Positions 1 to 64,000 of a DNA stretch of 64,000 bases are shown here, in pieces; within the stretch, counting starts at the first letter, position 1, and each line of letters opens with the position of its first letter. The notes below the pieces were generated by a model. That model ran no database searches. It had not been told where the DNA came from and worked only from the letters and a program-made list of their open reading frames with translations. This DNA is from Marinomonas sp. CT5 (GTDB lineage Bacteria > Pseudomonadota > Gammaproteobacteria > Pseudomonadales > Marinomonadaceae). Made by a program: the position numbers and the translations under genes. The stretch is taken from contig NZ_CP025572.1 in assembly GCF_018336975.1 (NCBI RefSeq), positions 1,264,560 to 1,328,559 of the forward strand. The letters are read 5' to 3'.

Positions 1-100
1 TAGAAAGATAGAAAAATTAGTGTTTAAATGTCGCGCAATCTACACAGTGGCGATGTTGCTGCCAGTTTTAAAATGAACTCTATTCTTAAAAGGACTTGTG

Positions 101-889
101 ATGAAAAAGATTTTGTCTGTGTTTTTGGTTTTATTAAGTCATTCTGTTTTCGCATTAGATTTGGCTAGATACCCAACAGAATTAACATCAGGTGAAGGTG
201 TGAGTGTGGTTATTGCACCGACCGTGGATAACACTCAAGCCTTGGTGAAAGTGACAGGAGTTAATCATGAGATTGATGGGGTAGTTTTCTTAGCCAAGGT
301 AAACAAACAGGGCGATGATCAAAGGTTGAAATACACTTATGATGGTTCAAAAAGAACTTTGATTTATATCGCGAATAACTACGGTTGTTGCTCATACACC
401 TTATATTTACCTGATGGCAAAGATGGTATTTACCTAGGTAAGAAGGATGAGGTGAAAAGCGATACTGTTCAGGCTATTTCTGCACTTTATGACCAGCAAT
501 TACAACAAGGCGTGCAAAAAAAGTTGGCGATGTTTAATCGTAAAAAGCATTTAGCGTATCAAAAAACCAAGATTCAACAAGCCGACGACAATGTGGCTAA
601 GCAGTGTGACACAGAGATTCCGACGAAAGTGGATTGGAATAAAATTTCTGACAGTGACTTAGGATCTTATGCTATTGCAGCTTATTGCGCGCAAGTGTCA
701 TCAAAAATTGCGGATCAATGTGCGGCTAAGCCTGATTTTAAAGAAACAGCAAAAGAGTTTAAGGCGATTCGCTGCGATTTTACTGACAAACTTAAGTTAC
801 GACTTAATGATCATGTATTGAATTTTAAAACTGCGCCTAAAGCACCGAATCAAGGACAGTTTATCGAGGCTTACTTAAACAATATGTAA
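101..889 (+). CDS. Secreted protein of unknown function
   Basis: I do not recognise this family. The protein is 262 aa and starts with a clear Sec signal peptide (MKK, then a hydrophobic stretch ending VFA|L around residue 19), so it is probably periplasmic or secreted. The mature part is rich in beta-type sequence, has a Cys-Cys pair near residue 97 and further cysteines in the C-terminal half (about residues 168, 195, 207 and 226), suggesting disulfides. The ATG at 101 is preferred over an in-frame GTG at 98 because AGGA at 91-94 is correctly spaced from the ATG. It is a single-gene unit closed by a terminator just downstream. Confidence 0.75.
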   Translation: MKKILSVFLVLLSHSVFALDLARYPTELTSGEGVSVVIAPTVDNTQALVKVTGVNHEIDGVVFLAKVNKQGDDQRLKYTYDGSKRTLIYIANNYGCCSYTLYLPDGKDGIYLGKKDEVKSDTVQAISALYDQQLQQGVQKKLAMFNRKKHLAYQKTKIQQADDNVAKQCDTEIPTKVDWNKISDSDLGSYAIAAYCAQVSSKIADQCAAKPDFKETAKEFKAIRCDFTDKLKLRLNDHVLNFKTAPKAPNQGQFIEAYLNNM

Positions 890-904
890 TCGCTTCTCTA
901 ACTG

Positions 905-935
905 AAGGCACTGCAAACGGGCGGTGCCTTTTTTT
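905..935 (+). terminator. Intrinsic terminator after the secreted protein gene
   Basis: AAGGCAC at 905-911 pairs with GTGCCTT at 924-930, and the right arm runs into a stretch of seven T. It lies 16 bases past the stop codon of the preceding gene. Confidence 0.85.
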
Positions 936-949
936 ATGGGGTAACTTCA

Positions 950-1576
950 ATGTCATATGATGCCTTCCTTGAACTAAAATGTGCGATCTTATCCTGTCAA
1001 CATTGCGCTGAGGTTCTGCCTAATCCTCCCGAACCCATTCTGCAAATTCACCCAGATGCGAAACTTCTTATTGCGGGTCAAGCGCCAGGGCAAAAGACCC
1101 ATGACATTGGTCGTCCATTTGATGATTTAAGCGGCGAGCGTTTACGAGACTGGCTGGGTTTGGCTTCTCATGAATTCTACGATGAACAACAAGTTGCGAT
1201 TTTGCCGATGGGGTTTTGTTTTCCTGGAAATAGTCTTCATAAAAGTGGCCCGTCAGCAGGGAAAAAGTCTGGCGATTTACCTCCGCGACCTGAATGTTCG
1301 GCGAAGTGGCGAGAAGACGTGCTCAAGCAGCTTCACAATATTGAATTAACGATTGTCTTAGGCGCTTATGCGCAAGCCTATCATTTAGGAACGTCTGGTA
1401 AGGTCACTGAGCAGGTTAAGCAATGGCAATATTGGCTTGAGCAAGGCAAGATTGTATTACCTCACCCAAGCCCACGGAATAATCGCTGGCTCAAGCAAAA
1501 CCCTTGGTTTGAAGCAGACGTTTTACCGGAACTGAAATTAAGAATTAGCCGGTTACTTCAGACTTCCTCGTCATAA
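950..1576 (+). CDS. Uracil-DNA glycosylase family protein
   Basis: The 208-aa protein matches the uracil-DNA glycosylase superfamily (the group often annotated simply as uracil-DNA glycosylase family protein). The N-terminal part has the water-activating region around AGQAPGQ (residues 43-49) followed by GRPFDDLSGERL, and the C-terminal part has the His loop LPHPSPRNNRW typical of the fold. Cys residues near the N-terminus (about 11, 16 and 19) do not form the full iron-sulfur set of family 4, so whether it removes uracil is unproven. Its 3' end overlaps the convergent elaA gene by 32 bases. Confidence 0.8.
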   Translation: MSYDAFLELKCAILSCQHCAEVLPNPPEPILQIHPDAKLLIAGQAPGQKTHDIGRPFDDLSGERLRDWLGLASHEFYDEQQVAILPMGFCFPGNSLHKSGPSAGKKSGDLPPRPECSAKWREDVLKQLHNIELTIVLGAYAQAYHLGTSGKVTEQVKQWQYWLEQGKIVLPHPSPRNNRWLKQNPWFEADVLPELKLRISRLLQTSSS

Positions 1577-2012
1577 GATAATGTTCGATACCATCTTCTA
1601 GGTAAGGTTCTGATACGGTGATAAACCCGTGTGATTGATAAAAACGCTCAAGATGGGATTGCGCGCCAATTTTGATCGGGGTGTCTGGCCAGATTGCTAA
1701 TACCTCTTTAATCGCATGAGTCATTAGTGCGTGGCCAAGTTTATCTTTGCGGTTTTCTTGGGCGACGACCACTCGACCAATACTAGAGTAGTCGGGATAA
1801 CAATCATCTTTGGCTAAAAGCCTAGCGTATGCGACGACTTTATTGTCTTGGAGAGCGTACAAGTGTCGAGTATTAGGCAATATATCCAGGTTGTCTAAAT
1901 CTGGAAAAACGCAGTTTTGCTCAACAACAAATACATCAATGCGAAGTTTCAATATGCCATATAAATGGTCATTGGATAGCTCACTAAATTCCTGACAATG
2001 CCATGTGATCAT
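1545..2012 (-). CDS. elaA: ElaA-like GNAT N-acetyltransferase
   Basis: At 155 aa it has the length and order of the ElaA family of GCN5-related acetyltransferases: N-terminal LYGILKLRIDVFVVEQNC, then the acetyl-CoA segment IGRVVVAQENRKDKLGHALM and a C-terminal FYQSHGF motif. The substrate of ElaA proteins is not established. The start is supported by AAGGA seven to eight bases before the ATG. The gene converges on the glycosylase gene and overlaps its 3' end. Confidence 0.85.
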   Translation of the reverse strand: MITWHCQEFSELSNDHLYGILKLRIDVFVVEQNCVFPDLDNLDILPNTRHLYALQDNKVVAYARLLAKDDCYPDYSSIGRVVVAQENRKDKLGHALMTHAIKEVLAIWPDTPIKIGAQSHLERFYQSHGFITVSEPYLEDGIEHYLMTRKSEVTG

Positions 2013-2246
2013 TTCTTTTATCCTTCAAATCCGTGTCATTTTTTCGTCGCATATTATGCCAAGAAAGCCACACCATGAACACGAAAGATCGGATTCCATT
2101 TGATAGTCTGCATGATGTTAGAGTGCGCCGTTTTTGTCGCTTTGCTCTGTCCTATTTAGGCGTATTGAAAATACTATCTGTTTGACTGGCGGATGCGGTA
2201 GCATTAGCATTCCCTTTTCTCAATCTTCATATAAGTGACTTGCCCC

Positions 2247-2723
2247 ATGAATAAACTGAGTTTTGATAAACTTTCTACCCTCAGTGATACCGCTCGCCAA
2301 TCTTCACGCCAGCGTATGAATCACAACATTCATAGTGAATTATCTGATCCAGTCCAGCGTTTAGCCATTGCGATGGAACCAGACACTTATATCCGACCTC
2401 ATCGTCATTTACAGACATGGGAGTTGCTAACGGCTTTACGCGGACGTTTTGTGGTTTTGACGTTTGATGATAACGGTGTGGTGATCGATAGAGCTGTATT
2501 GGGTGAAAGTGAGTCTGTAATTGAAACACCTGTTGCGGGTTGGCATGCTGTTTTATCATTGGACACGGATGCGGTAATTTTTGAAGTAAAACAAGGACCT
2601 TATGCGCCGTTCAAAGAAGAAGATTTTGCTCCTTGGTCGCCAGCTGCCGATGATGAAAATCATAAAGCATTAATGGCTTGGTATCGTGATGCTGAAATTG
2701 GCCAACAATGGTCTGGTTGTTAA
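2247..2723 (+). CDS. WbuC-family cupin metalloprotein
   Basis: The 158-aa product resembles the WbuC cupin-fold family, often found in polysaccharide loci though here it stands alone. Metal-binding cupin motif 1 is visible as RPHRHLQTWELL, and the second His motif as GWHAVLSL. I start at the ATG at 2247 rather than the in-frame GTG at 2235 because the family begins about there; no strong ribosome site distinguishes the two. No neighbour points to a pathway, so the function stays general: a small metal-dependent cupin. Confidence 0.75.
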   Translation: MNKLSFDKLSTLSDTARQSSRQRMNHNIHSELSDPVQRLAIAMEPDTYIRPHRHLQTWELLTALRGRFVVLTFDDNGVVIDRAVLGESESVIETPVAGWHAVLSLDTDAVIFEVKQGPYAPFKEEDFAPWSPAADDENHKALMAWYRDAEIGQQWSGC

Positions 2724-2893
2724 GATAAAGAGAAAGAAATAAAAGAAGTGCTGGAAAAGGAAGGGAGTAGGGAGGCGCTTAATGTTTTTATTTTAGCGCT
2801 CTTTCCTGCTTCGCTGGCTTATTAGTCTAAGTCACAATATCTAAATTGATTTGTAGCTACTTATCTAATAAACAGTTAAGTTTACTGACGTAA

Positions 2894-3097
2894 TTAAGCG
2901 TGTTGTGCAGAAGAATGTGCAAATGCAGATTTCATTTTTAGTGCTGCTTTTTTGATTGCTTGGAAAGCGTATGAGAAGCCAGCAACTATGTATTCAGCAC
3001 GTTCAGCTCGAGCAATTGCTTCATATTTTTCGGCATCAGTTAAGTAGCTTGTGTTTACGCTTTCTAGTAATTCTGCGATAGTTTTAGTGTCTTTCAT
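2894..3097 (-). CDS. Small conserved-looking protein, 67 aa
   Basis: The ATG at 3097 has a strong Shine-Dalgarno (GAGGAAAA) and is preferred over an upstream in-frame start at 3136. The protein has an acidic N-terminal helix (TIAELLESVNTSYLTDAEKYEAIARAERAEYI) and an amphipathic basic C-terminal half (AIKKAALKMKSAFAH). The ARAERAEYI segment recalls small DUF1127-associated proteins of proteobacteria, but I cannot assign a family. An inverted repeat CAAAAC-N7-GTTTTG at 3134-3152 lies upstream and could be regulatory. Confidence 0.6.
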   Translation of the reverse strand: MKDTKTIAELLESVNTSYLTDAEKYEAIARAERAEYIVAGFSYAFQAIKKAALKMKSAFAHSSAQHA

Positions 3098-3261
3098 GGT
3101 ATTTTCCTCATTTGGTTGTGTTTTTTGCCTTTTCAAAACTTATCTTGTTTTGATAGGTATATAGTAGAAACTATAGGTAAAGAAGACAAACGATAAAAAA
3201 TACAGCTATAGATGAAAAAAACTAATCAATTGGACAATATTTGATTGAAGTGCGGAAGACT

Positions 3262-3915
3262 TTACTCATTAGTAGGAGTCCAAGATTCATAATGAATGGC
3301 AGAATCGGCCTCTTTTCTTGGCAACCAACCCGCTCTTTCTAGGTCTGGCATAGCATGGAAGGTATCCACATAACCCACACACAAATAGGCAATGATATCG
3401 ATGGATTCTGGAATATTCAGCGTGTCGCGTATGACGTTGTCATGAATAATACTGACCCAGCCGACACCTAGATTTTCTGCTCTCGCGGCCAACCAAAGGT
3501 TTTGTACAGCACATACTGAGCTGAACAAATCCATTTCAGGTTTTACTGTTCTACCCAATACAACGGAACCCGTTCTACTGCGATCACAGGTGACGCAGAT
3601 ACCTAATGGCGCCTCTTCTATGCCTTCTAATTTGAAGCTTTTGTATTGCTCTTTGCGCTCACCTTTAAACAGCTCGGCTGCTTCCGCATGGGCTTGTAAA
3701 AAGCCTTGTTTAATCTTTGTCTTGGACTCTGGTTTAGTGACAAGGATAAAATCCCAAGGCTGCATAAAACCGACACTCGGTGCATGGTGTGCCGCTAGTA
3801 AGATGCGTTTTAAAACATCGTTTGGAATGGGTTCTGGTTTGAATTCTCGTCGTACATCTCGACGAGAAAATATGGTTTTGTAAACCGCGTCGCGTTCTTC
3901 TGGGGTGATCTTCAT
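3262..3915 (-). CDS. bluB: 5,6-dimethylbenzimidazole synthase BluB
   Basis: This 217-aa nitroreductase-fold protein matches BluB, which consumes FMNH2 and oxygen to make 5,6-dimethylbenzimidazole, the lower ligand of vitamin B12. The N-terminal SRRDVRREF and the APSVGFMQPWDF segments fit the flavin site and lid of BluB rather than general nitroreductases, as does ICVTCDRSRTG. No other cobalamin gene is nearby, and I saw no B12-box motif upstream. The start ATG at 3915 fits the family length although its ribosome site is weak. Confidence 0.88.
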   Translation of the reverse strand: MKITPEERDAVYKTIFSRRDVRREFKPEPIPNDVLKRILLAAHHAPSVGFMQPWDFILVTKPESKTKIKQGFLQAHAEAAELFKGERKEQYKSFKLEGIEEAPLGICVTCDRSRTGSVVLGRTVKPEMDLFSSVCAVQNLWLAARAENLGVGWVSIIHDNVIRDTLNIPESIDIIAYLCVGYVDTFHAMPDLERAGWLPRKEADSAIHYESWTPTNE

Positions 3916-4238
3916 AAAAGTCAGCTTTTTTGTATGTGAGGCCGATATTATGGTGGCTGGGGTTAAGATAGGTTAATGAGGAAAATTTGTGTTGAGATGT
4001 GTCTTTTGAGTTTTGTATAGGCATTTGGGGGGGATCTTGTTATTGGTGGGTTAGGAGCGAAGTAGCACTTCCAAATCAGGAGCATTTCTTATTCACTCTT
4101 TCACTATTTTGGAACACCTTATTTATACCATTCGATTTCATCAATACATGGCTTCAATTTTAAGGACTTGTTCGAAAAAAAATTACTGATAGCTTCATAC
4201 CTTATAAAAACAAAAATAGCTAGTTAGTGGATGTATCT
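3916..4238. other. Divergent intergenic region bluB / sulfatase
   Basis: 323 bases without a convincing gene. It holds the promoters of bluB (minus) and of the sulfatase operon (plus). A degenerate copy of the LysR operator module starts at 4131 (separate entry). Confidence 0.6.
4131..4164 (+). promoter_or_regulatory. Degenerate third copy of the LysR operator module
   Basis: TTCGAT-TTC-ATCAAT begins at 4131 and TTTTAAGG follows at 4158-4165. In the two good copies (7416 and 11890) TTTAAAGG lies at exactly the same distance from TTCGAT. Two of six positions in the right half-site differ and the shared -10 box is not kept, so this copy is tentative. Confidence 0.35.
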
Positions 4239-6074
4239 ATGATTGATCGCTTGCATGGCAAGGGTATTAGCACCTTGTTGAAATTCAAAGTACCTCATTT
4301 GCGTTTTGGGCTTGTCGCTGTTTCTTTATTAAGCTCATCAATGGTTGCTCAGGCTGAAGTTGGCCCCTCAGCCCCTAGTCGTCCTAACATATTATTGATA
4401 ATGGCGGATGATTTAGGGTATTCAGACTTAAGTGCTTTTGGTAGTGAAATAAATACGCCAAATATTGATGCCTTGGCAGAACACGGACGTATTTTGACGA
4501 ATTTTCATACCGCGGCTGTGTGCTCCCCAACTAGGGCGAGTTTAATGACGGGGGTTGACCATCATTTAGCAGGCATCGGTAATATGGGTGAGGTTGTTGG
4601 TTTTAATATTGTTCAAAATAAACCCATTAATGCGCCGTGGGGAGCATCTAATTCCTATGATTTTGACAATATCCCTGAAGGCTATCATGGCCATATAAGT
4701 GAAAAAACCGCCACTATGTCTGAGTTACTTTCTGATTCTGGGTACCATACTTATATGGTAGGAAAGTGGCATTTAGCTTATGACGTGAAATCTCCCGATA
4801 AAGACCACAAACGCTGGTATCGTATTAATAAGAGTGCACTTCCTTATTCGCGAGGCTTTGAAAAAAGTTATGTCTTGGTTGATGGTGGAGGATCTCATTT
4901 TGCTCCAGCTGCCGTGCCAACCCCGCTTGATTTGACCATGTATGCTGAAAATGGTCGTGTATTTCCAGCCAAGTTTTTGCCAAAAGACTTTTACTCAACG
5001 GAGTTTTATACCAATAAGCTGATTGATTATATTGATTCGAATCATGGTGATGGCAAGCCTTTCTTTGCTTATGCTGCTTATACTGCTCCTCATTGGCCAC
5101 TACAAGCTCCGCAAGCTGACATTGATGCTCAGAAGGGCCGATATGATGAAGGATATGAAGTAGTTAGAGAAAAACGTATTGCTAGAATGAGATCCTTGGG
5201 ATTAATCACAGATGTGAATCATATTGCCGCTGAATCTGTTGGTCCAAAACGTTGGGAGGAATTAACGGAAGAGGAAAGACATAAAGAGTCAAAATACATG
5301 GAAATTTATGCGGCCATGGTTAGCAATCTGGATCGCCATGTAGGCAGATTGGTTCATCATTTGAAAGAGATTAATCAATACGATAATACTATGATCGTTT
5401 TTATGTCTGATAATGGCGCTGAAGGCGCGCCAGCTTTCATGTTGCCAATTCCTGGTACTAAAGTTGATAACTCATTAGCGAACATGGGAAAGCCGGGATC
5501 TGTTGTGGCATATGGACCTCGTTGGGCTGAAGTAAGTGCAGCACCTTTTCGTTTATTTAAAGGGTTTACTGGGGCAGAAGGCGCAACGGCATCGCCTTTA
5601 ATTGTGAAATTAAATGGTCAAAATGAACATAAGCCTAATTCAAATGCACGACTACAAGTGGTAGATATTTTACCTACTGTTTTAGAAGTCGCTGATGTAG
5701 ACATACCAACTAACACTTACAAGGGAAAAGAAATTTACCCACCTAAAGGCGTGTCTTTTTTATCTGCTTTAAAGGAATCAGGAAGTTTTACTCATGTCCA
5801 TGCGCAAGGTAGTGTGCTGGCCGATGAGCTAATGGGAGCAAGTTATCTAGTTCGTGGTAACTGGAAATTAAGTCAACAAGCACCTTTAGGTAAGACGCCT
5901 GTGTTTACAAAAGATGTTCCTTTTGCTTTGTACGATATCTCTACCGATCGAGGGGAGACAAAGGACTTGTCTGCTCAATATCCTGAGTTACTAGCTGATA
6001 TGAAAGAAGCCTTTAGAGAGTATGTTCGCCAAAATAAAGTTGTAGAACACGCGGCTTCTTATAACGGTAGATAA
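4239..6074 (+). CDS. Secreted arylsulfatase-type sulfatase (Cys-type)
   Basis: A type I sulfatase of 611 aa. It carries a signal peptide (cleavage after AQA, about residue 39), the metal-binding Asp pair in MADDLGYSD (57-58), and the formylglycine motif C-S-P-T-R at 95-99, where Cys95 would be converted to formylglycine. The second signature GKWHLAYD and the MSDNGAEGAP metal motif are also present. It should act in the periplasm or outside the cell, hydrolysing a sulfate ester. The size and motifs resemble bacterial arylsulfatases of the AtsA type, but the true substrate is unknown. A radical-SAM maturase follows after 14 bases. The ATG at 4239 gives a proper signal peptide; the in-frame GTG at 4227 is less likely. 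Confidence 0.9.
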   Translation: MIDRLHGKGISTLLKFKVPHLRFGLVAVSLLSSSMVAQAEVGPSAPSRPNILLIMADDLGYSDLSAFGSEINTPNIDALAEHGRILTNFHTAAVCSPTRASLMTGVDHHLAGIGNMGEVVGFNIVQNKPINAPWGASNSYDFDNIPEGYHGHISEKTATMSELLSDSGYHTYMVGKWHLAYDVKSPDKDHKRWYRINKSALPYSRGFEKSYVLVDGGGSHFAPAAVPTPLDLTMYAENGRVFPAKFLPKDFYSTEFYTNKLIDYIDSNHGDGKPFFAYAAYTAPHWPLQAPQADIDAQKGRYDEGYEVVREKRIARMRSLGLITDVNHIAAESVGPKRWEELTEEERHKESKYMEIYAAMVSNLDRHVGRLVHHLKEINQYDNTMIVFMSDNGAEGAPAFMLPIPGTKVDNSLANMGKPGSVVAYGPRWAEVSAAPFRLFKGFTGAEGATASPLIVKLNGQNEHKPNSNARLQVVDILPTVLEVADVDIPTNTYKGKEIYPPKGVSFLSALKESGSFTHVHAQGSVLADELMGASYLVRGNWKLSQQAPLGKTPVFTKDVPFALYDISTDRGETKDLSAQYPELLADMKEAFREYVRQNKVVEHAASYNGR

Positions 6075-6088
6075 GGTCGTTACTGAGG

Positions 6089-7330
6089 ATGATTAGTCAC
6101 AAGCTAATGGAAAGAATTAATCACTTCGGTGTAATGGTTAAGCCAAGTGGTTCAGTGTGCAATATTGATTGTACTTATTGTTTCTATTTGGAAAAAGAAC
6201 ACCTTTATCCAGAGCGAAAGAAGCAATGGCGTATGAACAATACCACGCTAGAAAATTACATCCGCGATCAAATTCAGTCTCAGCATGGTGATGTTATTGA
6301 TTTCGTTTGGCAAGGAGGTGAACCCACTCTGCTGGGAGTAGACTTCTTTCGCCAAGCAATCGCCTTCCAAGAACAGTATCGTGGTTATAAAACGGTAACG
6401 AATTCCCTGCAAACCAATGCTACCTTGCTTGATAAAGAATGGGTGTTATTTTTTAAAAAGCACCATTTTTTGATTGGCGTCTCAATTGATGGTGATCGAA
6501 TTAGTAATGATGCCTATCGCTTATCTAGGAAAGGGAAAAGTACGTTTGACGAGACCCTAAACGGTCTTGCGTTGCTCAAAAAATACAAGGTGGATTTCAA
6601 TACGTTGACCGTTGTGAATGCAGAAAACGTAAAACGACCACTGAATGTGTATGCATTTTTAAAGCGCATCGGTAGCCGATATATGCAGTTTATCCCTTTG
6701 GTAGAGCGAAAAGCGGTCGTTCCGGATAGTCACGGCTTAACTTTAATTCAGCCGAGGTTTGACGGTGAATCCAATCTCGCTGAATGGTCCGTTCCAGCTA
6801 AAGCGTATGGTAAGTTTTTGAATACGATTTTTGATCATTGGATACAAAACGATTTGGGTGAAATCTTCGTGATGAATTTTGAGCAAACCATGAGTCAGTT
6901 GGTTGGTCGCCCCGGAGCCTGTGTGTTCAGTGAAACTTGCGGTAATGGGTTAGCGATGGAATCTAACGGAGATGTGTATTCTTGTGATCACTATGTTTAT
7001 CCAGATCATAAATTAGGTAACGTTAATGAAACATCATTAATTGATCTAGTGAACCTACCGCAAAATCTTAAGTTTGGCGAAGATAAACGTCTTAATATCA
7101 GTATCGATTGTCACCCATGTGAGGTGCGCTCAGTGTGTCATGGTGGTTGTCCAAAGCACCGATTTGAGTCATCTAGTGATGGATTATTGAATCGGAACTA
7201 TCTTTGTGATGGCTTTAAATCACATTTTTCTCATGCTGTGCCGAAAATGTCGGAAACCATAGGTTTGTTAAGTCGACAATTGCCAATGAAAAAAATAAAG
7301 CAAGAGATAAAGCGAAGGTTCTATTCGTAG
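6089..7330 (+). CDS. Anaerobic sulfatase-maturating enzyme (radical SAM/SPASM)
   Basis: This 413-aa protein matches the anSME family, which oxidises the active-site Cys or Ser of sulfatases to formylglycine in the cytoplasm. The radical-SAM cluster motif is C24-x3-C28-x2-C31 (CNIDCTYC), followed by WQGGEPTLLG and GVSIDGD. The C-terminal SPASM region has many cysteines (ACVFSETCGNG, YSCDHYVYP, CHPCEVRSVCHGGCPKHR) for auxiliary Fe-S clusters. It lies directly behind its presumed client sulfatase in one operon. The ribosome site is poor (GAGG abuts the ATG), so translation may be coupled to the sulfatase gene. Confidence 0.92.
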   Translation: MISHKLMERINHFGVMVKPSGSVCNIDCTYCFYLEKEHLYPERKKQWRMNNTTLENYIRDQIQSQHGDVIDFVWQGGEPTLLGVDFFRQAIAFQEQYRGYKTVTNSLQTNATLLDKEWVLFFKKHHFLIGVSIDGDRISNDAYRLSRKGKSTFDETLNGLALLKKYKVDFNTLTVVNAENVKRPLNVYAFLKRIGSRYMQFIPLVERKAVVPDSHGLTLIQPRFDGESNLAEWSVPAKAYGKFLNTIFDHWIQNDLGEIFVMNFEQTMSQLVGRPGACVFSETCGNGLAMESNGDVYSCDHYVYPDHKLGNVNETSLIDLVNLPQNLKFGEDKRLNISIDCHPCEVRSVCHGGCPKHRFESSSDGLLNRNYLCDGFKSHFSHAVPKMSETIGLLSRQLPMKKIKQEIKRRFYS

Positions 7331-7819
7331 TTGGTAGCTTAAATGGCCGCCTATTTTGCAACAGAATCTTACCCATTCTAAGGTGTTTCAACGTTTTATA
7401 TCACACTTTTTATTGTTCGATCACATCGAATGGTTGATTCTGTTTAAAGGTTTTTTCTGAATGGTTGTAGTGGTTTATATTGGCTGTATCAACAGAAACA
7501 TAAATTCAGGCTTATGTATAAAGTGCTATTTCATATAAATATATTTTCATTTTTATTTTATCAATAAAAAACATTTTTCGTTTATTAAAGTACCTGTTTG
7601 TTTTTGAAATCAAGATATATTGAATGGCGATATTATTATTCGTTAATTTTATGATCATCCTTTTGACGGGCTTTTATATATGAATTCGGTTTTTTAAGTG
7701 AGTTAATTTGATTAATAAAAGTCTATGAAAATAACTAGTTTAATTATGGTTCTTTGGTATTGAAGAATCTCTTAATCAAAACATGATCCAATACTATTAT
7801 AAAAATTAGAGGTATAAAT
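7331..7819 (+). promoter_or_regulatory. Long promoter/leader region of the hydrolase operon
   Basis: 489 bases, very AT-rich. The first 150 bases contain the LysR-type operator and promoter module (7416-7481). The following 338 bases up to the ATG at 7820 would be an unusually long untranslated leader if that promoter is used. It holds only tiny frames (for example a 19-codon hydrophobic one at 7624-7683) that I do not count as genes. Confidence 0.6.
7416..7481 (+). promoter_or_regulatory. LysR-type operator and promoter module, copy 1
   Basis: A perfect palindrome TTCGAT-CAC-ATCGAA (7416-7430) contains the T-N11-A core of LysR boxes. It is followed by TTTAAAGG at 7443-7450 and a -10-like TATATT at 7476-7481. 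The 66 bases match copy 2 at 11890-11955 at 54 positions by my hand alignment. The -35 region is poor, as expected for an activator-dependent promoter. Confidence 0.75.
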
Positions 7820-8980
7820 ATGGCGTTATTTGAATACTTTCCCAATTATGTTTGGAACTTATCTGTTTCTATTGCATTAGGAAGCGGAGCCAAAATTGGC
7901 GAAGTTATTGATATGTGTAAGCCTTTACGCGAAGCCGCAGAAAATGGCGAAGATGCTGGGACAGCCGAATTTCTGATTCAGTGGGTCAATATGGCGGATA
8001 AGCTGATTGGACTGGCTGATGAAGATGAAGCCGCGGGGAATTATTTTTCGGCTGGTGCCAAGCTAAAGAGAGCGGCGCTGTATTTAATGGTGGCTGAGCG
8101 AATGCAAGGTCAAGGACATCCAAATCGCAAAGAAACTTGGGATAAAGCGCAAGAGACATTCCGCAAAAGTATTAGGCTCAGCAAAGATAATTGTGAGTAT
8201 GTAGAGGTGCCACTTGATAATGGCGGAACTATGCCTGCGTTGTATGTTCGAGCTGAAGGAGAGGGTCCTCACCCTACGGTCGTTTATTGTAATGGTTTGG
8301 ACAGTTGTAAAGAGATGCTCTATTGGTCAAATCTACCTCAAGCACTGGCTAAGCGAGGAATATCGACGCTGTGTGTTGATCAACCTGGTACTGGTGATAC
8401 ATTGCGCACTTACGGTTTGCCTGCGGTTTATAACAGTGAAGTTTGGGCATCCAAAGCGGTTGATTGGCTAGAGCAACAAGACGATGTAGATGTCTCCCGT
8501 ATTGGTATGACGGGAATTTCTTTAGGTGGTCATTATGCGCCTAGAGCTGTCGCCTATGAGCCAAGATTCGCAGCTGGTGCTGTATGGGGAGCAAATCATA
8601 ACTGGGCAGAAGTGCAGCAGAAACGCTTAAAGCGCGAAGGTGAAAACCCTGTTCCACATTATTGGGCGCATGTTATGTGGGTGTTTGGCGCAAAAGATAT
8701 GGACGATTTTTTTGTTAAAGCCGAAGGGATGAACCTAAATGGTGTGATGGAAAAAATTAAGGTGCCTTTCCTTGTGACTCATGGGGAGAAAGATCGTCAA
8801 ATTAGCTTAGATTACGCTTACCAAAGTTATGATCAGCTTATTAACTCACCGAATCGTGAATTTAAAATTTTTACTGAGCGTGAAGGTGGGGTTGAGCACG
8901 TTGGTGCAGACAATATGAGCTTTGGTTGTGATTACATTGCAGATTGGTTTGCGAAAACTTTTAACGGTAAAAGGGGGTAG
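7820..8980 (+). CDS. Alpha/beta hydrolase, C-C bond hydrolase type
   Basis: The 386-aa protein has a helical N-terminal region of about 130 aa and then an alpha/beta-hydrolase domain with the nucleophile elbow G-I-S234-L-G-G; Asp325 (HGEKDR) and His360 (GGVEHVG) complete the triad. This arrangement resembles 2,6-dihydroxypseudooxynicotine hydrolase and relatives, which split C-C bonds next to an aromatic ring without an oxyanion-loop motif of the lipase type. In this context it probably cleaves a 1,3-diketone or acyl side chain produced in the pathway. The start is supported by GAGG. It is first in a three-gene operon with the cyclase (6-base gap) and FAH genes. Confidence 0.8.
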   Translation: MALFEYFPNYVWNLSVSIALGSGAKIGEVIDMCKPLREAAENGEDAGTAEFLIQWVNMADKLIGLADEDEAAGNYFSAGAKLKRAALYLMVAERMQGQGHPNRKETWDKAQETFRKSIRLSKDNCEYVEVPLDNGGTMPALYVRAEGEGPHPTVVYCNGLDSCKEMLYWSNLPQALAKRGISTLCVDQPGTGDTLRTYGLPAVYNSEVWASKAVDWLEQQDDVDVSRIGMTGISLGGHYAPRAVAYEPRFAAGAVWGANHNWAEVQQKRLKREGENPVPHYWAHVMWVFGAKDMDDFFVKAEGMNLNGVMEKIKVPFLVTHGEKDRQISLDYAYQSYDQLINSPNREFKIFTEREGGVEHVGADNMSFGCDYIADWFAKTFNGKRG

Positions 8981-8986
8981 TCTGCT

Positions 8987-9766
8987 ATGGCTCGTCAATT
9001 TATTGATTTATCCATTTACCTTGAAAATGACGTGATAACCGATCCGCCTTTTATGCGCCCTGAAATCACCTATCAGACGCATGAAGAAACCGTGCCGGAG
9101 GCAAATCATTTTTTTCCTGGTGTTGGTGCGGATGAGTTCCCTGGAGGGCATGGTTTTGCAGCCGCAGAGACGGTTAAATTAACCACCCATAACGGAACCC
9201 ATTTGGATGCACCTTGGCATTTTCACCCGACGATGAATAACGGTGAAAGAGCGATTACCATTGACGAAGTGCCTTTAGATTGGTGTTTTCGTCCTGGGGT
9301 GAAGTTGGATTTTCGTCATTTCGAAAACGGTTATGTGGTTACCGCTGCGGATGTGGAAGCGGAATTAAAACGTATCGGTTATGAGTTGCAGCCAATGGAT
9401 ATTGTCTTGGTTAATACCGCCGCAGGTAATGCGCTAGGTGATCCAGACTTTGTCAATATTGGTTGTGGTATGGGTTACGAAGCGACTATGTATTTACTTG
9501 AGCGTGGCGTACGCGTCACAGGTACAGATGCTTGGTCTTGGGATGCGCCATTTAGTCATACGGCCAAACGCGTGGCGGAAACAGGGGATAATTCACTTAT
9601 CTGGGAAGGGCATAAAGCTGGTCGAGATATAGGTTATTGTCATTTGGAAAAACTGCATAATCTTGAAGCTTTGCCTCCCTTTGGTTACACCGTAGTGTGC
9701 TTTCCTCATAAAGTGCGAGGTGGTTCAGCCGGTTGGACTCGTGCTGTTGCTATTATTGATAACTAA
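8987..9766 (+). CDS. Cyclase-family (kynurenine formamidase-like) hydrolase
   Basis: This 259-aa protein belongs to the cyclase family (Pfam cyclase, kynurenine formamidase fold). The metal-binding signature H68-N-G-T-H72-L-D74-A-P-W-H78 is intact. Members hydrolyse amides, esters or lactone-like bonds with divalent metals, and several act in aromatic ring catabolism. Six bases separate it from the upstream hydrolase, so the two are co-transcribed. The exact reaction is not deducible; a hydrolytic step on a ring-opened product is the likely role. Confidence 0.85.
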   Translation: MARQFIDLSIYLENDVITDPPFMRPEITYQTHEETVPEANHFFPGVGADEFPGGHGFAAAETVKLTTHNGTHLDAPWHFHPTMNNGERAITIDEVPLDWCFRPGVKLDFRHFENGYVVTAADVEAELKRIGYELQPMDIVLVNTAAGNALGDPDFVNIGCGMGYEATMYLLERGVRVTGTDAWSWDAPFSHTAKRVAETGDNSLIWEGHKAGRDIGYCHLEKLHNLEALPPFGYTVVCFPHKVRGGSAGWTRAVAIIDN

Positions 9767-9807
9767 TTGAACTACTTGAAGTTATAGTCTTTTTGAGGAA
9801 TGAAATT

Positions 9808-10779
9808 ATGAAGTTAGCAACAATAGATAACGGCACCCGTGATGGCGCATTAGTGATTGTTTCTTGTGACGGTCAGTCTTATCTACCAGCGCCAGAAAAA
9901 ATACCTACATTACAAGTAGCACTGGATAATTGGTCTGAGAGCGAGCCTATATTGCAGGCTATTTTTCAACAGCTCAAAGATGGTAAAGGTATGAGTTCTG
10001 CCTCGTTAAATTATTTAGCGCCTTTACCTAGAGCATGGCAATGGCTAGACGGTTCTGCGTTCAAAAGTCATGGTGATTTGATGGATCAAGCATTTGGCTT
10101 TGAGCCAAAGCAACTGACTAAGCCTCTGATGTATCAAGGTATGTCACATCAATTTTTAAGTGCTACAGCAGATGTTCCTTTTATGAAAGAAGAGGATGGC
10201 ATTGATTTTGAAGGAGAATTTGCCGTCATTGTCGATGATGTTCCAATGGGAACGACGGCTGAGCATGCACTTAAGCACATTAAACTGGTTGTGTTACTTA
10301 ACGATTGGTCATTGCGCACAATTGCTATACCAGAAATGAAAACAGGCTTTGGCTGGGTGCAGGCAAAACCGGCTTGCTCTGTGGCTCCGGTAGCGCTCAC
10401 TCCTGATGAGCTTGGTACGGCTTGGTGTGATGGACGGGTACACCTTGATTTAGTGGTTGATTGGAATGGTAAACGTTTTGGTAAAGCATCTAGTGCTGAA
10501 ATGGGCGTTGGTTTCCATGAATTAATTGCCCATGCGGCCGCTACCAGAGACCTTTGTGCCGGTACTATTATTGGGTCGGGTACGGTCTCTAATGAAAATT
10601 ATCGAGAGATTGGATCAAGTTGTATTGCTGAGCGACGTGGTATAGAAACGCTAGATACTGGTGCCGCTAAAACGGCTTATATGTCATTTGGTGACCAAGT
10701 AAGAATGGAGGCTGTATCGGATGAGTCGTCCCATTTGTTTGGAACAATCGAGCAAACCGTTATAAAAAAAGCATTATAG
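9808..10779 (+). CDS. Fumarylacetoacetate hydrolase family protein
   Basis: The 323-aa product fits the FAH family, which hydrolyses C-C bonds in diketo acids or performs related hydratase or isomerase steps. The metal site is visible as FEGEFAVIVDD (the E-x-E pair) with LLNDWSLR supplying the following Asp, then GWVQAKPACS and GSGTVSN near the C-terminus. The length is typical of the bacterial homogentisate-type subgroup. ATG 9808 is chosen for its GAGGA ribosome site over an in-frame TTG at 9793. It ends the hydrolase-cyclase-FAH operon and is followed by a two-way terminator. Confidence 0.85.
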   Translation: MKLATIDNGTRDGALVIVSCDGQSYLPAPEKIPTLQVALDNWSESEPILQAIFQQLKDGKGMSSASLNYLAPLPRAWQWLDGSAFKSHGDLMDQAFGFEPKQLTKPLMYQGMSHQFLSATADVPFMKEEDGIDFEGEFAVIVDDVPMGTTAEHALKHIKLVVLLNDWSLRTIAIPEMKTGFGWVQAKPACSVAPVALTPDELGTAWCDGRVHLDLVVDWNGKRFGKASSAEMGVGFHELIAHAAATRDLCAGTIIGSGTVSNENYREIGSSCIAERRGIETLDTGAAKTAYMSFGDQVRMEAVSDESSHLFGTIEQTVIKKAL

Positions 10780-10840
10780 ATACAGTTTCTTATGAGCTTA
10801 ATTTGCATTAAGACTCTAAAGAAACTGGATTATATTTGCC

Positions 10841-10876
10841 AAAAAGGGGGCAAGGCATGTGCTTTGCTCCCTTTTT
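10841..10876. terminator. Bidirectional terminator between FAH and LysR genes
   Basis: AAAAAGGGGGCAAGGC (10841-10856) pairs with GCTTTGCTCCCTTTTT (10861-10876) with two mismatches. A-run and T-run flank the stem, so it can end transcription from both convergent genes. Confidence 0.8.
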
Positions 10877-10931
10877 GCCGTGGGTAAAAACTTTCTAAAG
10901 GCAAATTATGGCTTTCATGAATGGGCTTTAC

Positions 10932-11849
10932 TTACTCTATATCCATATTAATGGCCGCTTCTTTTAATGTATTTCGTAACCAAATTAGCCCTTCATCATT
11001 GTTTCTATATTGATGCCATTGGACACACTGTTTCATCGGTGGAATGTCAAAAGGTAAAGGCAATATTTTAAGAGGCCAAACTTTGGCCATTTTGGATGCT
11101 AATCTGGCATGGATGGTGGCGATATTCTCTGACCCTATTACTAATGCTGGCAATGAAGCAAAGCTAAATGTCGTGGCGATGACATGCCTTTCAATACCGT
11201 ATTTTTGTGCAAACGATGTTCCAAAAAAGTCTTTTTTTGTTGCTTCTGGACGCATTAGTACGTGACCTGCTGAAGCGTATTTTTCTGTGGTTAACTCTCC
11301 TTGCGCGATTTTGCTGTGTTTCCAGACAACACAAACAAACTCTTCTTCATAAAGTACTTCACTCGGGTGTTCGGTAGACATGAAGTCAGATGGAATGATG
11401 AGTAAGTCCGCTTTGCCTTGTTCTAGTTGTTCATGAGGATTATTTGCGACTTGAGCTAATAGTTGAAAACGAGCCGTACTTTTTTGTTTTCCAACGATTT
11501 CTAGCGTATGTGGAATAAATACTGTTTGGGTGTAATCAGAACAAAAAATACTAAAAATTCTATCTGTTGTTTGGGGATCGAAACTGGGTTGAACAAGGAT
11601 GGTGCTTTCAATGTTATTTAGCGCGTTACGAACATTGACTTTTAAACTTTCCCCTAAAGGCGTAATGATCATTCTTCGACCTATTTGTGTTAATAAGTCA
11701 TCTTCAAAATAATCTCTTAACCTAGATAGGGAATTACTTAGAGCGGAAGGGCTCATATTAAGTTTTTCTGCGCCTTTCGTAATACTCTGTTCGGTTAATA
11801 ACGTATCTAATGCCACCAGTAAATTCAAATCGAGCTTTTTAAAACGCAT
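10932..11849 (-). CDS. LysR-type transcriptional regulator of the island
   Basis: A full-length LysR regulator (305 aa). The N-terminal winged helix starts RFKKLDLNLLVALDTLL and continues through SPSALSNSLSRLRDYF; this opening is typical of the NodD/NahR subgroup, whose members sense aromatic ligands. The rest is the periplasmic-binding-like ligand domain. It is transcribed away from the DUF1302 gene. The palindrome TTCGAT-N3-ATCGAA in the shared intergenic region, and its second copy upstream of the hydrolase operon, are the obvious candidate binding sites. AAGG eight bases before the ATG supports the start. Confidence 0.9.
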   Translation of the reverse strand: MRFKKLDLNLLVALDTLLTEQSITKGAEKLNMSPSALSNSLSRLRDYFEDDLLTQIGRRMIITPLGESLKVNVRNALNNIESTILVQPSFDPQTTDRIFSIFCSDYTQTVFIPHTLEIVGKQKSTARFQLLAQVANNPHEQLEQGKADLLIIPSDFMSTEHPSEVLYEEEFVCVVWKHSKIAQGELTTEKYASAGHVLMRPEATKKDFFGTSFAQKYGIERHVIATTFSFASLPALVIGSENIATIHARLASKMAKVWPLKILPLPFDIPPMKQCVQWHQYRNNDEGLIWLRNTLKEAAINMDIE

Positions 11850-11889
11850 ATATTAGGCCTTGGTTACAGGTTGTTTTTATTTTTAATCA

Positions 11890-11955
11890 TTCGATAGTAT
11901 CGAATGGTTAATTTAGTTTAAAGGGTTTTTCTGAAAGATTTTGGTGATTTATATT
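11890..11955 (+). promoter_or_regulatory. LysR-type operator and promoter module, copy 2
   Basis: Perfect palindrome TTCGAT-AGT-ATCGAA at 11890-11904 with TTTAAAGG at 11917-11924 and TATATT at 11950-11955. It lies between the divergent LysR and DUF1302 genes, the classical position for a LysR operator. The -10 is 49 bases before the DUF1302 GTG start. Confidence 0.8.
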
Positions 11956-12003
11956 CAGCTTGTTCTTAAAAAACATAAAAATAAAATTTGAGAGGAAGAA
12001 CAG

Positions 12004-13614
12004 GTGAAAATAATAAAACCAACGTCATTTCGGCTAAAAGCATTGGCGATTGCCATTGTTTCTAGCACTTCCGCTGCTTATGGGTTTGAGATAGAAACCG
12101 GAAATCCTGATGTAAGGCTCAGTCTAGGTAATACTCTAAAATACAGTACAGCTTTTCGTACTAAAGAGGCTTCTTCAGGTCTAACAGAAGGGCGCAATGC
12201 GACTAACTATAACGATGGCGATAATAACTTTGATAAAGGGTTGGTCTCGAATCGTTTAGATCTCTTCTCTGAGCTTGACTTGTCTTACAAAAATGCCGGG
12301 ATTCGGGTTAGTGGCGCTGTATGGTATGACGATGTTTATCATCAGAAGACAGACAACACTAGTTCAAGTTCAAACCATACGCCCGCAACGGAGTTTTCCG
12401 ATGAGGCTGAAAAAGTCATGGGCGGCGATGCTGAAATTCTTGATGCATTTGTGTATTCCAGATTTCCTGTGATGGATGGTATGGAAGGCACTGTGCGTGT
12501 TGGGCGTCATAGTTTGCTATGGGGCGAAAGTTTATTTTTCGGTGCCAATGGTATTGCTGGTGGTCAAGGGCCAGTTGATATTGTGAAGCTGTCATCTGTG
12601 CCGAACTCTACTTTTAAAGAAACAGTAAGACCGACAGGTAAAGTATCGATTGATATTCCTATTTCAGAAACGGCTTCTTTAGGTGCCTATATTGGTTATG
12701 AATGGGAAAAGTCTCGCTTCCCGCCGGCCGGATCTTATCTTTCTACTGGCGATACATTAGAAGGTGAGGTGCTGCTTGCTGGACCATATACAGCAAAGCA
12801 CACCGCTGATGATGAAGGCTCAGACTCTGGGCAATATGGCTTACAGCTTAAATGGAGCGACTATGATATTGATGCTGATTTTGGTCTGTATGCCATTCGT
12901 TTTGATTCTAGCTCTCCCAGTAACATGTATACGGTTTTGGATGCTTCGTTTCATCCGAGTCAATACAAATGGACTTACGCTAAAGGCATAGAAGCTTATG
13001 GTGCCAGTGCTGCAAAAACATTTGGTATTTGGAGTTTGGCTGGCGAAGTGTCATATCGAGTAAATGCTCCTCTAGCAAGTTCTCCTTCATCGATAACCGT
13101 TTCAGGTGTGCAATACGATAACGATAAAAATCCAGGTTATGCGATTGGTGAGACGGCGCATGCTCAATTCTCTTGGTTGGCTAGTTTGGGGGCGAATTTT
13201 TTGTCTCAAGAATCCAGTTTTGTCGGTGAGATTGCTTGGAACACTCGCGTAAAGACAACGAAAAATAAAGATAAGTTAAACCCCAATGCGGACCGCTCTG
13301 CTGTCAGTTTGAAAATGGTTTATTCCCCTATGTATCGTCAAGCTTTTGACGGGGTTGATCTAAGTCCTTCTATTGGGATTGGTCACACTTGGGGTAAATC
13401 TTCTGCATTAGGTTCGTCTTTTGGTGTTGATGGCGGTGGCGATATCAATGTTGGTGTAAACGCAGTGTATTTAAGTCGTTGGAAAGCTTCTGTGAACTAT
13501 ACCAAATACTTGGGTGATGAAGGCTTATTCAATGACAGTTCAAATAACGCAACGTACAAACAATCGAAAAAAGATCGAGACTTTATCTCCGCTTCTGTAA
13601 GCACCACCTTTTAA
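12004..13614 (+). CDS. DUF1302 outer-membrane beta-barrel protein
   Basis: This 536-aa protein has a signal peptide (cleavage near AYG|F, about residue 26) and a beta-rich body ending in an aromatic C-terminus (VSTTF), the signature of an outer-membrane barrel. It matches DUF1302, a family found beside DUF1329 and MMPL pumps in gene clusters for hydrophobic compounds such as steroids. It probably forms the outer-membrane entry or exit path for the island's substrate. The start is GTG with GAGAGGAAG upstream. It is the first gene after the LysR-controlled promoter, 17 bases ahead of DUF1329. Confidence 0.85.
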   Translation: MKIIKPTSFRLKALAIAIVSSTSAAYGFEIETGNPDVRLSLGNTLKYSTAFRTKEASSGLTEGRNATNYNDGDNNFDKGLVSNRLDLFSELDLSYKNAGIRVSGAVWYDDVYHQKTDNTSSSSNHTPATEFSDEAEKVMGGDAEILDAFVYSRFPVMDGMEGTVRVGRHSLLWGESLFFGANGIAGGQGPVDIVKLSSVPNSTFKETVRPTGKVSIDIPISETASLGAYIGYEWEKSRFPPAGSYLSTGDTLEGEVLLAGPYTAKHTADDEGSDSGQYGLQLKWSDYDIDADFGLYAIRFDSSSPSNMYTVLDASFHPSQYKWTYAKGIEAYGASAAKTFGIWSLAGEVSYRVNAPLASSPSSITVSGVQYDNDKNPGYAIGETAHAQFSWLASLGANFLSQESSFVGEIAWNTRVKTTKNKDKLNPNADRSAVSLKMVYSPMYRQAFDGVDLSPSIGIGHTWGKSSALGSSFGVDGGGDINVGVNAVYLSRWKASVNYTKYLGDEGLFNDSSNNATYKQSKKDRDFISASVSTTF

Positions 13615-13631
13615 CTTTTTGGAGAATGACA

Positions 13632-14993
13632 ATGTATAAGAATAAAAAGCACTCTCTTGTTTTTTTTATCACTTCTGCAGTATTAGGCTGTTTTTCGTTG
13701 GCATCTTATGCCGCTGTTAGCCCTGAAAAAGCAGCGCAATTGGGAACCGATTTAACCCCAATGGGTGGTGAAAAAGCGGGTAATAGTGATGGTTCTATCC
13801 CTGCTTGGACGGGTGGGTTTAACGATCCTATACCAGGTGAAGTATTAGGAGGTAAGCGTTTAGATCCTTTTGCTAATGAAAAGCCCTTGTACACCATTAC
13901 GGCAGCAAATCTAGACAAATATGCTGAAAAGCTAACTGATGGCGTAAAGGCGTTGATACAAAAGTATCCAGATACCTATCGTTTAGATGTATATCCAACT
14001 CACAGGACAGCGACAGCCCCAGATTGGGTATATAACTACACTGTACAAAATGCTTTAAAAGCCAAAATGGATGGGCACAAAATCGTGGGAGCTTATGGAG
14101 GCATTCCCTTTCCTATTCCTCAAACGGGTCTAGAAGCCATTAACAACCATAGGTTGTCTTGGCGTGGAGTGAGTTGGGAGGCTGATATTAATCAGTACCA
14201 AATTACCTCTAATGGCAAGATCGTTTTGACGACGGATGGTCTACTGAAAAACCAAATGCCTTATTATTTTGAAGAAGGTTCCAGTGAAGATTTCGATGGT
14301 TATTTTTGGGAAGTTAACCTTGAAAACTATGGTCCGCCAATACGTGCTGGTGAACGAGTTGTGGGTCGAACTAATCTAGATCCCGATAAATCAAAGTCTT
14401 ATGTTTATTTAGCTGGTCAGCGTCGTGTCCGTCGTTTGCCAAATGCGTGTTGTGATACGCCAACCCCCGCTACTGCAGGTTTAATGTCTTTTGACGAGTT
14501 AAGTGTTTTTTCTGGTCGCACTGACATTTTCGATTGGAAGCTGCTGGGTAAGAAGGAAATGATTATTCCTTACAATGAAAACCGCTTCCTTCAATTCACT
14601 GATAAAGACGCCATAGGTGAGCACCATTTGAATCCAGATGCCGTTCGTTGGGAGCTTCATCGTGTATGGGTTGTGGAAGCAACGTTAGCTTCTGGTAAGC
14701 GTCACCAAGCCGTTCGTAGTAAATACTATTTAGATGAAGATACTTGGCAGGGACTACTTGCTGATCGTTGGGATGGCAATGGCCAGCTATGGAAAACTCT
14801 TTGGCAGTTTAACTACGTCATGCCTGAGTTCCCAGGAACCGTTCCTCAAACATTTGGTTTCTACAATTTGCTGTCAGGTGAAGCTTATGTTGCCAATGTT
14901 ATGAATGATAAACCCTTTCAAAACAGACCTGTTGAGCGCTTTCCGACGAGCACTTTTACTGGTCAAGGTTTAGCTCGCCAAGGAACACGATAA
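13632..14993 (+). CDS. DUF1329 periplasmic protein
   Basis: The 453-aa protein has a signal peptide (MYKNKKHSLVFF..., likely cut at SYA|A) and the typical DUF1329 opening, with AAQLGTDLTPMGGEKAGN followed by GSIPAWTGG. Structures of the family show a LolA/LolB-like lipid-binding fold, so it may carry a hydrophobic molecule across the periplasm or help the DUF1302 barrel. The N-terminal VLGC resembles a lipobox only weakly, so I favour a soluble or peripheral protein. The ATG at 13632 is preferred over 13626 because GGAG is seven bases away. Confidence 0.85.
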   Translation: MYKNKKHSLVFFITSAVLGCFSLASYAAVSPEKAAQLGTDLTPMGGEKAGNSDGSIPAWTGGFNDPIPGEVLGGKRLDPFANEKPLYTITAANLDKYAEKLTDGVKALIQKYPDTYRLDVYPTHRTATAPDWVYNYTVQNALKAKMDGHKIVGAYGGIPFPIPQTGLEAINNHRLSWRGVSWEADINQYQITSNGKIVLTTDGLLKNQMPYYFEEGSSEDFDGYFWEVNLENYGPPIRAGERVVGRTNLDPDKSKSYVYLAGQRRVRRLPNACCDTPTPATAGLMSFDELSVFSGRTDIFDWKLLGKKEMIIPYNENRFLQFTDKDAIGEHHLNPDAVRWELHRVWVVEATLASGKRHQAVRSKYYLDEDTWQGLLADRWDGNGQLWKTLWQFNYVMPEFPGTVPQTFGFYNLLSGEAYVANVMNDKPFQNRPVERFPTSTFTGQGLARQGTR

Positions 14994-15313
14994 GTTTTAA
15001 TGAATCCGGTTAATTTTGTATCAAGGGATGAGTCTGCCTTTCCCCTTTGGTTTCACTCATCTTTTGATACAAGTTTTTCATGTATTTCTTAAACATATTC
15101 GATTTTCAGTAGCAAAGAAAAGACCAACGAATAGGTATGTTCTTTCCTATTCATTGTTCCTAAGACACTAGGATCAATTTTGGTGGGAAGTTTGGGAAGA
15201 GATAAAGGCAATACTTCAGTTTTACTAAGCCAATACAGGGGCTTAAACATAGCCGATTGAGTTGCAGAGGCATTGAGTGGCCATACGGCCAAAATTTATA
15301 GAGGTAATAAATA
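14994..15313. other. Intergenic region before the dioxygenase operon
   Basis: 320 bases. The left part is the hairpin terminator. The rest must hold the promoter of the dioxygenase operon. A single TTCGAT half-site lies at 15098-15103 but the palindrome is not complete, and I see no copy of the 66-base module. GGCC-ATAC-GGCC sits near 15280-15291. Confidence 0.5.
15016..15078 (+). terminator. Long hairpin terminator after DUF1329
   Basis: TTGTATCAAGGGATGAGT (15016-15033) pairs with ACTCATCTTTTGATACAA (15055-15072), allowing two G-U pairs, with a 21-base loop and a GTTTTT tract after it. It ends the DUF1302-DUF1329 transcript. Confidence 0.7.
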
Positions 15314-16267
15314 ATGAATATAGTTGGTTTAGAAACCATCATTTTTGGTGTTGAGGATGTTGCCTCTTGCGCAACCTTTTTGACAGATTATGGTTTGTTT
15401 CCTGTAGGGGTGACGGAAAAGGGAGGACGTTTTGAGGCGTTAGATGGTACGGCTGTTATTTTGGCCCATGCTTCGGATGAGAGCATTCCAGCAAGTGTTG
15501 GTAATGGCTGTATGATGCGTAAAACGGTGATGGGGGTGGCTGATGCTGCAACTATTGAGGCAATTTCGGCTGAGTTAGGAAAAGATCGTGAAGTGCGCCA
15601 TTTAGCTGATGGCTCTATTGAATCGACAGATGATTCTGGTTTTACCATTGGTTTTCAGGTTACTAAGCGTAAATCCCTGACCTTAGCAGGTGAAATATCG
15701 AACGCGCCGGGGGCACCTTTTCAACGCCCTGTAAATCATCAGGCAGTAAACATAGAAGAGGATCCGATACGTCCTCGAACCCTTTCTCATATTGTGTATT
15801 TTGTACCTGATCCTGTCAAAGCCGAAGCCTTTTATGTTGAACGTTTAGGCTTTCGTTGTACTGATAGGTTTGAAGGCGCTGGACCGTTTTTACAACCAGC
15901 AGGAACCTTAGACCATCACACGCACTTTTTAATTGGTGCGCCACCGTTTATGCAAGGCGTCGAGCACTTCACTTTCCATTTTGGTGGCCCCACTGAGGTG
16001 ATGCAAAACGGCTCACGCTTTATTGAAAAGGGTTATCAGGCTTTTTGGGGGCCTGGTCGACATATCATGGGCTCGAACTGGTTTTGGTATTTCAACAGTC
16101 CTTTTGCATGTCATATCGAAATGGATGCGGATATGGATTTGCATGATGAAAATTGGAGTCCTCGTTCCTTTCCTATGGGAGCGGATAACTCGCAAGCATT
16201 TCTTATGCGCTATCGCAGCAAGTGGTCGCCAGGAAAAGATACTCCCCACAATGGTGATTACGAGTAA
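15314..16267 (+). CDS. Extradiol ring-cleavage dioxygenase (two-domain VOC)
   Basis: A 317-aa type I extradiol dioxygenase-like protein with two VOC modules. The C-terminal module carries the predicted Fe(II) ligands His159 (LSHIVYF), His218 (GVEHFTFHFGG) and Glu269 (CHIEMDADMD). The motif GRHIMGSNWFWYF (248-260) matches the conserved catechol 2,3-dioxygenase signature, including the catalytic His. It should open a catechol-like ring next to the hydroxyls in the cytoplasm. The N-terminal module is the degenerate partner domain. It heads an operon with MFS, YCF48, MMPL, Rieske and monooxygenase genes. Confidence 0.85.
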   Translation: MNIVGLETIIFGVEDVASCATFLTDYGLFPVGVTEKGGRFEALDGTAVILAHASDESIPASVGNGCMMRKTVMGVADAATIEAISAELGKDREVRHLADGSIESTDDSGFTIGFQVTKRKSLTLAGEISNAPGAPFQRPVNHQAVNIEEDPIRPRTLSHIVYFVPDPVKAEAFYVERLGFRCTDRFEGAGPFLQPAGTLDHHTHFLIGAPPFMQGVEHFTFHFGGPTEVMQNGSRFIEKGYQAFWGPGRHIMGSNWFWYFNSPFACHIEMDADMDLHDENWSPRSFPMGADNSQAFLMRYRSKWSPGKDTPHNGDYE

Positions 16268-16321
16268 ATATATTTAACGAAATATTCTGCAAGCTATTGA
16301 TATAAAAAGTTTTTAATAAGT

Positions 16322-16376
16322 AACGGCAATTTACGAGTTGCCGTTCTATAAAACACAAAGCGACGTTATTACGTCG
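16322..16376 (+). other. Two hairpins downstream of the dioxygenase gene
   Basis: AACGGCAA/TTGCCGTT (16322-16345) and CGACGT/ACGTCG (16361-16376) form two short perfect stems. Neither is followed by a T-run, so they are more likely RNA-stability or attenuation structures than strong terminators. Confidence 0.5.
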
Positions 16377-16414
16377 TCACCACGAAATAACAATAAACAA
16401 AGTGGATGGTAAAA

Positions 16415-16495
16415 ATGTTGATGATCTCTAAGAGATATGAAATTTATGGCTTTAAGGCTCTGACAAAACCGACCCTTATAAAGGGAGGTGAGTGA
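16415..16495 (+). CDS. Possible 26-codon upstream ORF overlapping the MFS start
   Basis: An ATG at 16415 (or in-frame 16421) opens a frame whose TGA at 16493-16495 shares its last base with the ATG of the MFS gene (TGATG). The predicted peptide begins MLMISKRYEIYG. The TGATG overlap is what translational coupling looks like, but the MFS gene has its own strong ribosome site inside this frame, and a frame this short can occur by chance. Confidence 0.25.
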   Translation: MLMISKRYEIYGFKALTKPTLIKGGE

Positions 16496-17658
16496 TGAGT
16501 TATCGCTTTGGATTCAAAGGCAATCTTGCTCTGATGGTTTCTCATAGTGCGGGAATGCTAGACCTTGTGGCCTTGCCTTTATGGGTTGGGGTTTTAGTTG
16601 CCTCATATCATTTTGATAGTCAGCAAGCGGGTGGCTTAGTCACCTTATTTTTAATTGGTGCTGTTTGCGCCAGCGTCTTAATCGCTCCTCGCTTTAAAAA
16701 ACTAAAGCGTCGCATGGTGGCAAGCGTTGGCTTTTTCATTTCAGGGTTATGCTTTTTCATCGCTTCTCAAACCAATGATTATGCACAACTGGCTGGATTG
16801 CATTTGGTGGCCGGTGTTAGTTCAAGTGCGGCATTAAGTATGGCACATGGCACGTTTGCCCGAGGAGAAAACCCACATCGTCTGTTTGCAATAGCGGGAC
16901 TGACTTTAGGCATTATGGCGTTTGTCTTTATGGGAGCAACGCCAAATATTACCAAAGTCGCTGGAGGACATTCATTGTTCATTATCTTTGGTGGCATTAT
17001 GACTTTTGCGGCTTTGGTTTGTGCTGTCGCTTTTCCATCATTGACGTTTGATCATGATGATAGTGGCAAGGCTAAATCAGTAGTAGTCAAAATTCCTTCT
17101 AGTGTTTGGTACGGCATAGTAGGGATTAGTTTAATGGCTGTCACTCAAGCCATGACATTTAGTTTCATGGAGCGCGTAGGTAATGATCGAGGCTTTTCGA
17201 CTGACTCAGTCACATTGGTTTTGGTTGGAGTAGCGTTGGTTAATATTGTCGCAGCCGTACTTGCTGGCATTTTCGAGAAACGTTTTTCCACTAAGTGGGT
17301 ACTGTTTTCAGGTCCAATACTACAAATCCTATTGTCAAATATCATCATGAAAGCGGATGGCTTTGTTTTCTATGCCGCGTCTTCGGTTTGCTTTGTGCCT
17401 CTGATGATATTCACTCATACCTTCGTTTTTGGTTTGTTGTCTCGTTTAGATCTGTCTGGCCGTGCTATGGCGGCTACGCCAGCAATGCTTATGATTGGCG
17501 CAGCAATTGGTCCAATTTTGGGTGGAACCATTATTAAATTTTTGGGCTATCCAGGTATTGGTATTGCCGCTTTAGTGTTCGGAACGGTGTCACTTGGGTG
17601 TTTTATTCGTGTTTTTCAACGCAGTTCAGCGGTTATCCAATCCGAGCGGTTGGCGTGA
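16495..17658 (+). CDS. MFS transporter
   Basis: A 387-aa integral membrane protein with about 12 hydrophobic segments, a positively charged loop (RFKKLKRR, about residues 63-70) between the second and third helices, and a central cytoplasmic linker, which together fit the major facilitator superfamily. Substrate cannot be told from sequence; within the dioxygenase operon it is likely to import the aromatic growth substrate or export an intermediate. AGGGAGG six bases before ATG 16495 decides the start over GTG 16492. Eight bases separate it from the YCF48 gene. Confidence 0.8.
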   Translation: MSYRFGFKGNLALMVSHSAGMLDLVALPLWVGVLVASYHFDSQQAGGLVTLFLIGAVCASVLIAPRFKKLKRRMVASVGFFISGLCFFIASQTNDYAQLAGLHLVAGVSSSAALSMAHGTFARGENPHRLFAIAGLTLGIMAFVFMGATPNITKVAGGHSLFIIFGGIMTFAALVCAVAFPSLTFDHDDSGKAKSVVVKIPSSVWYGIVGISLMAVTQAMTFSFMERVGNDRGFSTDSVTLVLVGVALVNIVAAVLAGIFEKRFSTKWVLFSGPILQILLSNIIMKADGFVFYAASSVCFVPLMIFTHTFVFGLLSRLDLSGRAMAATPAMLMIGAAIGPILGGTIIKFLGYPGIGIAALVFGTVSLGCFIRVFQRSSAVIQSERLA

Positions 17659-17666
17659 GGTGGTGA

Positions 17667-18752
17667 ATGTCTAAGCAAAACAACGTGGCCACTTTATCAT
17701 CTCGTTTATTAGGTCAGCTTGCTTTATTGGCTCTAATGACTCTGCTTCTTAGCCGAGTCGGAGGTGCTCATGCTGCAGTAGCCGATGCGATTGAGCGGCC
17801 TGCTATTCAGTCTAATTTAGGTGCTCATTCTGTTTTGATGTCGGTGGCCTCGATAGAAGGTCATTTTATTGCTGTTGGAGAGCGTGGCTTAATTTTACGT
17901 TCAGATGATGATGGTAAAAATTGGAGTCAGCTACCTTCTCCAGTCAGTGTGACGTTAACAGGGGTTGCCTTTACTGATGCTAAAAACGGTTATGCGATTG
18001 GCCATGGTGGCATTGTATTGCGCACCACTGATGGAGGTCAGCAATGGAAGGTGCAGTTAGATGGTCGTACCTTAGCTGCCGATCTTTTACTTAAAGCGCA
18101 AGCATCCAATGATGAAGAGGCGATTCATCAAGCTAAGTTATTGGTGTCCGATGGTCCAGATAAACCTTTTTTAGATATGTTGTTACTGGGCCGTGATCAC
18201 TTAATTGTGGTGGGAGCCTATGGTCTTGTTTTGGAAACGAAAGATGGTGGTCTGACTTGGGACTCTTGGATGGACCGCATTGAAAACTATTTGGGATTGC
18301 ATTTATACAGTATTCGTAAGCAAGGTAATCGTATTCTTATTGCTGGAGAGCAAGGATTTGTCGCTCTTTCAGTCGATGATGGCCAGTCTTTTGAGACCCT
18401 TGAAACGCCATATGAGGGCAGCTTCTTTACCGCTCAATTAGCAGGGAACAGTGAGGTAGTGTTAGCTGGTTTGCGTGGCAATACTTTTGTGTCTTCAGAT
18501 AATGGCCAAGATTGGAAGAAAATCAAAAACCCAATCAGTGCCTCTATCATGTCATCCTTTATTAATAAGAGTGGTCAAATCATTTTCGCCAATCAAGCTG
18601 GTATTTTATTAGGTTTGACTGCCAATCGATTGGTTCCACTCACTCGTAAACGCCTTCCTCCACTTACCAACTTGATAGAAAAGTCTAATGGGAATGTACT
18701 TGCTTTAAGCATCCATGGACCAGTTTCCATTGATGTAGGAGATATGAAATGA
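17667..18752 (+). CDS. YCF48-like beta-propeller protein
   Basis: The 361-aa protein has a signal peptide (cleaved near AHA|A, residue 36) and repeated sorting-domain-like blades such as GLILRSDDDGKNW, GIVLRTTDGGQQW and GLVLETKDGGLTW. These mark a YCF48/BNR-type propeller, the fold of the photosystem II assembly factor. In heterotrophic bacteria such proteins often lie next to MMPL pumps with DUF1302 and DUF1329. It probably acts in the periplasm as a partner of the pump. Its stop overlaps the pump start by ATGA, suggesting equal synthesis. Confidence 0.8.
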   Translation: MSKQNNVATLSSRLLGQLALLALMTLLLSRVGGAHAAVADAIERPAIQSNLGAHSVLMSVASIEGHFIAVGERGLILRSDDDGKNWSQLPSPVSVTLTGVAFTDAKNGYAIGHGGIVLRTTDGGQQWKVQLDGRTLAADLLLKAQASNDEEAIHQAKLLVSDGPDKPFLDMLLLGRDHLIVVGAYGLVLETKDGGLTWDSWMDRIENYLGLHLYSIRKQGNRILIAGEQGFVALSVDDGQSFETLETPYEGSFFTAQLAGNSEVVLAGLRGNTFVSSDNGQDWKKIKNPISASIMSSFINKSGQIIFANQAGILLGLTANRLVPLTRKRLPPLTNLIEKSNGNVLALSIHGPVSIDVGDMK

Positions 18753-21142
18753 AACACCATTCGTCTACCTCTGCGTCTCCAAAAGACCAATTTGATCCAA
18801 ATACAGGGTCCATTGTTGAGCGAGTATTATTTAATAATCGTTTCATCGTTATTATCACTTGTTTTTTGTTGACCGCTATATTTGGCTGGCAAGCGACCAA
18901 GTTAACAATCAATGCCAGTTTCGAAAAAACTTTACCGACACATCAATCTTATATTGAAAACTATTTAACCTATGAAAAAGAGCTAACCGGGTTAGGTAAC
19001 GCATTACGAATTGCGGTCGTCAGCCCCAGCGGTACGATTTATGATCAAGACTATCTAGAGTTACTACGCCAATTAAGCGAAGAGGTATTTTTACTTCCAG
19101 GTGTCGATCGAGTTCAGATGAAATCTTTATGGACGCCTTCAACTCGATGGATTGGGGTTACCGCTGAAGGCTTGGATGGTGGTCCGGTCATTCCTGAAAA
19201 TTACGATGGTTCTCCAGCCAGTTTGCAAGAATTGAAAGCCAATGTTGCTCGTTCTGGGCAAGTGGGTCAATTGATTGCGGCAGATGAAGAATCCACCATT
19301 ATTTACATGCCATTGTTAAGTCAAGATGCAACAGGAGAAGCGCTAGATTACGCAAAGTATTCTGAGGCTCTTGAAAGGCTGCGTGCCAAGTATCAAGCAA
19401 AAGGGCTGGAAATTCATATCACCGGTTTTACCAAGGTAATGGGTGACTTGATTGAAGGGGTACAGGCGGTTTTATGGTTTTTCGCCTTAGCCGTTGTGAT
19501 CGCGACTATTATGGTGTTTTGGTATACCCGTTGTGTGCGTTCAACCTTTTTAGTTGTGTTCGCTTCTTTGTTGGCTGTGGTATGGCAGCTGGGGATTTTG
19601 CCAACTCTCGGCTATGTCTTGGATCCATATTCAATTTTGGTGCCTTTTCTAGTATTTGCCATAGGTATGAGCCATGGCGCACAGAAAATGAATGGCATTA
19701 TGCAAGATGTTGGTCGTGGCTTTGACAAACTTGTTGCAGCACGTTTTACCTTTAGAAGGTTGTTTCTTGCTGGGCTTACTGCTTTGTTAGCCGATGCCGT
19801 AGGGTTTGCCGTCTTGTTGGTGATTGATATTAAAGTGATTCAAGAGTTAGCTATTGCCGCCTCTATTGGGGTTGCTGTTTTGATTTTCACTAACCTCATT
19901 CTTCTACCTATTATGCTGTCTTATGTGGGCGTTGGTGAAGAAGCAGCGCAGCGCAGTGTCGTCAATGATATTGATCCGACTAATGTAAAAAAGATACCTG
20001 CCTTATGGGTATTCTTAGATAAGTTCACTCAGCGTAAATGGGCAACGGGGGCTTTAGTTGCCGGAACTTTGCTTGCTGTTGGGTCATTCTCGTTAAGTAC
20101 TCAGTTAAAAATAGGTGACCTTGATCAAGGCGCTCCTGAGTTACGTCAAGACAGTCGTTATAACCAAGACATTGCTTTTATGAACCAGCATTACGGCGCG
20201 TCTAGTGATGTTATGGCAATCATGGTTAAGACCCCTGATGGTGCATGCTCTCAGTACGATACGTTGAAAAAAATTGATGTTCTTGAGTGGCAATTACGAC
20301 AGCTCCCTAGTGTGGAATCGACTAACTCTTTGGCTTTACTTTCTCGTCGTGTGCTGTCTGGTTTAAATGAAGGGAACCCCAAATGGTACGAGTTTTTACC
20401 AAATCAAAGTATGTTGAATTACATCACAGCAGGTGCGCCACGGGGGTTGTACAACAGCAGTTGTAATCTGTTGACACTTTATGTCTATTTGCAAGATCAC
20501 AAAGCAGACACTTTAAGCAACATTGTTAATCATGTAGAAGCTTTTGCTAAAGATAATAATACCGATGATGTGCAGTTTTTATTGGCGGCGGGCAGCGCCG
20601 GTATTCAAGCGGCGACAAATATTTCCGTAAAAGCGGCTTGGTATCAAATGCTGTTCCTTGTCTATGGCGCTGTTGCTTTGCTTTCCCTAATTACTTTTCG
20701 GTCATTGAAGGCCGTTGTTGTCGCGTTACTTCCCTTGATGCTGACCTCCATTATGGTGGAGGCCTTGATGGTGCAATTGGGTATGGGGGTGAAAGTCGCC
20801 ACCTTGCCTGTTATTGCTTTAGGGGTCGGTATTGGCATCGATTACGCTTTATACATTTTGTCCATTACTTTGGTCGGATTGCGCCAAGGTACTAGCCTGT
20901 CCCAGTCTTATCTAAGAGCACTCAATTTCACCGGTAAAGTCGTTATGTTAACCGGTGTCACCTTGTCTGTGGGAGTCATTACTTGGGTTGCCAGTCCGAT
21001 TAAATTTCAGGCAGATATGGGTCTGTTACTAGCCTTTATGTTCATTTGGAACATGCTCGGAGCGTTGATTCTGTTGCCTGCTCTGGCGCATTTTTTACTC
21101 AAGCCAAAATTCGCGAACAGCAATGACTTCAACGAGGAGTGA
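18749..21142 (+). CDS. MMPL/RND-superfamily transporter
   Basis: A 797-aa inner-membrane protein with the RND layout: one N-terminal helix, a large periplasmic loop (about residues 55-230), a block of helices including the sterol-sensing-like segment, a second periplasmic loop, and a second helix block. It belongs to the MMPL/HpnN-like branch that moves lipids and other hydrophobic molecules. VFAIGMSHGAQKMNG and GVGIGIDYALYILS are the characteristic TM4 and TM10 regions, the latter with a membrane Asp likely used for proton coupling. With DUF1302, DUF1329 and YCF48 it forms a probable trans-envelope route. Confidence 0.87.
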   Translation: MKHHSSTSASPKDQFDPNTGSIVERVLFNNRFIVIITCFLLTAIFGWQATKLTINASFEKTLPTHQSYIENYLTYEKELTGLGNALRIAVVSPSGTIYDQDYLELLRQLSEEVFLLPGVDRVQMKSLWTPSTRWIGVTAEGLDGGPVIPENYDGSPASLQELKANVARSGQVGQLIAADEESTIIYMPLLSQDATGEALDYAKYSEALERLRAKYQAKGLEIHITGFTKVMGDLIEGVQAVLWFFALAVVIATIMVFWYTRCVRSTFLVVFASLLAVVWQLGILPTLGYVLDPYSILVPFLVFAIGMSHGAQKMNGIMQDVGRGFDKLVAARFTFRRLFLAGLTALLADAVGFAVLLVIDIKVIQELAIAASIGVAVLIFTNLILLPIMLSYVGVGEEAAQRSVVNDIDPTNVKKIPALWVFLDKFTQRKWATGALVAGTLLAVGSFSLSTQLKIGDLDQGAPELRQDSRYNQDIAFMNQHYGASSDVMAIMVKTPDGACSQYDTLKKIDVLEWQLRQLPSVESTNSLALLSRRVLSGLNEGNPKWYEFLPNQSMLNYITAGAPRGLYNSSCNLLTLYVYLQDHKADTLSNIVNHVEAFAKDNNTDDVQFLLAAGSAGIQAATNISVKAAWYQMLFLVYGAVALLSLITFRSLKAVVVALLPLMLTSIMVEALMVQLGMGVKVATLPVIALGVGIGIDYALYILSITLVGLRQGTSLSQSYLRALNFTGKVVMLTGVTLSVGVITWVASPIKFQADMGLLLAFMFIWNMLGALILLPALAHFLLKPKFANSNDFNEE

Positions 21143-21147
21143 GGAGG

Positions 21148-21510
21148 ATGACGTTGACCGAGAACATGATTGCGCTTTGTCATATTGATGATCTTAAAGA
21201 AAGCGAAACAAAAGGCTTTTTAGAAAATGAGGCCGGGCAGGACTTGTTGTTCGTCGTGAAATTTAAAGGGGCATTTTATGGGTGGCGAAATGCGTGTCCT
21301 CATGTAAATGGTGCACCAATGGCGTGGCGCAAAGACGCTTATATGGATGCTAAAAAGCAACACATTGCTTGCCATGCACATGGTGCTTTGTTTGAAGCAG
21401 ACACTGGCTTGTGTATTCAAGGGCCGTGCCTCGGTAAGGCATTAAATAAAATCCCTATCTATGTAGACCCGAATGGCATGATTTCCGTTTTACTAAAAGA
21501 CATTAACTAA
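21148..21510 (+). CDS. Rieske [2Fe-2S] protein (ferredoxin type)
   Basis: The 120-aa protein consists of one Rieske domain. The cluster ligands are C50-P-H52 and C75-H-A-H78, with a longer than usual insert (AWRKDAYMDAKKQHIA) between them. It would carry electrons in the cytoplasm, but no dedicated reductase is encoded in the window and its partner oxygenase is not obvious. The start is uncertain: ATG 21148 uses the GAGGAG eight bases upstream; GTG 21139, overlapping the pump stop, is the alternative. Confidence 0.82.
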   Translation: MTLTENMIALCHIDDLKESETKGFLENEAGQDLLFVVKFKGAFYGWRNACPHVNGAPMAWRKDAYMDAKKQHIACHAHGALFEADTGLCIQGPCLGKALNKIPIYVDPNGMISVLLKDIN

Positions 21511-21542
21511 TCGTACATATAACAAAAATAAGGAGTAATTAA

Positions 21543-22673
21543 ATGGCTGCTGTAAATAAAGTATTGGTCATTGGTGGTGGTTTTTCTGGTATGGCTGCCG
21601 CCATAAAAATGCGTAGTCATGGCATTCAGGTTGATCTTGTTGAGATAGATCCAGAATGGTGTGAATTGGGAGCCGGTATCAGTATTAATGGCGCATCTAT
21701 GCGTGCATTAGAAGATCTTGGTTTGTATGAACAAGTTGTTGAGCAAGGTTGTGTGACGGATGGTGTGTCCATTCACTTAGCTCATGGGCCTTTGGTTATG
21801 GAGCTACCAACACCGAGTCCTGTTGGTTCATCGGTGGGAGGCAGTGGCGGTATTTTTCGCCCAACTCTTGCGCGAATTATGTCTAATGCGACTGTTGAAT
21901 CTGGTGTTGATGTTCGTTTGGGCTGCACCTACACCAATATGCAGCAGACAGACTCTACTATCACGGTAAGCTTCACGGATGGAAGTACCCGTGACTATGA
22001 TCTTGTTGTCGGGGCGGATGGGGTTCATTCTAAAATTCGCAAAGAATTTTTCCCAGAAATTGCGGATCCTGAATACATAGGTCAAGGCGTGTGGCGTGCC
22101 ATTATGCCGCGTCCAAAAGAAATTAACCGTGTCACTATGTGGATGTCAGACCATCTTAAATTGGGAGTGAATCCAGTGTCAGATACTCATATGTATATGT
22201 TCATTACGGAAGATCGTCCGACAAAAGAGCATATTGATAAAGCCACGTGGCCGAGTGTTTTTGCAGGTTTGATGGAGCATTTTCCTAATCCAATTATAGA
22301 AGCATTGATCCCATGTGCATTTAAAGAGGAAGCGAATATTGACTACCGCCCGTTGGCGAACTTGTTAGTTAAGACTCCTTGGAACAAGGGTCGCTTAGTG
22401 ATGATTGGGGACACGATTGCCGCGACGACTCCCCACCTTGCTTCTGGCGCTGGAATCGGTATCGAAAGTGGCATTGTATTAGCGGATGAGTTGGCTGCTA
22501 ACAATGATATCCAAGTAGCGCTTGATAAGTTTCATGAACGTCGTTGGGAGCGTTGCCGCATGGTGGTCGAAAATTCGGCTCGTTTATGTCATATCGAAAT
22601 AAATGGTGGTGATAAAGCCGAACATTCAAAAATCATGGGGCAGTCATTAATGGCGTTAGCTGAGCCAATTTAA
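21543..22673 (+). CDS. FAD-dependent aromatic monooxygenase
   Basis: A 376-aa class A flavoprotein hydroxylase. The dinucleotide fold GGGFSG is at 11-16, the DG motif at 159-160 (GADGVHSKIRK) and the GD motif at 289-290 (LVMIGDTIAATTPH). These three motifs define the salicylate or p-hydroxybenzoate hydroxylase family, which uses NAD(P)H and oxygen to hydroxylate phenolic rings. It would supply the diol for the extradiol dioxygenase of the same operon. The start has AAGGAG upstream. A strong terminator follows, so this is the last gene of the main transcript. Confidence 0.85.
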   Translation: MAAVNKVLVIGGGFSGMAAAIKMRSHGIQVDLVEIDPEWCELGAGISINGASMRALEDLGLYEQVVEQGCVTDGVSIHLAHGPLVMELPTPSPVGSSVGGSGGIFRPTLARIMSNATVESGVDVRLGCTYTNMQQTDSTITVSFTDGSTRDYDLVVGADGVHSKIRKEFFPEIADPEYIGQGVWRAIMPRPKEINRVTMWMSDHLKLGVNPVSDTHMYMFITEDRPTKEHIDKATWPSVFAGLMEHFPNPIIEALIPCAFKEEANIDYRPLANLLVKTPWNKGRLVMIGDTIAATTPHLASGAGIGIESGIVLADELAANNDIQVALDKFHERRWERCRMVVENSARLCHIEINGGDKAEHSKIMGQSLMALAEPI

Positions 22674-22683
22674 CGCTTTGGTG

Positions 22684-22716
22684 GGCAGTGTGAAGCTTAT
22701 GATCACTGCCTTTTTT
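22684..22716 (+). terminator. Intrinsic terminator after the monooxygenase gene
   Basis: GGCAGTG (22684-22690) pairs with CACTGCC (22704-22710), followed immediately by TTTTTT. It separates the dioxygenase-monooxygenase operon from the cupin and SDR genes. Confidence 0.85.
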
Positions 22717-22750
22717 AAAAGGTTTGTTTGTCCTCTTAGAGAGAGGTTTT

Positions 22751-23329
22751 ATGAGTTTTCCTGATATTTACCGTGTAGTAACTGGTCATGATGAACAGGG
22801 CAATGCCATTATTTTAGAAAATGGCCCACTCAATACAGTGATGGATTTAGAGGCTGTTCCAGGTACTAGGTTTCATGAAGTTTGGAATACGAGCGAAACG
22901 CCCGCCCATATTACTTATACACAAGAAGATCCAACTCTCGGGCCAGTTGTATTACCACCAATGCAGTCTGGGACTAGAATTCGATTTGTCGATGTTCCAC
23001 CTGATACTGAGGAATTTTTGACTCAGGGAAAAGACAAAATGAAAGCGATGTTTTCGACCGTTGGTGATGAAGGCGCTTCGACGGTAAAAGAAGATTCTCC
23101 TCATCCTCTGATGCATCGTACTGAGTCAGTGGACTACGGTATTGTGATTGAAGGTGAACTGACTTTGATTGTTGACAAAGATGAAGCCATTTTAAAACCA
23201 GGTAGTGTGGTTGTGCAGCGTGGTACGAATCATGCCTGGGCGAATCGGTCAGGAAAAATGTGTCGTGTGCTATTCATTTTAGTGGGTGGGCAGTATGACG
23301 AATGCTTGGCAGAGAGCTTATCTCAGTAA
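22751..23329 (+). CDS. Cupin-domain protein
   Basis: The 192-aa protein ends in a cupin_2 barrel (about residues 110-180; SVDYGIVIEGELTLIVDKDE, then KPGSVVVQRGTNHAW). The first motif lacks the usual His pair of metal cupins, so it may bind a ligand rather than catalyse oxidation. Proteins of this type commonly stand beside short-chain dehydrogenases in aromatic and ether degradation clusters, as here with the SDR 90 bases downstream. ATG 22751 is preferred over an upstream in-frame start at 22724 because GAGAGG lies at the right distance. Confidence 0.75.
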   Translation: MSFPDIYRVVTGHDEQGNAIILENGPLNTVMDLEAVPGTRFHEVWNTSETPAHITYTQEDPTLGPVVLPPMQSGTRIRFVDVPPDTEEFLTQGKDKMKAMFSTVGDEGASTVKEDSPHPLMHRTESVDYGIVIEGELTLIVDKDEAILKPGSVVVQRGTNHAWANRSGKMCRVLFILVGGQYDECLAESLSQ

Positions 23330-23419
23330 AGTATCATGCGATGAAACTCCTCACCTTCCCAAATAACATTTTGGTTTGTTTTTTGGCCCTTCTGCGAACT
23401 CATTATTAAGGACTGTCTA

Positions 23420-24388
23420 ATGCATGTGTTAATCACGGGAGCAAACGGTTTTGTTGGTAAAGCACTAGCACATCATATTCTTTCTCAAGGGGGGATTGGA
23501 GAAAGTGAGGTTTCGCGTTTGACCTTGTTGGATCGTCAGTTTAATTGGGAACTCACGGAGAATTCATCGAATATATTGGTGGAGCAACATAGTGGTGATC
23601 TGGTAGATAAGCAATGGTTTAAAGATAAACTGGAGCGCTTCTCTCTCGATGTTATTTTTCATCTGGCCAGTATTCCCGGAGGTTTGGCGGAAAAAAATGA
23701 TGAACTTGGCCGTCAAGTAAATATTGACGTGACGATGAGCTTACTTGAGATCTGTAAAGCACAAACAGAATCGCTAGGACTTAAACCGACATTGGTTTTT
23801 GCGAGTAGTATTGCGGTATTTGGCTCCATGCCAGAGTTGGTCACCGACGATACAGCATTGAAACCTCAAATGAGTTATGGTGCTCATAAAATTGTTGGAG
23901 AGGTAATGATTGATGACTTTAGTCGTCGTGGTTGGATTGATGGTCGATCTTTACGCTTACCTGGGGTCTTAGCTCGCCCTTCAGCAGAAACCGGACAAAT
24001 GTCGGCTTTTCTAAGTGATATTATTCGCGAAGTGTCTCAAGGGCATGCTTTTGTTTGTCCAATGTCGGCTCAAGCAAAAACATGGTCATCATCCTTACCA
24101 AATATTGTTGAAAACCTTATTCACTGTGCTGTCGTTGAGGACACTCAATTAAACAAAGGGCGAACTTTTACCTTGCCAACGCTGTGTTTCAGTATGGAAG
24201 AAATGGTCGATGCTATTGGTTTGGTTTATAAGCAAAACGCGCGTGAGTTGGTTCGCTACGAGCCAAATTCAATAATAGAAAACTTGTTCGGACGTTTTCC
24301 ACCACTGGAAACACCCTATGCGGATGAGTTGGGATTCAAACATGATGGGGATTTGAATAAGCTAGTAAAGCGAGCGTTATTAACATGA
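23420..24388 (+). CDS. NAD-dependent epimerase/dehydrogenase (DenD-like extended SDR)
   Basis: This 322-aa extended SDR has the NAD motif TGANGFVGKAL at 7-17 and the catalytic SYGAHK (Tyr-x3-Lys), with ASSIAVFG providing the Ser. Overall it resembles D-erythronate dehydrogenase (DenD) and related sugar-acid dehydrogenases. In this island it may oxidise a hydroxy intermediate rather than a sugar acid; I leave the substrate open. It is the last plus-strand gene of the island and converges on the unknown membrane protein gene. Confidence 0.78.
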   Translation: MHVLITGANGFVGKALAHHILSQGGIGESEVSRLTLLDRQFNWELTENSSNILVEQHSGDLVDKQWFKDKLERFSLDVIFHLASIPGGLAEKNDELGRQVNIDVTMSLLEICKAQTESLGLKPTLVFASSIAVFGSMPELVTDDTALKPQMSYGAHKIVGEVMIDDFSRRGWIDGRSLRLPGVLARPSAETGQMSAFLSDIIREVSQGHAFVCPMSAQAKTWSSSLPNIVENLIHCAVVEDTQLNKGRTFTLPTLCFSMEEMVDAIGLVYKQNARELVRYEPNSIIENLFGRFPPLETPYADELGFKHDGDLNKLVKRALLT

Positions 24389-24420
24389 ATGGGCTATATC
24401 AAGCATTTGATCACATTACT

Positions 24421-24933
24421 TTAACCAGAACACACAGCTTTTAGTAATGGGTCATCATCTTTAAGTGGATACCATGATGAGGCCGATGACTTTTTAGACG
24501 CTGTAAAGGATTGAGTAAAATCCGTTCTTGCTTCTTGAACACAATCGACAATCTGCGGAACACGCTTTGCCATGTGACGACGCTCAAAGAAATAGAGGTC
24601 CACTAGTACAAGATTTGGGTCTATCTTATTTGTTGCTGCGTTTGCTACATCGGCCGCAATAAAACGCATAGTTTGAGGAAAAACGTAGCTCCAAGGACGC
24701 CATGGGGCTTCTTCTTGAACGGTTTTTACCACCACCACGCCTTCTGGCAATAAACTGGCCTGATGGTCATACCAGTCATATTCGCCTTGGATTTGGAAAC
24801 CGAGCATAGCACCGCCAGCAAACACAGGAACCAGCCATTTAGGTGCCGTTTGCTTGGTTATCTTTCTTAATAAGAGTGCAATACCCGCGCCGCCAAGGCC
24901 GGCAAAAACGGTAGCAATAAGTTCCCAAAACAT
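24421..24933 (-). CDS. Membrane-anchored protein of unknown function
   Basis: I do not recognise the family. The 170-aa protein has two N-terminal hydrophobic segments (residues 3-22 and about 31-47), then a soluble part with EYDWYDHQASLLPEGV and APWRPWSYVFPQ, and a low-complexity Ser/Lys stretch before the end. It follows the symporter gene on the same strand after 98 bases, with a hairpin in between, so it may share or follow that transcript. The start has AGAGAG at a fitting distance. Confidence 0.7.
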   Translation of the reverse strand: MFWELIATVFAGLGGAGIALLLRKITKQTAPKWLVPVFAGGAMLGFQIQGEYDWYDHQASLLPEGVVVVKTVQEEAPWRPWSYVFPQTMRFIAADVANAATNKIDPNLVLVDLYFFERRHMAKRVPQIVDCVQEARTDFTQSFTASKKSSASSWYPLKDDDPLLKAVCSG

Positions 24934-24976
24934 AAACGCTCTCTTGTCAGATGTTGTGTGTTTTTATTATAGAGAA

Positions 24977-25006
24977 GTTGGGCCCTACAAAGAAGTAAGG
25001 CCCAAC
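24977..25006 (-). other. Hairpin between symporter gene and unknown gene
   Basis: GTTGGGCC (24977-24984) and GGCCCAAC (24999-25006) form a perfect 8-bp stem. No clear T-run follows on the minus strand, so it is a weak terminator or a processing site. Confidence 0.45.
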
Positions 25007-25031
25007 AGATAGAGGACGATTGCCTTAAACC

Positions 25032-26798
25032 TTAGTGGTCAACAGCGCCGCCTGCTCCTTGTGGGTAGCGAACGCTTTCAACAAGGTCTTGGATTTCTTT
25101 TGGTGGTGGCGTTGTCATAGAAGAAACAACAAATGCAACCACAAAGTTAATCACGGCACCAATGGCACCGAACGATAATGGTGAAATTCCGAATAACCAA
25201 TTATCAGGGGTATTTGCCAAAGACGCTGTACCTGGGATAAAGAACCAGCCAAGGAAGAGGAAGATATAAACCAAGGTGGAAATTAATCCAGCTAACATAC
25301 CAGCAACGGCTCCTGTGCTGTTTACGCGTTTCGAGAAAATACCCATCATCAGCGCGGGGAAGATAGACGCAGCGGCGATACCAAAGGCCAAGGCAACCAC
25401 TTGAGCGGCGAATCCTGGTGGATTCATACCAAGGTAAGTGGCTACAGCAATGGCAACGAACATGGATACCCGAGCGACCTTCAATTCCCCTTTATCGCTG
25501 ATATTGGGGTTGATCGATCCTTTGATTAAGTCATGGCTGATGGCTGAAGAAATGGCCAAGAGCAAACCCGCCGCCGTGGAAAGTGCAGCAGCAAGACCAC
25601 CGGCCGCGATGAGTCCGATAACCCAACTTGGTAGGTTGGCAATTTCTGGGTTGGCTAACACCAGAATGTCGCGATTCACTACCAGTTCATTACCTTCCCA
25701 GCCACGCGCGGTTGCTTCGTCCTTAAAGGCGGGAACATCATTATAGAACTGCACGCGACCGTCACCGTTTTTGTCTTCAAACTTGATTAATCCAGTGGTT
25801 TCCCAAGTTTGAATCCAATCAGGACGTTCAGCATATTCAATAGGCTGTTCCGTAGGTCCAGAAGGATAGATAGTGGTCAATAGATTCAAGCGAGCCATAG
25901 AAGCAACCGCTGGTGCTGTTAGATAAAGCATTGCGATGAAAACAAGTGCCCAGCCAGCAGACCAACGTGCATCGGCTACTTTTGGTACAGTAAAGAAGCG
26001 AATAATAACGTGTGGTAACCCCGCTGTACCTATCATCAGAGACAGAGTAAACAGCACCATATTAAGTTTGTTTTCCACGTCGGCGGTATAATCTCTAAAG
26101 CCGAGTTCACGAACCACTTCATCGAGTTTTTGCAGTAATGGCATACCTGATTCAGTGTGTGTTGAGAACAGACCAATCGCAGGAATGAAAGTATCGGTCA
26201 GTTGTAGTGAGATAAACACCGCTGGGATGGTATAGGCAATGATTAACACAATGTATTGTGCCACCTGGGTATAAGTGATGCCTTTCATACCGCCCAATAC
26301 AGCGTAAAAGAAAACCACTACGGCAGCGATCAGAAGTCCTGTGTTGTTATCGACTTCTAAGAAGCGAGAAAAGGCAACGCCCGCCCCCGTCATTTGTCCG
26401 ATAACATAGGTCACCGAGGCAATGATCAAGCAGGCAACCGCCACAAGACGAGCTGTTTTACTGTAAAAGCGATCGCCAATAAAATCAGGCACAGTGAACT
26501 TACCAAATTTACGCAGGTAAGGAGCGAGTAGCATAGCCAGAAGCACATAGCCGCCAGTCCAGCCCATTAAGAAGGTGGAGTTAGCGTAGCCGCCAGCGGC
26601 GATCAAACCCGCCATTGAAATAAACGAGGCCGCAGACATCCAGTCTGCGGCGGTTGCCATACCATTGAGTACCGGATGAACGCCGCCACCGGCGACATAG
26701 AATTCTTTTGTTGAACCAGCGCGGGCCCAAAACGCAATACCGAAGTAAAGAGCAAAGGAACCGCCGACGAAAAGTAGGTTAACAGTAAACTGATCCAT
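25032..26798 (-). CDS. Sodium:solute symporter (VC_2705/ActP-like)
   Basis: A 588-aa SSS-family transporter. The opening AFWARAGSTKEFYVAGGGV, the TM-rich GMATAADWMSAASFISMAG and the core YAVLGGMKGITYTQVAQY are those of the acetate-permease-like group known as VC_2705 type, which always pairs with a DUF4212 small subunit. A hydrophilic insert (about residues 305-380, including EDKNGDGRVQFYNDV) contains a DxNxDG calcium-loop-like motif. It likely imports a monocarboxylate with Na+. The DUF4212 gene ends five bases upstream. Confidence 0.87.
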   Translation of the reverse strand: MDQFTVNLLFVGGSFALYFGIAFWARAGSTKEFYVAGGGVHPVLNGMATAADWMSAASFISMAGLIAAGGYANSTFLMGWTGGYVLLAMLLAPYLRKFGKFTVPDFIGDRFYSKTARLVAVACLIIASVTYVIGQMTGAGVAFSRFLEVDNNTGLLIAAVVVFFYAVLGGMKGITYTQVAQYIVLIIAYTIPAVFISLQLTDTFIPAIGLFSTHTESGMPLLQKLDEVVRELGFRDYTADVENKLNMVLFTLSLMIGTAGLPHVIIRFFTVPKVADARWSAGWALVFIAMLYLTAPAVASMARLNLLTTIYPSGPTEQPIEYAERPDWIQTWETTGLIKFEDKNGDGRVQFYNDVPAFKDEATARGWEGNELVVNRDILVLANPEIANLPSWVIGLIAAGGLAAALSTAAGLLLAISSAISHDLIKGSINPNISDKGELKVARVSMFVAIAVATYLGMNPPGFAAQVVALAFGIAAASIFPALMMGIFSKRVNSTGAVAGMLAGLISTLVYIFLFLGWFFIPGTASLANTPDNWLFGISPLSFGAIGAVINFVVAFVVSSMTTPPPKEIQDLVESVRYPQGAGGAVDH

Positions 26799-26803
26799 GC
26801 GAC

Positions 26804-27064
26804 TTACTCCTGAAGGCCAAATTCTTCATCAAGTTTGTTCATTCTCCATGCGTAGAAGAAAGTCAAAATGATGAATACGAGGATAGAACCTTGCTGAGCG
26901 AACCAGAATCCTAAATCCGTTCCTCCGATATGAATGCCTGAGAGCATTGGGCGAAGAAGGATAGCACAGCCATAAGAGGCCAATGCCCAAACCACTAAAC
27001 TGCCTAGTATCAGTCTGAGGTTTGCTTGCCAGTATTTTTCTGCATTGATGTTATGATCTGACAC
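26804..27064 (-). CDS. DUF4212 small subunit of the sodium symporter
   Basis: The 86-aa protein has two membrane helices with the family pattern YWQANLRLILGSLVVWALAS and FWFAQQGSILVFIILTFFYAW. DUF4212 proteins are encoded directly before VC_2705-type symporters and are thought to be their accessory subunit. The start is GTG with a perfect AAGGAG ribosome site, and the next gene follows after five bases. Confidence 0.88.
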   Translation of the reverse strand: MSDHNINAEKYWQANLRLILGSLVVWALASYGCAILLRPMLSGIHIGGTDLGFWFAQQGSILVFIILTFFYAWRMNKLDEEFGLQE

Positions 27065-27220
27065 GGTAGATCTCCTTATAATTATTTTTATACGCCCCGT
27101 TAATTTAGCAGGCAGTGGTTTAATAAGAAGTCAGACTTTAGTCGCATAGTGTGTTTTTTGATCAGTTAATGCTTGTACGTGATTCTCGCAATGTTGTTAT
27201 ATAAAAGAGAGTAATTAGAC

Positions 27221-27895
27221 GTGAATACCCAGATTAAACAAAAGATTCTTTCAGTTTGTGCGGAAAAAATTAGACAAAAGGGCGATGGGGTTCAAGTCTC
27301 ATTCTACGCTTTTTTTGCCAATAAAAATGATGATCCTATGACTTTAACGGCTGTGGCTCGTTGGTGGATTGAAGAGAATCAATTAAATCACTTTGAAAAA
27401 GCGACCAAGATTTATGCCATGGTTTCTTCCATGGACGACCACGCCTTCCTATCTTCTAGTTTGATTGGTCCTTCCCAAGGGCTAAATCATCTCACGTTAA
27501 GTGTCAGTAACCTTGATGCTTCGCTGACGTTTTATTGTGATGTATTGGGCTTTACTGGGGAGGTACGTTGGAAAACAGGCGCCTATTTGTCTTATGGTGA
27601 TTGTTGGCTATGCCTGTCATTAGGAACGCCTAAGCCTAGCCAAGATTATACGCATTTTGCTTTCAGTTTTAGTGCAGAAGCCATGTCTCATGTGCAGAAA
27701 AAAAGAGGCTTTTCAGCGGTCAGGCACTGGCAAGCGAACACCAGCGAAGGCGATTCTTTGTATATTGAAGACCCAGATGGGCATAAACTGGAGCTGCATT
27801 CTGGATCACTAGCAACGCGACTAAACTCATTGCAGGAAAATCCCTATGACGGTTTGGTGTGGCTAAATGAAAGCGATACCATAAGGTCTTTATAA
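27221..27895 (+). CDS. FosA-like VOC enzyme with an extra N-terminal domain
   Basis: Residues 87 to the end (about 138 aa) align by eye along the whole of FosA, the Mn-dependent glutathione transferase that inactivates fosfomycin: LNHLTLSVSNL, KTGAYLSYGDCWLCLS, DYTHFAFSF, SEGDSLYIEDPDGHKLELH and the final ATRL. The metal ligands are present as His90, His145 and Glu191, and the Arg near the end (200) is kept. The Lys that contacts fosfomycin (Lys90 in FosA numbering) is Gln171 here. About 83 extra residues precede the domain and look like a small alpha/beta domain (VSFYAFFANKNDDP, ARWWIEENQLNHFEKATKI) that I recall as similar to DUF6500. The start is GTG. Activity on fosfomycin is uncertain. 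Confidence 0.75.
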   Translation: MNTQIKQKILSVCAEKIRQKGDGVQVSFYAFFANKNDDPMTLTAVARWWIEENQLNHFEKATKIYAMVSSMDDHAFLSSSLIGPSQGLNHLTLSVSNLDASLTFYCDVLGFTGEVRWKTGAYLSYGDCWLCLSLGTPKPSQDYTHFAFSFSAEAMSHVQKKRGFSAVRHWQANTSEGDSLYIEDPDGHKLELHSGSLATRLNSLQENPYDGLVWLNESDTIRSL

Positions 27896-27931
27896 AATGA
27901 ATTTGCACAGACGATTAGTAGGAGTAAATGG

Positions 27932-28399
27932 ATGATTCAAGCCATTTTTGTCGCCAAAAAATCCGCTCAGCCTCAGGTTGGCATTGATGCAGTAAAAGTA
28001 GATATGGGCAAAGGAATCGTAGGTGATCGCTATTATGGCAAAAAGGGTAGTGATGGTCCGAATATTACCTTTGTAGAGAGTGAAGAAATCGCCGCATTCA
28101 ATGCGAATTTTGAGCAGAACATTAGCTTGTCTGATACGCGCCGTAACATTATTACGCAGGGTGTACGCTTAAATCAGTTAGTCGGACAAGAATTTTCTAT
28201 TGGCGATGTGCGTTTTTATGGCGTGGAATTGTGTGAACCTTGTGCTTCACTGGGTAAGTCATTAGCGAATGACACCATTACGTCAGCACAAGTGGTTAGA
28301 GCTTGGTTACATCGTGGCGGGTTACGAGCCAATGTTTTGAGTACCGGTATTTTGCGTACTGGCATGCAATTTAACTTGATCCCAAGAAACAGCAAATAG
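27932..28399 (+). CDS. MOSC-domain protein
   Basis: The 155-aa protein is a stand-alone MOSC domain, related to the C-terminal domain of molybdenum cofactor sulfurase. Visible family segments are GIVGDRYYGKKG, SDTRRNIITQGVRLNQLVGQ and the Cys motif ELCEPC (residues about 103-108), whose Cys is thought to carry sulfur to a metal centre or substrate. It follows the FosA-like gene by 36 bases and AGGAG supports the start. The last codons form part of a perfect hairpin that spans the stop codon. Confidence 0.85.
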   Translation: MIQAIFVAKKSAQPQVGIDAVKVDMGKGIVGDRYYGKKGSDGPNITFVESEEIAAFNANFEQNISLSDTRRNIITQGVRLNQLVGQEFSIGDVRFYGVELCEPCASLGKSLANDTITSAQVVRAWLHRGGLRANVLSTGILRTGMQFNLIPRNSK

Positions 28400-28415
28400 T
28401 GTTTCTTGGGATCAA
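28376..28415. other. Perfect 16-bp hairpin spanning the MOSC stop codon
   Basis: TTGATCCCAAGAAACA (28376-28391) is repeated inverted at 28400-28415. The eight-base loop contains the TAG stop (28397-28399). It lies between convergent genes but lacks a T-run on either side, so it is either a two-way terminator of unusual form or an mRNA 3'-end protector. Confidence 0.65.
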
Positions 28416-28427
28416 AGGGTAAGAAAG

Positions 28428-30101
28428 TTAAGCCAAGTCCGTTGCTAGAACAAAGCATTTAATATCGCTGAACTCGGTATTAAATGGTTGAGTTTGCGGT
28501 TGATAATTCCCTGCCAAGCAGTCTTTGACAGTGGCTTCCGCGGCTATTAAATAAGCCATTTTATCTTCTACTGGGCTTAGTTTTGTCTCCTTGATCGGTG
28601 CCGTCCACAATACGTCGTTGAGCGATTTAGGTGTTACCGATTGGCCTTGGAAGCGCCACAAATCGCTTTTTTGGTCATAAGCGTAGTAGGGCAATAAAGT
28701 CGTGCCATGTTTCGCGACAAAATCGATGGCGTCTAAAATAAAGGTGGCTTCTGCCTCATCTAAAAAATAGTTCAAATTGAAACGAACCCAACCAGGTTTG
28801 ACTAGCTTTTCGCCTTTTTTCATCGCTTCTTGGATTCGTTCAGACTCCGCTTTACCAATGCCCAATAGTTGGTGTCCATAAGGGCCAGCGCAAGAGCAAC
28901 CACCGCGAACTTGAATACCAAATAAATCGTTTAATAATGCGGTGATAAAACCGTGATGCAGATAGCCAATATCTGTTTTGATGCGAAACGCGGTAATGGA
29001 CAAGCGTGCTGCTTGATGGTGCCCTAGTCGCTCAATTCTTGGGTGGTTCTGCCAACGCTGGTCGATCATTTGCACTAGCTGATGTTCACGCGCTTCGATG
29101 GCGTTTTCGCCAACGGTTTGTTTAAGTTGAAATACCAAACCGGCACGAATCGATTCGACAATACTGGGTGTACCGCCTTCTTCTCGGCGTTCACCAACGG
29201 GCAAAAATGTATGCTCTTCTGGAGTAACAAAAGATACTGTGCCACCACCAATCAGACTGGGTTTAGCGTTGTGAATAATGGCTTTTTTAACCACCAAAAT
29301 CCCCGGAGTACCTGGGCCACCAATGAATTTATGAGTAGAGAAAAAGATCGCATCTTTCGCCAGATCGGAGGACGCATTTGGGTTCATGTTCAGTGCAACA
29401 TAAGGCGCAGCTGCAGCAAAATCCCAAAAAGCCAACGCTTGGTAGCGATGGAGCAAGGCGGTAATGGCATCTTGATCGCACAAAATGCCTGTGACGTTGG
29501 ACGCTGCGCTGAAACTACCGATAAGACGTTTCCCTTGTTTAGCCTGCAACTCTGTTTCTAAAGTGTTGAGACACACACCACCGTCTGTAGATTCGGCAAT
29601 ACGGATCACTTCAACGCCCAATTCTCGCCATGGTAATTCATTGGAATGGTGTTCATATGGACCAATGAAAACGCAGATTTCAGACTTCTCAGACGGACTC
29701 AATTGACGCAGGCCTAATTGGCTAATCAAGGTGTTAATCGCGCTGGTGGCACCGCTGCCACAAAATATAACTAGGTCGTCTTCACTGGCATTAACGGCTT
29801 GTCTGATTTGTTGACGTGCTTGTTCTCGAAAGGCGGTTGTTTGTTGGCCGGTGGCATTGGCTTCGGTGTGCGTGTTGGCATAAAGCGGTAAGACATGTTG
29901 ACGAATGGCGTCTTCGATAAAGTCTAGACTACGGCCGGAGGCGGTGTAGTCAGCGTAAGTCAAAGTTCTTGTGCCAAAAGGTGTTTGTATTTGCGTGTCT
30001 TTACCAATAATGCCATCACGAATGCGGGCAAACAAAGCGTCTTTATCTAATGACGTATTGGTTTTTGGGGCGGTTATGTTCTCTGCGGCAGCAATGGACA
30101 T
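28428..30101 (-). CDS. Class V aminotransferase (cysteine desulfurase-like fold)
   Basis: This 557-aa PLP enzyme belongs to the class V aminotransferase group. The PLP Lys is in FFSTHKFIGGPGTPG, the cofactor Asp in FWDFAAAAPY, and ADYTASGRSLDFIE opens the fold. The C-terminal RGGCSCAGPYGH has cysteines where cysteine desulfurases keep their catalytic Cys, but the length and sequence are of a distinct long subgroup with no settled function. ATG 30101 has AAGGAAAG upstream and is preferred to the start at 30128. An Lrp regulator gene lies directly upstream on the same strand. Confidence 0.8.
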   Translation of the reverse strand: MSIAAAENITAPKTNTSLDKDALFARIRDGIIGKDTQIQTPFGTRTLTYADYTASGRSLDFIEDAIRQHVLPLYANTHTEANATGQQTTAFREQARQQIRQAVNASEDDLVIFCGSGATSAINTLISQLGLRQLSPSEKSEICVFIGPYEHHSNELPWRELGVEVIRIAESTDGGVCLNTLETELQAKQGKRLIGSFSAASNVTGILCDQDAITALLHRYQALAFWDFAAAAPYVALNMNPNASSDLAKDAIFFSTHKFIGGPGTPGILVVKKAIIHNAKPSLIGGGTVSFVTPEEHTFLPVGERREEGGTPSIVESIRAGLVFQLKQTVGENAIEAREHQLVQMIDQRWQNHPRIERLGHHQAARLSITAFRIKTDIGYLHHGFITALLNDLFGIQVRGGCSCAGPYGHQLLGIGKAESERIQEAMKKGEKLVKPGWVRFNLNYFLDEAEATFILDAIDFVAKHGTTLLPYYAYDQKSDLWRFQGQSVTPKSLNDVLWTAPIKETKLSPVEDKMAYLIAAEATVKDCLAGNYQPQTQPFNTEFSDIKCFVLATDLA

Positions 30102-30143
30102 GTTTCTTTCCTTTTTGGCTTGCCGCACGGAGAAATACTGTCG

Positions 30144-30620
30144 TCACTTTGATTGCATCGGATTGGGCAAGGGCAACTGAGTTGTCCACTTAATTTGCTC
30201 CATCGCGAAGTTTGAGGTGACGTCAGTTAATGCGGTGGCACTAATTAATCGTTTATAAAATTTGTCGTACGCTGGAATGTCTTTTACCAACACACGAAGT
30301 AAGTAATCGTATTCCCCAGCCATGCGATAAAACTCCACCACTTCAGGGAACTCGGCAACAACGTGGGCGAACTCTTCTGCCCAGTTTGCATCATGCTGAT
30401 TGGTTTTCACTTGGACAAAGACGGATACGCCAAGCCCTAATTTATCAGCATCCAACAGAGCAACGTGGCGTTTAATAAACCCCGCATTTTCGAGCTTTTG
30501 AATTCGTCTCCAGCAAGGGGTTTTTGATAGGCCAACTTGCTGAGCCATCGATTCTGTGGAAATACTATCATCACTCTGAATTAAGGCAAGTAGTTGCAAA
30601 TCTATCTCATCTAAGTACAT
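30144..30620 (-). CDS. Lrp/AsnC-family regulator
   Basis: A 158-aa Lrp/AsnC protein: N-terminal helix-turn-helix (LDEIDLQLLALIQ, then AQQVGLSKTPCWRRIQKLENAGFI) and a C-terminal RAM ligand domain (FYRMAGEYDYLLRVLVKDIPAYDKF). Such regulators sense amino acids or related metabolites. It is followed by the class V aminotransferase gene after 42 bases on the same strand, which is its likely target. AAGAGA before the ATG supports the start. Confidence 0.88.
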   Translation of the reverse strand: MYLDEIDLQLLALIQSDDSISTESMAQQVGLSKTPCWRRIQKLENAGFIKRHVALLDADKLGLGVSVFVQVKTNQHDANWAEEFAHVVAEFPEVVEFYRMAGEYDYLLRVLVKDIPAYDKFYKRLISATALTDVTSNFAMEQIKWTTQLPLPNPMQSK

Positions 30621-30920
30621 TTTGATCTCTTTTTTAATGTTTTTTTAGATTTTTATTTCTTATTGTGGTGTTTTTTTTAGCTTGCTGCAACTTGGTTTCT
30701 TAACTCTGCTCAATAAGGGAATTTGGTTTTCTTAATCGAAGAGAAAAAAACGTAAAAAAATGAATTTTTTTAAATAAGAATACCGAGTATTTGTACAAAA
30801 TGGCTTTTCACGAGGGGTTGAGTCACGGTTTTTTTATTTGTCTGTGGCCCTTCTTAAAAATGTACCTACCTGAAATAAAAGAAATGTTATATCATAACGT
30901 TTTGGTTTGGGGAGGGATTT
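30621..30920. other. Intergenic region lrp-like / zigA
   Basis: 300 bases, T-rich next to the regulator gene and with the promoters of both divergent genes. The only clear site is the Zur-like palindrome at 30882-30903. A 63-codon frame crossing this region and running into the GTPase gene is not convincing. Confidence 0.5.
30882..30902 (+). promoter_or_regulatory. Zur-like zinc operator
   Basis: GTTAT-ATC-ATAAC (30886-30898) is a perfect palindrome and its flanks AAAT and GTTT extend it. The whole GAAATGTTATATCATAAC agrees with the gammaproteobacterial Zur box (GAAATGTTATA...). It ends about 20 bases before the start codon of the COG0523 GTPase, a typical Zur target. Confidence 0.75.
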
Positions 30921-32132
30921 ATGAACAATGTGAAAAGCAAATTACCCGTTACTGTGTTATCGGGTTTTTTAGGGGCGGGTAAAACCACCGTATTAAGTCA
31001 TATATTGAATAATCGAGACGGTTTGAAAGTGGCGGTTATTGTGAACGATATGAGTGAAATCAATATCGATGCCGCGACGATACAGCAAGATGTGTCGCTT
31101 AATCGCAGCGAAGAAAAGCTGGTGGAAATGAGCAATGGTTGTATCTGCTGCACCTTACGCGAAGATTTGCTTATTGAGGTACGAAAGCTAGCGGAAGACA
31201 ATCGTTTTGATTACTTGGTCATTGAGTCTACTGGCATTTCCGAACCATTGCCTGTGGCCGAGACATTCACTTTTGCCGATGAAGATGGGATCAGTCTTTC
31301 GGATATTGCTCGTCTAGATACCATGGTGACCGTGGTTGATGCGGTTAATTTCATGAAAGATTACGATGAAGCCATGTCTCTCCAAGAAAAAGGGGAATCT
31401 CTGGGCGAAGAGGATGAGCGCAGTGTGGCGGACTTGTTAATTGATCAAGTCGAATTTGCTGACATCATTTTGGTCAGCAAAACCGATCTAGTCAGTGCGA
31501 CGGAATTAAAAAAGTTAGAGTCCATTCTACGAAGCTTTAATACAGAAGCTGATATTGTTCCTATTCAGCAGGGGCAAATTGAGCCAAAACGTTTATTAGG
31601 AACCCATAAATTTAGCTTCGAAAAAGCTCAGCAAGCGGCAGGTTGGCTAAAAGAAATGCGTGGCGAGCATGTACCTGAAACGGAAGAGTATGGCATTGGC
31701 AGTTTTTCTTATTTAGCACGTCGACCTTTTCACCCTCAGCGCTTCTTTGACTTTCTTCATAGTACTGAAGCGTATGGCAAACTGCTGCGTTCAAAAGGCT
31801 ACTTTTGGTTAGCGACTCGTCCTGAATTTGCTGGTCAATGGAGTCAGGCTGGTGGCATTGCTCATTATGGTTTTGCAGGGATGTTTTGGAAAGCGGTTCC
31901 TAAAGATCGATGGCCACAAGACCCTGAATACCTAGCGTCGATAGAAAGCCAGTGGGTGGAGCCCTTTGGTGACATGCGCCAAGAACTGGTTTTTATCGGA
32001 CAAAATCTGAAAAAAGAAGCGGTAATTGAGGCACTGGATGAGTGTTTGTTAAGTGATGAAGAATTGCTAGCAGGTAAAGCATCGTGGGCAAAACTGCCAG
32101 ATCCGTTTCCTGAATGGTCTGAAGTGGCTTAA
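30921..32132 (+). CDS. zigA: ZigA-like COG0523 GTPase, zinc chaperone
   Basis: A 403-aa G3E-family GTPase: Walker [10 protein letters not shown] (15-23), the metal motif C74-I-C76-C77, [13 protein letters not shown] for guanine recognition, and a C-terminal CobW domain. It matches ZigA/YciC proteins made under zinc starvation to pass zinc to client proteins. The Zur-like palindrome just upstream supports this assignment against cobalt or nitrile-hydratase chaperones. GGAGGG five bases before the ATG gives a strong start. The gene is monocistronic, closed by a bidirectional terminator. Confidence 0.87.
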
Positions 32133-32147
32133 GAGCCGTCTTCAAAT

Positions 32148-32181
32148 GAAACAAAGGCATTTAATCAAATGCCTTTGTTTC
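32148..32181. terminator. Bidirectional terminator zigA / RND operon
   Basis: GAAACAAAGGCATTT (32148-32162) and AAATGCCTTTGTTTC (32167-32181) form a perfect 15-bp stem with a 4-base loop, followed by TCTTTT on the plus strand. It lies between convergent genes. Confidence 0.85.
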
Positions 32182-32192
32182 TCTTTTATTTT

Positions 32193-35100
32193 CTATTTTT
32201 CTTCCCCAGTCTTCACGGGCTCTAATACCTCTGTCGTTTTGTTCTTAAAGCGAGCCATCAGTAAGTGAACGTCTTCTTTAATCATCAAGAGAACAGGGAT
32301 CAAAATCAGTGTAATAAGGGTCGCGAAAAGGATGCCATAACCCAAAGAAACGGCAGCAGGAATCAGAGCTTGTGCCTGTCTTGAGGTTTCCCACAAGATT
32401 GGCATCAGTCCGGCGAACGTGGTGAAAGAGGTCAATAACACGGCTCGTAGGCGACTTTGACAAGCTTGGCGGATCGCGAGTTTTACGTGCACTGTGTCTT
32501 TGCGAATGTCATTAAATCGTGAGACAAGCAGTAAACTATCATTCACCACAACACCACTTAGTGCCAAGATACCATTGAGAGAAAAAATGCTTAAAGCGAG
32601 GTCGTTCATCCAGTGCCCTAATAACGCCCCAATAATGCCGAACGGAATCGCCATCATGATGATAATGGGTTGGCTGTAGGATTTAAGCGGAATCGCCAAA
32701 AGGGCATAAATGATAAGTAGCGCGAGCATGAACATCTTCGCCAGCGAGGACTCTGTTTCCGCTTGTTCTTCTGCTTCGCCAGAAAAATTAAAATTCACGC
32801 TAGAGAATTGCTTTTGCAGGTTTGGCATCACGGCACTTTGCAAGTACTCAACGACTTCTGTTGAGGACATGACGTCTTTGTCTACTTCGGCCGATAAGTA
32901 ATAGGAACGCTTGCCATCAATGCGGATGATGTCAGTTTGAACTTCGGTTTTGCTTAGGCTAGCGACCGTTGAAAGCGGTATTCTTTTGCCATTTTCTAAG
33001 GTGATTTTGGTGTCCATCACAGCGGCGGGAGATTCCTGCTGATCTTTCGGGAAACCTAAGCGAACTTCCATTTCATCATTGTCTCGCTGGTATTTTTGCA
33101 CCACAGTACCATCGAAATTCAAAGCAATTTGGCTGGCTAGCTCTTTGGTGTTTAGCCCTAATAATCGTCCTTGCTCTGTCAGCTCTAGGGATAAACGAGC
33201 CTCAGGCGGTGTATCAAACTTTTCTACGCCCGTTACCGCAGGCACAGCATTTAATTTTTCGATAAAGGTTTCCATGGCACCATTCAGGGCACTGGAATCA
33301 CTGCTGGTGAGTTCAACATACAGGGCGTCTACGGTATCTTGCCCATAACGAATTCGCAGACTTTTCACACCTTCTACATGTGCCGAAATCTCTTGCCATT
33401 TACTGGTGAATTGTCTGGAGTTGTAATAAGGGGAACCACTCATGAGTTCGACACGGAAATTACCGCCTTGATCACCATTCGATGACGTCTGTATGTGCTT
33501 AATGCCCGTTGCTTTTGATGGGGTATCCGCAGGGATTTTGCCACTTTTCTTGGCTTGCTCAATCAGTATTTTATCCGCTTGATACGCTTTCTGCTCGATG
33601 GCTAATAGCGCTTTTTGTGTTTCACCATAGCTACTATCACTTTGCATGGTCAGTGTGGTTCGAACGGAATCACCCGGAATACGCGGAAAAAAGCTCATGC
33701 GAATGTCACCAGTGAAAGGCATGGACATCACCAGAGCAAACAAAGTAATGAAAACAACGCACATGGCATAGCGCTGTTTTAAAGCAAAATCGATAGCAGG
33801 GCGGTAGAGCTTTTCGCTAAAGAATTGCAGTCCCTTGTCTGCACCCGCTTGAACCACTCCCCAAGAAGAGGAGAGTATATTGTTGGGTTTGGTTTTGCGG
33901 GTGTTTAAATGCGATAAATGGGCAGGCAAAATGATTTTTGATTCAATGACCGAAAGCACCAAGCAAATGGCGACCACAATAGCGAATTGCGAGTAAATTT
34001 GGCCGAGTCGACCATCAATATTTGATAATGCCCAAAACGCCGCCACTGTGGTGAATACACCAAATAAGGTTGGTACAGCCACTTCCATTGTACCTTTGAT
34101 GGTATTGCCTAATGTGTCGCCATCTCTGGCTCGGGTGGTGTAAATACTTTCACCCACCACCACGGCATCATCGACTACAATCCCCAGCGCCAGAATGAAA
34201 CCAAAGGTGGTGATCATGTTTAAGGTGAGATCGATGCTGCTGGTGCCCATGGCAAAAATAGTGCCGAAGAAGATGAAAGGCAGGCCCATGGCAACCCAAA
34301 AAGCCACGGTAACATTGAGAAAAATGGCCAATAACACGAATACTAATAACACCCCCGTGAGGGCATTTTTAACCATAAGCTCTAAACGCTGATTAATGGA
34401 TTCGCTGCGATCGTTCCAAGTGGCGAGTTGTACTTGCGAAGGCAATCGGTCGCTTGCTTGCCATTTATTCACCACTCTTTTGGTCGCTTCGACAGTATTT
34501 ATAATGTCGTCATTGCCCGTGGTATTCACTCGAATGGATAGACTGTCTTTTTGGTTAAAGCGTGACAGTACAAATTTGTCATCATCAAAGGCGTCACGAA
34601 TCGTTGCGATGTCACCAAGCTTGATATTGCCGCCTGTGGCGTTGGTTTTAACGATAATATGGCTAAATTGTTGTTTGAAATAAGCTTGCTCTGCGGCGCT
34701 AATTTTTAGATAGACATCTTTGTTGCTTAAGGCCGCTACCCGTGAAGAGGATGATTCGGCAGAAATAGCACTACTAATATCGCTTAAGCTTAAATCGTAA
34801 GCTTCGAGTTTGTTTTTATCGACATCAATCAGCATAGCTGGTTCTAATGTGCCAGAAATCCCGACTGAATTGATGTTTTCATCGCTGAGTAGGTCGGTTT
34901 TTAATTCGTTTGCCAGTTTCTGTAAGGTGCGTCTATCTGCATCGCCGTAGAGTTGAATGATGATGGCCAGTTCGGACCGTGTGTCTTTTGTTATAACCGG
35001 ACGATCAGCTTCACTGGGGAATGAGTTTATTTCGCCAATTTTATCTTTGATATCGGAAAACACATTATCAAGCACATAGTCATCTTTGACTTCAATGCTC

Positions 35101-35393
35101 ACCTCAGCACCTGTGGCAGAAGACTGAGACATAACATTTTTGATGCCTTCTACGCCTTGAAGCTTTTGTTCAATGGGAATGGCAATGCCTTCTTCGCTTT
35201 CTTTAGCCGAGCCACTGTCATAGCTTACGCGAATATCGATGCCATTAGGTGGTAATGTCGGGAAGCTTTTTTTATTGAGCGACCCCATGTTGATGACACC
35301 GAGAGAAATAACAAGCAGCATCAGTAGGTTGGCGGCGACAGGGTTGCCAGCAAACCAGGGAATAATACCTTTTGGTTGATCAAGTGGGTTCAT
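32193..35393 (-). CDS. RND efflux pump permease
   Basis: A 1066-aa HAE-1-type RND permease: N-terminal helix, two large periplasmic porter regions and two blocks of helices. The TM4 proton-relay pair is in LALGIVVDDAVVVGES, and the C-terminal block has LALSGVVVNDSLLLVSRFND. It exports drugs or other amphiphilic compounds from the inner membrane with the adaptor and outer-membrane factor encoded just upstream. Its start shares a TAATG overlap with the adaptor stop. The branch differs from AcrB/MexB, so substrates are unknown. Confidence 0.9.
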   Translation of the reverse strand: MNPLDQPKGIIPWFAGNPVAANLLMLLVISLGVINMGSLNKKSFPTLPPNGIDIRVSYDSGSAKESEEGIAIPIEQKLQGVEGIKNVMSQSSATGAEVSIEVKDDYVLDNVFSDIKDKIGEINSFPSEADRPVITKDTRSELAIIIQLYGDADRRTLQKLANELKTDLLSDENINSVGISGTLEPAMLIDVDKNKLEAYDLSLSDISSAISAESSSSRVAALSNKDVYLKISAAEQAYFKQQFSHIIVKTNATGGNIKLGDIATIRDAFDDDKFVLSRFNQKDSLSIRVNTTGNDDIINTVEATKRVVNKWQASDRLPSQVQLATWNDRSESINQRLELMVKNALTGVLLVFVLLAIFLNVTVAFWVAMGLPFIFFGTIFAMGTSSIDLTLNMITTFGFILALGIVVDDAVVVGESIYTTRARDGDTLGNTIKGTMEVAVPTLFGVFTTVAAFWALSNIDGRLGQIYSQFAIVVAICLVLSVIESKIILPAHLSHLNTRKTKPNNILSSSWGVVQAGADKGLQFFSEKLYRPAIDFALKQRYAMCVVFITLFALVMSMPFTGDIRMSFFPRIPGDSVRTTLTMQSDSSYGETQKALLAIEQKAYQADKILIEQAKKSGKIPADTPSKATGIKHIQTSSNGDQGGNFRVELMSGSPYYNSRQFTSKWQEISAHVEGVKSLRIRYGQDTVDALYVELTSSDSSALNGAMETFIEKLNAVPAVTGVEKFDTPPEARLSLELTEQGRLLGLNTKELASQIALNFDGTVVQKYQRDNDEMEVRLGFPKDQQESPAAVMDTKITLENGKRIPLSTVASLSKTEVQTDIIRIDGKRSYYLSAEVDKDVMSSTEVVEYLQSAVMPNLQKQFSSVNFNFSGEAEEQAETESSLAKMFMLALLIIYALLAIPLKSYSQPIIIMMAIPFGIIGALLGHWMNDLALSIFSLNGILALSGVVVNDSLLLVSRFNDIRKDTVHVKLAIRQACQSRLRAVLLTSFTTFAGLMPILWETSRQAQALIPAAVSLGYGILFATLITLILIPVLLMIKEDVHLLMARFKNKTTEVLEPVKTGEEK

Positions 35394-36559
35394 TATTTCG
35401 ACGGCTCAGACGGATTAACAAGGGTGTTTTTTAGGTAGCTACTAAAGGGCTTTCTGACAACTTGATATGAGCGACCTCGTAGCTTTTCCGGTACTAAAAC
35501 ATAGATAAATGTTGCGTCCACGAAGAGTGGTGTGGTGTCGAAAGCATCTAAACGACTCTGATCGTTGACATACCATATTTCACTGGTTTGGCTTAGTGCT
35601 GTACTGGGAAGCTTCCAGAGGTGTTCAATGGCTTTGCCTTCTAGCTGAACGGTAAGAAAGGCTCCAGGTAATAAAGGCGGAGTTTGATCTAATGGGGCAT
35701 CAATGCCGACCACTAGGCTACGCATTCTGGTGGTCGTGTCTATATGTTGATCAATACCAATGATATGACCTTGCCAATGGTCATTCGATTCAATGCTATT
35801 GACACGTACTGGTGTTTTACGCTTAAGAAGTGTTTTCATGTCGGGCAATTTTTGCCAATCCGTGCTGGCCAAATTAATGGTGATTTCTGCCCGATCTGTA
35901 CTGTACAAAGTCGCCACTTCACCACCTGAGCTTAAATAAGAACCCGGAGCAATAGCTCTGCTGATGACGAGAGCATCAAATGGCGCAAGGATTTGTGTGT
36001 GCTTGAGGTTGTCTTGTGCTTCTAAAAGAGCGGCTTTTGCAGAGTCGACTTCAGCCTGAGCGCTGGCCAGTTGTGGAACGCGCAATACTAAGTCTGAGTC
36101 TGGATCCCCTTTGAATCCCGCCGCTTTCCATTCAGAGCGTGCTTGATCCCCTTGGCGTTTTTCTTCTTTAAGCGCTAACTCTGCACTTGCTAGCGCCTTT
36201 TTCGCATTGGCGACCGCACTGTTCAGTTCTTTGTTTGTTAAGCGAACCAAGACATCCCCTTTTTTGACGCGCTGACCAGCTTCGAGCTCATCTGATACCT
36301 TGACGACTTCGCCACTGACTTTGCTGTTTAGGGTCAGTTGATATCTTGGTTTTGCAATACCTGATGCCTGAATGGTGGCTTGATGGCTGGCCGCGGTGAC
36401 GGTAACTACACTGACTTCTAATGCTTCTTCTTTCTTCTCTGGCAATGGTTTACCCAAATGAAACGCTTTTTGGTTTAGGGCATTATCGATATAAAAATAC
36501 ACCGCGACGGCGATCAGCAGTGAAAAAATAAGCAGTATCCATTGGGAAGAGGGTTTCAT
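35393..36559 (-). CDS. RND efflux periplasmic adaptor (MFP)
   Basis: The 388-aa protein is a membrane fusion protein: an N-terminal membrane anchor (about residues 6-24), the lipoyl-like half motif (SGEVVKVSDELEAGQRVKKGDVLVRL), an alpha-hairpin of about 70 residues (SAVANAKKALASAELALKEEK...), the second lipoyl half (ILAPFDALVISRAIAPGSYL) and beta-barrel domains. It links the permease with the outer-membrane channel. It overlaps the outer-membrane gene by ATGA and the permease gene by TAATG, so all three are translationally coupled. Confidence 0.9.
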   Translation of the reverse strand: MKPSSQWILLIFSLLIAVAVYFYIDNALNQKAFHLGKPLPEKKEEALEVSVVTVTAASHQATIQASGIAKPRYQLTLNSKVSGEVVKVSDELEAGQRVKKGDVLVRLTNKELNSAVANAKKALASAELALKEEKRQGDQARSEWKAAGFKGDPDSDLVLRVPQLASAQAEVDSAKAALLEAQDNLKHTQILAPFDALVISRAIAPGSYLSSGGEVATLYSTDRAEITINLASTDWQKLPDMKTLLKRKTPVRVNSIESNDHWQGHIIGIDQHIDTTTRMRSLVVGIDAPLDQTPPLLPGAFLTVQLEGKAIEHLWKLPSTALSQTSEIWYVNDQSRLDAFDTTPLFVDATFIYVLVPEKLRGRSYQVVRKPFSSYLKNTLVNPSEPSK

Positions 36560-37935
36560 AATGATTTAACTCCAAGGCCTAATGCCATGCCTAAGGTGAT
36601 TCGATTCGATAAGTGCTTAAAAATAAGTTCATCAAGCTGCGCTTGTAGATCAAAGGTGGTTTTTTGCGCGGCAATGAGGTCACTTAACTCAACAAGCCCG
36701 CTGCGGTATTTCTTCTCGTACTGGGCGAGATTGCTGCGTGAGCTGGAAAGCGCTTCTCTTATGTGCCTGACTTGCTGTTGCAGTACTTTTTCTTGGCCAA
36801 GGGCATTTTCTACTTCATTGACGGCTGTTAATAAGGTATCTCGGTAGGCTTGATACGCTTTGGCGGTATTCAGTTTTGCTATTTCTCTTTCTGCTTTCAG
36901 TTTGCCACCTTGATACAGAGGTTGAGTAAGTTGTGCCATTAATGACCAAACCGGAGAGGTGAAGAGCGCCACCCGAGGTGAGTCGGCAGATTGACTAAGA
37001 GCCGCACTCAAACTGATTGATGGCAGCATGTTTTTATAGGCAACGCTGGTTTTAAGATCGGCTGCTTCAATGGCAAGGTACGCCGATTTTAAGTCTGGCC
37101 GTCTTTGTAAGCTTTGGCTAGGCAGCTCACTTAAGGTCAAGCTGACTTTTGGGTAATCGCTATTGGGGGCAATGTCCAATGGCTGGGTACTGCCAATCAA
37201 CTTTTGTAATTCTCGCTTGGTAATTTCTAAGTTTTCTTGTAGTTCAACTAGATTCGCTCTTGATTGCGATGTTGAGGTACGAGCCTCATCCATTTTTTCA
37301 AGGTTATCGAGCCCGTTTTTAAAGCGTTTGATGATGCGTTCTTCATTGGTCTCAAGCAGTTGAAGACGCTGCTTTTCGATTTCAATGGCATGTTGTTTGG
37401 CCGTTAGTTCTAACCAAGTTTTCATAACATTGGCAACCAAGGTGTCTCGACTGGCTTGGTAGAGCGCTTCATCGCTTGCTAACGTCTTACTAGCGGACGC
37501 TTCTGTTTTTGCCAATTTGCCCCAGACATCGAGCTGCCAGCTAACGCTAATATCGGCGCTGTAGCGGGTGTCAGAATCTTTGGGCTTGCTGGCTGAAAGG
37601 TTGCCATTGATGGAAGGCAGTTGGTCGGCATGAGCGCCTTTCAGTTCCCATAGACTGGACTGCAAGGTCAGTAAGGTACTTTGCAAGCTTGGGTTGGATT
37701 CGAGTGCTTGCTGAATGAACTGATCTAGCTCGGGAGCGTGAATGAGGTCGGTTAAATAGCTAGCCGGGGCGACGTCATCAAGAGAGCTCCATTGCGAAGC
37801 CTTATTGTGGCTAGCCGTCTTTAACTCTTGTTGCGCAAGCTCGGCAAAATTTTCTCGTTGATGGTTGCTACTGCACGCAGCGAGACTAAGCCCAATAAAA
37901 AGGAGCCCTAAATAGCGAAAAGGCCGGTACTGCAT
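36556..37935 (-). CDS. Outer-membrane efflux lipoprotein (NodT/TolC type)
   Basis: A 459-aa outer-membrane factor of the NodT family. A lipoprotein signal (LSLAAC, Cys at about residue 21) is followed by two OEP repeats rich in helical coiled-coil sequence. It would form the trimeric exit duct of the tripartite pump. It is the first gene of the operon, with GGAC eight bases before the ATG. No regulator gene adjoins this pump; the nearest is the MocR-type gene 150 bases upstream on the same strand. Confidence 0.9.
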   Translation of the reverse strand: MQYRPFRYLGLLFIGLSLAACSSNHQRENFAELAQQELKTASHNKASQWSSLDDVAPASYLTDLIHAPELDQFIQQALESNPSLQSTLLTLQSSLWELKGAHADQLPSINGNLSASKPKDSDTRYSADISVSWQLDVWGKLAKTEASASKTLASDEALYQASRDTLVANVMKTWLELTAKQHAIEIEKQRLQLLETNEERIIKRFKNGLDNLEKMDEARTSTSQSRANLVELQENLEITKRELQKLIGSTQPLDIAPNSDYPKVSLTLSELPSQSLQRRPDLKSAYLAIEAADLKTSVAYKNMLPSISLSAALSQSADSPRVALFTSPVWSLMAQLTQPLYQGGKLKAEREIAKLNTAKAYQAYRDTLLTAVNEVENALGQEKVLQQQVRHIREALSSSRSNLAQYEKKYRSGLVELSDLIAAQKTTFDLQAQLDELIFKHLSNRITLGMALGLGVKSL

Positions 37936-38087
37936 TCATGAAGTCCTAGTAAAATGTTTGTTAAGACGGGTTAGGTCTCTTTTCCATTGTTGATCAATAA
38001 ATGTAGGCGTTATTGTGACCTGATTATTATGTCACTCGTTAGTGTTTTTAACTTTCTTTTCGTTTATTTACATAACGGGCTTATTTA

Positions 38088-39533
38088 TTAGCTTGCCTTT
38101 AAGTGACTCATGTTTTGTGTGTTTTGTTCCCTGAATTTTTTAAGAATGTTAGCGAGGGTTTTGATTGCCCACTCACGTTTCTCCATGCTTTGCTCGCTAA
38201 AATTCAGACGAAAGCAATTGCGGTATTTTCCTGTTGCGGAAAACAAAGGACCCGGCGCAAATCCAACCCCTTCCTCACGACATTTCTCCACTAGCTTCAT
38301 GCTATCGATACTGGGGTTGAGTTCGACCCACAAAATGAAACTGCCAGCTGGATAACTAACACGAGTGTCACTTGGAAAATAAGTCTTGATGATACTTAGA
38401 AGGTGATCTCTCTGTTGCTCATAGTTTTGCCTCATTAGACGAATGTGTTTCGAATAGCCACCTAGACGGATGAATTTAGCGATAGCAAGCTGAGGAAATA
38501 CCGGACACATGGAGCTGCTGACGTATTTGATGTGGGTGACTTTATCACGATAGCGTCCAGGAGCGATCCAGCCCACACGCATTCCCGGTGCGATGGTTTT
38601 GGAAAATGATGAGCAGAGTAGAACTCGGCCGTCAGTATCAAACGATTTTATGCTTTTGGGGCGAGGGAATTGGTAAGAAATATCACCGTAGATATCGTCT
38701 TCTATGATGGCAATATCATAACTTTGGGCAAGTCGATACAACTGCTCTTTTTTGTCTTCCGGCATGGTGTAACCCATTGGGTTGTTACAGGTGGGGGTGA
38801 CAAAAATAGCTTTTATGGGCCATTGATCAAGAGCCAATTCTAAGGCTTCAAGACTGATACCTGTTTCAGGGTGGGTGGGGATCTCCATCGCTTTAAGGTT
38901 GGCGGCTTTGATCGCCTGCATAGAACCGTAAAAGCTTGGGGATTCAATCGCAATAATATCGCCTGGTTGGGTTACTGCGCGTAAACAAACAGAAAGCGCT
39001 TCTTGGCAGCCAGAAGTTACCACTAAATCATCAGGGTGTAATTGACAGCCTGATGCCACAGCGAGCCGGCAAAGCTGTGTTCGCAGCTCTTCTGAACCTC
39101 GAATGTCAGCGTAACCCAGCCCGAGTTCAGGTTTTTGCTTGGAAAGTTCAGACAAGGTTTTTAATAAGGGTTTTAGTGTTGTGGCTTGCATATCAGGCAT
39201 GGCGTGTTGTAACTGAACCCCCTTATTACCACTGCGATTCATCAGCATGTTCAGTACTTCCTCCCATTGAGAGACTTCTAAAGGACGCTGTGGTGGTCTT
39301 GAAATGCTGGGTAGGTTGTCTTTTTTCCGAGAACAAGCGAAATAACCAGATTTTGGTTTGGCTTCAACAAGGCCCTCTTGCTCCAGCTGTCGGTAAGCTT
39401 CTTGGACCGTGGAAATACTCACACCATGTTCTTGGGCTAGTTGACGGACAGAGGGCAGTTTTTCTCCCGGCTTATAAAAGTCATGTTGTATGTGCTCACG
39501 CAGGCGATTGGCTAGTTTTTGATAAAGTGTCAT
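38088..39533 (-). CDS. MocR/PdxR-type regulator (GntR HTH + aminotransferase)
   Basis: At 481 aa the protein joins a GntR winged helix (MTLYQKLANRLREHI, GEKLPSVRQLAQEHGVSIST) with a class I aminotransferase-like domain. The PLP Lys is in SSFSKTIAPGMRVGW. MocR proteins use PLP or PLP-amino acid adducts as effectors. The divergent DUF1127-LysE genes and a cluster of CTGTAT motifs in the shared promoter region suggest it controls amino-acid export. ATG 39533 has AAGGGGA at correct spacing, so the upstream in-frame ATG at 39554 is rejected. Confidence 0.88.
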   Translation of the reverse strand: MTLYQKLANRLREHIQHDFYKPGEKLPSVRQLAQEHGVSISTVQEAYRQLEQEGLVEAKPKSGYFACSRKKDNLPSISRPPQRPLEVSQWEEVLNMLMNRSGNKGVQLQHAMPDMQATTLKPLLKTLSELSKQKPELGLGYADIRGSEELRTQLCRLAVASGCQLHPDDLVVTSGCQEALSVCLRAVTQPGDIIAIESPSFYGSMQAIKAANLKAMEIPTHPETGISLEALELALDQWPIKAIFVTPTCNNPMGYTMPEDKKEQLYRLAQSYDIAIIEDDIYGDISYQFPRPKSIKSFDTDGRVLLCSSFSKTIAPGMRVGWIAPGRYRDKVTHIKYVSSSMCPVFPQLAIAKFIRLGGYSKHIRLMRQNYEQQRDHLLSIIKTYFPSDTRVSYPAGSFILWVELNPSIDSMKLVEKCREEGVGFAPGPLFSATGKYRNCFRLNFSEQSMEKREWAIKTLANILKKFREQNTQNMSHLKAS

Positions 39534-39562
39534 TCGTTTCCCCTTACTGTCCATTTCTCTGT

Positions 39563-39686
39563 CTGTATTGATTATAGGATGGAAAACTATCAGAAGTGAC
39601 CATACAGATTTGGCATAACTTAGCCATACAGTCGAGAAAAAGGGTATTCTGTATGATTTATTTCGTCACTTTCTGAATCTGTATTG
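39563..39686. promoter_or_regulatory. Cluster of CTGTAT motifs, likely MocR operator
   Basis: CCATACAG occurs twice as direct repeats 24 bases apart (39600-39607, 39624-39631). CTGTATGA at 39649-39656 is an inverted copy, and CTGTATTG occurs at 39563-39570 and 39679-39686. Two direct repeats plus an inverted copy is the usual arrangement of MocR-type binding regions. Confidence 0.6.
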
Positions 39687-39769
39687 TATTTCTGTCTTCT
39701 TTTAAAGTGTTTATTCATACACAAAGCATTTTTTATCACTTAATTGGCACGCTTTAAAAGGAGAATATT

Positions 39770-39976
39770 ATGTTAATCATCAGCTTGCTCGTTGGTCTTC
39801 AGCAAAGTGTTACACGCTTTGCAACACGTAGAGCGTTGGCAAAATTAACACCGCAACAAATGTTGGATATTGGTATGACAGAAGAGCGCAGACGCGAGGA
39901 ATTGTCGCAAGCTAATCTGTTTGGGTGGGCACGTGATTTGATGTTACTTATGAGAAACAGCGGTAGGTCGTTATGA
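39770..39976 (+). CDS. DUF1127 small protein
   Basis: This 68-aa protein carries the DUF1127 motif in ALAKLTPQQMLDIGMTEERRREE, preceded by a hydrophobic start. DUF1127 proteins are small, basic, often regulatory (some bind RNA or affect phosphate and colonisation genes). AAAAGGAG before the ATG gives a strong start. Its stop overlaps the LysE start by ATGA, so the two are translated together and probably regulated by the divergent MocR gene. Confidence 0.82.
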   Translation: MLIISLLVGLQQSVTRFATRRALAKLTPQQMLDIGMTEERRREELSQANLFGWARDLMLLMRNSGRSL

Positions 39977-40626
39977 TGGATGCCTCTTTTTTCTTAGCGC
40001 TAGCTATGTTTGCCTTTGTGACCTCAGTGACCTCAGTGACCTCAGTGACCTCAGTGACCTCAGTGACCTCAGTGACACCAGGGCCTAATAATATTATGTT
40101 ATTGGCATCGGGTGCACAGTTTGGCTACCGTAAAACCTTACCCCATATGTTTGGTATTGTGTTTGGGATATCTAGCCTTTTGCTGTCTACCTTACTGGGT
40201 CTTGGTGCATTATTTACTCTTTATCCGCCGTTATACCAAGTCTTGGAGTGGGTGGGCTGTGCTTATTTGTTGTGGTTAGCATGGAAGATCGGCAGTGCAC
40301 CAGTAGGCAATTTAGACACTCAAAAAGCACCTTTGTCGCCGATGCGTTGGTGGCAAGCCTTGCTGTTTCAATATGTGAATCCGAAAGCATGGATGATGGC
40401 CGTAGGCTGTGTCAGTACCTTTGCTATGGCTGGTGATTTGTACACTCAGTCTGGTTTTTGGATCATGGTATTATTTGCTGTGATGGGATTTCCTGCTATT
40501 TCAATTTGGGCATGGGCTGGTGTGAGTATTCGTCATTGGTTAACAGATCAGAAGCGTCAACGACTCTTTAATCTTTGTATGGGGTTGGCTACGGCATCGA
40601 CCTTATTATTGATTATTGGTCATTAA
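39973..40626 (+). CDS. LysE/RhtB-family exporter with internal Val-Thr-Ser repeat
   Basis: A 217-aa LysE/RhtB amino-acid exporter with about six membrane helices. The family motif VTPGPNNIMLLASG is preceded by six consecutive Val-Thr-Ser triplets (residues 16-33), encoded by a perfect 9-bp tandem repeat; relatives have a single copy, so the first helix carries about 15 extra, weakly hydrophobic residues. Whether the protein still inserts normally is an open question. The rest (QYVNPKAWMMAVG, PAISIWAWAGVSIRHW) is intact. It follows DUF1127 with an ATGA overlap. Confidence 0.85.
   Translation: MMDASFFLALAMFAFVTSVTSVTSVTSVTSVTSVTPGPNNIMLLASGAQFGYRKTLPHMFGIVFGISSLLLSTLLGLGALFTLYPPLYQVLEWVGCAYLLWLAWKIGSAPVGNLDTQKAPLSPMRWWQALLFQYVNPKAWMMAVGCVSTFAMAGDLYTQSGFWIMVLFAVMGFPAISIWAWAGVSIRHWLTDQKRQRLFNLCMGLATASTLLLIIGH
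40018..40080 (+). repeat. 9-bp tandem repeat (GTGACCTCA)6 inside lysE-like gene
   Basis: Six exact copies of GTGACCTCA fill 40018-40071, and a seventh, altered unit GTGACACCA (40072-40080) encodes Val-Thr-Pro of the family motif. The unit is a multiple of three, so copy-number change alters protein length, not frame. Confidence 0.97.
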
Positions 40627-40648
40627 ATGCTAATAAAGGAAAATTGCT

Positions 40649-40951
40649 GTGACAGATGAACTAGATAAGAGCAAAAGTGAGTGGAGTATTTATATGATAA
40701 AAACTCGCTTGAATACGCTTTATACTGGTATCAGCACCGATGTTGAGCGCCGTTTTAAAGAGCACTCTGGTGGAAGTAAGCGAGGGGCTCGTTATTTGAA
40801 GGGGAAAGGGCCTCTTGAATTAGTTTGGCACCAGACCGTAGGCTCAAAGAGCGATGCATTAGTTCTGGAATATAAGGTAAAAAAGTTGAGCCGCCAGCAA
40901 AAACTCAGTCTTATAACCGGAGCATTAGATTTAGCATTATTAAGTCAGTGA
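40649..40951 (+). CDS. GIY-YIG domain protein (YhbQ-like)
   Basis: A 100-aa stand-alone GIY-YIG nuclease domain: SIYMIKTRLNTLYTGISTDVERRFKEH matches the motif with YTG in place of YIG, and GARYLKGKGPLELVW and LEYKVKKLSR follow the YhbQ pattern, including the Glu expected to bind metal. The function of these small proteins is unsettled (possible DNA repair endonuclease). The start is GTG with AAGGA upstream, 22 bases after the exporter gene. Confidence 0.83.
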   Translation: MTDELDKSKSEWSIYMIKTRLNTLYTGISTDVERRFKEHSGGSKRGARYLKGKGPLELVWHQTVGSKSDALVLEYKVKKLSRQQKLSLITGALDLALLSQ

Positions 40952-41062
40952 TGATGGCGTAAAAAGCGATGTTATAAGTCGCAATATAAGCTTGTCTTTC
41001 CCGTCGATCATTCGTAGCATGTCGTATATTCCGTGATGATTATCACTAGGGGGCAAGAAGCT

Positions 41063-41464
41063 ATGATCAGTCATTTTGACCACATTGTTTTGACGGTGGC
41101 AAATATCGACAAAGCCGTGTCTTTTTATGAAACCGTGCTAAAAATGGAACCCATTACGTTTGCTAATGGTCGTAAAGCTCTTCGCTTTGGTCAGCAAAAG
41201 ATTAACCTTCAATTATTAGGACAAGAACTGCGTAATCATGCAATGGAAGGTTCTGGCGATTTATGCCTAATTACCACTTGGACCATGGAGGACGTCATTG
41301 AGCACCTTAAAAGTTGTAAGGTGAATATTCTCGAAGGCCCTGTGACCAAGTCTGGAGCACTGGGGCCAATCCAATCCGTGTATTTCAATGACCCTGATAA
41401 TAACCTCATTGAAGTAAGCGTCTACGAAGAAAATGCCTCTAACAGTGAGTTAGAAGCTGACTAA
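41063..41464 (+). CDS. VOC/glyoxalase-family protein
   Basis: The 133-aa protein is a single VOC module resembling the STM3117-like group: FDHIVLTVANIDKAVSFYETVLKM at the start and SVYFNDPDNNLIEVSVY near the end, giving a His and Glu for metal binding. The substrate is unknown. ATG 41063 with AGGGGG upstream is preferred over GTG 41033. Its 3' end overlaps the convergent recQ-like gene by 26 bases. Confidence 0.82.
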   Translation: MISHFDHIVLTVANIDKAVSFYETVLKMEPITFANGRKALRFGQQKINLQLLGQELRNHAMEGSGDLCLITTWTMEDVIEHLKSCKVNILEGPVTKSGALGPIQSVYFNDPDNNLIEVSVYEENASNSELEAD

Positions 41465-43406
41465 CCGCTTCTAAAACGGATAAATAACGCCGTTCTTCGT
41501 AAACCCCAAACCCATTTAGTTGCCTGGCTTTTATTTTGGTCAAAATAGGTTGCGTTAAACCCGTTAAATAGCGTGTTACCAAGACAGCTGAGAGTGGTGT
41601 GGTTGGGCTCTTGCTACTAAGATGCTGTGCGAATTCTTGAACATATTCTGCTAAACCTTGCCAATTTTCCTGACTGCTATCCTCATTTACTGTTTGAGTA
41701 AACGTCAGTACGTTACCACGACATACTGAGCAATGACCGCAGTTCTCTGGTGATTGTTGATCCCCAAAATAGCGCGCTAAGTTATGATTTAAACAGCGAT
41801 CTAACTGGAAGAAGCGAATCATGGTGGCGATTCGTTCTACTTCGGCTGTTTGTTTTTCTTCTACATATTGATGCAGTTGCTCAGCTAATACTTGGTGATG
41901 AAAGTGCTCTGGGTGGACTTGATAGACTTCAGTTAAGCCTTTGCTTTCTAGTGTTAGTACATTGTGATCAGCCGCGAACTCTAAGACTTGTAACACGTCT
42001 CCGCGTGATAACCCCGCTTCGTTGAACAGCTTGTCAAAGTCAGGTGTGCCCCAGATTTTCTTATATTGAATGCCTTTAAGAATCGCGTGGTATGCGGCTT
42101 GCCATTCGCTCGGCACTTGGCTCGCAAAAGCGTTTCTATCGCCTTCCCATTTGATTTTAACATCCGCGTAATAACTGTATTTGGGAGTGATAGCGTCTAA
42201 TAACTCCAGCTGTACCAATAGCGTTTTTAATGGCAAAGTGCGAATGTTGGTGAGGTTGGAAAGCCCGTAAAGTTGCGTTTCCCATTCGTTGCCAAGGGTT
42301 TCTTCTGTGATAGTGCGAAGCAAACACTCTATGTCCTGTGGCTCTGGCGTGTCCCCATAAACAAAGTTTTCTAGAGTACTTAGGCCTTCAAGGTTAGCGA
42401 GTAAAACGCAGCGGCTTGGTTGATTATCTCGTCCAGCGCGGCCAATTTCTTGGCTGTAGTTTTCTATGGATTTGGGTAGATCAAAGTGTACGACTAAACG
42501 AATATCAGACTTATCGATTCCCATACCAAAGGCTATTGTTGCGACGATAATGCGAGTTTTGCTAGCCATGAAATCGGCTTGGATGGCACTTCGGACATCA
42601 CTGTTTAACCCTGCATGATAGGCAACAGCAGAGTGGCCACTTGCTTGCAATGCTTGGGCAATTTCCTCGGCTGTTTTCTGCTGAGTCACATAAACGATAC
42701 TGGCACCTTGGGTTTCGCCCAATATCTTGTTCAACGCACTGAGCTTTTCATGACGCTGAACAGGGATCAAATCAATATCTAGGTTGGCTCGATAAAACCC
42801 CGTTTGCACGATATGTTCAGGGTAAATGGCAAATTTTTGTGCCATGTCGCGTTGTACTCGACGGGTGGCTGTGGCGGTTAACAGCAATACTAATGGAATA
42901 GCCAGTTCTTGCTGGTAAAAGGGCAGTTTCAAATAGTCGGGCCTAAAATTATGACCCCATTCGGAAATACAATGAGCTTCGTCGACCACTAACATAGAGA
43001 TTGGGACGCGTTTGATAAAGCGTCGAAAGCGTTCATTTTTAAAGCGCTCAACCGAGATCATTAAGATCTTAATATCACCATTTTGTACGCCAGACATGAC
43101 GGCTTGGCTTTCATCTTTACTCTGGCTGGAATCTAAACACGCCGCGGGAATGCCTTTTGCGGTTAGAAATGCCAACTGATCGTGCATCAACGCAATTAAT
43201 GGCGATATGACGAGGGTTAAATTTGGTAACTGAGTCGCAGTGAATTGGTAACATAACGATTTACCCGAGCCTGTTGGGAAAACTGCCAGTGAGGACTGGC
43301 CGGATAACAGCTGTTCAATGGTTTGTTTTTGACCTTCACGAAATTCACTGAAACCAAATAGGGAATGAAGCGAGTGCTCTAATGATGATGTCTCTATCGA
43401 TGTCAT
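41439..43406 (-). CDS. RecQ-family DNA helicase
   Basis: A 655-aa superfamily 2 helicase of the RecQ group: GFSEFREGQKQTIEQLL, Walker A PTGSGKS, DEAHCISEWGHNFRPDYLKL (RecQ aromatic-rich loop) and IGRAGRD. The four-Cys zinc motif (RC...CGHCSVC) comes late, around residues 555-580, well beyond its place in E. coli RecQ, with a winged-helix-like stretch before it, and I see no HRDC domain. It unwinds DNA in repair. ATG 43406 gives an ATGA overlap with srkA; ATG 43424 is an alternative start. Confidence 0.85.
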   Translation of the reverse strand: MTSIETSSLEHSLHSLFGFSEFREGQKQTIEQLLSGQSSLAVFPTGSGKSLCYQFTATQLPNLTLVISPLIALMHDQLAFLTAKGIPAACLDSSQSKDESQAVMSGVQNGDIKILMISVERFKNERFRRFIKRVPISMLVVDEAHCISEWGHNFRPDYLKLPFYQQELAIPLVLLLTATATRRVQRDMAQKFAIYPEHIVQTGFYRANLDIDLIPVQRHEKLSALNKILGETQGASIVYVTQQKTAEEIAQALQASGHSAVAYHAGLNSDVRSAIQADFMASKTRIIVATIAFGMGIDKSDIRLVVHFDLPKSIENYSQEIGRAGRDNQPSRCVLLANLEGLSTLENFVYGDTPEPQDIECLLRTITEETLGNEWETQLYGLSNLTNIRTLPLKTLLVQLELLDAITPKYSYYADVKIKWEGDRNAFASQVPSEWQAAYHAILKGIQYKKIWGTPDFDKLFNEAGLSRGDVLQVLEFAADHNVLTLESKGLTEVYQVHPEHFHHQVLAEQLHQYVEEKQTAEVERIATMIRFFQLDRCLNHNLARYFGDQQSPENCGHCSVCRGNVLTFTQTVNEDSSQENWQGLAEYVQEFAQHLSSKSPTTPLSAVLVTRYLTGLTQPILTKIKARQLNGFGVYEERRYLSVLEAVSQLLTHC

Positions 43407-44410
43407 CGTGAAATTTGTCCCCATTCCAATTCGCAGTTCTTCAACTCGTTTAAGTGGTTAAGCCAATAATCTTCACTGCCAAACCAAGCAAAGGCTTTGG
43501 TAAATGCTGGGTCATGCCAACGGCTTTGTAGCCATGCGGCATAATTAATAACGCGTACACACTTGAAGACATCAACCAAATCCAACTCACGGTTTTCAAA
43601 AGGCAAGTAAGCTTCGTAGCCTTCGATGATTTCGCTTAGTTGCTGTCTAGGGTTTTCTGTCTGGGTAATATGCAGCCACAAATCTTGTACTGCTACACCA
43701 TTCTGGCAATCATCAAAATCCAGCAAGTGAAATTGCCCATTGTGTAGCATCAAGTTACTGCGATGGCTGTCCCCATGAATAGGGCGCAGTTGTGAGGGCC
43801 AATAGCGCTTGATACTGGCCTCACATTTATCTCTCAGTATTTGGATTTGTTTCTTGTAGGTGGCTTTGAGTTTTTCGGGCAGTTGCAAGTCGTTTGCCAG
43901 CTCAGTTTGTCCAAATAATGTATGTCCAGACAAAATGAGATTGGCGGCTTCGTCCATTTGTGACAAAGGGCTGACGTTAATGCGTTTTTCAAATGGTGTG
44001 GTAGATAGGTTTTGGTGAAGCTGGCCAATGAGTTCGCCAATTTGATACAGCTGGTCGAGGTTGTCCGCTTCTGGGTGCTGTCCTACTAATCTTGGTGACA
44101 AGCAAAAAAACATCTCGTTATGTCGAAACAAGGTTTCACCATTGAAGGTTAATGGGGCAACAACGGGAACACCAGCTTCTTCAAGCTTTGCTAGAGTTTG
44201 GTGTTCTTCACGAATTTGCGCTTCGTTCCAGCGTTCAGGGCGGTAAAACTTGGCGATAACGGGCGTTCCGTCTTCAATACCAATTTGATAAACCCGGTTT
44301 TCGTAACTGTTCAATGGGTATATGCGAGAGTCACTCCATAAACCCGTGGACTCCACAGCATCTAAAATGACATCAGGAAGAAGAGATGAAAAAGAGTGAG
44401 TAGCCGACAT
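43403..44410 (-). CDS. srkA: Stress response kinase SrkA
   Basis: This 335-aa protein matches SrkA (YihE/RdoA), a choline-kinase-fold Ser/Thr protein kinase involved in stress survival. NSYENRVYQIG marks the nucleotide loop, IAKFYRPERWN the Lys region, PIHGDSHRSNLM the catalytic loop and LLDFDDCQNG the metal Asp. ATG 44410 matches the usual length better than an upstream TTG at 44431. Its stop overlaps the start of the recQ-like gene, forming a two-gene operon. Confidence 0.88.
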   Translation of the reverse strand: MSATHSFSSLLPDVILDAVESTGLWSDSRIYPLNSYENRVYQIGIEDGTPVIAKFYRPERWNEAQIREEHQTLAKLEEAGVPVVAPLTFNGETLFRHNEMFFCLSPRLVGQHPEADNLDQLYQIGELIGQLHQNLSTTPFEKRINVSPLSQMDEAANLILSGHTLFGQTELANDLQLPEKLKATYKKQIQILRDKCEASIKRYWPSQLRPIHGDSHRSNLMLHNGQFHLLDFDDCQNGVAVQDLWLHITQTENPRQQLSEIIEGYEAYLPFENRELDLVDVFKCVRVINYAAWLQSRWHDPAFTKAFAWFGSEDYWLNHLNELKNCELEWGQISR

Positions 44411-44433
44411 AATGGATGCTCTGATTGTCAATA

Positions 44434-44465
44434 ATAAAAAGGGTAGGGTGTGAGTTCGTCACACC
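44434..44465 (-). terminator. Terminator after receiver-TPR gene 1
   Basis: GGTGTGA (44447-44453) and TCACACC (44459-44465) form a 7-bp stem; on the minus strand CTACCCTTTTTATT follows. It separates the receiver-TPR gene from srkA. Confidence 0.6.
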
Positions 44466-44503
44466 AAGATAAATATGTGGGTGACCATAACGATGTGAAG
44501 GGA

Positions 44504-45769
44504 TTATAGCAAGCCGAGGCGTTTTTTCAGTGTATAAGTTTGAGCTTCAGTTAATTGGGTTGCTTCTCCAGATTTCATTAGTTGTTGCCATTGCATCCAA
44601 GATCTAATGGCCTCAGATTTATTTTTATTGGCTAAGTAATGCTGTATTTCAACTCGATAAGAGTTCGACATTGCTATGGGGTTGGTTTTCCCAAAAGAGC
44701 GAAGGCGATAAAGAATACGTTTAAATTTGTCGTTAATTTTTATGTTGTCTGGTTCAATTATTAGCAAGTTTGTTAAGCACTTTAAGTAGTCGTAATAGTA
44801 ATCAACTTTTTCATGGCTGGTTTCTCGAGTTAATCGAATCAGTCGAGCGTAAGCATGCTCTGCTGTTGTCCAGTCTTTCATGTGCATACTTAACTGTGCC
44901 AATTTAAGTACGCGATCAGAAGAGCGTGGAGATGCTTTTAGAACATCTAGTATTGTTGCTTGAGCCTCTTCAAGGTTCCCCAAGTCTTCATAAGCGTCGG
45001 CAAGTAAATCATAGGCCGATAAAAAGTGACGGCTTAAATCAATAGTGTGCTCCAGTTTCTTTATGGCAGCCACGACTGTCCCAAGTTTTAACTCACACAA
45101 TGCAATACCAAAGTGTGCCCATGCGAGTTTTTCGTTTTTTTGTATTATGCGTGCATAGTGAGCTTTTGCGTCTTTGTATTTACCACGAGCGTATAAAGAT
45201 TCACCGATTGTTTTTAAACATAAGTTTGCAAAGTGCGGATATTGCTTCATGACGGCTTTAGAGAGCACTTCCATTTTTTCATAATCGTTTTCTTTTCGAG
45301 CATTGTTTATTTCTTCAAAGACTTTTTTTTGTTTTTTGACGCGCTCAAAACGTCGAAAAAAAGCGTTAGGAGGGAAAGGCTTAACGAGGTAACTATCTGG
45401 TTGAAATTCTAAGGCGCTGACTACCCTTTCATAGGATGTATCGGCGGTAATCATAATAAAAATATTTGAGTAGTCTTGCGAGTAGGTTTTGCGTGAGGCT
45501 TCGAGTATTTGCTGACCATCAACACTGCCACCAAGATTGTAATCAGATAGCACGACATCATACTGTGTTTCTAAAATCCTCTTAAGAGCCGATTGACCAG
45601 AAGATTCTACATCGACATTGGTATAGCCCATGGAGGTAACTAAAGATTTTAGCATCGAACGCATTTCACCGAGATCTTCGATGATCAAAACACGTTTTTT
45701 ACTTAAGTTACTAAACTCTTGTTGAGTATCGTTTGTAGCTTCAACACCAAGAGTGATTGCATCTGTCAA
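44504..45769 (-). CDS. Response regulator with TPR domain, paralogue 1
   Basis: A 421-aa protein with an N-terminal receiver domain (VLIIEDLGEMRSML acidic pocket, phospho-Asp in VVLSDYNLGG, ITADT and LVKPF) and a C-terminal array of about five TPR-like repeats (ESLYARGKYKDAKAHYARI, AIALCELKL-type segments). It has no DNA-binding domain, so output is probably by protein contacts. The start is TTG, supported because the paralogues begin Met-Thr-Asp at the same place; its ribosome site is weak. It is one of three tandem copies. Confidence 0.82.
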   Translation of the reverse strand: MTDAITLGVEATNDTQQEFSNLSKKRVLIIEDLGEMRSMLKSLVTSMGYTNVDVESSGQSALKRILETQYDVVLSDYNLGGSVDGQQILEASRKTYSQDYSNIFIMITADTSYERVVSALEFQPDSYLVKPFPPNAFFRRFERVKKQKKVFEEINNARKENDYEKMEVLSKAVMKQYPHFANLCLKTIGESLYARGKYKDAKAHYARIIQKNEKLAWAHFGIALCELKLGTVVAAIKKLEHTIDLSRHFLSAYDLLADAYEDLGNLEEAQATILDVLKASPRSSDRVLKLAQLSMHMKDWTTAEHAYARLIRLTRETSHEKVDYYYDYLKCLTNLLIIEPDNIKINDKFKRILYRLRSFGKTNPIAMSNSYRVEIQHYLANKNKSEAIRSWMQWQQLMKSGEATQLTEAQTYTLKKRLGLL

Positions 45770-46089
45770 AGTAAGACCATCTCAAATACGGCTAATGATT
45801 GTGCATTTATAACATGGAAATATTTTAAAAAGTGAAAGGAATCGTTATTTATGGTTAAGGAAGATGTGAACAAGTTCTTTTGCCTCAGTATGTGGATAAA
45901 AGCCTGTTATTAGAGGTGAGTGGCGAATGTGAATGGTGGTTCTATTTTTTGAGGTGCTCAACAAAGAACACAGGCTTTTAGAGTAGGCCTGCGAGGCTTT
46001 CAGAGTCTCGCCTTATTTGACGATTTCTCTGAAAGATTGAGGTTTAGTCGACTGATCCACATCTTCCTTCGCGTTTTATTAAGTGAAAA
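45770..46089. other. Intergenic region between receiver-TPR genes 1 and 2
   Basis: 320 bases. I find no gene. GCGAG/CTCGC (around 45987-46007) is a short hairpin that may end the upstream transcript of paralogue 2. The promoter of paralogue 1 must lie at the left end. Confidence 0.5.
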
Positions 46090-47343
46090 CTAAAGAAGAC
46101 CTAATTTTTTCTTAATAGTTATTTCTTGAGCATTTGAGATAGGGGATGCTCTTCCAGACTCAATGAGATGTTTCCATTGTTTCCACGATTTTATGGCGTC
46201 CCCAAGTCGATCTCTATATAAATGTTGTTGTACTTCGACACGGAATGAATTGGTCACGACAATAGGCTTGTCTTTGCCTAAAATACGTAACCGAAATAAT
46301 GAGCGCTTTATTTTTTCAGTATTTTTTATGTCGTGTTCTTGGTGTTGTATCATGGATGTTAAGCATTTGAGATGATCGTAATAGAATTCGACTTTTTCTT
46401 GATTCGTCTCTTTAGTTAAACGGATGATACGAGAGTAGGCTTGTTCAGCTGTTTTCCAGTCTTTTATTTTCTCGCTTATTTGTCCCAATCTTTTGGATCT
46501 TTCAATAGACCGAGGAGACACTTCCAAAGCGTCTTTCATGGCTGCTTGTGCGCCTTCTGGATTATCTAGCTCTTCATGGGCATCGGCAAGAGCATCGTAT
46601 GCGGATAAGAAATGTCTACTTAAAGAGATGGTTTTTTCTAGATTATCGACAGCGGCGAGTGGGTGATCAAGTTTTAATTCGCATTGTGCAAGACCAAAGT
46701 AGGCCCAAGCTAAATTGTGGTGATTTTTTATTACTTTGAGATAATGTTTTTTCGCTGACTTATAAGCTCCTCGTAAAAATAATGACTCACCAATCACCTT
46801 TAAGCATAAGCTACTGTATTGTGGGTATTGTTTTTCAATCGCCTGTGCTTGGGTTTCCATGGCCTCATAATTGGAGTCTTTACGATTTTTATTGATGTCG
46901 GAAAATACCTTTTTTTGCAGTTTTACACGATTAAAACGACGTTGAAAGGCTGCTGGGGTAAAAGGTTTTACTAGGTAGCTATCAGGTTGATATTCCAAAA
47001 CGCTTACGACACTTTCATAAGCTGTATCAGCAGTGATCATGATAAAAATAGTAGAGTGATCTGATGTGTTACTTTTCCGTGAAGCTTCTAGAATTTGTTG
47101 TCCATCAACAGAACCACCAAGATTGAAATCCGAGAGGATGATATCGTAATGCCTGTCTAATACTTGTCTAAGAGCGTTTTGGCCAGAAGGCTCTACTTCA
47201 ATATTTGTATAGCCTAGTGCGATCATCATTGACCTAAGCATTTGACGCATTTCGCTCATATCTTCAACGATGAGTACGCGTTTACGGGCAAGTGTTGAAA
47301 CTGTTTTTTTAGTGTTTTCCTTTGTTGTAAATACATCAGTCAT
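46090..47343 (-). CDS. Response regulator with TPR domain, paralogue 2
   Basis: At 417 aa this copy keeps the whole receiver signature (VLIVEDMSEMRQML, IILSDFNLGG, ITADT, LVKPF) and the TPR half (ESLFLRGAYKSAKKHYLKVI, GLAQCELKLDHPLAAVDNLEKTI). It is clearly paralogous to the genes on both sides over its full length, the linker and C-terminal tail (ITIKKKLGLL) included. AGAGG before the ATG gives a good start. No histidine kinase is encoded nearby, so the phosphodonor is unknown. Confidence 0.87.
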   Translation of the reverse strand: MTDVFTTKENTKKTVSTLARKRVLIVEDMSEMRQMLRSMMIALGYTNIEVEPSGQNALRQVLDRHYDIILSDFNLGGSVDGQQILEASRKSNTSDHSTIFIMITADTAYESVVSVLEYQPDSYLVKPFTPAAFQRRFNRVKLQKKVFSDINKNRKDSNYEAMETQAQAIEKQYPQYSSLCLKVIGESLFLRGAYKSAKKHYLKVIKNHHNLAWAYFGLAQCELKLDHPLAAVDNLEKTISLSRHFLSAYDALADAHEELDNPEGAQAAMKDALEVSPRSIERSKRLGQISEKIKDWKTAEQAYSRIIRLTKETNQEKVEFYYDHLKCLTSMIQHQEHDIKNTEKIKRSLFRLRILGKDKPIVVTNSFRVEVQQHLYRDRLGDAIKSWKQWKHLIESGRASPISNAQEITIKKKLGLL

Positions 47344-47685
47344 GGCTTTTGCCTCTGTGCACTTTCTTTTTGTTTACACAATTTAACAAAATATTACACA
47401 TAAGTTTGTTATTCGCAACATAAAAATACTTAAAAGTACCTTTGAGTTACCTTTTTAAAACACTAAGAATAAGGCGGACAGCGTCTAATTTAGGCGTTCT
47501 TACATAGCTGAGATGGGGGTTGGTGCACTAATGCCATTATATTGTTACGGGTACAAGAAAAAGTTTTTAATAAGGGGGAAGATACAAGGGCTATATTGGA
47601 ATGGATAACAACGAATCTTAGATAGATTTAAGGGATAGATTAGACTTGCAGCCGAACCTATCCCTAGATATGAAGGTAGCTAGAA
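47344..47685. other. Intergenic region between receiver-TPR genes 2 and 3
   Basis: 342 bases without a gene. AGGGATAG (47631-47638) and CTATCCCT (47658-47665) form a perfect 8-bp stem 20 bases past the end of paralogue 3, without a T-run. Confidence 0.5.
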
Positions 47686-48939
47686 TTAAAAAAGTGCCAG
47701 TTTTTTCTTAATTGTATGTTCTTGCTCTAAGGTTAAAGGTGAGGCTTTACCAGAATCGATTAGTTTTTTCCATTCCTTCCAAGATTTGATGGCATCTTTC
47801 ACTCTTTCTCGATTAAGGTGGTATTGAACTTCAATCCGAAAAGAGTTGGTGATGACGACAGGGTCATCCCTTCCTAGCATGCGTAACCTTGTTAGAGAGC
47901 GTTCTAGTTTTTCAGTTACTTGAGGAGCATTTTCGGTGCTTTCTTGAAGGGCAATCAGACACTTTAAATGTTCGTAATAATATTCTATTTTTTCATGTTG
48001 AGTATCTTTGGTTAAACGAATGACTCTTAAATAAGCTTGCTCTGCTACTTTCCAATCCTTCAACTGAACGCTCAGTTTTCCTAGTCTCTTTGCTCTTCCT
48101 AAAGATCTAGGTGTTACGTCTAAGCTTGCCATTATGGTCTTTTGAGCACCTTTGAAATCTTTTAATTTTTCTTGTGTGTTAGCCAAGGTGTCATACGCTG
48201 GCAAAAAATGTCGAGTGAGACTGATGGTTTTTTCTAAGCTTTTAACAGCCTCTAAAGGTTGTTTTAAGTTTATGTCACATTCAGCGATGCCGAAATGGGC
48301 CCAAGATATGTCAGGGTTATTTTTTAGTACTCGAAGATAATGTATTTTAGCCGCTTTAAATTCCTTTCGAGATATTAACGCTTCGCCAATTGCTTTTAAA
48401 CATAAGCTGCTGTATTGAGGGTGTTCAGCCATAACTTCTCTGGCTTTACTTTCCATTATCTCAAAATTCATTTTGGCGCGATGTTCATCTACTTCAGAGA
48501 AAATGCTTTTTTGTCGTTTAATACGACTAAGTCGACGACTAAGAGTGGCGGGGGTAAAAGGTTTAACTAAATAGCTATCTGGTCGATGTTCTATTGCACT
48601 CACTACGCTGTCAAAGCCAGTGTCGGCGGTAATCATAATAAAAATAGTTGAGTGATCTAGAAAGTTATTTCTTCTTGATGTCTCTAAAATTTGTTGACCA
48701 TTAATACGACCACCAAGGTTGTAATCTGAAAGAATAAGGTCAAATCGTTTTGCCGCTATACGTTTTAATGCACTTTGACCTGAGCCCTCTACTTCTATAT
48801 TGGAGTAGCCTAGAGAATGCATCATTGACCTGAGCATTAAGCGCATTTCATTCATATCATCAATGATTAGTACAGATTTTTTCTTTAAATCCTCCGTTGA
48901 TACCTGATCATTCCCCTTGGTCGTATATGTGTCTGTCAT
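47686..48939 (-). CDS. Response regulator with TPR domain, paralogue 3
   Basis: The 417-aa third copy has the receiver motifs VLIIDDMNEMRLML, LILSDYNLGG, ITADT and LVKPF, followed by the same TPR array and the tail HTIKKKLALF. It keeps the canonical Asp pair in the acidic pocket where the other copies have Glu-Asp. ATG 48939 (Met-Thr-Asp, with AAGGAAAG upstream) matches the other two copies, so a start 15 codons further upstream is rejected. Each copy has its own intergenic region of more than 300 bases, suggesting independent promoters. Confidence 0.87.
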   Translation of the reverse strand: MTDTYTTKGNDQVSTEDLKKKSVLIIDDMNEMRLMLRSMMHSLGYSNIEVEGSGQSALKRIAAKRFDLILSDYNLGGRINGQQILETSRRNNFLDHSTIFIMITADTGFDSVVSAIEHRPDSYLVKPFTPATLSRRLSRIKRQKSIFSEVDEHRAKMNFEIMESKAREVMAEHPQYSSLCLKAIGEALISRKEFKAAKIHYLRVLKNNPDISWAHFGIAECDINLKQPLEAVKSLEKTISLTRHFLPAYDTLANTQEKLKDFKGAQKTIMASLDVTPRSLGRAKRLGKLSVQLKDWKVAEQAYLRVIRLTKDTQHEKIEYYYEHLKCLIALQESTENAPQVTEKLERSLTRLRMLGRDDPVVITNSFRIEVQYHLNRERVKDAIKSWKEWKKLIDSGKASPLTLEQEHTIKKKLALF

Positions 48940-49560
48940 TCGTCGACTTTCCTTAGTGCGCGTGTTCCCATAAAAAACACACAAAATTACAAAAAATTAC
49001 ATTTGGCGTTTTATATCACGACTAGAAGCTTATCTTCTAGTACTTTTGACTGATTTTGTTATCAGGATGTAATAAATAAGATATTATATATAATTACTCA
49101 TATCTATTATATTTATTTTTTATATCTTAGTTTTTTGACTACCCACAGTCCGTGTTGTTAGCTCATTCAATGATTAGTAAGCAAACTAAATGCAAAAAAA
49201 TTTTCTCGATCTACTTATAGTTGCTTAAGGCATTGTCTTTAGAATGCTTTGGCGCTTTATTTTTTAATCAGTGCTTGCGGCGTTCTGGCTCAACCATAAT
49301 AAGGAGAATTGCAAAGCTAAAGGGGTGGGAAATCATGGTGTCTATTTTTATATCGAGCGTTGGCTGATTGTGTCTACGGCTTTTAATTTTTATTTTGTGT
49401 AGCGGGTCTAGTTACTAGAATTCCTTAGAACATTTAACTTATTGCAAACTTCGTCAGCCCTGCTATGCGACTTTAGTCTTACACTTTCTATTTTGTATTG
49501 ACCTTAAGCTTGCATAGTTAAACACTGAAAAAAATAATAATTAAAGGGTAGGAAAGAGCA
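48940..49560. other. 621-base divergent intergenic region
   Basis: The longest gene-free stretch of the window. It is AT-rich and must hold promoters for paralogue 3 (minus) and the chemoreceptor-like gene (plus). A perfect hairpin ACTAGAAG-CTTAT-CTTCTAGT is at 49021-49041. I see no convincing ORF, tRNA or known riboswitch; a small RNA cannot be excluded. Confidence 0.5.
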
Positions 49561-51120
49561 ATGATGTATTTCCAGTTAAGTGGTTCTCTTGGGCTTATTT
49601 TGCTTTTCAGTGTTGGCTACATACAAGGTGCAGTCCCTAAGGCTTACGCTGTAATGGGTATTTTACTATGTGTTTTTTTACTAGTGCTACAATTTGTTCG
49701 AAAAAAACCCACGAATACTGTAAAAAATGTCGATATTAAGGAGGGGAAGCAGACTTTTTCTGACGTGAGTAAGACAGTGACACGTGCCACGTCAAAAATG
49801 GCAATGGGGGCCGCTGAAGTATCTTACTTTGTAGATACCTTAAATAAAGACATTCACCATACTCATGATGACAGTGAGCAAATTACGCAATCAGTTAAAA
49901 CGCTATCTAGTACAGGGTTAACTTTGTCGACTCATTTAGGCCAGTTGACTCGCACTATGAGTGAAACGGCACAGGCTAGCCTTACTTCTCAAGCCGCGCT
50001 TTCAAAAAGCACCGATCAAATTCATCAATTGACTGATAAAGTACAGACTGCAAGTGAACAATTGGCTCTGTTAACCAAAAGTGCTGATGAAATCGATACG
50101 ATAACCGAGGTTATAAAAGGGGTTTCTGAGCAAACTAATTTATTAGCTTTAAATGCTGCCATTGAGGCTGCTCGTGCTGGAGAGCAAGGTCGCGGTTTTG
50201 CTGTTGTTGCTGATGAGGTGAGGGCATTGGCTGCGAAAAGTGCTGATGCTTCAGAACAAATTTCAAGCCTATTAACTCAGGTACGCCTTAATAGTGAGTT
50301 AACTAATCGTGAGATGTCATTTTTGAGGGACTTAACCGAGTCTCTTTCAAGTACATTATTGGGAGAAACGCAACGCTTTATTTCTTTAACCGAAGAAGTA
50401 CAAAATGCCTCATCCGTTTTATCAGAGGTTGAAAGTGCTGGAGAAGAATTAGGGGCGGCCAGCACACAGATTAATGGCTCTATTTCACGAATCAGTGATT
50501 CTTTGCAAGATATTTCTTTACGCAGTGATCATCTGTCAAAAGAAGCCGCGGGTTTAAGTAATGGTGCTGAAGTTGTTTTCAGAGAATTAGATAAAGTGGA
50601 TACTTCGCTTTTCTTTTCTGAGCTACTTGATGAAGCAAAAGAGTCGGCAAAGGCCATTGGGCAACTCTTTGAAGACGCAATTATCAAAGGTGAGTTGACT
50701 GAACAAGCTGTATTCTCTAGAGACTATCAAGCAATCAATAATACCAATCCACAAAAATACAGTACTTCCTATGATTCCTTTAGTGATCGTGTTTTCCCGA
50801 TTGTTCAAGAGGCGGTTCTGGAAAAATATGAGCAGGTTATGTTTGCGGGTGCTGTTGATGTAAATGGCTATTTTCCGACACATAATAAAAAATTCAGTCA
50901 GCCATTAACTGGAGACTATGAAACAGATCTAGTGAATAATCGAAGCAAGCGAATCTTTAATGATCCCACTGGTAGTCGATGTGGTGCCCATACGGAGAGT
51001 TTCTTGTTGCAGACCTATAAACGAGATACAGGGGAAATTCTTCATGACCTTTCTGTGCCTATTTTTGTTAATGGTAAGCATTGGGGAGGCTTCCGGATGG
51101 GGTTCAAATCAGACGCTTAA
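49561..51120 (+). CDS. Methyl-accepting chemotaxis-like protein with C-terminal sensor
   Basis: The 519-aa protein starts with two close membrane helices (about 5-24 and 30-46) and no periplasmic sensor. Next comes the MCP signalling domain, with the strictly conserved hairpin tip ([35 protein letters not shown]) centred near residue 205. The C-terminal 150 aa form a cytoplasmic sensor-like domain ([41 protein letters not shown]) seen at the end of other chemoreceptors. It probably reports an internal or membrane signal. It is divergent from the receiver-TPR genes and may work with them. Confidence 0.85.
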
Positions 51121-51226
51121 TGATCATTCAACCACACGACCGTAATCTCTACTTGGTATTTACCCACTTACGATTAACACTATGCGGTATAGTGACTGAG
51201 ATTATTATTGTGTGGTGTCGTAGCAG

Positions 51227-53005
51227 ATGAACAATTCGGGAAGTACTCTAAAAACACTAATGCCTTTTTTGCGTCCATATCGTCGTCATATGGTGTTTGC
51301 CTTAATCGCCTTGGTGATAACCGCAGGGACTATGTTGAGCTTGGGTAAGGGAGTGCAACTGCTTATCGACCAAGGTTTGGCCTCTGGTTCAGAAGCCGGG
51401 CTAACACAGGCTTTAATGATATTTATAGGCTTGGTTTTTTTATTGGGAGTTGGCAGTTTTTGTCGTTTTTATCTGGTGTCATGGATAGGGGAGCGCGTGG
51501 TGGCCGACATTCGCCAAGCAGTCTTCGCCCATTTACTAACCTTGTCTCCTTCCTTTTTTGAAGACAACTCGCCAAGTGAAATTCAATCTCGTATCACCTC
51601 CGACACCACTCTTTTACAAAGTGTCATTGGGTCTTCTTTATCGATCGCCTTGCGCAGTAGCTTAATGCTTATTGGTGGCATTTTATTCCTCTTGGTCATG
51701 CATTTTAAACTCACTCTTATTTTGCTGACCTGCGTGCCTTTTGTGATTGTACCCGTGGTGTATTTTGGTCGGCGAGTTCGGCGGTTATCTCGTACTAGCC
51801 AAGATGAAGTGGCTAATGTAGGACGGTATTTGTCTCAAGCGTTACGTCATATCAAAGTAGTGCAAGCTTTCACCCATGAACAACATGATACGCAGCGTTT
51901 TTCAGCCACGGTTGATCGTGCTTTTGAGGTCAGCGTAAAACGCATTCAGCAGCGCTCTTGGTTAACTCTGATGGTGATTTTACTGTCTATGAGCGGCATA
52001 GGTGTGATGCTGTGGTTTGGTGGTAAAGATGTTATCTCTGGTGCTATTAGCGCTGGAGATTTAGCAAGCTTCTTATTTTATTCGGTTATCGTTGCTGGTG
52101 CAGTGGGAGCGATTTCCGAAGTGATGGGCGAGTTGCAGCGCGCTGCGGGTGCGGCAGAACGTATTATGGAGTTATTGAGCGCCAAAAGTGCGGTGGTGAG
52201 TGGCTCTAAGGCGTTTCCTTCTATGGGTTTATCTGAAATACCTCAAGAGGAAGACATCATAAAGTTTGATCATCTAGAGTTCCGTTATCCGACAAGGCCA
52301 GATCATGCCGCATTAAAGAATCTTTCTTTTTCGATCAAACAGGGAGAGATGCTGGCTTTGGTTGGGCCATCGGGAGCCGGTAAATCGACTTTGTTTGAAT
52401 TGTTGCTGCGTTTTTATGACCCTCAACAAGGTGGTATTTATCTGGCGGGAGAAAATATTAAAGCGTACTCCTTAGACGATCTGCGTCAGCACTTTGCTCT
52501 GGTGCCACAAGAAACCGTTCTCTTTGATCAAACCGTTTACGACAATTTGGGTTATGCCAACCGTAATGCCAGCAAAGAATCCATTCAGTACGCGGCGGAA
52601 CAAGCCAATGCTCATGAATTTATTATGCGTTTAGACCAAGGGTACGAAACGCGCTTGGGTGAAGATGGTGTTCGACTCTCAGGTGGGCAAAGGCAGCGTG
52701 TTGCCATTGCTCGGGCGATATTAAAAGACGCCCCCATTTTATTATTAGATGAAGCCACCAGTGCGCTCGATGCAGAAAGCGAAAATAAGGTTCAAGCCGC
52801 GCTGGAACCTTTGATGAAAGGCAGAACCACCTTGGTGATTGCCCATCGCTTGGCTACGGTTCTGAATGCGGATCGGATTATCGTTATGGATCAAGGGGAA
52901 ATTATCGCTCAAGGCACACACAGTGAATTGCTCGAATCGTGCGCCTTGTATAAACGATTAGCCGACTTGCAGTTCAATCAAGGCGACGATGTTTTGGCTT
53001 TTTAA
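51227..53005 (+). CDS. ABC exporter, fused permease and ATPase (MsbA-like)
   Basis: A 592-aa half-transporter: six membrane helices (residues about 15-300) followed by an ABC domain with Walker A GPSGAGKST, signature LSGGQRQR, Walker B ILLLDEATSALD and the switch His in IAHRL. It works as a homodimer and belongs to the lipid/multidrug exporter group of MsbA and BmrA; the substrate cannot be told. Its 3' end overlaps that of the convergent glgX gene by four bases. Confidence 0.9.
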   Translation: MNNSGSTLKTLMPFLRPYRRHMVFALIALVITAGTMLSLGKGVQLLIDQGLASGSEAGLTQALMIFIGLVFLLGVGSFCRFYLVSWIGERVVADIRQAVFAHLLTLSPSFFEDNSPSEIQSRITSDTTLLQSVIGSSLSIALRSSLMLIGGILFLLVMHFKLTLILLTCVPFVIVPVVYFGRRVRRLSRTSQDEVANVGRYLSQALRHIKVVQAFTHEQHDTQRFSATVDRAFEVSVKRIQQRSWLTLMVILLSMSGIGVMLWFGGKDVISGAISAGDLASFLFYSVIVAGAVGAISEVMGELQRAAGAAERIMELLSAKSAVVSGSKAFPSMGLSEIPQEEDIIKFDHLEFRYPTRPDHAALKNLSFSIKQGEMLALVGPSGAGKSTLFELLLRFYDPQQGGIYLAGENIKAYSLDDLRQHFALVPQETVLFDQTVYDNLGYANRNASKESIQYAAEQANAHEFIMRLDQGYETRLGEDGVRLSGGQRQRVAIARAILKDAPILLLDEATSALDAESENKVQAALEPLMKGRTTLVIAHRLATVLNADRIIVMDQGEIIAQGTHSELLESCALYKRLADLQFNQGDDVLAF

Positions 53006-55041
53006 TACTTAGCAATAAACACACCGCGATAGGCGCAATGCAGCAGGTTTTCTTTGATAGACAGGCCTGGGGTTTGATAAAGCGTCTCAAGCTTGTCGAT
53101 GTCTTCCGGGAAGGGAACATCAAGTTGAGCGTCATCACTATAAAAGACCAACCAGAAACGATTGGATAGATCGGCTGACGCTAAGGTTAAAGCAATGAAA
53201 TGTCTGTTGTCCTCGGCCCAATCTTCGCTTGTCATTGGTTCACTTTGTTCATTGAGCCAATGAATTTTATCTGATGAGGTGTGTTGGTAAAGAGGATCGT
53301 CTTCTAGGCGAATTTCACCCAGAATCGGATACGTTTTGCGCAGCGACATGAGTGTGGCTATGGCGTCCTGTAATGCATCTCTAGCATGGCGGGTTGTTGA
53401 ATCCAGCGCTTGCCATGTTTGCCATGTAATTTCGTTATCTTGGCAGTAAGCATTGTTATTGCCTTGTTGGCTATGAGACAGCTCATCGCCCCCTAAAATA
53501 TGTGGCGTGCCTTGGCTTAATAATAAGGTTGCCATAAAACACAGTTGCTGATTTAAGCGTTGCTGCTGTATTGCTTGGTCGTCGGTTTCGCCTTCAGCAC
53601 CAAAGTTTTGGCTGATATTGTCGCCATGGCCATCACGGTTTTCTTCCATGTTAGCCAGATTGTGGCGATGGTGATAAGACACCAGATCTCTCATTGTATA
53701 ACCATCATGGTAGGTGATGTAGTTCACCGAATTGAGCGCGCTTTTATGACCTTTGTGAAAGCAGTCTCTAGATCCCATTAAACGAGTAGCAAATTCTGGC
53801 ACTAGGCCTTTATCGCCACGCCAAAAACGGCGAACGGTGTCTCGGTATTTGTCGTTGCACTCTAGAAACCCTCTTGGGAATTGCCCCACTTGATAGCCGT
53901 TTGGACCTATGTCCCAAGGCTCCATAACGAGGCATGTTTCGCTTAGCACAGGGTCTTGCAAGATGGCTTGCAGTAAGGGGGCTTTGGCGGTGAAATCGTG
54001 ATCGGTGCGACCAAGGTCGACGCCAAGATCAAAACGAAAACCATCCACGCCCATGACTTCCACCCAATAGCGCATACTGTCGCAAATAAGACGAATGCTC
54101 GTGGGGTTATAGGTGTCCACACAGTTACCACAGCCCGTGTAGTTTAAATACTGGCCATCTTGATGGCGATAGTAGCGTGCATTGTCTAAGCCGCGGTAAC
54201 ACACGCTGGATTGATCTATCTCGCTTTCTGCTGTGTGGTTATAAACAACGTCTAGAATGACCTCAAAGCCAGCTTGGCGAAGCCCGTCTATCATCTGTTG
54301 AAATTCTGAAACGGCGTCTTTTATGGCGTAAGAAGGCTCAACGGCAAAAAAGCTAATGGGGTTGTAGCCCCAATAATTGCTTAATTCTAATTGTTGTAGA
54401 TGTCTCTCTGTCATAAAGCTAAAACAAGGCATTAGCTGAATGGTTGTGATGTTTAGGCTTTTTAAATGCTCGATACCTGGCGCAGAAATAACACCAAGAT
54501 AGGTGCCTTGCAGTACGTCTTCAATAGGCAGGTTTTTACTGAAACCTTTGACATGCAATTCATACAGAGCACGGCTTGAAGGGGCGACCTTCGCTCTAGC
54601 TGGACGATCAGATCTTGCTGTGACAGTTCGGACGATCGATTTAGGCACGCAGTAGGCCGAATCCGCTGGGTGAGGCTGGCCTTCTTTGGTGATTGCGGCT
54701 TGGTCTTCATGCCAAACCAGTTTGCAGCTTAACTCTTTGGCATAAGGATCAATGAGCAGTTTTTGCTCGTTATAGAGCCGCTGTTTTTTGGGCTCAAACT
54801 TGCCCTTGGCTCTAAGGCCATAATGTTGACCCTCTTTTAGACCAAGTACTTCCATGTACCAAATGCCCTTACTTTTATTAATAAAGGGCAAAGGTTCTTG
54901 CTCGTTTCCTTCTTGGTCAAAAAGGCATAAATACAGCTGACTGGCATTTTCAGCAACGACTGCGAAATTGACACCATTTTCGGTCACGCTAGCGCCTAGA
55001 GGAAAAGGAGAGCCATTGGAGATTTGTTGCGCTTGGTTCAT
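53002..55041 (-). CDS. glgX: Glycogen debranching enzyme GlgX
   Basis: The 679-aa protein has an N-terminal CBM48 domain (SPFPLGASVTENGVNFAVVAENA) and a GH13 barrel of the isoamylase/GlgX type. Conserved regions are DVVYNHTAE, GFRFDLGVDLGR (nucleophile Asp), VMEPWDIGPNGYQVG (acid Glu) and YITYHDGYTMRDLVSY. It hydrolyses alpha-1,6 branches of limit dextrins made by glycogen phosphorylase. GAGG before the ATG gives a good start. It is the last gene of the glycogen operon. Confidence 0.93.
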   Translation of the reverse strand: MNQAQQISNGSPFPLGASVTENGVNFAVVAENASQLYLCLFDQEGNEQEPLPFINKSKGIWYMEVLGLKEGQHYGLRAKGKFEPKKQRLYNEQKLLIDPYAKELSCKLVWHEDQAAITKEGQPHPADSAYCVPKSIVRTVTARSDRPARAKVAPSSRALYELHVKGFSKNLPIEDVLQGTYLGVISAPGIEHLKSLNITTIQLMPCFSFMTERHLQQLELSNYWGYNPISFFAVEPSYAIKDAVSEFQQMIDGLRQAGFEVILDVVYNHTAESEIDQSSVCYRGLDNARYYRHQDGQYLNYTGCGNCVDTYNPTSIRLICDSMRYWVEVMGVDGFRFDLGVDLGRTDHDFTAKAPLLQAILQDPVLSETCLVMEPWDIGPNGYQVGQFPRGFLECNDKYRDTVRRFWRGDKGLVPEFATRLMGSRDCFHKGHKSALNSVNYITYHDGYTMRDLVSYHHRHNLANMEENRDGHGDNISQNFGAEGETDDQAIQQQRLNQQLCFMATLLLSQGTPHILGGDELSHSQQGNNNAYCQDNEITWQTWQALDSTTRHARDALQDAIATLMSLRKTYPILGEIRLEDDPLYQHTSSDKIHWLNEQSEPMTSEDWAEDNRHFIALTLASADLSNRFWLVFYSDDAQLDVPFPEDIDKLETLYQTPGLSIKENLLHCAYRGVFIAKY

Positions 55042-55094
55042 TTTTACCTCTAGTTGCTATTGTCAGTGCTTTGTTTTGTATTTATCTGAGAACC

Positions 55095-57290
55095 TTAAGG
55101 TTCACCCAACCATTTTAATAATACGCCTGCAAGCGGTGGTACTTGCAGCTCTATACTTTGCTCTCGCCCATGGCTTATAACCGCTTGAGTATCATATTCT
55201 TTGATTTGAGCATAATCGCTGCCTGAATAGTTCGCTTCATCTGTGTTCATGATGACTTGATAGCGACCGGTTTTAGGAACACCAATACGATAGTTGCCAT
55301 GAGGTGTTGGGGTGAAATTGATAACCGCCACCGTATGATCCGAACTTTCCTTAGCCTTACGAACAAAGGCAAGAATGCTGTTTGCACTATCATCATAGCT
55401 TATCCATTCAAAACCAAGGTGAGAATGGTCAAAATGAAGGCTCACTTCATTTTGGTAGAGGTTGTTCAAATCTTTTGACAGGTTTTGTTGTGCTTTGTGG
55501 AAATCGATATCTAGCAAATGCCAATCGAGGGAACGTTCATGGCTCCATTCTTGCCCTTGAGCGAATTCATTGCCCATGAAGTTGAGTTTTTTGCCAGGAT
55601 GAAAATACATATAGGCTGAAAATGCACGTAGATTGGCGAATTTTTGCCAAGCATCACCGGGCATTTTGGTGATCATTGAACCTTTACCATGTACTACTTC
55701 ATCATGAGAGATGGGCAAAACAAATTGTTCGTCAAAGGCGTACACCATACTAAAGCTAAGCTCACCTTGATGATGCTGACGATAGATTGGATCTTTTTTT
55801 ATGTAGGCGAGGGAGTCATTCATCCACCCCATATTCCATTTGAAACCAAAGCCCAAACCATTCATGTAGGTTGGTTTTGAAACACCGGGGAAGGCGGTAG
55901 ACTCTTCGGCTACGGTAAAGCAGCGAGGATGATTTAAATAGACGGTTTCATTCAAACGGCGCAAGAAATCAATGGCTTCGTAGTTATGATTGCCACCATC
56001 TTTGTTAGGAATCCATTCACCGTCTTCACGGGAATAATCCAAATACAACATCGAGGCCACGGCATCCACACGCAAACCATCGATGTGGAATTCTTCTAGC
56101 CAATATACGGCATTACTGATCAGGTAATTAACAACATGATCTTTGCCAAAATCATAGATTAGCGAGTTCCATTCTGGGTGCCAGCCTTTTTTAGGGTCTG
56201 GGTATTCGTATTGCTTAGAACCATCAAAGTTCGCCAAACCATGACTGTCAGCAGGGAAGTGGGCGGGAACCCAATCCATAATCACCCCAATATTAGCTTG
56301 ATGAAGTGCATCGACAAGGGCTTTGAAATCTTCAGGTGTGCCAAATCGAGACGTTACTGCATACAAGCCAACTGGCTGATAGCCCCAAGAACCATCAAAT
56401 GGATATTCGGTAATAGGTAATAATTCAACGTGTGTGTAACCCATTTCTTGAACATAAGGCACCAATTGATCTTTCAATTCAAGGTAGGTCAGCGGTTGGT
56501 TGTCGTCTTTGCGTCGCCATGAGCCAATGTGCAACTCATAAATGCTCATGGGCTTTTCGTAGATGTCTTCAATGGGGCGGTTTACCCACGCCTTATCTTG
56601 CCAACTATGTTTATTATCAAAGCAGGTCACACTGGCAAAGGATGGATATTGTTCAATACGTTGGGCATATGGATCGCTACGATGAGGTAGGATTTCTCCC
56701 GAACTTGCCCGAATTTCAAATTTATAACGTGCGCCGTGGTTCACATCAGGAATAAACAGTCGCCAAATACCATCACCGTTGCTCGACATAGGGTGAATAC
56801 GACCATCCCAAGCATTAAAGTCACCAACGACAGATACGGATCTTGCTGCAGGAGCATAAACCGCAAATCGAGTGCCTTGAATAGTCAGTTGATCATTTAC
56901 CTTAGCACCAGCACGAATCGCGCCTTGGCTTTTATATAGGCTAGCTTGGTGATGTTCTGGGTCGACAAACGTGGTAGTCGGAAACTGATAGGGATCGACC
57001 TGAGTATAAGTGCTCTTATCTTTATATGTAATTTCAAGACGATAATGAAAGCGTGTGTCTTTCTTTGGCCATTCTGCGTAAAACAACCCCTTGTCATTGG
57101 TTTCGTTCATTACGGCAAGCTCTTTGTCAGAGTCTATGGCTAAGACTCGAACAGAGATTGCTTCAGGTTGCCATACAAGTAATGACAAACCTTTCTTAGA
57201 AGGGGATGTTTGAAGTCCTAAACAGCCAAATGGGTCTGAACAATGGGCATTCAGCACATCATTAATTAGGGCGTTTTTTATAAGATCCAT
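55095..57290 (-). CDS. glgB: 1,4-alpha-glucan branching enzyme GlgB
   Basis: At 731 aa this has the long form of GlgB: an N1 domain, a CBM48 (TRFAVYAPAARSVSVVGDFNAWDGR) and the GH13 barrel with DWVPAHFP, DGLRVDAVASMLYLDYSR (nucleophile Asp), AEESTAFPGVS (acid Glu) and LPISHDEVVHGK. It transfers glucan chains to make alpha-1,6 branches. GGAG before the ATG supports the start. It lies 24 bases downstream of the GH15 gene and 53 upstream of glgX. Confidence 0.95.
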   Translation of the reverse strand: MDLIKNALINDVLNAHCSDPFGCLGLQTSPSKKGLSLLVWQPEAISVRVLAIDSDKELAVMNETNDKGLFYAEWPKKDTRFHYRLEITYKDKSTYTQVDPYQFPTTTFVDPEHHQASLYKSQGAIRAGAKVNDQLTIQGTRFAVYAPAARSVSVVGDFNAWDGRIHPMSSNGDGIWRLFIPDVNHGARYKFEIRASSGEILPHRSDPYAQRIEQYPSFASVTCFDNKHSWQDKAWVNRPIEDIYEKPMSIYELHIGSWRRKDDNQPLTYLELKDQLVPYVQEMGYTHVELLPITEYPFDGSWGYQPVGLYAVTSRFGTPEDFKALVDALHQANIGVIMDWVPAHFPADSHGLANFDGSKQYEYPDPKKGWHPEWNSLIYDFGKDHVVNYLISNAVYWLEEFHIDGLRVDAVASMLYLDYSREDGEWIPNKDGGNHNYEAIDFLRRLNETVYLNHPRCFTVAEESTAFPGVSKPTYMNGLGFGFKWNMGWMNDSLAYIKKDPIYRQHHQGELSFSMVYAFDEQFVLPISHDEVVHGKGSMITKMPGDAWQKFANLRAFSAYMYFHPGKKLNFMGNEFAQGQEWSHERSLDWHLLDIDFHKAQQNLSKDLNNLYQNEVSLHFDHSHLGFEWISYDDSANSILAFVRKAKESSDHTVAVINFTPTPHGNYRIGVPKTGRYQVIMNTDEANYSGSDYAQIKEYDTQAVISHGREQSIELQVPPLAGVLLKWLGEP

Positions 57291-57314
57291 TCACTTCTCC
57301 AGCAAAGGTAAGTG

Positions 57315-60300
57315 TTAACTTGTTGAATGTTGGTGCTGATGGCTATGAAATTTACTCACGGCCCAACGCAAATATTGATTGACTTTGTTCGGTGTAATTT
57401 GGGCAAACTCGTCTAATGCCGCTTCCGCCCAGCTGCCCTCTGGGTGTTCTGCAAGATGTTGTTTTGCATGATCTAAGGCAGCTTGGGAAACTAACACGGG
57501 TAAGTTGATTTCCTGTTCAAATTTACAGTTTTTGTGCTGCTGACAGAATTGTATAAAAGCATACAAACCTTCAAAAATAAGACTTTTATACCAGCTTGGA
57601 TGAATATCTGATGTTAAGGTTTCAATCAGCAAAGCAAAGGTGTCTTCACCTGGTGTCATGGAGCTAAGCGCACGCCTACAATCAAGCGCAGTATTACTTT
57701 GTAAATCACCAAATACTATAGTGTTAGCATGACTTAAACTTCCCCACAGCTGCAGTAACATAGATTCAGGAAGCTTAGTGATCATACCCTGCTCAGAACG
57801 CCAGTCAAACCAGTCGACATCTTTCATCTTACTTTGTTGCGCATCGCTACTGTGGTGATAGCGCATATTATTCGCAACATGTGCGTATTCTTCATGCTTT
57901 TGTTGTAACACCTGAGTGAGTGCTTCGTATAGTTCACTAGGGGAAACCTTAGAAAGGGTATCAAAAACAGGCGCATCGTCTTCAAGGGCGAATTGGCGAG
58001 CACATAGCATCGCCAAATTATGAATACGAATGGTACGAACCCCAGAGAAAAACTCAGGGTGTACTTTTATGAGAGTCCCAGCAATAGCAATTAATTCATG
58101 ACAAATGACTAAGCCAATGGGGGATGAGGACGCCTCTCGCAACATGTCTAATATCACATCTTGATGTAGCGGCGAACGAATGTCGACTTCCGTTTCGGGC
58201 GTTTCTCCAATCACTAATAAACGCTGGCGGACGGTAATGTCAGCAATATAAGTCGCAAGATCTGTTGAGGGCTTTAAAATCAATGAATACAACAGTCGAG
58301 CAGGGCGCCAGTTTTCAGACAGTAAGGCTTGAAGGTATACACTATTTAAGACTTTATAAGCGGTAATAGCAGGAGAAGAATTAGGAATAGTATTCATTAA
58401 GGCTCGACGTGCACCAAGCTCCATTAAATAAGCCACGGCTTGATTGAGACTGGGGTTCTCTGCGAGACGAATTAACAGAGTATCCGTGTCTAAGGATTTA
58501 ATGTCGGCTTCGTTGTAAGCGTTTGGCTTGTCTGTTAAAGGCCAGTTTTTCTCATGCGCAGGGAGTTTAATTTCCAGCTGTTTGTAATCAAGAGAGTTAA
58601 TGATAATGGCGCGTCGGTTGCCTGACTTGAACGCATTTTTTGCTGACTGAGGAATAACACGGAACTCTTCATGTTCACGTTTTTGCAGTAAGCGTATGAA
58701 CTCAAATAGCTCATCGCTGCCTTTCATATCGCTCATAGCTTCATCAATAAAAATGCTGAACACCGCATTGGCTTGGTAATACCAGTAATCTGCGATAGTT
58801 TTAAGCTCGTTACGAATGTGCGCTTGGAATAGAACAGGATCAATTTTTCGGTAATCCTTGTCTTCATTTTGAATCCAAGATAAACACAAATAACTTTCGT
58901 CATTAATACTAAATGCTTGCGAGGTAGCTAAACTATTTAATGCTCGATTTGGTCGACCCGTTAGCCCCAGTGCTTCAGATTCTCCCAAATGTCGATAGAT
59001 ATCGACTAATTGATCTGCGCTGATGGCTTTTATTGGTGCAATGTCTTCAAGAGTTTGGCAGAGGCAGCCTGCATTTGATAACTTTTGTTTGACCTTGTCA
59101 TTCTGTGCCAAGATGACCATGGATGTGGTGGCTTTGTTGGGTTTGTGTTGGATGCGATGCAAACCTAATGGATCCAGATCATCAGTTGTAATCAGTTCCT
59201 CATCAATCATTTTCCCAACCAAAAACAAACTTTGCGCCCATACCAATGGCAGGTTGTCATTAGGAACTCGCTTTTGGGAACCAGGGTTTTCTTTTTCGGC
59301 CAAAATATTTTCTTGTGGTACGTAATAAAGTTCTGGTAGTAACATTTGACCATCTTTTTCGACCATCAATGATTCTAATTTATGGCGATAAAAGTTAGCG
59401 CTTTCCCAGTCTCTGGCAAATAAGCGATCTATATAAAGGTAAGTGAAAAACAAAGGCCATTCTGACTCGATGTGTTCAAAGTTAATTAACTCGTCGTATT
59501 CGTAATAAATCCGACTTTGATCCTCAAGTTCAGATTGGTGTCCATCCAATAAAAAACGCTTACAGCCGTATTCGCCACCAAGTTTATTGATGATTTCTTT
59601 ACGCGTGCGACGAGTTAGTTTTTCGTCATTCACAGCAAAAGCTGGAAAACCAATGATACTAAGGATGGCACTGTCGACTTCTTTTGAACGTGATTCTTTT
59701 GGCAATAAGGATTGCAGGACCGAGCCTGCACGAGCTACAGCATCAGCAAAAGAATGAACAACAGCCCATTCGGGACCGTCCTCACCAAATAAATTCAATC
59801 CATCCATGGCTTCCATGGCGGCTTTTGCCATACCGACAGAACTGGCATTTATTTCCGCTTTACCGTTATTTACCTTGTTTCCTCGCTCCCAAATTCCGTA
59901 GTCAGGTGTGCGATAGGTGCGAGAAATATAATAAATCAGGTTTTGTATGAAGTTGAATTCATCACGAGAAAAGATCAGTTTACTGCCCGCTTTGGTCATT
60001 TGCGCCAACATCAATAAATAAAAACTGGTGGCATCGATTTGTAGATGTCCCCACGCATCGTCAGCAACGGCTTCTAAACCTGTTTTTGTGTCATATTTCG
60101 CGTGAAGGGCGTCTTTGGGATCTAGACTGTGTTTAAAAGCTTCAACCTTGTGAGATTGACGCATCATGGCGAACAACAAGCCGCGCATCATTTTGATACA
60201 GGAGAACTCCAGTTCATTGGCACGTTTTTGTGGGTTAGAAGCACGCTTATAGGCGAGATGCAAAGCCCAAACTGCTTGAATACTGTACACATTGTCTCGA

Positions 60301-60443
60301 ACCCACGCGTCAGTGTAGTTGCCGTGGTTGTTAATGCTGGTGCTAGCAGGGAATAGCCCGGTTACTGGATGTTGGCGGGATAAAATAACCGCTTGGATAT
60401 GTTGATAAAGAGAATCTAGCTTATCTTGCGTATCAGACGCCAT
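57315..60443 (-). CDS. GH15-type phosphorylase kinase alpha/beta homologue
   Basis: This 1042-aa protein resembles the alpha/beta subunits of phosphorylase kinase and their bacterial homologues. The N-terminal 600 aa is an (alpha/alpha)6 barrel of GH15 glucoamylase type (LFPASTSINNHGNYTDAWVRDNVYS, DDAWGHLQIDATSFYLL, GIWERGNKVNNGKAEINASSVGMAK). The C-terminal 400 aa is helical and not seen in simple glucoamylases. Secretion signals are absent, so it is cytoplasmic. Its place at the head of the glgB-glgX operon suggests a role in glycogen metabolism, catalytic or regulatory. AAGGA supports the start. Confidence 0.85.
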   Translation of the reverse strand: MASDTQDKLDSLYQHIQAVILSRQHPVTGLFPASTSINNHGNYTDAWVRDNVYSIQAVWALHLAYKRASNPQKRANELEFSCIKMMRGLLFAMMRQSHKVEAFKHSLDPKDALHAKYDTKTGLEAVADDAWGHLQIDATSFYLLMLAQMTKAGSKLIFSRDEFNFIQNLIYYISRTYRTPDYGIWERGNKVNNGKAEINASSVGMAKAAMEAMDGLNLFGEDGPEWAVVHSFADAVARAGSVLQSLLPKESRSKEVDSAILSIIGFPAFAVNDEKLTRRTRKEIINKLGGEYGCKRFLLDGHQSELEDQSRIYYEYDELINFEHIESEWPLFFTYLYIDRLFARDWESANFYRHKLESLMVEKDGQMLLPELYYVPQENILAEKENPGSQKRVPNDNLPLVWAQSLFLVGKMIDEELITTDDLDPLGLHRIQHKPNKATTSMVILAQNDKVKQKLSNAGCLCQTLEDIAPIKAISADQLVDIYRHLGESEALGLTGRPNRALNSLATSQAFSINDESYLCLSWIQNEDKDYRKIDPVLFQAHIRNELKTIADYWYYQANAVFSIFIDEAMSDMKGSDELFEFIRLLQKREHEEFRVIPQSAKNAFKSGNRRAIIINSLDYKQLEIKLPAHEKNWPLTDKPNAYNEADIKSLDTDTLLIRLAENPSLNQAVAYLMELGARRALMNTIPNSSPAITAYKVLNSVYLQALLSENWRPARLLYSLILKPSTDLATYIADITVRQRLLVIGETPETEVDIRSPLHQDVILDMLREASSSPIGLVICHELIAIAGTLIKVHPEFFSGVRTIRIHNLAMLCARQFALEDDAPVFDTLSKVSPSELYEALTQVLQQKHEEYAHVANNMRYHHSSDAQQSKMKDVDWFDWRSEQGMITKLPESMLLQLWGSLSHANTIVFGDLQSNTALDCRRALSSMTPGEDTFALLIETLTSDIHPSWYKSLIFEGLYAFIQFCQQHKNCKFEQEINLPVLVSQAALDHAKQHLAEHPEGSWAEAALDEFAQITPNKVNQYLRWAVSKFHSHQHQHSTS

Positions 60444-60776
60444 GTTCGATCCTTTATAAAACGCTGCTGTTTAAAGACCTATATCTTAATTCAAACCTAA
60501 TACTTATTAAGTTTGAAACCACTATACCCAAACATAATGTGACTCACCAAGAAGATAAAGTGGTAAAGAAACTTCTTTTTCACTTAATTTTTTTAAATGT
60601 GAGTATTTCTATCAAATCAGCATTTTATGCACAAAATATGAGCAAAAAATATCGCTTAAGTGAAGTATAAGCTGCTTTTTTGAGCATTTGATGACGAACT
60701 GAAAAGTGATCAAAAAGAACTAAAGAAACTCTGTTTTCTACAGAATTTCTTTATGAGAGTTTGTTGTAGAGAAAGG
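60444..60776. other. Intergenic region upstream of the glycogen operon
   Basis: 333 bases. It holds the promoter of the GH15-glgB-glgX operon near 60444-60600 and the terminator of the chemoreceptor gene at 60711-60752. I see no gene. Confidence 0.6.
60711..60752 (-). terminator. Terminator after the Cache chemoreceptor gene
   Basis: On the minus strand AAAGAAA-TT-CTGT pairs with ACAG-AG-TTTCTTT (60722-60752) and is followed by AGTTCTTTTT. It is 25 bases past the stop codon. Confidence 0.65.
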
Positions 60777-62393
60777 CTAGGTGCTGAATTGATGAACTAG
60801 CTGACGTAATTGGCTCGCACACTCTTCTAAGTTGTTTACTGACGTTTGAATATCTGTAGAGTTATGGTTGGTTTCTTCACAGATGCTAGCGATATTTTCT
60901 AATGTCTCATTAACGGTTTGTGAAGATTCAAATTGGCGATCGGCTGCACCACTAATATTGCTATTGAGTTTAGATATAGACACAACACCATCGGCAATTT
61001 GCGTGAATGTTTGTCCTGCTTGAGAGGTTTGTTCCGCTCCTTGATTTGCCGTATTTCGCGCAGACTCCATTACTTCGACTGTATCGAGAGTTTGTTGGGT
61101 GAGTTGATCGATCAGGCCACCAATTTCTGTCGCCGCTAGTTGTGAACGTTGTGCCAACTGGCGTACTTCATCCGCGACGACGGCAAAGCCTCTACCTTGC
61201 TCTCCAGCTCGGGCGGCTTCAATGGCGGCATTTAGTGCAAGCAGATTCGTTTGATCTGCTACCTCAGTGATAATACCCAGTCTATCGCTAATATGCGTAA
61301 CATCTTCACGTAATTGCTGAATTTGTTTAGCGGCTTCGCCAACTTCCACTGACAGTCGCTGAATATCTTGGTTAGCTTTATCCATTACTCCAAGGCCTTG
61401 TTTGGAGTGTTGGCCTAATTCTTGTGTGGTGTTATTAGCTTGTTCGGCAATGGCAAGCGTATCTTCAACCGAGGCCATTACACCTTGCATGAGCTCCGTT
61501 GCTTTACTTGTGTTGGATAGCTGTCTGGCAACGCCTTGGGCTGTTTTTGTGGTTGAGTTGTTCGTTTGCTCTACGATGCTGTCTAAGGTTTCACTAGAAT
61601 GGCTAACATTGCGTACGATAGATTGGAAGTCATTCATCATGCTATTAAAAGCACGGGCCATGTCTCCCATTTCGTCTAGTCCATTGAATTCCACACGTTG
61701 AGTTAAGTCGCCAGAGTGTTGAACTGAAGTCATGGTTTTACACAATGATGTAACCCGACTGGTTACCAAGTGGATAATATAAAGTGCTGAGCCTCCAACT
61801 AAGACAGTTAGTAGCCCAACGACAATAGCATAATCCACAAGAGCGTTTAGAAAGAAGCTGATTACCTCATCCATAGAGGCGGTGGCGATAATGGTGATAT
61901 TCCAAGGGTTGAATGTTGATGCGCTGGCGATCATTCGATGGCTGCTGCCATCATCGCTTTGATAATTAAACTCAATTGTCTGATAGGTTTTTTTCGTATT
62001 TTCAGTTTGACTATCACTGAGTGCGGCCACTAATGGTGAAGGAGGCGTATTCTTCTTATAATTTGTTGGTGAATTGAGTAAAGTGTGACTGTTTTTGTTT
62101 ACAATCCAGAGGCTCTGCTGATCGCCATATTTGAATTCTGATAATAGTGCAATACCTTGTTGTTTGGCCTGTTCCGGGCTCAGTTTACCGGACTCTTGTT
62201 GTTTATAAATAGGGGCAAGGGTGGTGTTGACTATGTCTAAAATATCTTGTGTTCTATCTTTTCGTGCATCCACATGGCTGTTAAATAATGAGGTTAAGGA
62301 GACGAGAATAAGAGCCGCGGTACCCATCGACATCAGACCAATAATAGCCCATAACTTGTAACGAATTTTAATGTCATTAATGCGGTTGAGCAT
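60777..62393 (-). CDS. Methyl-accepting chemotaxis protein with sCache_2 sensor
   Basis: The 538-aa protein has the classical chemoreceptor layout: a first helix (about 13-35), a periplasmic sCache_2-type sensor ([25 protein letters not shown]), a second helix (about 190-213), a HAMP domain and the MCP signalling domain with the conserved tip [21 protein letters not shown]. sCache_2 domains often sense carboxylates. ATG 62393 with GGAG upstream is preferred over an in-frame start 24 codons earlier. It is a single-gene unit. Confidence 0.9.
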
Positions 62394-62644
62394 GTCATCT
62401 CCATTAGTTCTATGTGAAGTTACTTGTCGTAAAGTAGAGTCGAAGTTAATTTTTTTGCTTACCAATATGTTTTTTAATAAACATTTTTTATAGCAAGTAA
62501 TGCTGGGCCGTTTTTTACTCTAGAAAACAGGTCAAGTTTTCTAGAGTAAATGTTTTTTTACACAATGCCTAGTACATAGCTATGAGTTGCGTCATTGTTT
62601 TTTAGTGCTTTTATACTTTTATAACTAAGCGGATGTAAATTGTT

Positions 62645-63079
62645 TTGTTAGATTACCTTTCTATCTTTGTCGTGTCTTTTCTATCTGCCACTATTTTGCC
62701 GTTGGGGTCTGAAGGTCTGTTGCTGTATTTTGCAAATGATCCGGCCTTATCTGTGTTAAGTCTTTGGGGGTGGGCGAGTTTGGGAAATACTTTTGGGGGC
62801 TTAACAAACTGGTTTTTAGGCTTGTATTTGCTTAAATACGAAGGTGAAAAATGGTTTCCGATAAAACCGAAGACGCGCCATAAAGCAGAGCGTTTTTTTA
62901 ACCGATATGGTATTTGGAGCTTATTATTTACTTGGCTTCCTGTTGTTGGTGATGGGATTGCTTTAGTATCAGGTGTATTAAGAACCCCTATTTGGTATTT
63001 TTTACCTTTAGTTCTGTTGGGTAAAGCTGCACGTTATGCCTTAATTTTATGGGGACAGCACTTGCTATTTGTTATATAA
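62645..63079 (+). CDS. YqaA-family membrane protein (DedA-like)
   Basis: A 144-aa inner-membrane protein related to YqaA of the DedA/SNARE-associated family: FLSATILPLGSEGLLLYF, WGWASLGNTFGGLTNWFLG, then RYGIWSLLFTWLPVVGDGIALVSGVLR. DedA proteins are thought to flip or support membrane lipids. No ATG fits the start; a TTG at 62645 gives the canonical N-terminus (MLDYLSIFVVSFLSAT), with GCGGAT ten bases upstream. The SPOR lipoprotein gene follows after 56 bases. Confidence 0.85.
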   Translation: MLDYLSIFVVSFLSATILPLGSEGLLLYFANDPALSVLSLWGWASLGNTFGGLTNWFLGLYLLKYEGEKWFPIKPKTRHKAERFFNRYGIWSLLFTWLPVVGDGIALVSGVLRTPIWYFLPLVLLGKAARYALILWGQHLLFVI

Positions 63080-63135
63080 AATATGCTTAAAGGGTGCGAC
63101 AAACGTTTTTAATTATGTATATGGAGAATTAGATA

Positions 63136-63759
63136 ATGGGAATGTCCAAAGGGTTAATCGTTGCCATCACTGGGTTGTCATTAAGTGCTTGTTCACTTTT
63201 TGGTGAAAAAAGCACGACTCTGAGCTATGAAGAACTACAAAAAAAAGTCATCTCGCACGATGAACAATGGCAGACGGTGAAGCCAAAATTAGATCGAATT
63301 GATGAGCTTGAAGCGGAAGTGGCTGCTTTAAAAGAAGAGAAAGCCGCTAAAGAAGAAACTGAAACTATGGTGAGTGATGAGAGTATGGCAGCTGTTAATG
63401 TTGCTCCTGCTGTTATGGCTGCTCCAGTCGAAGAGCAAGCGGTTAACACAACGTCTCCTGTTGTCAAAGCCCCAGTTATGGCTGATGAAAAAGTATATGG
63501 TGTTCAGGTTGCTTCCTATGCGAATCGTGATGAAGCCGTGCGTGGATGGCGCGTACTGCAAAAGTCGTTCCCTACTTCATTCGACGGCTTGTCTCCTCTG
63601 ATTAATCAGAAAGACGTTAATGGTCGTACTATGTATCAACTGAAAGTGGGTCCATTTGTAAATAAAGCATTTAGCCAAGACTTCTGTAAGATGTTGAAAG
63701 ATAAAGGTAAAGATTGCCTAGTTACTCTATATAATGGCGAAACTTTCGCGAGTAACTAA
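63136..63759 (+). CDS. SPOR-domain lipoprotein
   Basis: The 207-aa protein has a lipoprotein signal (LSLSAC, Cys19), a short coiled coil (RIDELEAEVAALKEEKAAKEE, about 55-75), an Ala/Val-rich linker, and a C-terminal SPOR domain (VYGVQVASYANRDEAVRGW, YQLKVGPFVNK). SPOR domains bind glycan strands without stem peptides, mostly at division sites. It is therefore probably a lipid-anchored outer-membrane protein facing the cell wall. GGAG nine bases before the ATG supports the start. A very strong terminator follows. Confidence 0.85.
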   Translation: MGMSKGLIVAITGLSLSACSLFGEKSTTLSYEELQKKVISHDEQWQTVKPKLDRIDELEAEVAALKEEKAAKEETETMVSDESMAAVNVAPAVMAAPVEEQAVNTTSPVVKAPVMADEKVYGVQVASYANRDEAVRGWRVLQKSFPTSFDGLSPLINQKDVNGRTMYQLKVGPFVNKAFSQDFCKMLKDKGKDCLVTLYNGETFASN

Positions 63760-63780
63760 ACTTCTATCTATTTTGATGTT

Positions 63781-63831
63781 AAAAAGGCGCGTCTTGGATT
63801 CTATTCAATAGAATCCAAGACGCGCCTTTTT
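63781..63831. terminator. 51-base palindromic bidirectional terminator
   Basis: A 25-base arm starting AAAAAGGCGCGTCTTGG is repeated inverted after one central base, giving about 23 paired bases and a small loop. A-run and T-run at the ends make it a terminator for both the SPOR gene and the convergent gene that enters from the right edge. Confidence 0.93.
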
Positions 63832-63849
63832 AGTTTGAAAGAAAAGTGA

Positions 63850-64000
63850 TTACATCAAGGGGAATGGGGTGTCATTAATCCTTGCTTGACCGCTTTTTAT
63901 TAACAGTTCACTGGAGTAAAAATACCGATCTGATTGGATAACAGTTTTTTCAGGGCCTTTTAAAATTCCACCATCGACTAAGCTCTGTAACAACCTTTGT
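63850..64000 (-). CDS. 3' end of an unidentified gene cut by the window edge
   Basis: A minus-strand frame enters from the right edge and stays open for 49 codons before TAA at 63850-63852. The C-terminal residues include DGGILKGPEKTVIQSD and end NDTPFPLM. It stops 18 bases before the bidirectional terminator, as a real gene would. I cannot assign a family from this fragment. Confidence 0.6.
   Translation of the reverse strand, partial: QRLLQSLVDGGILKGPEKTVIQSDRYFYSSELLIKSGQARINDTPFPLM

Follow-up and report, generated by a model that had tools for sequence, protein, structure and literature searches.

A marine Marinomonas gene island that may extend an fde-type flavonoid A-ring cleavage cluster with a dedicated sulfatase and its maturase

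A 20-kb island in Marinomonas sp. CT5 carries genes for desulfation, aromatic ring opening and envelope transport side by side, which raises the question of whether they form one pathway and for which substrate. It was analysed within a window of 64,000 nucleotides, the whole stretch of DNA under study, in which its borders fall at about 4.0 and 24.4 kb. ORF translations and profile searches found the genes intact and open, and every gene named by the first-pass annotation exists at the coordinates given there; that list omitted a Rieske ferredoxin, a LysR regulator and an MFS transporter, the Rieske gene being a diagnostic member of the island. Our best reading, with a probability of about 0.68, takes it as a flavonoid A-ring meta-cleavage cluster of fde type to which a dedicated flavonoid sulfatase and maturase have been added. 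Gene content, homology, synteny, linkage and shared promoter boxes were observed directly; from homology, synteny and the boxes we infer the reactions, localisation, regulator–box pairing and substrate. All features described below lie on the forward strand except the LysR regulator.

Comparison by tblastn, in which matches covering less than 40% of the query were dropped (as in the locus counts and in the reading of clusters from other genera below), matched 10 of the 11 fde genes of Herbaspirillum seropedicae at 39–72% identity. The comparison cluster, recognised by gene order, is taken by us to be the fde (naringenin) operon, and gene letters (R, B–J) were given by operon order. The matching genes, each with its identity to the corresponding position, begin with an FdeB-like alpha/beta hydrolase of C–C hydrolase type (7820..8980; GISLG; 56%), which is DHPON-hydrolase-like with 2,6-dihydroxypseudooxynicotine hydrolase 2jbw as best PDB match, an FdeG-like cyclase-family hydrolase (8987..9766; PF04199; HNGTHLD; 72%) and an FdeI-like fumarylacetoacetate hydrolase-family (FAH) protein (9793..10779; PF01557 and PF18288; 51%), followed on the reverse strand by the FdeR-like LysR regulator (10932..11849; PF00126/PF03466; 48%). 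Further along lie an FdeC-like type I (VOC) extradiol dioxygenase (15314..16267; 60%), an FdeF-like MFS transporter (16492..17658; PF07690; 51%), the FdeD-like Rieske ferredoxin (21139..21510; PF00355; CPH...CHAH; 45%), an FdeE-like FAD monooxygenase (21543..22673; NF005313 above cut-off), an FdeH-like cupin (22724..23329; PF07883; 62%) and an FdeJ-like SDR/epimerase-family dehydrogenase (23420..24388; PF01370; 39%). Residues H159, H222 and E269 of the dioxygenase, presumably its triad by analogy, are invariant across 11 aligned sequences. The earlier statement that no described pathway holds this set can thus not be retained: minus the sulfatase pair and the DUF1302, DUF1329, YCF48 and MMPL genes, the set matches the fde naringenin operon.

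The monooxygenase, the proposed flavonoid 8-hydroxylase, is 54% identical to the FdeE-position protein across 374 residues, and the Rieske gene stands immediately upstream of it. Among the best 120 of 5653 FdeE-type homologues, one record bears the source's own title 'naringenin degradation protein FdeE'; no Herbaspirillum name occurs among these 120, nor among the best 80 loci listed from 466 relatives in a scan of genome contigs. In the GD motif of the enzyme Ala replaces His, which counts against the 8-hydroxylase assignment. This change, together with the modest identity, leaves some room for an fde-type A-ring pathway acting on another (acyl)phenol, such as a different sulfated polyphenol, chromone or isoflavone, in the manner of the ifc divergence to isoflavones, where IfcA is restricted to isoflavone aglycones though its cluster resembles fde (available part of PMC11069340). 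We regard this as rather improbable, since monooxygenase, adjacent Rieske gene and dioxygenase are of the FdeE, FdeD and FdeC kind and eelgrass is on record as carrying flavone 7-sulfates whose A ring fits (available part of PMC6389981). A point against the preferred reading is that no protocatechuate 3,4-dioxygenase reaches its cut-off in the genome, so the B ring has no evident route of disposal, although four LigB-family genes occur there.

Four further genes make up an envelope set: a DUF1302 outer-membrane beta-barrel (12004..13614; PF06980), a DUF1329 protein of the LolA superfamily (13626..14993; PF07044), a YCF48-type beta-propeller protein (17667..18752; PF14870) and an MMPL/HAE3 RND transporter (18749..21142; PF03176). 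An FdeA homologue is absent, with no tblastn match in the window at E 1. Among the best 80 fde-type loci, listed from 466 relatives, FdeA homologues occur in 12, DUF1302 in 36, both together in none, YCF48 in 35 and MMPL in 36; because only 12 of the 80 have it, FdeA was not treated as defining an fde-type cluster, and genes of the four envelope types are common in such clusters of mostly soil bacteria. The AlphaFold model of the DUF1302 protein (pLDDT 75.7) has porin/AlgE-type barrels as best PDB matches and is proposed as a candidate channel in place of FdeA, while the DUF1329 model (pLDDT 70.9) matches the DUF1329 protein 4z48 and LolA3 9tp6, making it a proposed candidate periplasmic carrier. 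The same four genes, with the extradiol chemistry, could also recall catabolism of steroids (as steroid sulfates) or other hydrophobic rings, towards which the hydrolase shows a weak NCBIfam match to HsaD (20.6 bits vs a cut-off of 400). Ten genes matching the fde operon at 39–72%, that sub-cut-off score, and the lack of DUF1302 or DUF1329 beside MMPL and steroid topics among the literature matches listed led us to reject a steroid pathway, which we hold to be extremely improbable.

Whether the island is one unit was addressed by neighbourhood comparison. Thirteen core genes (all except sulfatase, maturase and cyclase) surround the dioxygenase in 14 of 17 other Marinomonas genomes, defined as those with a dioxygenase at least 77% identical; the SDR match is merely 35% identical in three of the 14, and the full core is lacking around the dioxygenase in G039, G018 and G005. 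The nitroreductase and hypothetical genes flanking the island are direct neighbours in most Marinomonas genomes possessing both, and the chromosomal site of the core set varies from species to species. The grouping is not a matter of chance and the island is one unit, of which the sulfatase pair and the hydrolase–cyclase–FAH unit are the more variable parts. An assembly of independently mobile parts, the refutation envisaged in the first-pass annotation, did not hold for the core, given this recurrence, and the earlier view of a single catabolic island joining desulfation, ring opening and envelope transport stands.

The island opens with a Cys-type S1 arylsulfatase (4239..6074; PF00884), proposed as a flavonoid O-sulfatase, and a radical-SAM anaerobic-type sulfatase maturase (6089..7330; TIGR03942, 491.6 bits vs a cut-off of 349.45) with the CxxxCxxC motif as CNIDCTYC. 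The sulfatase ORF, 4227–6074, has a GTG start (alternative start 4239), carries CSPTR at residue 99 counted from the GTG, and bears an N-terminal extension with a stretch that looks signal-like by eye. Its match to the Pseudomonas aeruginosa arylsulfatase 1hdh is full-length (E 4.8e-113, 382 bits), spanning residues 51 to 612 of 615 with CSPTR and the catalytic-residue blocks conserved; the next distinct PDB match is 7all, 'Arylsulfatase', at 231 bits. As 1hdh is listed under S1_4 in the available part of PMC5066984, the enzyme is probably AtsA-type and S1_4-like. A role as sulfated-polysaccharide sulfatase was rejected, the S1_19 carrageenan-type match reaching 123 bits vs 382 for AtsA.

The distribution of this sulfatase bears on its membership in the pathway. 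At E 1e-60 it occurs in 10 of 48 Marinomonas genomes, all within the 18 that hold an fde cluster (outside the 18 stand G012, with a 52% dioxygenase and fde-like cluster, and G021, with a weak match), and in 9 of the 10 it lies near the cluster, mostly adjacent. Fde-type clusters of two marine genera besides Marinomonas, and of Pseudomonas, also contain it, at other positions. A tree that took in 13 of the 120 homologues listed, without AtsA itself, placed the fde-linked sulfatases in one supported clade, whose unity is not fully independent because the linked set was found partly via similarity to the window sulfatase. Nineteen 'outside' sulfatases were treated as unlinked, with surroundings read for G678 alone, where no fde gene occurs in the 20 kb read; in G135 some 21 kb separate the sulfatase from an fde-type dioxygenase, yet this sulfatase falls outside the clade, as does a Halieaceae one. 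A Vibrio copy of the clade sulfatase exists.

Among the same 80 loci, mostly of soil bacteria, sulfatase matches within about 10 kb occur in five, the Halieaceae one among them, and three of these are weak (23–36%), while maturase matches occur in none; plasmid arylsulfatases reach 43.5% identity at best (best 15 of 66). No maturase turned up in the stretches covered in G766 and G794, so their Cys-type sulfatases need another activator. G013 and G018, which have no window sulfatase, carry near the cluster a different S1 sulfatase, 24% identical, with carrageenan-type sulfatases as best PDB matches and adjoining TAXI/TRAP-type transport genes and a SulP-type gene. That type is present in 11 of the 48 Marinomonas genomes, namely 8 of the 18 cluster-bearing ones and 3 others, and in the studied genome it stands some 57 kb ahead of the window; for these reasons it was not counted among the pathway members.

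The sulfatase might, instead, be a general aryl-sulfate scavenger, for sulfur or zosteric-acid-like sulfates, standing beside the flavonoid cluster and outside its pathway. For the purification of AtsA, the closest characterised relative, cells had been grown without sulfate in the medium, by a title cited in the available part of PMC5066984. Eight of the 18 cluster-bearing genomes lack the window sulfatase at E 1e-60, which counts against a dedicated role, and in G039 a gap of 12.3 kb separates the pair from the closest fde gene found. Against these points, the enzyme was found within the genus only in cluster-bearing genomes and stands close in nearly all, lies elsewhere within the operon in other genera, and has a degenerate LysR-type box upstream in every region examined. 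Seawater is rich in sulfate, so that sulfur scavenging would be of little value in the sea. We therefore consider scavenging unlikely, and a dedicated flavonoid sulfatase the preferred reading.

An exact LysR-type palindrome has two matches in the 64 kb vs 0.01 expected, each ahead of a transcription unit: TTCGATCACATCGAA (7416..7430) upstream of the hydrolase–cyclase–FAH unit and TTCGATAGTATCGAA (11890..11904) in the LysR–DUF1302 intergenic region, the latter type being exact in 18 of 18 such regions examined. A degenerate copy, TTCGATTTCATCAA (4131..4144), one of the pattern matches in the window, precedes the sulfatase; it has two mismatches to the palindrome, a stringency at which 3.2 chance matches are expected in the window. 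The pattern TTCGATNNNATNAA, picked after viewing the alignment of sulfatase upstream regions, is present in 11 of 11 of them. Both this chance expectation and the failure to find the palindrome near LysR in the Herbaspirillum cluster, or in 54 of 55 other LysR-bearing loci, count against the reading; as the palindrome is not shared with Herbaspirillum or other lineages, no universal FdeR box is claimed. The shared boxes would speak for co-expression, and the regulator is probably their partner.

Taken together, the following route can be envisaged. A sulfated flavonoid would cross the outer membrane through the DUF1302 barrel, and in the periplasm the formylglycine arylsulfatase, exported by its putative signal peptide and switched on by the maturase encoded next to it, would remove the 7-O-sulfate. 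The aglycone would then be carried and imported by the DUF1329 protein, MMPL/YCF48 and the MFS transporter (FdeF), after which FdeE with the FdeD Rieske protein would hydroxylate C8 to give the 7,8-catechol; as such a catechol is impossible while O7 is sulfated, desulfation should precede 8-hydroxylation. Extradiol cleavage by FdeC would open the A ring, and FdeB, FdeG, FdeH, FdeI and FdeJ would degrade the opened chain, with the FdeR-related LysR regulator acting on related palindromic boxes to control all three transcription units.

Sulfated flavonoids are chiefly products of angiosperms. Hence, while the earlier suggestion of a sulfated plant aromatic from the sea is plausible, seagrasses or salt-marsh plants are a more likely source than algae, and the natural substrates are likely to be seagrass flavone 7-sulfates, for example those of luteolin, apigenin and diosmetin in eelgrass. 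The leaves of eelgrass have a coat of sulfated flavones, to which antimicrobial or antifouling effects are ascribed (available part of PMC6389981). The text of the M. posidonica genome paper holds none of five aromatic, sulfatase or flavonoid terms, and no bacterial gene cluster for sulfated flavonoids appeared in titles or abstract beginnings among the matches listed, weak evidence of absence as most subscription journals lay outside the scope. If true, the reading would provide a genetic basis for marine bacteria disarming and eating sulfated flavones and a sequence marker by which to recognise bacteria that can do so, and it would suggest a natural substrate for an arylsulfatase clade. It is conceivable, at somewhat less than even odds, that this distinct clade evolved as flavonoid 7-O-sulfatases unlocking the A-ring pathway under a flavonoid-sensing LysR, spreading among plant-associated marine Gammaproteobacteria (Marinomonas, Neptunomonas-like, Marinobacterium-like) as an answer to the sulfated flavonoids with which marine flowering plants defend themselves, and recurring in Pseudomonas.

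Overall, the island resembles the H. seropedicae fde operon in having homologues at positions R, B, C, D, E, F, G, H, I and J and in the adjacency of Rieske and monooxygenase genes (D–E). It differs in that FdeA is replaced in the inventory by DUF1302, DUF1329, YCF48 and MMPL genes, in that MFS, YCF48 and MMPL genes stand between dioxygenase and Rieske gene, in that the homologues of B, G and I stand apart as a unit of their own, upstream of the regulator, and in the extra sulfatase and maturase, neither of which was matched in the Herbaspirillum stretch. The ifc cluster of Variovorax sp. V35 (daidzein), likened by its description in the available part of PMC11069340, also has an FAD monooxygenase, a VOC dioxygenase, a DHPON-hydrolase-like hydrolase and a cupin; its isoflavone-specific IfcA is reported to be 36.3% identical to FdeE, whereas the island monooxygenase is at 54% to the FdeE-position protein. 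With AtsA of P. aeruginosa (SulfAtlas S1_4, 1hdh) the island sulfatase has the CSPTR motif and catalytic blocks in common, and unlike AtsA it has the N-terminal extension and a maturase partner; in the tree it sits in the fde-linked clade. The fde naringenin pathway was already known; what appears to be new is an arylsulfatase with a radical-SAM maturase added to an fde cluster.

The island (4239-24388) is read here, from gene content and comparative genomics, as a flavonoid pathway of the fde type that incorporates a probably co-regulated sulfatase. Its assignment to the family of fde, the naringenin-degradation operon of Herbaspirillum seropedicae, is firm. The host genome is a single contig of 4.76 Mb in which the window spans 1,264,560-1,328,559, and a profile search of the window recovered every gene that the first-pass annotation had listed. 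Three more genes are counted in the island set, encoding a LysR regulator (10932-11849, reverse strand), an MFS transporter and, at 21139-21510, a Rieske ferredoxin. Best-matching named proteins were from Marinomonas for the dioxygenase (15314-16267; 90%) and from M. posidonica for the sulfatase (4239-6074; 78%). Motifs that we take to be those of the respective families are present in the sulfatase (CSPTR), maturase (6089-7330; CNIDCTYC), alpha/beta hydrolase (GISLG), cyclase-type hydrolase (HNGTHLD) and Rieske protein (CPH/CHAH), and the presumed H-H-E residues of the dioxygenase are unchanged across 11 aligned sequences.

Two further features were observed in the window. The GD motif of the FAD monooxygenase (FMO; 21543-22673) at residues 289-302 (22407-22448) reads GDTIAATTPHLASG, with Ala in place of the His of other fde-type FMOs, which is present in each of the 73 rows that make up the 12 commonest motif types of the 80-locus set; Ala also occurs in 18 of 24 FMO-type matches of a 22-neighbourhood set. 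The ORF at 27221-27895 carries a DUF6500 followed by a fosfomycin glutathione-transferase-like domain, for which resistance is not claimed because its 171.4 bits lie under the curated cut-off of 180.

The sulfatase is counted as a member of the cluster on account of linkage, independence of place, phylogeny and regulation. Among 48 Marinomonas genomes, own included, the dioxygenase (at least 77% identity) was present in 18 and the sulfatase (at least 71%) in 10, all of them among those 18 (Fisher p = 6.7e-6, uncorrected for kinship). In all nine Marinomonas relatives a spacer of 20-107 bp separates the sulfatase from the maturase downstream of it. The pair sits 35-546 bp from the nearest fde gene in seven of these, the exceptions being G028 at 3.4 kb and G039 at 12.3 kb. 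A sulfatase search at E 1e-125 found seven of 390 genomes: three Marinomonas, G749, G766, G794 and G678. G749, from another family of the same order, holds 13 core genes, maturase and sulfatase in the order of most Marinomonas relatives, with no cyclase gene in the 40 kb examined; the sulfatase sits between cupin and cyclase in G766 and after the cyclase in G794, and no fde gene was found within the 20 kb examined around that of G678. Sulfatases of 44-45% identity also lie within fde-type clusters of P. taiwanensis and P. resinovorans.

Phylogenetically, the 15 linked sulfatases fall into one clade (100/99) of 28 rows, joined there by 13 homologues from the database with context unseen. Outside it stand a 36% sulfatase of a Halieaceae fde-type locus and 19 other rows, few of them with surroundings read; one of these 19, the G135 sulfatase, has a dioxygenase of the fde type at a distance of about 21 kb.

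The borders of the island were compared across 33 Marinomonas genomes with a nitroreductase match at E 1e-60. The nitroreductase (3262-3915) and a hypothetical gene (24421-24933) adjoin in 27, with 55-175 bp between matches; the cluster separates them in the window, G046 and G024, a different gene set does so in G036, the gap is 1.2 kb in G007, and they are far apart in G028. By eye, similarity to the empty-site sequence beside the nitroreductase is still recognisable on the left side of the island in the window. The single contig of G031 has a closed junction at 2.78 Mb and carries its fde cluster elsewhere, at 1.77 Mb. Movement of the block between sites as a unit is the simplest reading of these borders. 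No mobility gene was identified in the block. The junction (3916-4010 and 24389-24420) looks like an insertion hotspot; the roughly 20 kb set in G036 appears aromatic-catabolic by eye, and in G024 the fde cluster is flanked by additional genes that look catabolic.

With regard to regulation, the palindrome TTCGATNNNATCGAA has exactly two copies in 64 kb versus 0.01 expected, both exact, at 7416 before the alpha/beta hydrolase unit and at 11890 between LysR and DUF1302. All 18 LysR-DUF1302 intergenic regions compared (window, 16 Marinomonas, G749) carry it unchanged. Upstream of the sulfatase, all 11 regions compared (window, nine Marinomonas, G749) have a degenerate form, TTCGATNNNATNAA; the patterns were picked post hoc from alignments already inspected. 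At two mismatches 3.2 chance matches of the degenerate box are expected in the window, so that alone it is not significant; conservation, not the window match, carries its weight. A search near LysR found no box in the Herbaspirillum cluster, and of 55 other loci with a LysR gene 54 likewise had none.

Related loci were also encountered. At 3008767-3017029 of the own contig, a stretch of 9 kb contains another AtsA-like sulfatase (47%), another maturase of the anaerobic type and a dioxygenase of the LigB family, which may form a further set for aryl-sulfate catabolism. Distinct from this, a group of genes for an S1 sulfatase, TRAP/TAXI-type transport proteins and a SulP-type permease adjoins the fde cluster in G013 (locus L055, 6509-12855) and lies about 8 kb past LysR in G018; its sulfatase occurs in 11 of 48 Marinomonas genomes, including the own (1205811-1207121). 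In two Halieaceae/Halioglobus MAGs (L125, L141), cyclase (86-89%) and FAH protein (65-66%) match window 8987-10779 far more closely than the rest of those loci does, a hint that this module was transferred recently. G005 is a possible channel swap: it has an FdeA-like protein (30%), and its best DUF1302, DUF1329 and MMPL matches span just 22%, 10% and 6% of the respective protein.

AtsA of Pseudomonas aeruginosa, an arylsulfatase that the SulfAtlas paper places in S1_4 (PMC5066984), gives an end-to-end alignment with the window sulfatase, whose N-terminal stretch resembles a signal peptide by eye. The genome holds four LigB-family genes and, above cut-off, no protocatechuate 3,4-dioxygenase for B-ring disposal. 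A sulfated flavonoid is the strongly favoured, predicted substrate. The 7-sulfates of luteolin, apigenin and diosmetin are reported on eelgrass leaf surfaces (PMC6389981), and an abstract documents seagrass association of M. posidonica. This sulfate occupies O7, which is needed free for a 7,8-catechol, and desulfation is therefore chemically expected first: the sulfatase would remove the 7-sulfate, freeing the oxygen for catechol formation. In the known systems, luteolin, apigenin and diosmetin are described as substrates of the fde monooxygenase FdeE, whose activity correlates with C5 and C7 hydroxyls (PMC11303751), and the reaction of IfcA, monooxygenase of the isoflavone (daidzein) cluster of Variovorax sp. 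V35, is apparently blocked by a 7-methoxy group or by a sugar at C7 or C8 (PMC11069340).
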